Origin: a virus
Direction: 5' to 3' (one strand)
IMG/VR virus record: IMGVR_UViG_3300045922_001168
Span: 1-29,553 of that record
Length of the DNA stretch: 29,553 nt
Part shown: piece after piece, positions 1-29,553 of the stretch
How positions within the stretch are numbered: position 1 is the stretch's first letter
How the letters are laid out: each line of letters starts with the position of its first letter
Program-made: the position numbers and the translations under genes
The notes under the pieces: model-generated
What the model saw: the letters and a program-made list of their open reading frames with translations, nothing else
Told to the model about the DNA's origin: nothing
The model's database searches: none

Positions 1-246
1 TTACTTATTACTGTCTTTTGTCGGGAAAATTTCAGGAACGTAATGAGCAAAATCTGTTGCTTCTCGATCGCATATGAGTACAGATGTCACTGCTGCTGAA
101 CTTCCAGTCTCTACTTTATCACTTTCACAGCAGGCTCCAGCCCAGGCTTTTTCTATAGCCATCTCTTCCGTTGGAGCTTCTACCTCAACCATAAAATATT
201 GGGTAAATGCCAAACCCACACGCCATTTCGGAAATTTTTTAGCCAC
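1..246 (-). CDS. Hypothetical small phage protein, GTG start
   Basis: An 81-residue soluble protein of unknown function and the last gene of the leftward tail-like group at this end of the window. The start is GTG at 246-244, chosen because GGAG lies seven bases upstream and the nearest in-frame ATG alternative is absent; an ATG 12 bases upstream is out of frame and stops after six codons. The protein has a central stretch EVEAPTEEMAIEKAW, a pattern typical of small phage proteins with an alternating strand/helix fold, and two adjacent cysteines near residue 39. The SD lies in the 12-bp gap after the tail gene at 259-960, so the two are probably co-transcribed. I do not recognise a family. 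Confidence 0.6.
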   Translation of the reverse strand: MAKKFPKWRVGLAFTQYFMVEVEAPTEEMAIEKAWAGACCESDKVETGSSAAVTSVLICDREATDFAHYVPEIFPTKDSNK

Positions 247-258
247 CGACGAACTCCA

Positions 259-960
259 TTAAATTACATCCATGTTGCCTTGAGAGATTCCAGTACATGT
301 CCAGTCCGTGTTGGCAGTTGTGCAGAGAAGCTGTATCGCGTCATACTGATTGGTAGAGTCTAAATTCCCACCAACCGAACTATCTCGATTGCCGTAATGA
401 ATAATCTGCCCCACATTACATGAAATGCGCCATCCACCCGCTCCCTTTCCGATAACCCAAACAAGATCTCCAACGGCTGCTGTAGGGGGCAATGTGGCTG
501 TGACCAAAGCTGCATTGTTTAAAATGTACCCGCTATTGACAGTCATGGATTGGGAAGTGCTCGTGATCTCTGTAAAGGGAAAAGCCGAGCCCTGTGCAGG
601 CGCCCATTTGACCCCTTCTGGCTGCGTTGAATCAGCTGTAAGAACCTGAGTGTCTGGACCAGCTGGAAGTCGAACATTTCCTGAGGCCGTTCGCACCAGC
701 AAATCGCCTTTTGTGGTGAGGGGGGAAATATTATCGAAAGCAGAAGAGGCGCTTGCTACATCAGAGAGGTTGTTCGCTACAGCCAATAAGTCTATGACTT
801 TTACACCGGAGTCTTTGATGACTTTTCCTGTGGAGTCGGCATACGTAGCTATGTCATCTGGAACAGCAGAATCCGGACCGATGACGTTTCCTACTCCTCC
901 GCCCCCACTTCCTGATTTATCCAGGTTATTGATAAACGGGTTATATCCATAGATCGTCAT
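259..960 (-). CDS. Tail-fibre-like protein, family A paralogue 1
   Basis: A 233-residue protein probably displayed on the tail tip. A Gly/Ser-rich N-terminal linker (residues 15-25) is followed by a segment with the signature [16 protein letters not shown] near residue 110, and a C-terminal domain containing VGDLVWVIGKGAGGW and LLCTTANTDW. The same signatures occur in the proteins at 20578-21246 and 24124-24789, so these are paralogues. The C-terminal 95 residues match 20578-21246 closely, while the N-terminal part differs, which indicates module exchange. AAGGAG precedes the ATG and lies inside the 9-bp gap after the upstream gene, so the pair is an operon. Assignment to tail fibre is by similarity to the tail cluster and by composition (Gly/Thr/Ser-rich, beta-prone), not by a named family. 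Confidence 0.75.
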   Translation of the reverse strand: MTIYGYNPFINNLDKSGSGGGGVGNVIGPDSAVPDDIATYADSTGKVIKDSGVKVIDLLAVANNLSDVASASSAFDNISPLTTKGDLLVRTASGNVRLPAGPDTQVLTADSTQPEGVKWAPAQGSAFPFTEITSTSQSMTVNSGYILNNAALVTATLPPTAAVGDLVWVIGKGAGGWRISCNVGQIIHYGNRDSSVGGNLDSTNQYDAIQLLCTTANTDWTCTGISQGNMDVI

Positions 961-969
961 ATGCGCTCC

Positions 970-1245
970 TTAAGAAAAATAGGACGCACGACTGGTCCAG
1001 CTGTAGATGAACCCAGCTCCGTTGTCCGGAATCTGAACCCGATTGATGAAATTGTTATTGTCGTAACTCAGCTTTCTAATAAACCAAATCTGACTATCGA
1101 CATTCGCATTAGGTGTAGGGGAGAATCCCACATACATGGGTCTGCCAGCGCTATCGTTATCTAGCCTTTGCTCATAGAAATCGGTAGTGCCAAGAGTGGA
1201 GGCTAAGTTGTTGATTTGATCAAAAACATTGGAAGGTATGGACAT
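970..1245 (-). CDS. Hypothetical tail-associated protein
   Basis: A 91-residue protein, polar and rich in Asn, beginning MSIPSNVFDQINNLAST. It is the first gene of the three-gene leftward group 1245-1; GGAGTG precedes the ATG and the next gene begins 9 bp after its stop. The C-terminal half (SQIWFIRKLSYDNNN...IYSWTSRASYF) looks beta-rich. I do not recognise a family; location directly upstream of a fibre-like gene suggests a structural or adaptor role in the virion. This is inference from context. Confidence 0.6.
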   Translation of the reverse strand: MSIPSNVFDQINNLASTLGTTDFYEQRLDNDSAGRPMYVGFSPTPNANVDSQIWFIRKLSYDNNNFINRVQIPDNGAGFIYSWTSRASYFS

Positions 1246-1299
1246 ATAAAATCACTCCTATTGACCAAAGTCTCAAGGAGCTGTGCCTATCAATCGAGA

Positions 1300-1464
1300 T
1301 TAGACCTGTTTGTGAAAGTCTTCTCGATATTGATTTTTGCAAGCATGACCATCGCCTTTTTGGGATAAGTCTTCTTCCTCAGTCCTTTGTGGACCAGGAG
1401 GATCCTGAATTATTTCAGGTATCACAATCCCTTCGAGTGATTCCTCATGTCTAACATTTGGCAT
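1300..1464 (-). CDS. Hypothetical 54-aa acidic protein
   Basis: A short reading frame in the gap between the fibre group and the SpoVG-like gene. It encodes 54 residues starting MPNVRHEESLEG and containing a hydrophobic patch IVIPEIIQDPPGPQ, then an acidic stretch. The only SD-like sequence is a weak AAGG. It is in the same direction as its neighbours and fills most of an otherwise empty 329-bp interval, which is the main argument for it. No family recognised. Confidence 0.35.
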   Translation of the reverse strand: MPNVRHEESLEGIVIPEIIQDPPGPQRTEEEDLSQKGDGHACKNQYREDFHKQV

Positions 1465-1574
1465 GGCACAGCCTTGTACAGTGGTTGCTTTTTTTAATTT
1501 TGTGCTAGCTAAATTTTAGAGGAGTAATTGGGGAAAGAGGGTAATTTGAGTAGAAGCGTTAATTGAGTCAGTGG

Positions 1575-1997
1575 CTACGCAGTACGTGGGGAAAACGCTT
1601 GAGAACCCCATCCATTTGACGCAGAAGCCGCTTTATGAGCTGAGTGCTGGCTTTGTCCGTTAAATCCATTTGAAGAGCAAAACGAGCCGCCAGAGCTTGA
1701 ATTCGAGGCATCGTCCGACTTCGACTTAAAGTAGGCTTTGACTTTCGATTTAATCAAGTTCTCAACCATTTCCTTTTGGCTTGACGAATCTAGCATAAAC
1801 CATTGGCACCACTGTTCGCCAGTAGGATCTGTTTTTCTATAGCTTGGAATTGCAACAAACATCCCATTTCCATCTTTAGTTCTTTGAACCTTAAAACGTA
1901 ATATGATCTTGCCCAATATTTTTAAGCTAGCAACCCCAAGATACTTTTCATCAGGAGTTTCATCGAAACTTAGGAATTCCACCTGAAAGTCTTCCAT
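1575..1997 (-). CDS. SpoVG-like nucleic-acid-binding protein with Ser/Gly tail
   Basis: A 140-residue protein. Residues 1-95 include KDGNGMFVAIPSYRKTD followed by an aromatic strand and a basic helix (ENLIKSKVKAYF). The GNG-(M/L)-FVA-(I/M)-PS-x-R core is the hallmark of the SpoVG fold, a small DNA/RNA-binding protein. Residues 95-140 are a flexible Ser/Gly/Asn-rich tail, reminiscent in layout of single-stranded DNA-binding proteins, so a role in phage or plasmid DNA replication is plausible. AAAGGA lies about 12 bases upstream of the ATG. It sits downstream of the winged-helix replication-type gene with a 156-bp spacer. The SpoVG resemblance is moderate; the function is inferred. Confidence 0.6.
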   Translation of the reverse strand: MEDFQVEFLSFDETPDEKYLGVASLKILGKIILRFKVQRTKDGNGMFVAIPSYRKTDPTGEQWCQWFMLDSSSQKEMVENLIKSKVKAYFKSKSDDASNSSSGGSFCSSNGFNGQSQHSAHKAASASNGWGSQAFSPRTA

Positions 1998-2153
1998 ATT
2001 CTTGATTTCCTTTTGTTAATCTTTTAATTTGTGCTGATTATGTTGACCCCCGCATACCACGGAGGTTAATGCATAACCAAGCAGCCCATATCCTGTAGAA
2101 ATGAGCGTACTTTTCACAATAAAGACTTTACCCTAATAATACAAAACTATTCT

Positions 2154-3251
2154 TCACATATTTTTATAGAGCTGACTTTTCCGGCATAAGGACTCCAAGG
2201 CTCTGATAAAAGCTTCGCTCGACATCGTTAAGGGTAAGTCATCTTCAGTCACAGTATCTTTGACATATTTCTCATAAATTTTCAGGTCCTCCCATTTATT
2301 CGCCCTTGCAAATTCTTCAGCAAATTCACGATTGTTTTTGCACTCATCGTTTACAACTGCTAACCCATTCATAAGCAGTTTATGCACCCAGCCTCCAAGA
2401 TTTGGGATATGCTGACCAGATGTACGCCGAGCATGCCCAAAATTGACAACCTCTCTTAAGCGATGTGAAGGGTATTTCCTCGACCAATAGTTCAGAGTGT
2501 CATCGTCTGTATTCAGGCCCTGCTCTTTAAGCCAGTTATAGGTCTCCGCCTGCTCCTCTGTAAGTTTAAAGCTTTTCTTTCCTGTAGCTTTAGGACTGGT
2601 CTTGGCAGGAGTTAGCTGAACCAAAGGCGCTTTCATCGACTCTTCTTTTCTTATCGAAAAAGGCAGTGATCCCTCATTGATTTCTTTGCCTTTGATGATA
2701 CTTGTATTTTCATTGTTACTTGATCTTTCATTGTTACTTAGGGGCACATCTTGAGTACGCTCAACTTGAGGGCGCTCAGGCTGAGCATGCACAAAACGAG
2801 AAAGCTCACTATAAGGCTCGTAAACCACTTTTTTTTCCGTTTCAGAAGTTTCCTCCTTAAACTTTGAGTCATCGGGAAAATAAGGCGCGGTGGCTGATTG
2901 AAGAACAACCGCCTTTCTTCTTGTATAAGAGAGGGGAGTCTCAAACATGAGATATTCCATTCTTCCAAGGTGGCGCTTTGTTTTGCCGTCCATGGTGGTC
3001 ATTTTTGAATCTTGATAACGAATGGCATACCCATGTTGAATCAGATCATTGAGAGCTCCGTAAACTACTCTCTTGCCGATCTTCTTTCGATTGCAGAGAT
3101 CTGGAATATTGAATAACCAATCATCCCTGAATGAAAACATGTATGCAAAGAGCCCCGTGGCCGTCAGGTCTAAATTAGTATCTCTAATCGAAGCACTGTT
3201 AATTTGAACGTAGGGATTTTCCCTATCATGGTAAGTACGGATGATCCCCAT
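2154..3251 (-). CDS. Winged-helix replication initiator/organiser-type protein
   Basis: A 365-residue protein. The N-terminal ~110 residues carry the pattern seen in plasmid and phage winged-helix replication proteins: NPYVQI near residue 13, LDLTATGLFAYMFSFRDDW near 28, then KKIGKRVVYGALNDLIQHGY as the HTH. A low-complexity linker (about 150-200, including NNERSSNNEN) joins it to a helical C-terminal domain (about 230-365) with LGGWVHKLL, a layout like phage replisome organisers. AAAGGGA precedes the ATG. The 316-bp upstream leader contains a candidate counter-transcribed structured RNA (3331-3560), which is what one would expect if copy number of this protein is controlled by antisense RNA. 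Exact role is inferred; a transcriptional regulator cannot be excluded. Confidence 0.65.
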   Translation of the reverse strand: MGIIRTYHDRENPYVQINSASIRDTNLDLTATGLFAYMFSFRDDWLFNIPDLCNRKKIGKRVVYGALNDLIQHGYAIRYQDSKMTTMDGKTKRHLGRMEYLMFETPLSYTRRKAVVLQSATAPYFPDDSKFKEETSETEKKVVYEPYSELSRFVHAQPERPQVERTQDVPLSNNERSSNNENTSIIKGKEINEGSLPFSIRKEESMKAPLVQLTPAKTSPKATGKKSFKLTEEQAETYNWLKEQGLNTDDDTLNYWSRKYPSHRLREVVNFGHARRTSGQHIPNLGGWVHKLLMNGLAVVNDECKNNREFAEEFARANKWEDLKIYEKYVKDTVTEDDLPLTMSSEAFIRALESLCRKSQLYKNM

Positions 3252-3497
3252 TGTTTTGCATCCCTTTCAATTTTTAAAAAATTATTATGAAAGGAAAATA
3301 GGCGATCCTATATATAACATTTTACCCTTGGAGGAAAAATCCTCACGAGTGGTACACTTCTGCCGTTCGTTGTGAAAAAAACGACAGAGAAGTAATGTGT
3401 GATATACATCGCTTCTTTTCTTTTCAGTGCTCCCAACCGCTAAATTGGGAGCTTTGAAGGTGTCAGCCTTCAATAATTCTGATCCCATTCACATTGG

Positions 3498-3536
3498 AAA
3501 GCCCTAGGCCGCTAATCCTAGGGCTTTCTCTTTTTT
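3498..3536 (+). terminator. Rho-independent terminator
   Basis: Perfect 11-bp stem, AAAGCCCTAGG at 3498-3508 and its complement at 3517-3527, with an 8-base loop, followed after three bases by six T residues (3531-3536). The T-tract is only present for + strand transcription. Confidence 0.75.
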
Positions 3537-3560
3537 AGAGCTTATTTTGCTCTAGTTTTT
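3536..3560 (+). terminator. Second, weaker terminator-like hairpin
   Basis: TAGAGC and GCTCTA form a 6-bp stem around a 7-base loop, followed by G and a run of six T. It starts at the end of the T-tract of the stronger terminator, so the two act in tandem on the + strand. Confidence 0.4.
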
Positions 3561-3567
3561 TACCCAT

Positions 3568-3834
3568 TTACGGGTATGCATTTTGCCCATTCAAAGGTTC
3601 TAGATACTCTGCTTTTTTGATGGGGAAGTCTGGAAAATAGGGGGTGGCATTTTCGAAAAAAATCGGTCTTCCGGTTTCGGCGATGCGCGTTGCGTTTTCA
3701 TCAGTCGAGAAACTATTGTCGGCAGTTCCTATCTTCACTTGCCATTTAGAGCTAATTTTAAGAAGCACAGCAAAATTGTTTGCGTCACCCTCCCATTGTT
3801 TGAGAGAGTAGACATCTAAAGGTGGCTTAGCCAT
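3568..3834 (-). CDS. Hypothetical 88-aa protein
   Basis: An 88-residue protein beginning MAKPPLDVYSLKQWEGD, without membrane segments or cysteine motifs. GGAGG lies ten bases before the ATG. It follows the HNH/RHH gene (3889) by 54 bp in the same direction and ends eight bases before the tandem + strand terminators. I do not recognise a family; the mix of aromatic and Asp/Asn residues suggests a small globular protein. Confidence 0.5.
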   Translation of the reverse strand: MAKPPLDVYSLKQWEGDANNFAVLLKISSKWQVKIGTADNSFSTDENATRIAETGRPIFFENATPYFPDFPIKKAEYLEPLNGQNAYP

Positions 3835-3888
3835 AAAACTTAATCCTCCGCGTCAAAACTCCAATTTGACGTGCTTATTTTTATATAG

Positions 3889-4632
3889 TTAAGAATTTTC
3901 TGCACTAAACATATCCAATTGTTTTGGAGTTGGTATTGGAGCATGCTTTTCAATTATTTCCCTAATCAATTGTGAAACAGAGTAAATTTCTCCAGTTTGG
4001 TTCGACCTTTCAATCGCCAAACATTTAAAGAAGTCGTGGTAAGCTTTCTCAGCTCTTATACCGACCATGATAGGTTTTTTAAATGCTGATTTTCCCTCTT
4101 TCTTTTTCTTGATAGGAATTCCAGCTAAGAGTTTTTTAAGATACTGATCATCTGGATTAGCTTGATTTGGCATTGGGGCTTCTTGTTCAAGCATTTCTCC
4201 GATCATTCTAGAAACAGAATAAATCTTCCCCGTTTTGTCAGATTTCTCTGCCGCCAGGCGCTTTAAAAACTCATGATAATTTTTCTCGATTCGAATGCAA
4301 ACCATAGTCGGCGATTTATATACCTTTTCCTGCAATCTCTTTGTATTTCCGGGCATTTCAGAACAGGACCTTCTATTATGAGGCCCAACCCATCGACAAT
4401 TGGCTTTACAAAAGTCGCCATCGAGGTCGATTAATTCTATGCCATCACAGTCTTCTGGCCTAGGCCCCATGTCTTCCAGGAACTTCAGAAAAGAGGTTTT
4501 CCACTCCGGACATACCTCCACTCCGCGTCCTCCGTAACTCTTGTAGCTTTTGGCGTTTCTGTTGTAGCATAGCATCTTGATTCTTATCCAAGTCCTGTGT
4601 TCTTTTGACTTGGTCATCTTGTGTGTTGTCAT
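3889..4632 (-). CDS. HNH/AP2-type DNA-binding protein with two RHH-like repeats
   Basis: A 247-residue protein. Residues 10-90 match the pattern of phage HNH/AP2-associated proteins: HRTWIRIKMLCYN, YGGRGVEVCPEW at 33-44, DMGPRPE, and CKANCRWVGPHNRR. The rest contains two copies of one ~49-residue domain (107-155 and 186-234) sharing the pattern M-V-x-IR-x-EK-x-YH-(E/D)-F and IYSVS-(R/Q)-(M/L)-I, resembling a ribbon-helix-helix DNA-binding unit. Fusion of an HNH-type head to tandem RHH-like repeats suggests sequence-specific DNA recognition or nicking. AAGGA lies seven bases before the chosen ATG. The first 173 bp overlap the 3' end of the gene at 4460-5101 in another frame. It is uncertain whether nuclease activity is retained. 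Confidence 0.65.
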   Translation of the reverse strand: MTTHKMTKSKEHRTWIRIKMLCYNRNAKSYKSYGGRGVEVCPEWKTSFLKFLEDMGPRPEDCDGIELIDLDGDFCKANCRWVGPHNRRSCSEMPGNTKRLQEKVYKSPTMVCIRIEKNYHEFLKRLAAEKSDKTGKIYSVSRMIGEMLEQEAPMPNQANPDDQYLKKLLAGIPIKKKKEGKSAFKKPIMVGIRAEKAYHDFFKCLAIERSNQTGEIYSVSQLIREIIEKHAPIPTPKQLDMFSAENS

Positions 4633-5101
4633 TTATCCTTCTTGCCTCTGAATCAAAATTTATCTGATCGTCACCTACAGGAAATTCCCTGAGCACCAGC
4701 CCTCTCAAAAGCTTTGGAACGGAAATTTTCTGCTTGTCCGCTAGTTTCTTAATCACGACGAAGTTTTCGAAAGGCAGAGCAAAAGAAACAATCTGATTCT
4801 CGTCTCTTTTCCAAGCAGTTGGTGTTGACGTCTGGACATTATTATTTGGGTTCAAAGGGTGGTTTTTTTTGTGAACGACTCCGTGACAGGTATTGCAAAG
4901 CCAATAAACATGCAGGGGAGAGCCATAGTCAACATGATGAGCTTCAAGTTTACTGTGTTCTAGAGTGCAAAGATCACAGCAGATGGGTCGTTTAATCAGA
5001 CCATCCTTCAGTGCTGCGGCTACCGCTCTGCGAGCCATGGCCTTTAGCTTGAATTCTAGGCATTCATCATCATTCACTTTGTATTTTGTAGGGGAAGTCA
5101 T
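4460..5101 (-). CDS. HNH-like zinc-binding protein with RHH-like segment
   Basis: A 213-residue protein. Residues 41-77 hold a Cys2 pair (C42, C45), the pair HH at 55-56 within EAHHVDYGSPLHV, then C69, C72, H73 and H77. This is the HNH-like zinc fold found in many phage proteins (pattern HHVDY...WLC..CH). Residues 103-147 (QIVSFALPFENFVVIKKLAD...) look like a ribbon-helix-helix element, as in its neighbour. The last ~57 residues are encoded by DNA that also encodes the start of the next gene and are Gln/Arg-rich, so the C-terminus may be an overprinted extension. Its start lies three bases after the stop of the HTH gene; no clear SD is seen, suggesting translational coupling. Confidence 0.6.
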   Translation of the reverse strand: MTSPTKYKVNDDECLEFKLKAMARRAVAAALKDGLIKRPICCDLCTLEHSKLEAHHVDYGSPLHVYWLCNTCHGVVHKKNHPLNPNNNVQTSTPTAWKRDENQIVSFALPFENFVVIKKLADKQKISVPKLLRGLVLREFPVGDDQINFDSEARRINDNTQDDQVKRTQDLDKNQDAMLQQKRQKLQELRRTRSGGMSGVENLFSEVPGRHGA

Positions 5102-5104
5102 TCG

Positions 5105-5368
5105 TTATACTTCGCAAAATTTCATTGTATTGCTCATGGTAGAGGCCGTTTTTGGTCTATCTTTTCTGGGCCTGCCTTTCGATCTAGAAGCGGGTTTTAC
5201 TTGGCCGCCTGTAATGAAATAGATTTTCTGAGCCGTCTCTTCATCAATCGTTTCATTTTTTTTGACTTTCCAAATGACCTGACGAGTGCACCCGGATAGC
5301 CTCGCCAGTTCGTTGGTTTCCATGTTGTTTTTTCTCAACCAGCGCTCTAATTCCATTGATTGATTCAT
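5105..5368 (-). CDS. Cro/CI-like HTH regulator with AT-hook-like tail
   Basis: An 87-residue protein. Residues 16-53 form a helix-turn-helix of XRE/Cro type: NELARLSGCTRQVIWKVKK followed by IDEETAQKIYFITGG. The C-terminal segment contains KGRPRK, an AT-hook-like minor-groove binding motif. AGGAGG precedes the ATG. A strong sigma70-like promoter (5394-5423) reads into it and a palindromic site (5423-5445) lies just beyond, so autoregulation and control of the divergent rightward operon are likely. The AT-hook-like tail on so small an XRE protein is unusual. Role as immunity or lytic regulator is inferred from position. Confidence 0.7.
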   Translation of the reverse strand: MNQSMELERWLRKNNMETNELARLSGCTRQVIWKVKKNETIDEETAQKIYFITGGQVKPASRSKGRPRKDRPKTASTMSNTMKFCEV

Positions 5369-5393
5369 GTTCGGACTCCTCCTAGTTTAGCGC

Positions 5394-5423
5394 AGTATAT
5401 GTGGGGTAAAATGTTTTTGTAAA
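5394..5423 (-). promoter_or_regulatory. Promoter for HTH regulator operon
   Basis: Read on the minus strand: -35 TTTACA (5418-5423), an 18-bp spacer, and -10 TATACT (5394-5399). It sits 26-55 bases ahead of the regulator's ATG. The match to the sigma70 consensus is good, but the start site is not shown by sequence alone. Confidence 0.6.
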
Positions 5424-5445
5424 TCTTTTCGTTTGCTTAAAAGAT
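5423..5445. promoter_or_regulatory. 23-bp palindrome, candidate operator
   Basis: Perfect 7-bp arms ATCTTTT (5423-5429) and AAAAGAT (5439-5445) separated by nine bases. It abuts the -35 of the leftward promoter and lies just upstream of a possible rightward -10 (GATAAT, 5453-5458). This is the natural place for the HTH protein to bind. Confidence 0.45.
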
Positions 5446-5452
5446 GCTCTAG

Positions 5453-5458
5453 GATAAT
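5453..5458 (+). promoter_or_regulatory. Possible -10 of rightward operon
   Basis: GATAAT matches the -10 consensus at five of six positions and faces the recombination genes. No good -35 is found at the right spacing, which would fit an activated promoter. Low confidence. Confidence 0.25.
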
Positions 5459-5618
5459 GTTTCGTCTACAAGCTTCCAAAGTCAAAAAAAAGTGGTTTTC
5501 AAGATGTTGAAGAAAGAGTACGATGCAAGCATACAAAAAACTAAAATTGACTCTTTCGAAAGACATATGCCCTTTGGGGGAATGATTTACAGGATCGAAA
5601 CAGTAAATAGGAGTCAGA

Positions 5619-5843
5619 ATGATAAACGAAATGATACGGCTAGAAAATTTACCTCCGAGAATGAGGCAGAATAGACTCGATCTATCGATGGGAAATGTTA
5701 GGGCTTGCGAAGAAAAATTAGGGGGTCAAGTTTGCCGACCAGCCCCCCTAAAGGTGGAATTTCGCAAAATGCTTATCCCTATGCCCCTGCTATTCCTCTC
5801 GGGAATCTTTACAGGGATTGGTATCATGCTAGCCTTAAATTAA
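5619..5843 (+). CDS. Small single-pass membrane protein
   Basis: A 74-residue protein with a polar N-terminal half and one C-terminal transmembrane segment, MPLLFLSGIFTGIGIMLAL at about residues 55-73, giving a tail-anchored topology. AGGAG six bases before the ATG supports the start. It is the first well-supported gene of the rightward operon; the Hc1-like gene follows after 30 bp. No family recognised; early phage genes often include such small membrane proteins. Confidence 0.5.
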   Translation: MINEMIRLENLPPRMRQNRLDLSMGNVRACEEKLGGQVCRPAPLKVEFRKMLIPMPLLFLSGIFTGIGIMLALN

Positions 5844-5873
5844 CCAATTCCTCAAGGAAAAAAGGACACAACT

Positions 5874-6134
5874 ATGGAAAGACAGAAGATGGACAAAGAC
5901 TTTTTAGAATCTTTAACCCTCGGCCATTCAATGGAAGAGATTATTGGCTTAACTGAGTCGATTAAATACGACTTAGTAAAAGCTAAAAAAGATCAGGAAA
6001 AGTCTGGCAAGTATACAATTTCCTGTCTTCTTCGTGTCCGATTATTACTCCTTGACTTAGAAAAGCTTGGAGGACAATTCCGCAAGCTGTCCATAGCTTA
6101 TGAAAAGGAATTAGAACAAAAAAAGAAAAAATAA
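5874..6134 (+). CDS. Hc1 histone-like N-terminal-domain protein
   Basis: An 86-residue, highly helical basic protein. Its central part, LTESIKYDLVKAKK then RVRLLLLDLEKLGGQFRKLSIAYEKE, follows the pattern of the N-terminal domain of chlamydial histone H1-like protein Hc1: ESI--(D/N)L-KA, RVR, LEK, (Y/F)RK-SI--EK. It differs by a few extra residues before RVR and by lacking the long Lys/Ala-rich C-terminal tail; it ends with a short KKKK run. Hc1 compacts chlamydial chromosomes late in development, so a phage-encoded tail-less form could dimerise with or compete with host Hc1. AAGGA lies seven bases before the ATG. Homology is by pattern only and moderately certain. Confidence 0.6.
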   Translation: MERQKMDKDFLESLTLGHSMEEIIGLTESIKYDLVKAKKDQEKSGKYTISCLLRVRLLLLDLEKLGGQFRKLSIAYEKELEQKKKK

Positions 6135-6135
6135 A

Positions 6136-6162
6136 GAAGAGGGGATGATCTGTCCTCTCTTC
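6136..6162 (-). terminator. Hairpin with T-tract on minus strand
   Basis: GAAGAGGGGA (6136-6145) and TCCTCTCTTC (6153-6162) pair over ten positions, one of them G-T, around a 7-base loop. On the minus strand the stem is followed by a T-rich run (complement of 6121-6135), a classic intrinsic terminator. It could stop antisense transcripts coming from the leftward genes beyond 8863. On the + strand it is simply a hairpin just before the nuclease gene. Confidence 0.4.
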
Positions 6163-6191
6163 TCGACTACATGACCAAAGAGAGACAGATA

Positions 6192-6749
6192 ATGACAGAC
6201 CCAGATGATATCCCACCCGGTTACGCCCGGGTTACAGAAGTCCTTGCGCCCTACATTTCCTTTGACCGAATAGACCCAGACGTACTCGAAAAAGCGAAAG
6301 AGAGAGGCACGCGCGTCCACAAATACTGCGAGCTTTACGTTCAAAATCTACTGATAGAAAAAGTCGACGAGGAGTGCAAGCCATACGTCGACAGTTTTAT
6401 TCAGTGGTTTGACGTAATGGTAAAAGAGGTGTGGGTTAGTGAAATGCGGCTTTCCTGCAGCAACTATCTCATATCTGGAAAACTCGATCTGATCGTGACC
6501 CTTAAAGGGGACACGACTGAAACTCTTATTGATATAAAGACTCCGCAGCAAGCGAGTCAATCGTGGCAACTCCAGACAGCGGCTTATCGATATTTAATGC
6601 GCGTAAGCCAAGGAATCGATATTCCACGACGCGTCTGCCTTATCCTAGATCGGGAAGGCAAGCTCCCCAAACTTGTTGAATACACGAACCATGAAAGAGA
6701 TGAACGGCTGTTTCTAGGTGCAGCAGAACTCTTCCACTTTTTCCAATAG
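6192..6749 (+). CDS. Cas4/RecB-type PD-(D/E)XK exonuclease
   Basis: A single-stranded-end-generating nuclease predicted to partner the RecT-like protein at 7976. Motifs, in order: KERGTRVHKYCELY (motif I, with His and Glu), ISGKLDLIVTL (Asp of the PD motif), LIDIKT (DxK catalytic motif) and WQLQTAAYRYL (the QxxxY motif of RecB-like nucleases). These are the expected PD-(D/E)XK series. The start at 6192 (185 aa) is preferred because AGAGAG lies upstream; the ATG at 6171 would add seven residues but has no SD. Cytoplasmic. Together with the accessory protein and annealase it makes a phage Red/RecET-like recombination set. Confidence 0.75.
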   Translation: MTDPDDIPPGYARVTEVLAPYISFDRIDPDVLEKAKERGTRVHKYCELYVQNLLIEKVDEECKPYVDSFIQWFDVMVKEVWVSEMRLSCSNYLISGKLDLIVTLKGDTTETLIDIKTPQQASQSWQLQTAAYRYLMRVSQGIDIPRRVCLILDREGKLPKLVEYTNHERDERLFLGAAELFHFFQ

Positions 6750-6754
6750 GAGAA

Positions 6755-6832
6755 ATGATGAAAAACATGCCTACGAGCCTCCAAAGGTTAATTTTTTTGG
6801 TTTTAAGACACTTTTCTAGTAGGAATAAATAG
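6755..6832 (+). CDS. Possible 25-aa peptide
   Basis: A short frame beginning MMKNMPTSLQRLIFLVLRHF, with AGGAG directly upstream and starting six bases after the nuclease stop. It has an amphipathic/hydrophobic middle. Supported only by its SD and position; could be non-functional leader sequence. Confidence 0.2.
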   Translation: MMKNMPTSLQRLIFLVLRHFSSRNK

Positions 6833-6874
6833 GCTCTACGTTTATCGTATCGTGTATAAAACAAGGTAGAGTCT
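6831..6874. promoter_or_regulatory. Inverted repeat upstream of zinc-ribbon-like gene
   Basis: Arms AGGCTCTAC (6831-6839) and GTAGAGTCT (6866-6874) pair with one mismatch around a 26-base spacer containing TATAAA (6855-6860), a possible -10. It precedes the gene at 6890 and may be an operator or an mRNA hairpin. Confidence 0.3.
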
Positions 6875-6889
6875 AAAAAGGAAAACAAG

Positions 6890-7189
6890 ATGGACTGGAT
6901 AGACAGAATGCAAATAGCCTACGAGGCCCAGACTGATCGAATGATCGACGAGATGTACGGTCCCCGATCAATCGAATGCGCAATGTGTTCAGAGTACTTC
7001 AGCTCTGACGATGCTCTCGGAACAAAATATGACCCAAAATTGGATTTTTGTTCAGATGATTGCGTCGAATCTTGGGAGGAAGAATTTGCTCATGACTATG
7101 AAGAAGGGGAGGGGGAGATGGACATCCAGTCAACCATACACCCAGTCACCTGTACATCCAACCATATAACAATACAAAAGGCAGGTTGA
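6890..7189 (+). CDS. Small acidic Cys-motif (zinc-ribbon-like) protein
   Basis: A 99-residue, strongly acidic protein. Residues 30-60 contain CAMC, then FCSDDC, i.e. two Cys pairs 20 residues apart, a layout that usually binds zinc. A Glu-rich run (EEGEGEM) follows. The start is supported by AAGGA eight bases upstream. It lies inside the recombination operon, and the 53-aa gene begins two bases after its stop. Acidic zinc proteins of this size in early phage operons are often host-targeting; no specific function can be assigned. Confidence 0.6.
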   Translation: MDWIDRMQIAYEAQTDRMIDEMYGPRSIECAMCSEYFSSDDALGTKYDPKLDFCSDDCVESWEEEFAHDYEEGEGEMDIQSTIHPVTCTSNHITIQKAG

Positions 7190-7191
7190 AT

Positions 7192-7353
7192 ATGAACAAA
7201 GGCGGATTTAGCTGGAAAAAACTAGCGGGGCTGAGTGGAGCAAAAAGCTCCCTCGCTCGAAAAATTAGAATCCCTATCACAAAAACCGGCAGGCAGAGAA
7301 AGGCAGGAGCGGGGAGTCTGCTAGCCCTCTTATTTACACTATTTTTCGACTAA
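7192..7353 (+). CDS. Basic 53-aa phage protein
   Basis: A short gene encoding MNKGGFSWKKLAGLSGAK at its N-terminus, then a basic segment RKIRIPITKTGRQRKAGAG and a hydrophobic C-terminus LLALLFTLFF. The pattern 'GFSWK--LG---AK---ARK-IPTTK-GR-RK-G' recurs in small proteins of many phages, so it is probably real even though it is short. It begins two bases after the upstream stop, and its own stop overlaps the AAGGAG of the next gene. Function unknown; the basic middle suggests nucleic-acid binding. Confidence 0.6.
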   Translation: MNKGGFSWKKLAGLSGAKSSLARKIRIPITKTGRQRKAGAGSLLALLFTLFFD

Positions 7354-7365
7354 GGAGTTAACAAC

Positions 7366-7965
7366 ATGTTCAATTTTGAAGAAGCGAACGAAGCGATCAA
7401 GAAAAACGAAATCATGAATATTCAAGCAGGTGGCATGACAGTAGGCCAAGCCACCCAATTTTTAAGCAAAAAGCTAGACCTTACGCCGCTCATTTCGCGC
7501 GCATCATGCCATGTGATTGAAAGTGAAGAAAGCGCAAGCCAGGCTCTTTCTATGAGCTTGCAGGCTAGAAAAATTCGTAAACAGCTAGACGAAACAAGGC
7601 TATCCATTGTTCGCCCACACCTTGATTTCCAGAAGGCCATTAACAAGATCGTAAAGGAATACGAAGCAAAGCTGGAAGAGATCGAAAACAATCTGAAAAG
7701 CAAACTCGACGAATACCTCCAAAAGTCTGCTTCCACTAATAACGCTTCCTTCATCGCCAAATCACAAGAAATGTTCGTCGAAGATGGCAAGCTTACAAAA
7801 GTAAAAAAATGGGTTTGGGAATTAGAAAATGAAGCGCAAGTCCCCCGAGAATACCTTTCTCTAGACAGCAAAAAGGTTGATGAGGCGGTCAAACAGGGCG
7901 TTCGCAATATCCCAGGAATCAAAGTCTTTGAAAAAGAAGAAATCAGCATGAGAATCAAAAATTAA
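7366..7965 (+). CDS. Phage recombination accessory coiled-coil protein
   Basis: A 199-residue protein. Residues 55-125 form a long charged helix (ARKIRKQLDETRLSIVRPHL and EYEAKLEEIENNLKSKLDEY), predicted coiled coil. The C-terminal part carries VPREYLSLDSKKVDEAVKQG and RNIPGIKVFEKEEISMR, a pattern found in phage proteins encoded next to RecT or single-strand annealing proteins (DUF1351-like). AAGGAG lies nine bases before the ATG. It sits directly ahead of the RecT-like gene with a 10-bp gap, so it probably acts in the same complex. Exact activity is not known for the family. Confidence 0.65.
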   Translation: MFNFEEANEAIKKNEIMNIQAGGMTVGQATQFLSKKLDLTPLISRASCHVIESEESASQALSMSLQARKIRKQLDETRLSIVRPHLDFQKAINKIVKEYEAKLEEIENNLKSKLDEYLQKSASTNNASFIAKSQEMFVEDGKLTKVKKWVWELENEAQVPREYLSLDSKKVDEAVKQGVRNIPGIKVFEKEEISMRIKN

Positions 7966-7975
7966 GGAGTCTACC

Positions 7976-8866
7976 ATGAGTCAATTAACCGTTCGAAATT
8001 CTTTCGCAATGCCAGTCGGCCAAGAGATGGACCAGATCATTTCAGTTTGCAAGGTTCTGGCTACCTGCCCCTATTATCAAAAACTCGGGCCAGGCGGAGT
8101 CCTTGCAATTTATCTCACAGCTCGAGAGATGAATCTCCCTCTAATGATGTGTCTAAATGGCGGCCTATATACCTTTTCCGGCCTTGTAAGCCTGTCGGCG
8201 CAGCTCATGAACATGATGATCGTCAATGCGGGTCATAGAGCGGATGTTCTTCAGCTCGATGAAAAATCCTGCAAGATCAAATTCTGGAGATCTGATCGAC
8301 CCAAGGATAATTGCACCTTTGAGTATGAATACACGATTGAAATGGCAGCAAAAGCCGGTTACCTTAGCAAAGACAATTGGAAAAAGACCCCCAGAGATAT
8401 GGTATACAGCCGTTGTCTTTCAGGAGGGGCTAGGAAATTCATGCCAGATGTAATCATGAATGCCTATGCCATAGGAGAACTGGGAGAAGAAGACGGTTCA
8501 ACACCTACAGCCATGCCTGATCTCTCAAGTCGTACCGTGGAGGTTTATAAAAGCACAGAAGAAGCGCCACAGGAGCCTCCAAAACAGCTTGAACATGAAA
8601 ACACACCAGGCTACGACGAATTCTTCCAAAAACACCTACGAGAGGACGAAAAAATGGCTTACGTCCGTAAAATCGCTCAAGCTACCAATAAGACAGAAGC
8701 TCAAATTATCAATTCAGCCGTTTCCAATGAGGCAGGATTCATAACCGCTTTCAATAAATGGAAACTCGATCAGACCAACGTTGAAAAAAGGGCTAAGAAT
8801 AAGGCAGCCACCGAGGTGTTTGTACCTACATCCATGCCCTCTGAAAGCCTAGTCGCAACAGCCTAA
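7976..8866 (+). CDS. RecT-type single-strand annealing protein
   Basis: A 296-residue phage recombinase predicted to bind single-stranded DNA and anneal complementary strands. The N-terminal ~170 residues fit the RecT pattern: LAIYLTAREMNLPLMMCLNG, GGLYTFSGLVSLSAQLMNMM with the GHRADVLQLDE strand, then DMVYSRCLSGGARKFMPDVI, the conserved helix with basic residues. The C-terminal ~100 residues are variable, charged and flexible, with PPKQLEHE and a helical end. AAGGAG precedes the ATG. The exonuclease at 6192 and the accessory protein at 7366 complete the module. It ends by overlapping a convergent lipoprotein gene by four bases. Confidence 0.7.
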   Translation: MSQLTVRNSFAMPVGQEMDQIISVCKVLATCPYYQKLGPGGVLAIYLTAREMNLPLMMCLNGGLYTFSGLVSLSAQLMNMMIVNAGHRADVLQLDEKSCKIKFWRSDRPKDNCTFEYEYTIEMAAKAGYLSKDNWKKTPRDMVYSRCLSGGARKFMPDVIMNAYAIGELGEEDGSTPTAMPDLSSRTVEVYKSTEEAPQEPPKQLEHENTPGYDEFFQKHLREDEKMAYVRKIAQATNKTEAQIINSAVSNEAGFITAFNKWKLDQTNVEKRAKNKAATEVFVPTSMPSESLVATA

Positions 8867-9081
8867 TGGGCAGGTGAGGACGAAGACGATGGAGAGTTAA
8901 CCGCAGGGTCTTTGTTAATGACCTCTACGGAGATCCTTACATCGGTGTCTTTCTGAAGGGCTTCTCGGTCAACCTTTAAGGAAATAGCTTCTTGGGTAGC
9001 TATATCCTCTGCAGCTGAGAAGAAGCCTGGAGAACACCCGGTTAATAGCAACAGCGCTATGGATCCAAATTTAAGAAACAT
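8863..9081 (-). CDS. Small predicted lipoprotein
   Basis: A 72-residue protein. Residues 1-16 are a lipoprotein signal with lipobox LLTGC, the Cys at 16 being the acylation site. The mature part is helical with charged residues and ends in a short PSSSSSPAH tail. GGAGG five bases before the ATG is a strong SD. The small size and the Pro/Ser-rich end resemble phage Rz1-type spanin lipoproteins, but no partner Rz protein or endolysin is visible nearby, so this is only a possibility. Convergent with the RecT-like gene. Confidence 0.6.
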   Translation of the reverse strand: MFLKFGSIALLLLTGCSPGFFSAAEDIATQEAISLKVDREALQKDTDVRISVEVINKDPAVNSPSSSSSPAH

Positions 9082-9178
9082 AAAACCTCCAAGTTAAAGT
9101 TAATCGCTCGGTATGTGGATTTGGGTATTAGAGGCTTTGAGACTTAAAACAGGGGCTTTTGGGGAATTAATTCAACGT

Positions 9179-9219
9179 CTGATAATTGATCTTATGTTGT
9201 ATAAGTAGCTAATTATCAG
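9179..9219. repeat. Nested inverted repeat
   Basis: Perfect 9-bp arms CTGATAATT (9179-9187) and AATTATCAG (9211-9219), enclosing a second stem CTTAT/ATAAG around GTTGT. It lies between the membrane protein and lipoprotein genes. No T-tract on either strand, so a protein site or mRNA structure rather than a standard terminator. Confidence 0.45.
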
Positions 9220-9231
9220 CAGTTTAAGTGC

Positions 9232-9573
9232 TTATTTGAGGTTGGTAAAAAGAAACACCCAAAAGATCAGCTGAGATACAATTTGAGGAATTGCAAAAGC
9301 CAGAAAATACCTTTTCCAGGCTTCTTTTTTAACCTGATCTGTAATAGGTTGTTGATTTTCCAATAAAACCCAATACGCACTATGTTTTTTGCTCAGCACA
9401 AAGAATGTTATAGCTAATGCCAAAGAGGAATAAGCCATAATTTCTTTATAAAAGATCGGCTTTGCAAAAACTAAACACAAAATCACAGTCGCTTGCAAGA
9501 GAAAAAGAAATAGCGATCCCTTTGCAATTCTTTGGATCTTGTCAGTTAGCTCTAACGTTGTTTCTGAACTCAT
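9232..9573 (-). CDS. Small integral membrane protein
   Basis: A 113-residue protein with three predicted transmembrane segments at roughly residues 20-38, 44-62 and 90-110 (the last ending FWVFLFTNL), separated by a charged loop (QPITDQVKKEAWKR). No enzyme motif. Only a weak SD (AAAGTGAA). The gene lies between two other envelope genes in the same direction. A holin-like or superinfection-immunity role is possible in a phage context but nothing in the sequence establishes it. Confidence 0.55.
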   Translation of the reverse strand: MSSETTLELTDKIQRIAKGSLFLFLLQATVILCLVFAKPIFYKEIMAYSSLALAITFFVLSKKHSAYWVLLENQQPITDQVKKEAWKRYFLAFAIPQIVSQLIFWVFLFTNLK

Positions 9574-9658
9574 TTTTTCACTTTAGCAAATTTTGGATGG
9601 ACTTATCAACTCTAATCCTTGCTACCAATATTGCTTTGATTTCAACGATTTTCAGCTC

Positions 9659-9961
9659 TCATTTTTTCCCATTACATTCTGGGTTTTGACATGCCTGTTC
9701 GAGTCGCCAGTACATAAAGCAATAAGGACATTTCCACTCTTTAACAAGGCCATCGTCATAGAAATAAATTCCGCCAGCGTCTCGATGAATGGTTCCTGTC
9801 TTTACCCAGACATTATGTCCAAGATGAATGTAAAATCCATCAAAGTAATTGAGGCAAAGCTCATCAGGTGTGAGATACATTTTGTCCGAGTCAATCGCTG
9901 GATTTACAGCGAATATTGCCGGGCTAAAAAATAGCAATGCAGCGATAAATAGCTTCTTCAT
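9659..9961 (-). CDS. Secreted small protein with Cys motifs
   Basis: A 100-residue protein with a Sec signal peptide (MKKLFIAALLFFSPAIFA, cleavage likely after residue 18). The mature part ends with CPYC followed by CQNPEC, which would form two disulphides in the periplasm or a zinc ribbon. A middle segment VWVKTGTIHRDAGGIYFYDDG looks beta-rich. AAGGA lies seven bases before the ATG. Its start overlaps the stop of a short frame at 9958-10104. No named family; candidate periplasmic or surface factor. Confidence 0.6.
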   Translation of the reverse strand: MKKLFIAALLFFSPAIFAVNPAIDSDKMYLTPDELCLNYFDGFYIHLGHNVWVKTGTIHRDAGGIYFYDDGLVKEWKCPYCFMYWRLEQACQNPECNGKK

Positions 9962-10104
9962 TGTTTATCCTTTTTTTGTTCTTTCAGATTATTGCCAGCC
10001 CGTTTCGCCGATCTAGCAAACTTTCGAAAGGGCCACTCCCCTTCCAAGATGAACGTCTTGCCATCCGACTGTTCAAGAAACAAACCAACTGGCCAGACAC
10101 CCAC
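9958..10104 (-). CDS. Possible 48-aa basic protein, GTG start
   Basis: A frame ending in ATGA overlap with the secreted-protein gene. The peptide includes GVWPVGLFLEQSDGKTF, then EGEWPFRKFARSAKRAGNN and a Lys-rich end, which reads like genuine protein. The only start is a GTG at 10104 without an SD; an earlier open stretch has no start codon. It may be a remnant of a longer gene truncated by the repeat region. Confidence 0.3.
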   Translation of the reverse strand: MGVWPVGLFLEQSDGKTFILEGEWPFRKFARSAKRAGNNLKEQKKDKQ

Positions 10105-10265
10105 ATAAACATATAGCTGGTTGGCTGGTTGTATGGAAGTAAAAACAGACAGATGGTTGTAAGGATGGTTTACTTATCTACCATACTCCCCTATCACCAA
10201 CTCCCCTGCCTACCATACACCCAGCAATCCAAGAAGATGGCAATATGGAAGATTGGATGTCCAAC
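10080..10265. repeat. Cluster 1 of CCA/TGG partition-like repeats
   Basis: A stretch dense in TGGTTGG, TGGATGG-like and CCAACC-like words, on both strands, including CAGATGGTTG at 10150-10159, which is ten of the eleven bases of CAGATGGTTGG seen inside the RHH adaptor gene. No convincing gene after 10104. It is next to the iteron array. Candidate centromere for the ParA/RHH system. Confidence 0.45.
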
Positions 10266-10280
10266 CCATTATATGGGGCA

Positions 10281-11515
10281 GTGAAAGATAAAGGTCGTTT
10301 CTGTTTACAGCTGTTTACAAAATCCTCATCCGTGGGGACAAAGCTGAAAACTTTTCGATTTACGGCTTTTGTTTACAAGACATCTGGGGATTCTCTAGGC
10401 TGCTTCTTCTGAAGGAGATATCACAAGCGGCTTATTTTTAGAAAGATATGAGTGTTTTATAAGGCTAAGCTGTGATTGACGAAGGTCGGAAATTGTGAAT
10501 GAAGCAGGTCGTTTCTGTTTACGAAAAGATGTGTCTGTGTCGAGACTGTGTGAAAGATGAGGGTCGATTCTGTTTACGCTTGTTTACAAAAGGGGGACAA
10601 TCGCCCTGATTCAACGAGAGCTTGGCCAATCTTGATGTTTCAAGTCATTCAGCTCAACTGCATTTGTATGAAACAGGCCCTAGTGTGAACAAGATGGGTC
10701 GAAAAAAGTGAGTCAAAAAGGTCGGATCTGTTTACAAAAAGGTTTATCTCTCAAATGAACTGCTGTGAAAGATGGGGGTCGTTTTTGTTGACGCTTGTTT
10801 ACAAGCTATCTTTGTCTTCTAACGTCACCTAATTTTCCATTGAGCACTTTAGGAGAAAAAAACGCCTGTCTAAATATGAAAATAGCGATTTGTGAGTGAT
10901 GGAGGTCGATCTTGTTTACGTTTGTTTACAGACTTTCCAATTTCTTAGGTTCTATCCTCCTCAAGTCTATAGAGTAAATTTTTTACAGAACCCTCTCTAA
11001 TTCAATAGGTTTTTTACAATTTATCAATTCGAGAATCGATGCTCATGATGCTCAAGTAGTGAACTCTTGTTTTGTGAAGGATGAAGGTCGTTTCTGTTTA
11101 CACTTGTTTACAAAAAGCAGAGAAAAGGGATTTTTCTTCAGATGGGCTTTCTTCTTGTCTCTCGAAGCGAAGCGGGAGAGAGACTTTTGTTTACTGCGAT
11201 AGCTGTAAACATTTTATATTCTGATTGAATATAATTAGAGCTGTTTACTTGATCCTAAGTCCCCTAAAATCAGCCGTTTGCAAAACAGTGAGTGATTCAA
11301 GGGGGGCGGTATGGTGATTCAAGGGGGACGATGTTGCGATTAAGGCAGGTCGATTCTGTTGACAAAGTGTGAAAGATGAGGGTCGATTCTGTTTACGCTT
11401 GTTTACAAACACATTTTGTTCTAAAGAGAAGAATTTCTCTCTTAAACTCAAGGAAGTGCAAGCTGCGCCTCTCACTTTTATTGTGACTGAGAAGGGGCGT
11501 TTTTGTTTACTTGTA
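10281..11515. repeat. Iteron array, candidate plasmid origin
   Basis: About ten directly repeated ~42-bp units on the + strand: a left box close to TGTGAAAGATGAGGGTCG, then two TGTTTAC boxes starting ten bases (one helical turn) apart. Complete or near-complete copies start at 10281, 10547, 10763, 10891, 11073 and 11368. Partial copies lack one TGTTTAC box or both: 10471, 10494, 10683, 10707, 11334, 11482. Degenerate left-box-only copies occur at 11291 and 11313. Spacing is irregular. The last copy overlaps the stop codon of the initiator gene. AT-rich stretches (about 10970-11035 and 11210-11245) could be melting sites. No perfect DnaA box was seen by eye. Except for this array the 1.2 kb holds no supported gene. 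Confidence 0.8.
11188..11211. repeat. Inverted pair of iteron half-sites
   Basis: TGTTTAC (11188-11194) and its complement GTAAACA (11205-11211) face each other with ten bases between them, unlike the direct arrangement elsewhere; another TGTTTAC lies at 11242-11248. Inverted half-sites in iteron plasmids commonly serve initiator dimers as operators. Confidence 0.5.
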
Positions 11516-13150
11516 CTTTTTAGCAAAAGCCCTCACTTTGTCTGAGACTTCTTTGCTGATCTGTCGTTTTTCATTGAGGATATAGCTAACCATTTGTCCG
11601 GTAATGCCTATGTGGTTACCAAACTGTCTAACATTCAAGCTCGAGCGCTTGTAAATTTCTTTAAATTCTTCAAAATCAACCAATTTGTCTTCTTTTCTAT
11701 GCTCTAAAGCCGGAATTTCTCTATTTGATTGAATACGTCCAATCTCTTGACCAAACCATTCAGGCGGTGTGAGAGTCAACGAGCAGTTGAAGGGGTTTTC
11801 GCAATCTGAAGGGAGAGACTTTTCTCCTGTATGGGACCACTCCCCTAAGTAACCATGTTCCTTCATGTAGTTCAGCTCAGACTCTAGCGATCTAAGATCT
11901 CTCATTTTATATCGACTTTCTGAGCCCAAATGACACCAATCCATTAGATTAGCAACAGAGATTTTCTGTTGAGGGCTCATTCTCCAAAAGATTGCCAATA
12001 GAGGAGTTAGATATATCGTGAGAGGGTGAAGCCTATGGTTTTCCTGGGCAATCTTCTTAAGCAGTTTGGTGTATTTTGCTGATTGACCATCTTTTGGCTC
12101 AAAGGCGTTTTTATACCAGAAGTCTGTAGCCCGCAGTTTGATTTTTTCATCGATGATGACTTTATCGAATATTTCTTGCTGAAACCCATCGATGCTAAAT
12201 AGGCGCTCACCTCTAACAGTTTCAGCTTTGCCATCTTTTCTACGAGCTGTGATAAAAAGGCTCTGGAAAATCCGGATGATCTCACTTGCTGTTTTCTTCA
12301 GTCCGTGGTCATAGGAGCCATTAGCTTTTTTCTTGTGTCCTAGACGCGCTAAATGATCATTCACGCTCCAAATGAAGTGCCCATTCCTAAAATTCTCCTC
12401 CAAACCGATTAATAAGCCTAAGAGATGCCGCAGGCCCTCGGCTCCGAATGTGCGCTTGATGTAGAGAGCTAGGCTCACTTCTCTAAAGCGGACGTCAGAT
12501 TTAAACAAGGAGATATCGATTTGAGCAGAAGCTTCCACTTTAGGGTTGTCACTGATGACTGCAATGTGTTTTGAACTGGTTTCTTCTTTTCCGCTATCAT
12601 AGCTCGTTGTTTTTTCGATTTTTATGATCGACGAAAAGAATTCTTCGGCTTCTTTCTGCTCCGTTTCATTCCATTCTGAATAAGGCTTGGTCAATAGACG
12701 CCGTGGGATCATGTCTGGTTTCCCTGCAAACATAGCTAGCAAAGTGAACATCAGAGGATGAGAAGGAAGAGCAAAAGTATCTTTGTTTGAGGATTGTTCT
12801 ACGATTTTTTGAATTGCTTCTTCGATTAATACGCGTTGGGCTGTGGGAGCCATTCCGCCGAGTATGTTTTTTAAGGAAGTTAGTTGATTAGGAGAGAAAT
12901 TTTGGATAGAAGAAGCGACAGATTCCCATGTACTTTCGGCTCCTCCAACTTCACCTAGAGATACTCCAAGTAACTGCAGGTCTTCGATCGTATTGATATT
13001 GATGGTTTTTCCCGTTCTATTGTCTACGACATGGAGCTTCTTTTTTACTACGGACAGTTGATAGTCGGGTTCAATGTTAGTTTCTACTGTCGGTAGTTTT
13101 TTATTCTCTTTTTTAACAGGATTCTTTTTATCTTTTTTTGTTTTTTCCAT
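11507..13150 (-). CDS. Putative iteron-binding replication initiator
   Basis: A 547-residue protein. The first ~45 residues are Lys-rich and disordered. The large middle is helical without a motif I can name, including FREVSLALYIKRTFGAEGLRH and FIWSVNDHLARLGHKKK. The C-terminal ~45 residues hold an XRE-type HTH, NVRQFGNHIGITGQMVSYIL followed by NEKRQISKEVSDKVRAFAKK. The gene ends inside the last iteron and reads towards the array, which is the classic position for a plasmid Rep. Start seven bases after the primase-helicase stop, with a weak GAGCTT SD, indicating an operon. No match to a named Rep family was made by eye; the role rests on position and the HTH. Confidence 0.65.
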   Translation of the reverse strand: MEKTKKDKKNPVKKENKKLPTVETNIEPDYQLSVVKKKLHVVDNRTGKTININTIEDLQLLGVSLGEVGGAESTWESVASSIQNFSPNQLTSLKNILGGMAPTAQRVLIEEAIQKIVEQSSNKDTFALPSHPLMFTLLAMFAGKPDMIPRRLLTKPYSEWNETEQKEAEEFFSSIIKIEKTTSYDSGKEETSSKHIAVISDNPKVEASAQIDISLFKSDVRFREVSLALYIKRTFGAEGLRHLLGLLIGLEENFRNGHFIWSVNDHLARLGHKKKANGSYDHGLKKTASEIIRIFQSLFITARRKDGKAETVRGERLFSIDGFQQEIFDKVIIDEKIKLRATDFWYKNAFEPKDGQSAKYTKLLKKIAQENHRLHPLTIYLTPLLAIFWRMSPQQKISVANLMDWCHLGSESRYKMRDLRSLESELNYMKEHGYLGEWSHTGEKSLPSDCENPFNCSLTLTPPEWFGQEIGRIQSNREIPALEHRKEDKLVDFEEFKEIYKRSSLNVRQFGNHIGITGQMVSYILNEKRQISKEVSDKVRAFAKKYK

Positions 13151-13157
13151 TTGAAGC

Positions 13158-15500
13158 TCAGCTCTTTTCTTTTAAGGTGGATAAAGGTCTATCGAAGGTT
13201 AGGGAGACGGTATGATTGGAGAGGCCGTTTCGATTTTTGAGTACGACAAGGTCGAAATCGACTGTTCTGCTCAAAGGAACTCCCTTGGTATCTGCTGCTT
13301 CTTTAGCCTCGTTCCAGATGCCTAGAATAACTTTTGAGTCGTTTTCGATATCGCCGGCCTCACGTATGTTATCCATTCGTAACACCTCTGCTTTAGTGTT
13401 ACCTCTGCCTAGCTGGGCTCCTAGAATGATAGGAATAGAATAAAACTTAGCCGCTTCCAGAATGGTTTCTGAAATTTTTTGCAGCTCTAATTGTCTAGAG
13501 GATGCTTTGCCGCGAAATTTTACTTTTTGCATGTAGTCAATGAAAACAGCGCCTAGCTTTCCTCTTTCTTTGAGACGCCCGATCTCTCTGCTTAAGTCAT
13601 CGACGAAAAATGGATGGTCGCATACAACCAAACGATGGCTTTCTGTCCATGATTGCAAAAGAGTTATTGCTTCATTGATCTTAGGTGACTTATTCAGCCC
13701 ACCTCTTACATAACCTTCTAAGTTAGAGAGATTGCTGATTTCACTAACACATTCTCCGGACAAAATATTGAGGATTTTTAAGAGTATTTGATTTTTTGGT
13801 TCCTCATAGGAAAAGAAATAAAATTCTCTCTCAGGATACAGTTTGACCATGTTCACAATGAAATTAAGAAGGGTTGTCGTCTTACCGTGGGAAGGTCTTC
13901 CTGCAATGATTGTGATGGCGCCTTGAGGCATTAAGACTGTTTTATCCAGAGACTTATAGCCTGTTTTTAACCCTTCTGGGATTTTGGATAGATCCTCCCT
14001 TAGGTCATCGATCGTGTAGGGTTTAACATGCGATTCTTCTTTTTTCCCTTCTTTGTTCAACTGAGAAAGAAGCTGAGTGGCTTTGAGAATGTCCCCTTCA
14101 GAGATCAGCTTTTGAGCTTCATCAACCGATTGCTTATGTTTTTCGACCGCATCCTGAGCTTTCTGCTCTTTTAGGGCTTTTGCCAGCATACCCTCGCTTT
14201 CTTCGGGGTTCAATTGGAAAGTGTTTTCGATTTCTCGCTTGAAAAGGCTCCTTTCGAATTCGTCATGGATTTGAGAGTAGGCTTTAGAAACGCCGCCAAG
14301 GGCCGTAAAACGGCCTATGTCTGTTCCAAGGTCATGTTTGTAGGCAAAGTACGAAGGAAGCCATCTGACGCGAGCTAATGCGTTTTTCTCAACGAGCTTT
14401 TTAAAGGATTCCGGACCATTGGCTTTCACATACTCATCTGGATCTTTGGAGGGTGATAGAAGATTGGGTGGTAGAATAAACGCTTTGATCCCATTTTTCT
14501 CAAGAAGGTCCGCTGCCTTTTTTGCTTTCTCAATAGAGCCTATTTCACCTTTGCTATCCTTAGGATCATTATCAAAAGCGATGATAACGCTCTCGATTTC
14601 ATAAATTTTCAGACTTTCGATATGTTTAGCAGAGAGCTCGCCTTGACCAGTGGCTATAATGTTTTTGATCCCTACGCTGGGAAGATAGGCGGCATCGGGA
14701 AGCCCTTCTACCAAGATGAGATTTTTTTCGCGTTTACATCTGCAAATATTGAAGGGATCATCTTTCTTTAGTCCGGCTGTATAGCTCCATCGATGTATTT
14801 TCCCTTCGGAATCTGTGACACCCTCTTTGATTGCAGCTCTTTTTGCAAAACCAAGAATTTTACCAAAGCGATCTCTATAGGGAAGGGCAACTCTAAATAA
14901 ATCACCGCCATTTCCATTGAGCTTGATCGAATTCGCTTCTTCCTGTCTCTCTTTGGGGAGTTTGGACTTTAAATGCTTTCTTATTTCAGCATCCTTGGGC
15001 CAATATATCCATTCTGTAGTTTGGAGTTTAGTTGGATCATACCCTCGGATTTTTACGAGATAATCTAAAGCGTCTTTCCCCTGCCCGGTGAAAAGAAGCT
15101 CTTTGCCATATTGAAAGACCATTTCGTATAGGTGGGATAAGGCGTAATTTTGCTTCGGTGCGGTAGATGAAAAAGAACCTTTTTTTAGTTCTTCAAGCAG
15201 GTCAGAGCGAAAATTTTCAGCGAGATATTGGCAGGCATCCACGAAGTTTAGCCCTTTTTCCCTCTGTACGAGCTCAATGGCATCAAATGATTCGTTGCAG
15301 CTGAAACAGTGCAGATGGCTCCAATCGGGTCCTAATTTGCAGCATTGGCCGCTTTTAGACTCATGCCCTGCGATGCATTTCCCTACTAAATAGCCCCCAA
15401 CATGCTTTAGTCCTAATTTGTGGCGAAGATCGAGGTGATCGATGACGTCTTCTATTCGGATGAATGCTTTTAGTTTTTCTTTAGCCAAATTGTCGATCAT
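13158..15500 (-). CDS. Bifunctional primase-DnaB-type helicase
   Basis: A 780-residue replication protein combining primer synthesis and strand unwinding. A CHC2-type zinc finger lies at 42-68 (C42, H46, C65, C68), and a primase region follows to ~245. A TOPRIM domain at 258-350 shows VEGLPDA (E265) and FDNDP (D310, D312). A long charged helical linker (~435-490) precedes a RecA-like helicase at 510-775 with Walker A GRPSHGKT (534-541), Walker B VFIDY (652-656) and GAQLGRG (sensor region). This is the T7 gp4 / phage P4-like order. AAGGGG lies before the ATG. The gene is between the RHH adaptor and the initiator in one leftward operon; chlamydial plasmids carry a DnaB-type helicase too, but without this primase part as far as I know. 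Confidence 0.9.
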   Translation of the reverse strand: MIDNLAKEKLKAFIRIEDVIDHLDLRHKLGLKHVGGYLVGKCIAGHESKSGQCCKLGPDWSHLHCFSCNESFDAIELVQREKGLNFVDACQYLAENFRSDLLEELKKGSFSSTAPKQNYALSHLYEMVFQYGKELLFTGQGKDALDYLVKIRGYDPTKLQTTEWIYWPKDAEIRKHLKSKLPKERQEEANSIKLNGNGGDLFRVALPYRDRFGKILGFAKRAAIKEGVTDSEGKIHRWSYTAGLKKDDPFNICRCKREKNLILVEGLPDAAYLPSVGIKNIIATGQGELSAKHIESLKIYEIESVIIAFDNDPKDSKGEIGSIEKAKKAADLLEKNGIKAFILPPNLLSPSKDPDEYVKANGPESFKKLVEKNALARVRWLPSYFAYKHDLGTDIGRFTALGGVSKAYSQIHDEFERSLFKREIENTFQLNPEESEGMLAKALKEQKAQDAVEKHKQSVDEAQKLISEGDILKATQLLSQLNKEGKKEESHVKPYTIDDLREDLSKIPEGLKTGYKSLDKTVLMPQGAITIIAGRPSHGKTTTLLNFIVNMVKLYPEREFYFFSYEEPKNQILLKILNILSGECVSEISNLSNLEGYVRGGLNKSPKINEAITLLQSWTESHRLVVCDHPFFVDDLSREIGRLKERGKLGAVFIDYMQKVKFRGKASSRQLELQKISETILEAAKFYSIPIILGAQLGRGNTKAEVLRMDNIREAGDIENDSKVILGIWNEAKEAADTKGVPLSRTVDFDLVVLKNRNGLSNHTVSLTFDRPLSTLKEKS

Positions 15501-15537
15501 ATCGAATCCCCTTGAATACCGTATTTTTTATCGTGAG

Positions 15538-16086
15538 CTACCTAACTTGGTTTTCTTCCATGCTTATGAGCAATTGAATTGCTTCACAGATCATTTCCGA
15601 TTTTTCAGTAGCTCTCCCCTGCAGTATTCGATTTGCATAGAGATCGTGAAATGCTTTATGGATGTCCTCTCTTATGTTGAAAGTCATCTTGTAGGTTTGG
15701 ATTTTTTGATTTTTCGATTGTTTGGCTGAGAAGATGGATGCTTGTCTGGGTGGCTGGAATTCTGGTCTCACATCTTCCTGGACTCCCATTTTCCCGACAG
15801 GGTGGACTGCTGTATGGCCAGCTGGATGGGGTAATGGTATTGCAGCTTGCTGGAAAGAAGGGGGTACAGATGGTTGGATTTCTGGATGAGCGGCTGTGTG
15901 GATGACAGGATTAATGGATTGCTGGACATCCGGCTGGGTGGTTTGTTGTATTTCTGGGTTGCTGTCTTGCTGGCTTTCTGGTTTGCCAACCATCTGATCT
16001 CCAATCATTTCCGACAGCTCCATCTTTTTCTTTTCGTTGACTTGGAGTTGTTTTTTTGTTTTTTCCTTCAGTTCATTAATTGACAT
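15538..16086 (-). CDS. Partition adaptor: Gln/Pro repeat linker plus RHH-like C-terminus
   Basis: A 182-residue protein. Residues 1-35 are a charged helix; residues 43-98 contain about seven tandem octapeptides of pattern (N/Q/H)-P-x-(I/V/F)-Q-Q-x-x, such as NPEIQQTT and QPDVQQSI; residues 125-180 form a short DNA-binding-like domain, TYKMTFNIREDIHKAFHDLY then a helix, close to ribbon-helix-helix. The start codon overlaps the ParA stop by 11 bases, a typical parA-parB style coupling. It probably binds a centromere and stimulates ParA ATPase. The DNA of the octapeptide region itself contains CCA/TGG repeats shared with two other clusters (see repeats). Confidence 0.7.
   Translation of the reverse strand: MSINELKEKTKKQLQVNEKKKMELSEMIGDQMVGKPESQQDSNPEIQQTTQPDVQQSINPVIHTAAHPEIQPSVPPSFQQAAIPLPHPAGHTAVHPVGKMGVQEDVRPEFQPPRQASIFSAKQSKNQKIQTYKMTFNIREDIHKAFHDLYANRILQGRATEKSEMICEAIQLLISMEENQVR
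15745..16000. repeat. Cluster 2 of CCA/TGG repeats, inside the adaptor gene
   Basis: 24-bp tandem repeats encoding the octapeptides of the RHH adaptor. CAGATGGTTGG occurs at 15867-15877 and the complement CCAACCATCTG at 15986-15996; the same 11-mer recurs in cluster 3 outside any gene. The octapeptide coding alone does not require sharing the word with non-coding DNA. Confidence 0.55.
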
Positions 16087-16852
16087 TAGTTAATCTCCCC
16101 ATAACTTCTTTCACTAAATTGTGGTATGCTTCTGCCCCTGAACATTTGGGATCGTGATCGAATACCGCTTTACTGGACTCTTGCGCTTCACTCAATTTGA
16201 CGTTTTCTGGAATCTTAGTGTCGAAAACCTTCTCTCCAAAAATATCTTTCAATGCATCTAAGACTCTTTTTGAAAGATTGCTGCGAGTTTTATAGAAGGT
16301 GAGGAGAACTCCCATAATATTTGCGTGGTGTTCTACCAAACTCCCGGCTTTTTCGTTCGTGCAGTTGATTGATTCCATAAAAGATTGAATGCCAGCTAAG
16401 CTGAAAAAGTCTAATTGCACGGGTAAAATAATGTGCTCCGCTGTTAGAAAGGCATTCGCTAGAAGAGTATTGAATGTAGGAGAGGTATCGATGATGATAA
16501 AATCATACTCTGCGTTCTTTAATTTTTTTCGTAAGACAAATTCTTTGGCTGTTGTTTGCGCTAATTTGACTTCAGCTGCAGAAAGGGAATTGTCCGAAGG
16601 TATTACGTGTAGATTTTCAATATAAGATGGTTGAATGACATCTTTAATAGTGCAATTGTCTTGGCATAAAAGCTCTGCGACCGTTTGTCGATTCTCTGTC
16701 TTAATTCCTAGACCCAAACTTGAATGACCTTGAGGATCTAAGTCAACGAGAAGAACTTTTTTGCCAGCACGTGCGAGCCCTGCACTCAGGTTGATGGATG
16801 TCGTTGACTTTCCAACGCCCCCTTTTTGATTCGAAATTGCTATCTTGTGCAT
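16076..16852 (-). CDS. parA: ParA-family partition ATPase
   Basis: A 258-residue deviant-Walker ATPase that positions plasmid copies for segregation by DNA-dependent ATP cycling. The deviant Walker A box KGGVGKST is at residues 10-17, VDLDPQGHSSLGLG (motif A') starts near 37, IIIDTSPTF (Walker B) near 119, and the C-terminal helix with KLSEAQESSKAVFDHDPKCS is normal for the Soj/ParA family. AAGGA lies nine bases upstream. First gene of the partition-replication operon. The likely promoter is in 16860-16950 and includes one iteron half-site GTAAACA (16919-16925). Chlamydial plasmids also encode a ParA (pGP5-D), which fits the proposed host. Confidence 0.9.
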   Translation of the reverse strand: MHKIAISNQKGGVGKSTTSINLSAGLARAGKKVLLVDLDPQGHSSLGLGIKTENRQTVAELLCQDNCTIKDVIQPSYIENLHVIPSDNSLSAAEVKLAQTTAKEFVLRKKLKNAEYDFIIIDTSPTFNTLLANAFLTAEHIILPVQLDFFSLAGIQSFMESINCTNEKAGSLVEHHANIMGVLLTFYKTRSNLSKRVLDALKDIFGEKVFDTKIPENVKLSEAQESSKAVFDHDPKCSGAEAYHNLVKEVMGRLTNVN

Positions 16853-16918
16853 CGGTTGAGTCCTTGCATTCCATGAGTCCTTTGATATTCCCCAACTTTA
16901 AGTTAGGCGGATATTTAA

Positions 16919-16925
16919 GTAAACA
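16919..16925. promoter_or_regulatory. Lone iteron half-site upstream of parA
   Basis: GTAAACA, the complement of the TGTTTAC iteron box. On the minus strand TTTACT here, a 17-bp spacer and TAAAGT form a weak promoter pair reading into parA. If real, initiator bound here would repress the operon. Confidence 0.3.
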
Positions 16926-17003
16926 GTGAATTGATGATTTACTGGAATTAGGGGTGTTGTTAAGATGAAAACACTTTAGCAAAACCGTTAGTCGAGGAAG
17001 GTA

Positions 17004-17201
17004 ATGGCGAAAAAAAACGATAAGGAAGATTCCAGTAAATCGAAAAGAGCACGCATTACATTAGAATGTTCTCAGGAAATCAGAAAATCCATACGGATTA
17101 GCGCAGCGCAAGAAGATAAGAGCATGAATGATTTCATCTTATCGATTGTTCTGCAGAAAATGGAAAAAGACAAAGAAGTTGTCGGCTCAGCAAAGTCATA
17201 A
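17004..17201 (+). CDS. Ribbon-helix-helix (CopG/Arc-like) small DNA-binding protein
   Basis: A 65-residue basic protein. Residues 16-55 fit the ribbon-helix-helix fold: ARITLECSQEIRKSIRISAA (strand plus helix) and KSMNDFILSIVLQKM (second helix). It is divergent from parA across a 151-bp promoter region and preceded by GAGGAAGG. Small RHH proteins next to parA commonly bind the parA promoter and/or the centromere, so an autoregulator or second partition protein is plausible. No toxin gene follows, so a toxin-antitoxin pair is not supported. Confidence 0.75.
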   Translation: MAKKNDKEDSSKSKRARITLECSQEIRKSIRISAAQEDKSMNDFILSIVLQKMEKDKEVVGSAKS

Positions 17202-17269
17202 GAATTCCGGACTATGATTGCAACGTCGTCTTGCTTGTCTGCCGTTTCCAAAATAAAAAACACCTATTT

Positions 17270-17390
17270 GAAGAATGGATGACTGGCCATCCATTTTGGA
17301 AGAGGGGAATCAAACCAACCATCTGGCCATCCAAATGGTTATCCATTAATCTGGTTGTCTGGAAATCCATACAACCAACCGATTTATTTT
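17270..17390. repeat. Cluster 3 of CCA/TGG repeats, intergenic
   Basis: Non-coding interval between the RHH gene and the CoiA-like gene, rich in CCATCCA, TGGNTGG and CCAACC. It includes CCAACCATCTG at 17315-17325, identical to 15986-15996, and ATCCATTAATC, also present inside the adaptor gene. Best candidate for an accessible centromere (parS) near the partition genes. Confidence 0.55.
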
Positions 17391-17430
17391 AAGGCTGTTA
17401 TAAAAAGGCAAGTGCGTCTAATGCTTGTTT

Positions 17431-18219
17431 TTAGAGCCTCCATGTTCTTTTACGAGGCTTCCATCCCTGATTTTGTGTCTGCTGTTCCCTCATCTTTTCT
17501 TGATCAGCAAATAGCTTATCGAGAGCATTCACAAACTCATGAGCCGGATCCGGAAGCAACCTAGTCTGTTTCGATAGAGTTGTTATAAAAGTCTGGCGCG
17601 AAATGGCAATTACTACAGCACCTCTTTTCGCTCGTCCTGGTAACAGGCACCATAGGGTATCTCGCATCCCATCTTGGGGATCCGCCGGTGGGTTGCCTTG
17701 GAAATCGAAAACAACTTCCACTGAGCTTTCAACCCATGCAGAAGGGAAACATTCCTCGGGGAAATGGACCAGGAAGAATCCTGGTTTGTATATGGGGCAG
17801 AAATTCTTTTTTGCTTCAAGAAATCGAGGATAATCTTTCTTTAGACGCGTACCATCGACCACCCATACCATATTCTGATAAAAAGCCTCACGTATGGCTC
17901 GTTCTTGAGGATTTAGATGCGAATGTTGGAATTCAATTACATAGTTTTGACCAGTCTTCACATCCGCAATGTGCTTTTCGTTATTTGGAGCGGTATGAAT
18001 GATCTCTTGCCACTCTTTAGGAAAGTGCCCTTTCCAGGCACGATGCCATTCGGTTTCATTTTCCCACCATGGATCACACATCCGTTTCCCACTGTGAGCC
18101 CAATGCCAAATTTTCAATTCTCCGCACTTTGGTATAGTGGGACTCCCACAGCATTTGCATTTTCCGGAGAGCCCTGGCTGGGCTTCTTCAGGGGAGTCGT
18201 TTACTAATGCATACTTCAT
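17431..18219 (-). CDS. CoiA-like (PD-(D/E)XK fold) nuclease
   Basis: A 262-residue protein. An N-terminal zinc-like pair (KCKCCGSPTIPKCGE, residues 20-34) and HWAHSG near 40 are followed by the CoiA-family core ETEWHRAWKGHFPKEWQE and HIADVKTGQNYVIEFQHSHL, in which Asp and the E-x-Q motif are the putative nuclease residues; RAIREAFYQNMVWVVDG is also typical. The C-terminal ~90 residues are less conserved. CoiA-like proteins are associated with competence and recombination in Firmicutes and are found in many other genomes and some mobile elements. Here it is alone between the partition region and the tail operon, so it may act in DNA uptake, recombination or defence. The family call is good; the role is open. 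Confidence 0.75.
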   Translation of the reverse strand: MKYALVNDSPEEAQPGLSGKCKCCGSPTIPKCGELKIWHWAHSGKRMCDPWWENETEWHRAWKGHFPKEWQEIIHTAPNNEKHIADVKTGQNYVIEFQHSHLNPQERAIREAFYQNMVWVVDGTRLKKDYPRFLEAKKNFCPIYKPGFFLVHFPEECFPSAWVESSVEVVFDFQGNPPADPQDGMRDTLWCLLPGRAKRGAVVIAISRQTFITTLSKQTRLLPDPAHEFVNALDKLFADQEKMREQQTQNQGWKPRKRTWRL

Positions 18220-18338
18220 ACCTACCGCTCTTCCTTTTTATAGCCCTTTAGCAGAGAGAAATTATACACCCCAATTTTAAAAGAGAGAACAAGAAACCTT
18301 TGATTTTGAGGAGAGCGAGATTAAGCCATCAGAAGCCC

Positions 18339-19064
18339 TTAGATTTCGTAATATGTCGTAAAAGCCCATTGCGTAGCCGTAGCTGCATCTGTATTAATCA
18401 CTATTGAATCTCCCGATCCCATGGATGTAGGGATAGACATGATTAAGTTGTTGCCATTAGCAAGGGCTGTGTTTTGGTTGAATTGATTGGTTGTCCCAGG
18501 AGATCCACCATTGGGCACGTGATAGGTCTTAACGTTGCGATTTCCTCCAGAAAGATTTCGATACAAACCACCAGAAGCGTTAACATAGCAACCACCGCTG
18601 CTATCGATGATCATGGCAGTCTTTCCTGTGGTCACTGTCATCAAGGTGTTGTTTCCTGCGGATAAGCTAAGCAATCGTCCTGTGTAAAGAGGAGTAGAGA
18701 TGTCCATCTCCATAGCTCTTACCCAAAGATTTCCTCCTGGGTTTGAGTTAACGATCACCGAGAAGCTTTCTCCTGCATTCAAAACCATTCCAACAAATAA
18801 TCTTGCATTTGTCCCTAAAGCAGTAGATATGCCGGTAAGACCATAATAAGTTCCACCGACCTTGATATTCAGACTTCCTGTCATGCCAGGAGAAGAAGAG
18901 AGTCCATAAAGCCAGGAGATAAAAGCTTTCTTTCCGGTAGGAACCGTATAGATATCCACTGTTCCGCTTGTGTTGCCTGAAAAGGCATTGACGGCTTTAG
19001 CTCCCCTTATGATAGGGCCGAAACCTGAGACGAACCCGATTCCATTGATTATATTATTGCCCAT
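18339..19064 (-). CDS. Tail adhesin, family B paralogue 3
   Basis: A 241-residue beta-rich protein made of two ~110-residue repeats (about 30-125 and 130-241). Each begins with a strand pattern VDIYTVPTGKKAF or NTLMTVTTGKTAM and ends in LNAGESFSVIVN- or MGSGDSIVIN-type segments. It is one of three consecutive, similar genes at 18339-20576. Its start codon directly follows the stop of the next gene upstream (GGGAG in the upstream end). The repeated compact beta layout suggests jelly-roll or similar adhesin domains on the tail tip. Confidence 0.7.
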   Translation of the reverse strand: MGNNIINGIGFVSGFGPIIRGAKAVNAFSGNTSGTVDIYTVPTGKKAFISWLYGLSSSPGMTGSLNIKVGGTYYGLTGISTALGTNARLFVGMVLNAGESFSVIVNSNPGGNLWVRAMEMDISTPLYTGRLLSLSAGNNTLMTVTTGKTAMIIDSSGGCYVNASGGLYRNLSGGNRNVKTYHVPNGGSPGTTNQFNQNTALANGNNLIMSIPTSMGSGDSIVINTDAATATQWAFTTYYEI

Positions 19065-19817
19065 TTAATTCTCCCATACGTTGATCCATCCGGTCTGTGT
19101 TGCGGTCCCAGTGGGGGTATTGCAAACTAAAAAGTCCCCAGCGTTCAACATCCATCCGCCCCCTTGCCTCACAGAGAGAGTGGCATTGTTCACTGTTTCG
19201 GTAGCCAGTTGGTTGGTTGATCCGGCTGATCCTCCACTTGGCACCGCGTACCAAGTAATGGCATTGCTAAGACCTGAGTTGTTGAAGTAATAAAGCTTTT
19301 TCATAGACAAGTTGATTCCAACCCATTGGTCTAGGATCAAGGCTTTTTTTCCAGCTGGACAGGTGTAAATTGTGTTGTTACCGTTACCCATGCTCACAAC
19401 TTTGCTGGTTTTCAGAGGAGCCGTGTTGTCGAACTCCATGACGTTTGCGTATAGGTTCAGTCCCGCCTGAGTGGTGTTGACGCCAATTTTTTCTCCCGCT
19501 TCGAGAATGATCCAAGAGGAAGTAGGGGCGCTTAAATTCAGAACCTGACCATTGGAAAGAGTTGCAACGTTTGCTTGGCCACCAATTCGATAATAGGTTC
19601 CACTGACGTAGATAACCGGGTACATCGTAGTCGTGGTGCCAGCAGTGTTATAGGCATAGATATAGGTGATGATCGCTCTTTTCCCTGTAGGGCAAGTATA
19701 GATATCTACGTTCCCTGATCCCGCGTTTGATACGAAACCAGAGGGAAATTTAAGCCCTGGAAGCCACACTCCTTGAGGCTCTAAGATCAGATTGTTTACG
19801 TCGTTATTACTAGGCAT
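19065..19817 (-). CDS. Tail adhesin, family B paralogue 2
   Basis: A 250-residue relative of its two flanking genes, again with two repeated halves. The first half has VDIYTCPTGKRAIITYI and LEAGEKIGVNTTQ; the second has NTIYTCPAGKKALIL and MLNAGDFLVCN. The C-terminus TGWINVWEN parallels QFAWVTVMEI of paralogue 1. Adjacent without spacing to both neighbours, with GGAG inside the end of the upstream gene. Family and function inferred from the tail context. Confidence 0.7.
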   Translation of the reverse strand: MPSNNDVNNLILEPQGVWLPGLKFPSGFVSNAGSGNVDIYTCPTGKRAIITYIYAYNTAGTTTTMYPVIYVSGTYYRIGGQANVATLSNGQVLNLSAPTSSWIILEAGEKIGVNTTQAGLNLYANVMEFDNTAPLKTSKVVSMGNGNNTIYTCPAGKKALILDQWVGINLSMKKLYYFNNSGLSNAITWYAVPSGGSAGSTNQLATETVNNATLSVRQGGGWMLNAGDFLVCNTPTGTATQTGWINVWEN

Positions 19818-20576
19818 TTAAATCTCCATTACGGTTACCCACGCAAACTGCGTGGCAGTTGCCGCGTCGGTGTTGATTTGTAAAAAGTCTCCTGCATTCA
19901 TGCAATTGCTTGCGAATTGGTTGGTCACAAATGATGTATTGGTCACTGATTGAGGAGTAGTAGAGAGGAGCATATTGCTAGTCCCGGCTGAGCCACCATT
20001 GGGCACATGATAGAGAGAAATACTTCTAGTACCCCCGCTGTTGTTCCAATAGTTTATAGCTAGAGTCAAACCCGCCTGGGGAGTAATTGGACTGAGATTG
20101 CTAAAGCAAAAGATCGCTGATTTTCCTGTAGGGCAAGTATAGAGGGTATTGGCTCCGTTCGCTAAAGAAAGAAGCTTTGCTGTCTTGAAGGGAACGTCTG
20201 AATCATATTCCAGTACAGAGCCCCACACATTGATGTTTGTGGTGCTTTGGTTGGTAGCGATTGATTCTCCAGCTTCTAAGATGATGAGGTTTGTGATTCC
20301 TCCAGCTGTCGTTCCGATAGCGGACACTGTATAGCCAGCATTAAGATTGTAATAGTTCCCTCCCGATTTGAGCATGGGAGTGACAGTAGTCGATCCGCCA
20401 GGAGAGCAGCATGTGATCTGCATAACAGCAGCTCTTTTCCCTGCCGGACAGGTGTACCAATCTACGGTACCACTCGCGGCTGGGTTTCCGGCAAAGGGCT
20501 TAAAAGCAAGACCCGAAAGCTTGCTAGTGAATCCGGCGCAAACTGCGACGCGATTAATGAAGTCTTGTACAGGCAT
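19818..20576 (-). CDS. Tail adhesin, family B paralogue 1
   Basis: A 252-residue protein, first of the family B trio. Halves: VDWYTCPAGKRAAVMQITCC with ILEAGESIATNQ, and NTLYTCPTGKSAIFCF with MNAGDFLQINTDAATATQFA. Each YTCP-(A/T)-GK-(R/S)-A begins a beta-strand block. Five cysteines, three of them in the first half. The start is one base after the stop of the family A gene. Likely part of the exposed tail apparatus. Confidence 0.7.
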   Translation of the reverse strand: MPVQDFINRVAVCAGFTSKLSGLAFKPFAGNPAASGTVDWYTCPAGKRAAVMQITCCSPGGSTTVTPMLKSGGNYYNLNAGYTVSAIGTTAGGITNLIILEAGESIATNQSTTNINVWGSVLEYDSDVPFKTAKLLSLANGANTLYTCPTGKSAIFCFSNLSPITPQAGLTLAINYWNNSGGTRSISLYHVPNGGSAGTSNMLLSTTPQSVTNTSFVTNQFASNCMNAGDFLQINTDAATATQFAWVTVMEI

Positions 20577-20577
20577 A

Positions 20578-21246
20578 TTAAACCACCGTTAAGTTTCCGA
20601 TTCCTGATAGAACAAGCCAATCTGTGTTGGCTGTAATACAAAGCAGGCGGACTGCATCGTATCTTATTGTGGAGGCAAGGCTGCCCCCTGTCCCAGTCGT
20701 TGAGTCCACGCCATCCATGTGGATGACTTGACCTGAGTTTTGTGCGATAGTCCATCCGCCAGCTCCTTTTCCTGCCACTTCAACAATGTCTCCTACTGAA
20801 GCGGTTGAAGGGAGGGTGATGGTGACAAGGCTCGCGTTGTTTGTGATATAGCCATTGTTTACCGCAGCTGATTGAGACGTTCCTGAGACAGTGTTCCATG
20901 TAATTCCTCCGCCCCCGCCTCCACCTCCAGCTGCCCATTTGATTCCGGATGGTTGAGTTGAATCCGCTGTTAAAACAAAAGTGTCTGTGCCAACCAATAG
21001 AGGCGTGAATGTGCCAGCTCCGGTCCCAATGAGAATCACTCCTTTCGCTGTATAGTCAGCAAATCCGATCAGAGTATCTGCCGCCCTATTTGGAAATGTG
21101 TAAACTCCTGAACCAGCAAATTGGTTGGTGAGTGTGTAATCACCGTTTCCATTGTAGGTAACGGTTCTCTTAGTGGTTCCCCCTCCAATGCTGAAGCCCA
21201 CTAATAGATTAGAAATATCAAGGTTAACTGCTGAAATATGAGCCAT
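20578..21246 (-). CDS. Tail-fibre-like protein, family A paralogue 2
   Basis: A 222-residue protein. Residues 1-110 match the family A protein at 24124 almost exactly (shared [42 protein letters not shown]). Residues 110-120 are a poly-Gly hinge. The last ~100 residues instead match the protein at 259-960 ([26 protein letters not shown]). It is therefore a hybrid of two modules. Located right after the glycosyltransferase gene (8-bp gap), with a weak SD. Confidence 0.75.
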
Positions 21247-21254
21247 CTTTAAAA

Positions 21255-21944
21255 CTACGCAATTTGTTCTTGTTGTTTTTGTTCAGGTTTGTCAGTTAAG
21301 ACATCCAGGAGCTTTCCCTTCACTCCCGCATGATCGAATTGAATAAGAGGATCAACCCAAATGTCCACGCCAGCTTCTCTTGCTTTACGGCAAAAGACAT
21401 AGTCCTCTCCCCAGAATTCTCCATCCCAAAGTTCTGTATTGAAGAAAAGCCAGCCGTTTTCTTTCTTCATGCTTTCATGTTTCGGCTCGAAATAAAGCTC
21501 AGGAAATTTCTTCATTAACTTTTCAACGACGCTTCTAGTCATCAACATAAAGCCCGCTGGAATGTATTGCATTTTAAGTAAGCCGTTCTCTTCTACGATC
21601 GACGAGTCATCTTTGTTAAATGTTCTAAAAGTAAACGATTTACCATCTCTTCCTGGGTAAACACCTGCTATAAATTCTTTGTCAGCCAGAAGCATCTTAA
21701 GAACAAACTGAGGAACCCACCCAAGATCGGAATCAACGCACAGCAAATGAGTTGCGTCACTTTGCATAAATAGCTTTAAAATTCGGTTTCTTTCTGCAAC
21801 TAAAAGAGATCCCGAAGTGGTGATATTATATGCGACTTGAACACCGTTATTTAAAAGCAGCATGGTAGTCTCTGATAAAGAGATCGCATAAGGCACATGA
21901 ACTCTTCCGTCGTATGCTGGTGTTGCTATCATTACTTTTTTCAT
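21255..21944 (-). CDS. GT-A-type glycosyltransferase
   Basis: A 229-residue enzyme likely adding sugar to a tail protein or to the host surface. Start at 21944, with AAGGA before it; a longer frame would add 57 residues that lie inside the previous gene and are not similar to anything. Motifs: [20 protein letters not shown] (N-terminal GT strand), [16 protein letters not shown] with the DxD (71-73) for metal and nucleotide-sugar, YIPAGFMLM, and [14 protein letters not shown] (179-192) as in many phage glycosyltransferases. The donor and acceptor are not evident. It overlaps no other gene except by a 5' margin of 31 bp from the beta-propeller gene. Confidence 0.8.
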
Positions 21945-21975
21945 TTTTTTCCTTGTTCGTGGTTGTTTGTTTTTG

Positions 21976-24057
21976 TTATTGAGCCTTGATATAAAGGGAT
22001 CGGGGAAACATGTTTGTAGGCTCTTGCGTGATTGCCAACTGATTATCCATCGGCAATTGAAATTGCGTATTAGTTGCGTATTGATAAGCATTCGGGGAGG
22101 TGTAAATGTATCCACCCTGTCCCACGGTTACAAATTTATTGCTAGCGCTTATCACGTCGAAAAGAGCCGAAGCATTTGTGCTTGAGCTGACATTAGGATT
22201 AGCAATCCAATTTGTCCCGTTTGTAGAGGTGTAAACTGTCCCGCCTAAAATATTATTTCCTACAGCCACAAAAAGTCCGTTTGCAAAATTGACCGCTCTA
22301 ATTGCTGTAGGTGGGTTTACAGCTAGTGGGGTTTGTACTGTCCAAGTGATCGCATCGTTCGAAGTCATGAAATTCCCAGCGCTATTTATCGCAACCCAAA
22401 GGCTGTTTCCATAAGTGACCGAATAGTTAAAACTTGAAGTTGGCGTCTGCCTCGCAGTCCAAGTAATCCCGTCTGTTGACGTTCCCATTAAACCGATTCC
22501 AGCAGCATAGACGTAGAGGCTGCCGCTATAGGCGAAATCATAGATGTTATTAGGGGAATTACTTGTGCGAGTCGTCCATGTGATACCATCGGTCGAGGTT
22601 TGAATACCTCCGTTGAAATATCCAATGACAAATTTGTCAGTGTAAATTGCTGCCTGAACAGAATCCGTATCATTTAATCCAGGAAAGTTTTTAGTCCATG
22701 TAATACCATCGGTCGAGGTTAAATGGGTGTTCGTTCCGACAGCATGGAATAGAGCTCCATCCCACACAACGCTATTCAAAGCAGAAGTCGTATTGCTTGT
22801 TCTGACCGTCCAAGTAATCCCGTCCGTTGAAGTTTTTAAAGCGCCAGCGACGCCTACGGCTACAAAGATAGAATTTCCAAAAGTCACCGCATTGATTGTG
22901 CTTACTGTTCCGAAAGTTCTAGCTGTCCAAGTGATCGCGTCTGTTGAGGTCGCAACGTTTCCGCTTGATCCTGCGTAAAGGTAAACGCTTGCTCCGAAAG
23001 TAATGGTGTTAATCGTCGTGGTAGCAGGGGTTGTAAGTGTTCTAGATGTCCATGTAACCGCGTCTGTCGAAGTAGCTAAAAACCCTTGACCTCCGGCAAG
23101 GAAAAGAGCGCTGTTTAAGTAGGCGACTTTATTAATTTGGGTAACAGTTCCAGAGTTTTGAGTTGTCCAAGCAATCCCATTTGTAGATGTTTCCATCACG
23201 CCTAATTGACCTGCTGCCAAAAATTTTGAAGCGCCATAAGTCAGGGTGTAAATAGTCGAGGTAGTTGCGCTAGGTCTTGCCGTCCAAGTAACTCCATCTG
23301 TCGAAGTTGCAATGTTTCCATTCGATCCACCCATGACATATAGACCGCCGCCATATGCTATGGCATTTGCAGACACACCTGAAGGCCACGCGACAATAGG
23401 GGCTGTCCATCTATTACCGTCGGTTGAAGTCGCATTGTTTGCGCCTCCTAGCCATACATATTTTTGACTTGGTGTTGCGTTATAAACGATGTCTCCTGAA
23501 AGTCCTGGAAGCATCGTGTACCAGCTAATCGCATCGGTAGAAGTAAGCATGGTAGCACCGTTGCCACCAACGAAATGAACGCCATTTCCATAGGCTCCAG
23601 CTTGCAATGATTGAGCTGTAGGAGTTTTGCGAGGGGTCCAAGTTACTGCATCCGTAGAGGTGAAAATATTACTTAAGGCGTACGCAACGAAAAGCCCATT
23701 TCCATAATGTAAACTTGAAAAGTTCGCGGTTGTTCCTGAGTTTTGCTGAATCCAATTTTGAGCTGGACCGTTCAGAAGTCCGACTTGAGCAAATAAAGCA
23801 GGAAAAGAAGCCTGAGATAGAATGCTTCCATCGCATTTTTTCCATCCTAGAGCAGTGAAAGTGGAGTCTCCACCGGCATTAGCGAAATATTGTAGGGCGC
23901 CAATCACTCCTCCATTCTGGGCGTCGACGTAATTTTTAGTAGCGGCTTGGGTAGAGGTAGTGGGGTCGCTATTTAATAAAAGATTTCCAGTCATCGTTCC
24001 GCCACTCAAAGGAAGGTGCGGTACCCCTGGATCGTTCACTGAATTGTTCTTTGCCAT
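21976..24057 (-). CDS. Tail fibre / receptor-binding protein with beta-propeller repeats
   Basis: A 693-residue protein, predicted to sit at the tip of the tail. Residues 14-40 have the tail-fibre motif GGTMTGNLLL...AATKNYVD. Residues ~50-100 have DSTFTALGWKKCDGS, as in collar-type proteins. From ~110 on it is built of about 13 repeats of ~40-45 residues with the signature (A/L)-x-TSTDG-x-TWT, e.g. ATSTDGVTWTARPSA, KTSTDGITWTVRTSN; this resembles an Asp-box/BNR-like beta-propeller or solenoid (the Asp-box spacing is one residue short). AGGGGG precedes the ATG. A hairpin lies just upstream (24091-24117). It could bind a polysaccharide or protein on the host envelope. Confidence 0.75.
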   Translation of the reverse strand: MAKNNSVNDPGVPHLPLSGGTMTGNLLLNSDPTTSTQAATKNYVDAQNGGVIGALQYFANAGGDSTFTALGWKKCDGSILSQASFPALFAQVGLLNGPAQNWIQQNSGTTANFSSLHYGNGLFVAYALSNIFTSTDAVTWTPRKTPTAQSLQAGAYGNGVHFVGGNGATMLTSTDAISWYTMLPGLSGDIVYNATPSQKYVWLGGANNATSTDGNRWTAPIVAWPSGVSANAIAYGGGLYVMGGSNGNIATSTDGVTWTARPSATTSTIYTLTYGASKFLAAGQLGVMETSTNGIAWTTQNSGTVTQINKVAYLNSALFLAGGQGFLATSTDAVTWTSRTLTTPATTTINTITFGASVYLYAGSSGNVATSTDAITWTARTFGTVSTINAVTFGNSIFVAVGVAGALKTSTDGITWTVRTSNTTSALNSVVWDGALFHAVGTNTHLTSTDGITWTKNFPGLNDTDSVQAAIYTDKFVIGYFNGGIQTSTDGITWTTRTSNSPNNIYDFAYSGSLYVYAAGIGLMGTSTDGITWTARQTPTSSFNYSVTYGNSLWVAINSAGNFMTSNDAITWTVQTPLAVNPPTAIRAVNFANGLFVAVGNNILGGTVYTSTNGTNWIANPNVSSSTNASALFDVISASNKFVTVGQGGYIYTSPNAYQYATNTQFQLPMDNQLAITQEPTNMFPRSLYIKAQ

Positions 24058-24090
24058 TCTTGCCCCCTAAATTTGATCTTTTTATTAAAG

Positions 24091-24117
24091 GAGTCGGTTA
24101 CAAACCGTAACCGACTC
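24091..24117 (-). terminator. Perfect hairpin between two fibre genes
   Basis: GAGTCGGTTAC (24091-24101) and its complement (24107-24117) with a five-base loop. On the minus strand it is followed by CTTTAATAAAAAG, a weak U-tract, so a partial terminator or attenuator reducing expression of the genes beyond is possible. Confidence 0.5.
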
Positions 24118-24123
24118 AAATCA

Positions 24124-24789
24124 TTAAACATAATTTAGGTTGCCCTGAGCAGAAAGAACCTGCCAAGTTGTGTTGGCCACGGTACAAACCATTCTTAAGC
24201 TATCTCCTATCGAGCTCGAGCTGATAGATCCGCTGGCTCCGACAGTAGTCGAAACGCTTCCGAACTGGATGCTTTGACCAGAGGCTTGAGCAATCGTGAA
24301 GTTATGAGCTGCTTGAAGGTTGGTGATTTCCAACATAGTTCCTTGAGCTGAAGTTGCAGGAAGGTTGAATGTCAAATCCGCACCTGTCGCATTTGAGAAG
24401 TAACCATTCCCAGCAACCATTGAAACTGGGCCAGAAGTAGAGTTGATCCAAGAACCAACACCGCCACCATTAGCCGCCCATTTGACGCCAGAAGTTTGGC
24501 TAGAGTCGGCTGTTAAAACGAAATTGTCCGTTCCAACAGATAGAGGGGTGAAAGTGCCTGCGCCTGTTCCTACTAGGATCACGCCTTTTGCAGTATAGTC
24601 CGCGAATCCAATCAGAGTATCTGCAGCTCTGTTTGGGAAGGTGTAGACTCCTGCGCCTGCAAACTGATTGGTGAGTGTGTAATCGCCGCTACCGTTGTAG
24701 GTGACGGTTCTCTTGGTGGTACCTCCACCAATGCTAAAGCCAACCGAAAGGTTGGAGATGTCTAAGTTGACTGACGAATTGTGAGCCAT
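24124..24789 (-). CDS. Tail-fibre-like protein, family A paralogue 3
   Basis: A 221-residue protein. Residues 1-110 are nearly identical to the protein at 20578-21246, and the DNA is also very similar. The C-terminal ~105 residues carry a different module, [18 protein letters not shown] and [20 protein letters not shown], rather than the one shared by 20578 and 259. GAGGA lies before the ATG. Follows the small frame at 24805 by 15 bp in the leftward tail operon. Confidence 0.75.
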
Positions 24790-24804
24790 GTTTTTTCCTC
24801 ATTC

Positions 24805-25044
24805 TTAATTTTTAAAGTGATGTTCTTCGCTTTGTTCAGACGATCTGATCCATCGAACAGATCGCTGTTGAATCTTCCGTCTTGGTTGAGTGGGTAGTTG
24901 AGGCAGAAGAGGAATGATGTGCATTGGGTTCAAGACGGCTAAAGATCCAGAAGCGGAAAAAGCATTCGCCTGTGATAAAAATGAGGCATATCTTTTATCC
25001 ATATCCTCAGAAGAATGAGCATCAAGAGACATTGGAGGGGTCAT
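24805..25044 (-). CDS. Small hypothetical tail-operon protein
   Basis: A 79-residue protein, low in motifs: MTPPMSLDAHSSEDMDKRYA, a Pro-rich middle (LLPQLPTQPRRK) and a basic end. It overlaps the 3' end of the gene at 25022 by 23 bp and lacks a clear SD; a start at the second Met is possible. It fills the gap between two tail genes in the correct direction. No family recognised. Confidence 0.4.
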   Translation of the reverse strand: MTPPMSLDAHSSEDMDKRYASFLSQANAFSASGSLAVLNPMHIIPLLPQLPTQPRRKIQQRSVRWIRSSEQSEEHHFKN

Positions 25045-25381
25045 AATGAAGCGCCTTTTTTTGAGGTTTTCTAGAAACTTGTTTGGGAGGGCTTTGAAGA
25101 ATATATTCTTTGCTCTGCTCTATTAATTGGCCTAAGAGCCCCTCAAGCTTTTCGAGACGATTTCTCATCTGCTCAACGGCCTGTTGCAAGGCAAACATCC
25201 GGTTAACTTCAACCTGCTGTTGAATCAGCATCCTTTTTGGAGCGCAATCGCTGATCACTTTAGGTTGTCCCGTTCCTCCTTCTTGCCACCAAGATTCCAC
25301 AAAATTTGGGCACTCTCTTTCGGTAGCGCATAGTTTGCTCTTGACGAAGGGGCAGTTTTCTTTGCATGAAGTACAGTCCAT
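25022..25381 (-). CDS. Cys-rich N-terminus plus coiled-coil tail protein
   Basis: A 119-residue protein. Residues 3-24 carry five cysteines (C3, C6, C10, C18, C24) and a further Cys at 46, arranged as if to bind zinc or an iron-sulphur cluster or form disulphides. Residues 50-95 form a heptad-like coiled coil (QQAVEQMRNRLEKLEGLLGQ). The C-terminus is basic. AAGGAG precedes the ATG. In a tail operon this suggests a trimeric or dimeric adaptor or assembly factor. No named family. Confidence 0.6.
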   Translation of the reverse strand: MDCTSCKENCPFVKSKLCATERECPNFVESWWQEGGTGQPKVISDCAPKRMLIQQQVEVNRMFALQQAVEQMRNRLEKLEGLLGQLIEQSKEYILQSPPKQVSRKPQKKALHYDPSNVS

Positions 25382-25403
25382 TGAGTTCTCCTTTAATTAG
25401 TTT

Positions 25404-26009
25404 TTAGGGTTGTTTTTGGCATAAAATTCCTGTTGCAGCTAAGGGCCTCCAAGCTGACCCGTGATTGTGGGCTTGGCTTCCACCTACGCTAGAGGTTGTC
25501 GCAAAGTTGGTTCCGCCTTGATTCGTGCTTCCCACTTTTTGAGGCGCAAGATTTCCCTTTTGATCCGATTTGTAGAGAGTGATTTGGTGAGTATGAGCTG
25601 GGATTTGATCGGTCGTAAGAGTGTGATCCGCTGTCTGCCACGTCCCTTGAGGCAGCGCGCCTCCAACTGTGTAAGTGGATCCGCCTTTGACTCCTAGAAG
25701 GCAGTCGCCGACGGGGATCGTCACCCATCCGCTAGGGGCCACATCTTGGTAGAACCAAAGCTGGGTGCCTGCGACAAAGCTGACCTGATCGAATCGAATC
25801 TGGTAATTCGTAGAACCTCGTCCTATGACCATCAAATCGTTATTGATGGCAGTGCTTGGGAGGGGATCGAATAGAGAAATATCGAAATTCCTTATCTGGG
25901 CAATCGTTGCTTTTTTGTCAGTAAATCCTTGATGGACAATCGTGAGATCGTTAGCTGGATCTATTACTCCTACAGGATCAAGGTGGCTTATTAGTACAGG
26001 TGTGCTCAT
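25404..26009 (-). CDS. Tail collar/short-fibre protein
   Basis: A 201-residue protein with features of the phage tail collar domain. It has WFYQDVAPSGWVTIPVGDCLLGVKGG, then DHTLTTDQIPAHTH and, near the C-terminus, GSQAHNHGSAWRPLAATGIL. The HTH and HNH pairs are His motifs like those that coordinate metal in short tail fibres such as T4 gp12 and L-shaped fibres. The N-terminal ~70 residues probably anchor it to the baseplate. AAGGAG precedes the ATG, ten bases after the upstream stop. Likely a host receptor-binding or anchoring fibre. Confidence 0.75.
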   Translation of the reverse strand: MSTPVLISHLDPVGVIDPANDLTIVHQGFTDKKATIAQIRNFDISLFDPLPSTAINNDLMVIGRGSTNYQIRFDQVSFVAGTQLWFYQDVAPSGWVTIPVGDCLLGVKGGSTYTVGGALPQGTWQTADHTLTTDQIPAHTHQITLYKSDQKGNLAPQKVGSTNQGGTNFATTSSVGGSQAHNHGSAWRPLAATGILCQKQP

Positions 26010-26018
26010 AGTTTCTCC

Positions 26019-26486
26019 TTAAGACGGAATAATTTTTGATTGTCCCCAAGCGATAATGGTTGCCGGATCCGCAGCTCCCGTAATGGGAACCGAGGTGCCG
26101 GAAATCACTCCTAGGTCTAAGGTTGCTCCTGCTATTTTTGTCAGAGTGACAGTCCCTCCGATATTCGCCCCGATGGCGTAGAGATAATGAGTTGGGCTTG
26201 CTGTATCGACGGCGAATAAGACGCAAAGAGATCCACTGATCGGGAAAATATTGGACCCATCGCCATCCGTAACAATCGCTTGCTCTTCCTGCTGTTTGAA
26301 CCAATTCAGCCATCTCCAGGTGTAGCGAGCGAGCCAGTTGAACCAATTTCGCGGTGGATATTCAAGACGAGCCCATCCTTCCAGCTTTTTTTCAGGAGGC
26401 GGCTCAAGGACGTTGTTTTGTCCAGATATTGGATCTACAACATCATTTTCGGCCCATTCGGGAAGGATAGTTGGTTTCGATACCAT
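26019..26486 (-). CDS. Tail fibre-like N-terminal-type protein
   Basis: A 155-residue protein. Its first half contains EPPPEKKLEGWARLEYPPRN, then WFNWLARYTWRWLNWF, a motif typical of phage tail fibre or baseplate-attached proteins (GW...PP..WFNWL...W). The second half is hydrophobic and Gly/Thr-rich beta. AAGGAG precedes the ATG. Placed between the DUF2612 protein and the collar fibre, it is probably the adaptor that fixes fibres to the baseplate. Confidence 0.7.
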   Translation of the reverse strand: MVSKPTILPEWAENDVVDPISGQNNVLEPPPEKKLEGWARLEYPPRNWFNWLARYTWRWLNWFKQQEEQAIVTDGDGSNIFPISGSLCVLFAVDTASPTHYLYAIGANIGGTVTLTKIAGATLDLGVISGTSVPITGAADPATIIAWGQSKIIPS

Positions 26487-26496
26487 GAGTGTCTCC

Positions 26497-27252
26497 TTAA
26501 GGTGGCGGCGGCGTTGAGCCGTCGAACATGATTACTTCTGCTAATTGACCTGCTCCGGTCGTATCAATGGGGGTTCCAAATTCAGCAAAACAACCTCCAA
26601 ACGTTGGATTGACCACATTGCCCGCATTGACTGCCAAAAGATCTGTCGTTTGTACTTGGAGGTTTCTAAAATCGAATGGATCGGCTTCAAATGGAGAAAC
26701 GTCGAGCAGTTCTATAATCGGGTCTCCGCTGAAAACAAATGGGAGAGGAACCCCATAAGTTGCCGTAATGGGGGTGTATTGAACTGCTGCGGGACTTACT
26801 GATTGGATTGCTGAGACCAGCTGTTCTGGAGGGACGGAGAAGGTGACTCCATCGGTGTCCATTTGAAAGGCTGCAGGGTAGTATTCGTGGTAGCGTATCT
26901 TGGTCGCCTTAGTCAAAAACTTAAGAACGGCGATCACTTCCTCAGGCGTTCCGTTAGATTTATTGATGAAGATTTGAAATTTCAGCTTTTCTCTATAATC
27001 TTCATCGCCTTCATCTGGCAGCCTAGCGAGTCCTAATATTTGCCCGAGTCCATCCAGCTGAACTCCGACCGATGTTTCAATCGATCGATCAAATTTCAAT
27101 GTTTGATTGACATCGTCTATCTCTTGAAATTGAGTGACGAAAGCCTGGATCAGTCGTTGGAAGCGGCTATACTCTCCATCAAGCAAACTTTGTTGAAACT
27201 GCCCGGCGAGAAGCGCAATCGCTCTTTGAACGTGGTTCGGTATTAGGGCCAT
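26497..27252 (-). CDS. DUF2612 baseplate/tail protein
   Basis: A 251-residue protein. The pattern FQRLIQAFVTQFQEIDDVNQ, TSVGVQLDGLGQILGLAR and DEDYREKLKFQIFINKSNGT-PEEV matches DUF2612, a family found directly downstream of baseplate J in contractile phages, in the position of tail protein I. It probably forms part of the baseplate wedge. GGAGG precedes the ATG. Gap to the baseplate J gene is 16 bp. Confidence 0.8.
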   Translation of the reverse strand: MALIPNHVQRAIALLAGQFQQSLLDGEYSRFQRLIQAFVTQFQEIDDVNQTLKFDRSIETSVGVQLDGLGQILGLARLPDEGDEDYREKLKFQIFINKSNGTPEEVIAVLKFLTKATKIRYHEYYPAAFQMDTDGVTFSVPPEQLVSAIQSVSPAAVQYTPITATYGVPLPFVFSGDPIIELLDVSPFEADPFDFRNLQVQTTDLLAVNAGNVVNPTFGGCFAEFGTPIDTTGAGQLAEVIMFDGSTPPPP

Positions 27253-27268
27253 TTGGATGCCTCCTTCG

Positions 27269-29254
27269 TCATACCGTCACCGTGATGCGCGATAGATCAA
27301 ATATCGCTATTTCATTCTCTTGGATCGGAATATCCGCCGTTCCATAGAGAGGGCTATCCCCTGGACCGTTAGTGGCTGCAATTTGCATTGCTCCGCTTGC
27401 AATCCCTGGGACAGTGAAGATTTGAGCCAGAACTCGTTGCAAAAGAACATCGACTCCAATCCCTAAGTTATTTCCATAAGTATTGATGGCTTCTGCGACT
27501 AAGTCTTGGCCATTGGGAGGGAAGGTCTCTTCGGAATAGAGAGTCAACGCAACCGTAACCCAAATGTAGATGGGGGTGGGGCGGCTAAAATTGATGACCT
27601 GTTGCTCACCTTGTGAGTCGGTGATGGTAAAGGACGTGTTACCGAAGGTTTGGATGCCCGCCGGTTTGGTAAGCCAGATTTTATTTGCAACGTCAGCATC
27701 AGAACCTCCTTCTACGACTGCTTCGAAACTTTTTGCAAGGCGTCCGCCTTTAAATACAGCTTGCGCTTGGCTTGCGCCACCTGTGACTGAAAATGTTGTA
27801 ATCGCGACCTCTACAGCCTCTTTCATAGAAACGGTGATGGTTCGATTTGCTGTTCCACCGACAACAGCAGAGGCGATTTGAGGTTGGTTAGCGATGTCGA
27901 TTGCTATGGCATTCATAGTATCCAGGTGAGAAGTAGCGAATGTGACAATCGGAAGTGTTTGAATGGTGTTGAAAACGATTGTGATCGTATTGCCGGTGAC
28001 CAAGTCCTGATTCAAAACAATGTCGATTGGCTCTTGAGTCATGGTCCTATTTTCGAAAATGAAAGCAGATGTCACTCCAGGCACTTGTTGCAAGAGGCGA
28101 GCTCTGATGGATTCAACGGTACCGGCTCCTAAAAGACGGATGGAATTATTTCTCCTGATACGAAGTTCAGCATCGGTTTCGATGAATCGACCAGTGACTC
28201 CAGCTTTTGGATTGTTGATCGAGTTCCATCCGGAAATTGGGGTGAGGATCTCCACCAGGGTGTTGATAGGAGCTGCAATAGGGGCAAAATTCTGAGAGAG
28301 GAAGGTAATAGGTGAGGATTGGGAAGAAATGCTGAGATTTGTCCCTACGCTGATTGAAAAAGGCACATCTGGATCATCAGCAACAATGGATAAGCTTCCT
28401 ATCAAATCCGTTGCTAAGACAGTTGAAATGGTCGCATTGATGATGCTGGTTAAATTTTGGGATACTGCATTGATTGTTGGCGTGTCAAAAGTCACTGCAT
28501 AGGTTGGTTGGGATGCTCCCCCAGTTATAACGATCGAATTTACAACCACATTTTTTCCCAAAATGGGAACAATACTGATGATGTTAGGGATTGTGGGTGT
28601 GGCAGATAAGACGTCAGGGTTGGCTGCAATTGCAGCGGCTAAATCGGTGAGAGTTTGATCATTGCTCGCATTGAAAGGGACAGCGGCAAGCGTGGTGCCG
28701 TTCAGGGTGACAACAATCGAGTTTCCTGTGACAAAGCTTCCCGTAAAAGTGATAATCGGAAGAGAGTAAGTGATGGTCTGGTTGTTGATGATGGCTGTGT
28801 AAGATTGGGCTGCAGCTGCGCCGACCACAATGGAAGCAGATGCTGCATTCGACCGTGAAATAAAAGAGTCTGCCTGACAGAAGAAAACGGCTCCTGTATC
28901 CGGAATTCGAGCGAGCGCTCCCTGATTGATGAGGGTTCCTTCTAATCCAGAGCAAACGGCAGTGACATTTGTCTGTTGCGCTGCAAGCCTTGTGATGGCG
29001 TTTAATTGAACCACATTATCAAGGCTAATTCCTTCAGCGGAATTGGGGTACTGGCTGAAGTAGACGTCCTGCATGTTTTCCCATATGTCGGCTTCGACTT
29101 TTGAGAGCACGCCAATGAGCTGTCCGAAAATAGACTGTGGATCGAGGTTAATTTCTCCAAAGGCAGCCAAAAGGAGATTTTGATTCTCTGCATGAATGTC
29201 TGGGAGACGCTTGATTTTGAATCCTTGAGGAGTAAGACCGAATTGTGAGGTCAT
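27269..29254 (-). CDS. Baseplate J-like protein with two inserted repeats
   Basis: A 661-residue baseplate wedge component. The core signatures are FIETDAELRIRRNNSIRLLG and TVESIRARLLQQVPGVTSAF at about 357-400 and PAGIQTFGN at 531-539, as in P2 gpJ. Compared with ordinary members it is long because of two similar ~90-residue modules at about 165-257 and 412-502, each with (V)TGN-(S/T)-I-x-(V/I)-x-(L/F)N, a TL/AIA-type helix, and ITGGASQ or VTGGASQ. Its start overlaps the stop of the preceding gene by four bases (ATGA). Baseplate J with gp25 indicates a contractile tail. Confidence 0.85.
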   Translation of the reverse strand: MTSQFGLTPQGFKIKRLPDIHAENQNLLLAAFGEINLDPQSIFGQLIGVLSKVEADIWENMQDVYFSQYPNSAEGISLDNVVQLNAITRLAAQQTNVTAVCSGLEGTLINQGALARIPDTGAVFFCQADSFISRSNAASASIVVGAAAAQSYTAIINNQTITYSLPIITFTGSFVTGNSIVVTLNGTTLAAVPFNASNDQTLTDLAAAIAANPDVLSATPTIPNIISIVPILGKNVVVNSIVITGGASQPTYAVTFDTPTINAVSQNLTSIINATISTVLATDLIGSLSIVADDPDVPFSISVGTNLSISSQSSPITFLSQNFAPIAAPINTLVEILTPISGWNSINNPKAGVTGRFIETDAELRIRRNNSIRLLGAGTVESIRARLLQQVPGVTSAFIFENRTMTQEPIDIVLNQDLVTGNTITIVFNTIQTLPIVTFATSHLDTMNAIAIDIANQPQIASAVVGGTANRTITVSMKEAVEVAITTFSVTGGASQAQAVFKGGRLAKSFEAVVEGGSDADVANKIWLTKPAGIQTFGNTSFTITDSQGEQQVINFSRPTPIYIWVTVALTLYSEETFPPNGQDLVAEAINTYGNNLGIGVDVLLQRVLAQIFTVPGIASGAMQIAATNGPGDSPLYGTADIPIQENEIAIFDLSRITVTV

Positions 29255-29553
29255 GCTACGAGCTCCTCTGTTAGAGTGATTTCGCCTTGAGTCGTGATCA
29301 CAGAGAAAACAACCGAATAGATTCGACGCTGAGCATCGAAATTGCTGGAAAAGCTGAGAATTTGGTTAACGCCTGGGGTATCTAAAATTTCTTCTTTAAG
29401 AACACTTTCTATGCGAATTTGATTGTGAGCCTTGATGAAGAAATCAGTGTAATAGGGAACGCCTGCTGTGGTGTCTAGAAACCATTCTCCTAGAATAAAG
29501 CGAAGCCTGATCGCTAAATTTTGAGCGATTTGATCACGGCCTTCTACGAGCTG
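29251..29553 (-). CDS. Baseplate W/gp25-like protein, 5' part cut by window edge
   Basis: The last 100 residues of a gene entering from the right edge. It reads RLRFILGEWFLDTTAGVPYY, the family hallmark of gp25/W baseplate wedge proteins, followed by RIESVLKEEILDTPGVNQIL. The stop codon overlaps the baseplate J start (ATGA). The N-terminus is missing because of the window edge, not because of mutation. Confidence 0.8.
   Translation of the reverse strand, partial: QLVEGRDQIAQNLAIRLRFILGEWFLDTTAGVPYYTDFFIKAHNQIRIESVLKEEILDTPGVNQILSFSSNFDAQRRIYSVVFSVITTQGEITLTEELVA

Follow-up and report, generated by a model that had tools for sequence, protein, structure and literature searches.

Phage-plasmids (P1-like and others) combine, on a single circle, plasmid genes for partition and replication with a set of virion genes and variable cargo. 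Chlamydiae are obligate intracellular bacteria that live inside eukaryotic cells, and the phages well studied in them are, to our knowledge, small microviruses.

The closest described system is the plasmid of Criblamydia sequanensis CRIB-18, an isolate. This closed plasmid was described as a megaplasmid, 7% of whose proteins derive from phages, and not under the name of phage-plasmid (PMC4208316). In the available text of Koestlbacher et al. (2021), chlamydial plasmids are treated as amalgamations of plasmid and phage, prophage transfer is inferred, and a phage gene group that includes a terminase is reported on the plasmids of P. massiliensis and C. sequanensis, the latter being the one compared here (PMC7846284). 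A phage-plasmid lineage of Chlamydiota is thus not wholly new; the original prediction, which called a tailed phage-plasmid unusual for this phylum, was partly anticipated in print. In a literature search conducted mostly without subscription papers and without bioRxiv, none of the titles and abstract openings listed called these elements phage-plasmids, and nothing was found on virions, induction or transfer for them.

The window and its replicon

The window is IMG/VR virus record IMGVR_UViG_3300045922_001168 over its whole length of 29,553 nt (positions 1 to 29,553), a record that carries no host. It is probably a 29.6-kb fragment, about a third, of a circular phage-plasmid of Parachlamydiales-type chlamydiae, an element that measures 80-96 kb in the relatives. 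No end repeats were detected at its ends, and scanning it for Rfam families and tRNAs gave no matches. Plasmid replication and partition genes are present, with the initiator and ParA-partner roles putative:

16076-16852, minus strand: ParA partition ATPase (Pfam AAA_31 E=7.8e-54; PHROG ParA E=7e-62)
15538-16086, minus strand: putative centromere-binding partner of ParA (overlaps parA; RHH-like C-terminus; role from position)
17004-17201, plus strand: RHH/Arc-like gene, 65 aa, divergent from ParA (phrog_582 E=6.9e-5)
13158-15500, minus strand: fused DnaG-type primase/DnaB-type helicase (zinc finger, Toprim and DnaB_C by Pfam)
11507-13150, minus strand: 547-aa putative replication initiator, Rep-like (conservation and adjoining iterons)
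10293-11510, plus strand: ten iterons GGTCGNTTYTGTTTAC, probable origin (up to two mismatches allowed)

The partition operon of the original prediction is borne out for ParA by both Pfam and PHROG. Its putative partner gave no convincing family match in Pfam, PHROG or NCBIfam profiles, and the conserved C-terminal stretch of this product resembles a ribbon-helix-helix (RHH) domain in an alignment judged by eye; the separate 65-aa gene is present in all six relatives compared. The predicted primase-helicase carries the three domains listed, and the predicted iterons lie far above shuffled expectation: with up to two mismatches GGTCGNTTYTGTTTAC occurs ten times, all within 10293-11510 on the plus strand, where 0.05 copies are expected, and none of 100 shuffles reached ten copies. 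Iteron clusters adjoin the 547-aa gene in eight of the nine other records that hold it. For the predicted initiator there are two candidates, this gene and the one at 2154-3251, which has DnaD/replication-initiation PHROG matches and may be the one originally meant. Because the 547-aa protein matches no initiator family in Pfam, PHROG or NCBIfam, its putative role follows from conservation and the adjacent iterons; its only match among 72,556 plasmid records is C. sequanensis, and its structure model is poor (pLDDT 53).

Recombination module, early operon and accessory genes

Beside the replicon lie a recombination module and several smaller genes:

6171-6749, plus strand: PD-(D/E)XK exonuclease (phrog_298 E=4.9e-23; PF12705 E=2e-5)
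7366-7965, plus strand: DUF1351-like recombination-module gene (phrog_10477 E=3.9e-6; PF07083 E=0.0043, below cut-off)
7976-8866, plus strand: RecT-like annealing protein (phrog_561 E=1.1e-9)
5874-6134, plus strand: weakly Hc1/HctA-like gene, first of the early operon (PF07432 E=0.0013; homologues in relatives)
5105-5368, minus strand: Cro/CI-type repressor candidate (phrog_35 E=1.9e-5; HTH_26 E=4.9e-4, just below cut-off)
3889-5101, minus strand: two HNH-endonuclease-like genes (phrog_3377 E=1.2e-27, phrog_2340 E=8.7e-16)
8863-9081, minus strand: small lipoprotein-like gene (spanin-like lead by eye; no family match)
17431-18219, minus strand: CoiA-like accessory gene (PF25164 E=2.3e-5, just below cut-off)
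1-1997, minus strand: conserved module (fibre-like genes at 259-960 and 1575-1997; small genes without assigned function)

An exonuclease and a RecT-like gene make up the Red/RecET-like module that had been proposed, the RecT likeness coming from PHROG (Pfam RecT E=0.043). The repressor candidate is divergent from this recombination operon. The Hc1-like gene of the original prediction, taken here to be 5874-6134, is conserved, and its likeness to Hc1 is weak, with scores of 18.9 bits against PF07432 (cut-off 23.5) and 19.4 bits against NF051889 (cut-off 100), so that it was dropped as a host marker. The lipoprotein-like gene was found in five of six relatives and would lie beyond the end of the sixth, which is a fragment; the CoiA-like gene is common only to the window and G001 among the six. 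The module at 1-1997 keeps the order of C. sequanensis 42740-44725 at 63-84% identity, and the SpoVG likeness of 1575-1997 reaches only E=0.067.

Baseplate and fibre locus

The baseplate and fibre-locus genes of the window are:

29251-29553, minus strand: gp25-like baseplate wedge gene, truncated by the contig end (78% to C. sequanensis 72000-72362)
27269-29254, minus strand: baseplate J/gp6-like wedge protein (phrog_6 E=6.8e-53; PF04865 E=3.6e-6)
26497-27252, minus strand: DUF2612 baseplate protein (PF11041 E=1.5e-6; baseplate PHROGs)
25022-26486, minus strand: three tail fibre or fibre-associated genes (tail PHROGs, best E=8e-8)
24124-24789, minus strand: fibre-like gene (53-67% to fibre-locus genes of six relatives; role from position)
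21976-24057, minus strand: fibre-like gene, 693 aa (repeated DUF6242 stretches, PF19755 E=5e-12; sub-threshold Collar PF07484 E=2.5e-4)
21255-22115, minus strand: glycosyltransferase-like gene in the fibre locus (phrog_34859 E=1e-8; phrog_1574 E=3e-30)
20578-21246, minus strand: fibre-like gene (57-71% in six relatives; role from position)
18339-20576, minus strand: three tandem paralogous genes, probable fibre or receptor-binding proteins (predicted double beta-sandwich)

The gp25-gpJ-DUF2612 baseplate with fibres that was read from the window is thereby recovered, with gp25 truncated; the C. sequanensis homologue of gp25 (72000-72362) matches phrog_120 at E=5.9e-31. Baseplate J is 73-96% identical in the six relatives compared and was also found in G236, G238 and G239. 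Within the group of three fibre genes, 26019-26486 and 25404-26009 have tail PHROGs and a sub-threshold Gp10_C match, and 25022-25381 is placed by synteny. The 693-aa gene has no match in the six relatives. The second and third tandem paralogues are 35% and 38% identical to the first, whose structure model (pLDDT 78.7) has an uncharacterised protein as top match among predicted viral folds (TMq 0.74) and also matches two predicted folds of cyanophage tail fibre-like proteins (TMq 0.61 and 0.66). A PDB search with the same model was led by peptidylglycine monooxygenase chains at modest TM-scores of 0.36-0.46, which we read as a shared beta-sandwich fold and not a shared function.

Relatives and chlamydial host

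The gene order of the window is kept in the C. sequanensis plasmid (NZ_LK031773.1, 89.5 kb, closed), in G007:C12 (a 96.5-kb contig of a Rhabdochlamydiaceae MAG), in G110:C3 (an 80.7-kb contig, 80,697 bp, of another Chlamydiota genome) and in further fragments, the exceptions being local insertions and the variable fibre locus. Replicon and virion genes occur together in all nine replicon records that reach the neighbouring virion region, the window being counted among the nine with its baseplate only. The C. sequanensis plasmid holds its virion structural and packaging genes on one closed record with the replicon, including portal (E=4e-93), capsid (E=3e-72), sheath (phrog_205 E=3e-107), protease, neck, terminator, tape measure, hub, gp25 and TerL, and a tail tube named by position and a structural PHROG. 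The Mu-F protein, portal, capsid, head protease and neck genes are conserved in relatives, where sheath, gp25 and hub are found too; the window has a partial gp25, gp6 and DUF2612. TerL is present in C. sequanensis, G007, G237 and G094; G110 has portal and capsid, but neither of two terminase models found TerL in it. In G005 and G006 the replicon is present and no sheath was detected.

The window lacks capsid, portal, protease, sheath and tape measure because the contig ends, and in relatives these genes follow directly. The suggested check for capsid, terminase and portal genes thus succeeds in the full relatives and not in the window itself. Circular topology is likewise seen in two relatives: C. 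sequanensis is closed, and the ends of G007:C12 overlap exactly by 77 bp, across a junction that spans the same 13-bp gene overlap as in C. sequanensis. G110:C3 has no end repeat, as is the case for the window. The candidate phage-plasmid of Chlamydiota is accordingly supported by the relatives of the window, with a predicted virion.

Further members were sought among viral contigs, in which 75 sheath loci were found, including records G002, G003 and G001. The primase-helicase was searched for at 37 of the 75, giving three matches: G236, G269 and an edge fragment in G238. The sheath of G269 is 100% identical to that of C. sequanensis, so that this record is probably the same plasmid.

A chlamydial host had been proposed, and the best matches of the primase-helicase, ParA, 547-aa protein and baseplate J are indeed chlamydial, all nearest to the C. 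sequanensis plasmid (71%, 66%, 79% over 93%, and 74%, respectively). The best plasmid matches of ParA are C. sequanensis (65.7%) and P. naegleriophila (59.5%), followed by 41.8% among the matches listed; for the primase-helicase, the plasmid matches listed beyond C. sequanensis are 28% over 91% and, in another, 30% over 62%. Baseplate J stays below 60% in every other plasmid record and in all phage records, those listed being at 29-41% and mostly partial. In a scan of genome contigs, all four confirmed relatives are Chlamydiota MAGs, whose host assignment rests on binning. A search of 232 Chlamydiota genomes for Cas1 gave 8 with the gene (7 above cut-off), and a simple repeat finder saw CRISPR arrays in four of the eight Cas1 regions; the 41 spacers obtained gave no match to 13 records (best, 18 matching bases), a null result that is weak because the spacers are few.

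Selection, recombination and cargo

The virion genes are under purifying selection. Median dN/dS is 0.03-0.06 in all nine record pairs, and between C. sequanensis and G003 there are 47 core genes with computed dN/dS of at most 0.14. One gene of G110 that is not a virion gene, endonuc45626, has a stop within the aligned stretch. Virion genes also recombine between elements: G002 is a recombinant, G110-like from the portal to orf79947 and C. sequanensis-like in its tail and replicon. Cargo is largely different between elements, with core order unchanged.

Host RpoB was used as a yardstick for whether the elements are younger than the host split, for the pair G110 and G007. Head genes and tube are more alike than RpoB (capsid 94%, portal 90%, RpoB 80%), baseplate J is at the RpoB level (80%), and three fall below it, namely the primase-helicase (76%), ParA (63%) and the tape measure (62%); support from this comparison is therefore partial, holding for head genes and tube and not for the replicon, baseplate J or tape measure.

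Proposed life cycle and alternative explanations

From these genes we infer a life cycle in which, between infections, the element would be kept as a low-copy circle, replicated from the iterons by the 547-aa protein together with the primase-helicase, and segregated by ParA with its RHH-type partner. The Cro/CI-type repressor, facing the exonuclease/RecT operon, would hold the phage programme off. Induction would give a contractile-tailed particle with portal, Mu-F protein, protease, capsid, neck, sheath and tube, and further with tape measure, hub, spike, baseplate and variable fibres; TerL would package the DNA of the element, and the particle would pass to a further chlamydial cell. Exchangeable cargo would travel with it; in the C. 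sequanensis element this includes genes for copper, cation efflux and arsenic. In its widest form the proposal is that an active contractile-tailed phage-plasmid lineage circulates among environmental chlamydial families, its viral particles bringing cargo, metal resistance included, from one obligate intracellular cell to another; the 'whole plasmid transfer' between families reported in 2021 would then have been infection and lysogeny. We put the chances for and against this at about equal.

A chlamydial plasmid might instead keep a former prophage as non-transmissible baggage, in line with the mosaic proposed by Koestlbacher et al. (2021), whose available text describes plasmid-phage amalgamations and infers prophage transfer (PMC7846284). 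The lack of TerL in G110 fits such an origin. So does the outcome of the search for lysis genes: the genes tested, which took in some of the small ORFs of the window and only ten cargo genes of G007 and G110, included none recognisable as such. Yet the low dN/dS of the 47 core genes and of the nine pairs, the same order in the compared elements and the allelic exchange between them all speak against inert baggage, which we consider unlikely. Since the window alone shows baseplate and fibres only, it could also be taken for a plasmid-borne contractile injection device (tailocin or eCIS) and not a phage, but portal, capsid, head protease, Mu-F protein and neck genes conserved in relatives, and TerL in four of them, make this exceedingly improbable. 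Equally improbable is an ordinary tailed phage or prophage of an unrelated bacterium, mistaken for a chlamydial element: the IMG/VR record has no host and MAG binning can err, but C. sequanensis is an isolate whose plasmid is closed (PMC4208316), and the replicon proteins are nearest to Chlamydiota.

If true, the phage-plasmid reading would provide a virus-borne vehicle for gene exchange across chlamydial families, would account for the presence, in different lineages, of large plasmids that have a common core and mostly unlike cargo, and might yield a laboratory tool for environmental chlamydiae. Its prediction could be tested in C. sequanensis, of which an isolate exists.

Comparison with known systems

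Chlamydia plasmids carry iterons, and the window resembles these Chlamydia-type (pgp) plasmids in its iterons; a further point in common with the plasmids of this group, pPNK included, is an integrase of the C. sequanensis type in G007, G110, G237 and G094. Descent of the Chlamydia-type plasmid from this element was considered and dropped, as the helicase tree gives the phage-plasmid helicases no Pgp1-type closest relative: three helicases of small-genome contigs, inferred to be Chlamydiaceae plasmids, join chromosomal DnaB (100/100) and stand away from the phage-plasmid set, in a tree with a long-branch warning and a midpoint root. Protochlamydia naegleriophila pPNK shares a ParA at 59.5% and likewise has a gene overlapping the parA end; unlike the window, it has a gene of the CT583 family at the partner position, where 15538-16086 gave no Pgp6/CT583 match in Pfam or NCBIfam, and it carries type-F conjugation genes. 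No microvirus families were found among the window proteins scanned, which include tailed-phage genes instead. Of 50,697 phage records, those that match the C. sequanensis capsid or the window baseplate J all stay below 60%; Faecalibacterium phage FP_Brigit, one of the myophages with this type of capsid, is 42% identical over 97% to that capsid and is among the listed matches of baseplate J.

The C. sequanensis plasmid has the same order as the window, with 66-79% identity in ParA, the primase-helicase and the 547-aa protein, and only 53% in RecT and 49% in the ParA partner. Unlike that plasmid, the window has its own fibre locus (no match to the C. sequanensis fibre genes 64734/65619), the CoiA-like gene and the 2154-3251 gene. 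The account of Koestlbacher et al. (2021) differs from the present one in that its available text gives a mosaic, without a virion inventory, an iteron set or a phage-plasmid reading (PMC7846284). The full virion set, the multi-member family, the iterons, the evidence of selection and the window as a further member are new here. Like phage-plasmids (P1-like and others), the family joins a replicon and a virion set on one circle with variable cargo; it differs from them in host phylum, in a contractile module with an E217-like hub, and in a 547-aa replicon protein that among plasmid records is held by C. sequanensis alone.

Gene layout and shared gene order

The record is classed in IMG/VR as linear, and the window is the whole of it (29,553 bases); since it is a linear fragment, closed ends and genes past its edges are not visible in it, and the complete element is described here from relatives. 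Its genes are laid out as follows.

1-5368, mostly minus: small conserved genes, a fibre-like gene, HNH-like nucleases and a Cro/CI-type repressor candidate
5874-8866, plus, facing the left part: recombination operon with a weakly Hc1-like gene, an exonuclease, and DUF1351-like and RecT-like genes
After the operon: replicon block, made up of a stretch of ten iterons and, on the minus strand, genes for a 547-aa protein, a fused primase-helicase, an RHH-ended protein and ParA
Divergent from the replicon block: a small RHH gene
18339 to the right end: tail side with fibre-like genes, DUF2612, baseplate J/gp6 and a truncated gp25

Compared gene by gene, this order is that of positions 42740-72362 in the Criblamydia sequanensis plasmid, 59062-85821 in G007:C12 (a contig of a Rhabdochlamydiaceae MAG) and 17577-40465 in G110:C3 (from another Chlamydiota genome), interrupted by pieces that most or all of these relatives lack, namely the gene at 2154-3251, the segment 9232-9961, the CoiA-like gene and portions of the fibre locus. 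Past the window's right edge, relatives that are long enough continue with spike, hub, Dit-like protein, tape measure, chaperone, tube and sheath, followed by terminator, neck, capsid, protease, Mu-F and portal; family assignments of the virion genes were made on the C. sequanensis proteins, and the tube is named by position. Portal and TerL are separated by ~9 kb in the viral contig G237, by 19 kb in G007:C12 and, measured round the circle, by 26 kb in C. sequanensis; TerL was not found in G110 with PF17289 or PF03237. Replicon and virion genes occur together in all nine replicon-bearing records that extend into the virion region (the window, the viral contigs G001, G002, G003, G236 and G238, G007:C12, G110:C3 and C. 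sequanensis). The virion side only is present in the viral contigs G237 and G239 and the replicon side only in contigs of the Chlamydiota genomes G005 and G006, all of them short pieces; a sheath search of the G005 and G006 genomes gave no match.

Several window genes stand apart. The gene at 2154-3251(-) has DnaD/replication-initiation PHROG matches, has no counterpart in the six relatives compared and lies in an extra stretch that the C. sequanensis plasmid lacks at the corresponding place; it is possibly a second, phage-type initiator acquired by this member. Two genes at 21255-24057(-), one glycosyltransferase-like and the other fibre-like, repeat-rich and 693 aa long, are likewise unmatched in the six relatives, which may reflect fast turnover of the receptor-binding region. 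A short, conserved lipoprotein-like gene at 8863-9081(-), at the end of the recombination operon, is the sole lysis-like (spanin-like) lead, a candidate judged by eye; no lysis gene was recognised among the genes tested.

Circularity, size and cargo

G007:C12 (96,481 bp) carries an identical 77 bases at both ends and nowhere else in the contig, 77 being a common assembler word length, and joining the ends recreates the 13-bp overlap of the protease gene and its neighbour found in C. sequanensis. No exact terminal overlap was found in the other records compared. The C. sequanensis plasmid is closed, as published (Bertelli et al., 2014; PMC4208316). The three total sizes, 80.7 kb for G110:C3 (a contig, closure unproven), 89.5 kb for C. 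sequanensis and 96.4 kb for G007:C12, would be compatible with a head-size limit.

The C. sequanensis cargo comprises RND efflux, copper, arsenic and metabolic genes. Its copper-type block is partly common, at 61–89% with G110:C3 and 32–60% with G007:C12, and much of the remaining cargo has no match among these three elements. Families among ten scanned cargo genes of G110 and G007 include ABC transporters, hydrolases, Fic-domain, RibD/acetyltransferase and beta-lactamase-family proteins, the last a family label that implies no resistance function. Two annotated AbiE-type pairs lie at 21620-23079 and 87994-89450 in C. sequanensis (L005, L006), one adjoining TerL; PADLOC models confirmed AbiEi/AbiEii for the first, and similarity points to one such pair in each of G007:C12 and G110:C3.

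Replicon

Searches for GGTCGNTTYTGTTNAC with up to two mismatches found clusters of 5–9 iteron sites that flank the 547-aa gene on the same side in eight of the nine other records containing that gene (G001, G002, G003, C. sequanensis, G007, G110, G005 and G006); G236 has two weak sites only, and a single stray site occurs elsewhere in three records. Simple shuffling of the C. sequanensis plasmid, done five times, left 0–2 sites. Apart from a weak C-terminal repressor-type HTH the 547-aa protein had no family match in scans, and its structure model is poor; its role as replication initiator is therefore one that we infer. Among 72,556 plasmid records its sole match is C. sequanensis.

Relatives and host

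Among plasmid records the primase-helicase matches C. sequanensis at 71% over full length, the next among the matches listed being 28% over 91%. In viral contigs four of ten pattern-matching stretches are related (three full-length at 71–92%, one partial at 28%), and in genome contigs 4 of 52 (70–92%), all four from Chlamydiota MAGs. Its profile finds some match in 221 of 232 Chlamydiota genomes, most of which we take to be ordinary DnaG and DnaB; only five (G004, G005, G006, G007 and G110) exceed 1,400 bits, the next scoring 133. G004 also has the portal, on a different contig from the replicon; its listed replicon contig is 34,388 bases, as is the IMG/VR record G001. The nearest ParA proteins are those of two chlamydial plasmids (65.7% and 59.5%), followed by 41.8% among the matches listed.

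The capsid family PF09950 is matched in 2 of the 232 genomes (G007 and G110) and the terminase family PF17289 in seven, six of which were compared with the C. sequanensis TerL (G098 was left out). Identity is 93% in G094, which has the TerL-methylase-integrase block and in whose genome the family's portal was not found, 89% in G007 and 71% in G083. The G083 gene (L178, 12339-13673 of G083:C1) lies on a 143-kb contig whose first 40 kb hold no other core match than a weak integrase (24%), and the family's portal was not found in that genome; it may represent a more distant tailed element or a remnant. The terminases of G234, G225 and G095 (L133, L134, L135) have little or no relatedness to this TerL, the G225 match spanning only 70 residues and the other two giving none; they may mark additional tailed prophages in Chlamydiota.

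Selection and exchange

Pairwise dN/dS, calculated for nine record pairs over the aligned parts of up to 47 core genes, has medians of 0.03–0.06, from which many distant pairs saturated at synonymous sites are omitted. The highest single value, 0.43, is for orf66511 (C. sequanensis–G002), a small gene of the fibre locus in which synonymous changes are few, and the second, 0.33, for the ParA partner (window–G001); the non-virion gene endonuc45626 of G110 has a stop in its aligned stretch and was excluded. We read the elements as exchanging genes as mosaics, because synonymous divergence between C. sequanensis and G003 runs from 0.03 to 1.84 from gene to gene and G002 (L009, L010) is recombinant, G110-like from the portal to orf79947 and C. 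sequanensis-like in tail and replicon.

The host yardstick is RpoB, which G110 and G007 share at 80% (aa) and 73% (nt). Capsid (94%/84%), portal (90%/80%) and tube (92%/79%) exceed it. Baseplate J (80%/71%) roughly equals it, and primase-helicase (76%/71%), ParA (63%/63%) and tape measure (62%/65%) fall below it. Spread after the hosts diverged is thus suggested by the head genes and tube only, and the comparison with host divergence, which for G007 depends on a binning-based host assignment, is mixed.

Discussion

The original prediction of a chlamydial phage-plasmid is probably right as to the type of element, and the chances that it is active and transmissible are roughly even. Counting against this reading are the lack of TerL in one member (G110), the mixed host comparison, a negative CRISPR spacer search, the failure to recognise a lysis gene among those tested, and the fact that no report of a virion of these elements was found in the literature searched.

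Among known chlamydial replicons, the ParA gene of the Protochlamydia naegleriophila plasmid pPNK is overlapped by a CT583-family gene, whereas an RHH-type gene occupies that slot in the window, and the partition pair therefore differs in detail; the small-genome contigs, putative Chlamydiaceae plasmids, have a different helicase. For the C. sequanensis plasmid, 7% of proteins were described as phage-derived (Bertelli et al., 2014; PMC4208316). Koestlbacher et al. (2021; PMC7846284) define a group of phage genes present on two chlamydial plasmids and infer both prophage transfer and whole-plasmid transfer. In the literature searched, no paper was found that reads these elements as a single phage-plasmid lineage. 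That reading is added here, together with the virion inventory, the grouping of the window and its relatives as a multi-member family, a second element that is probably circular, the iterons, purifying selection and mosaic exchange.
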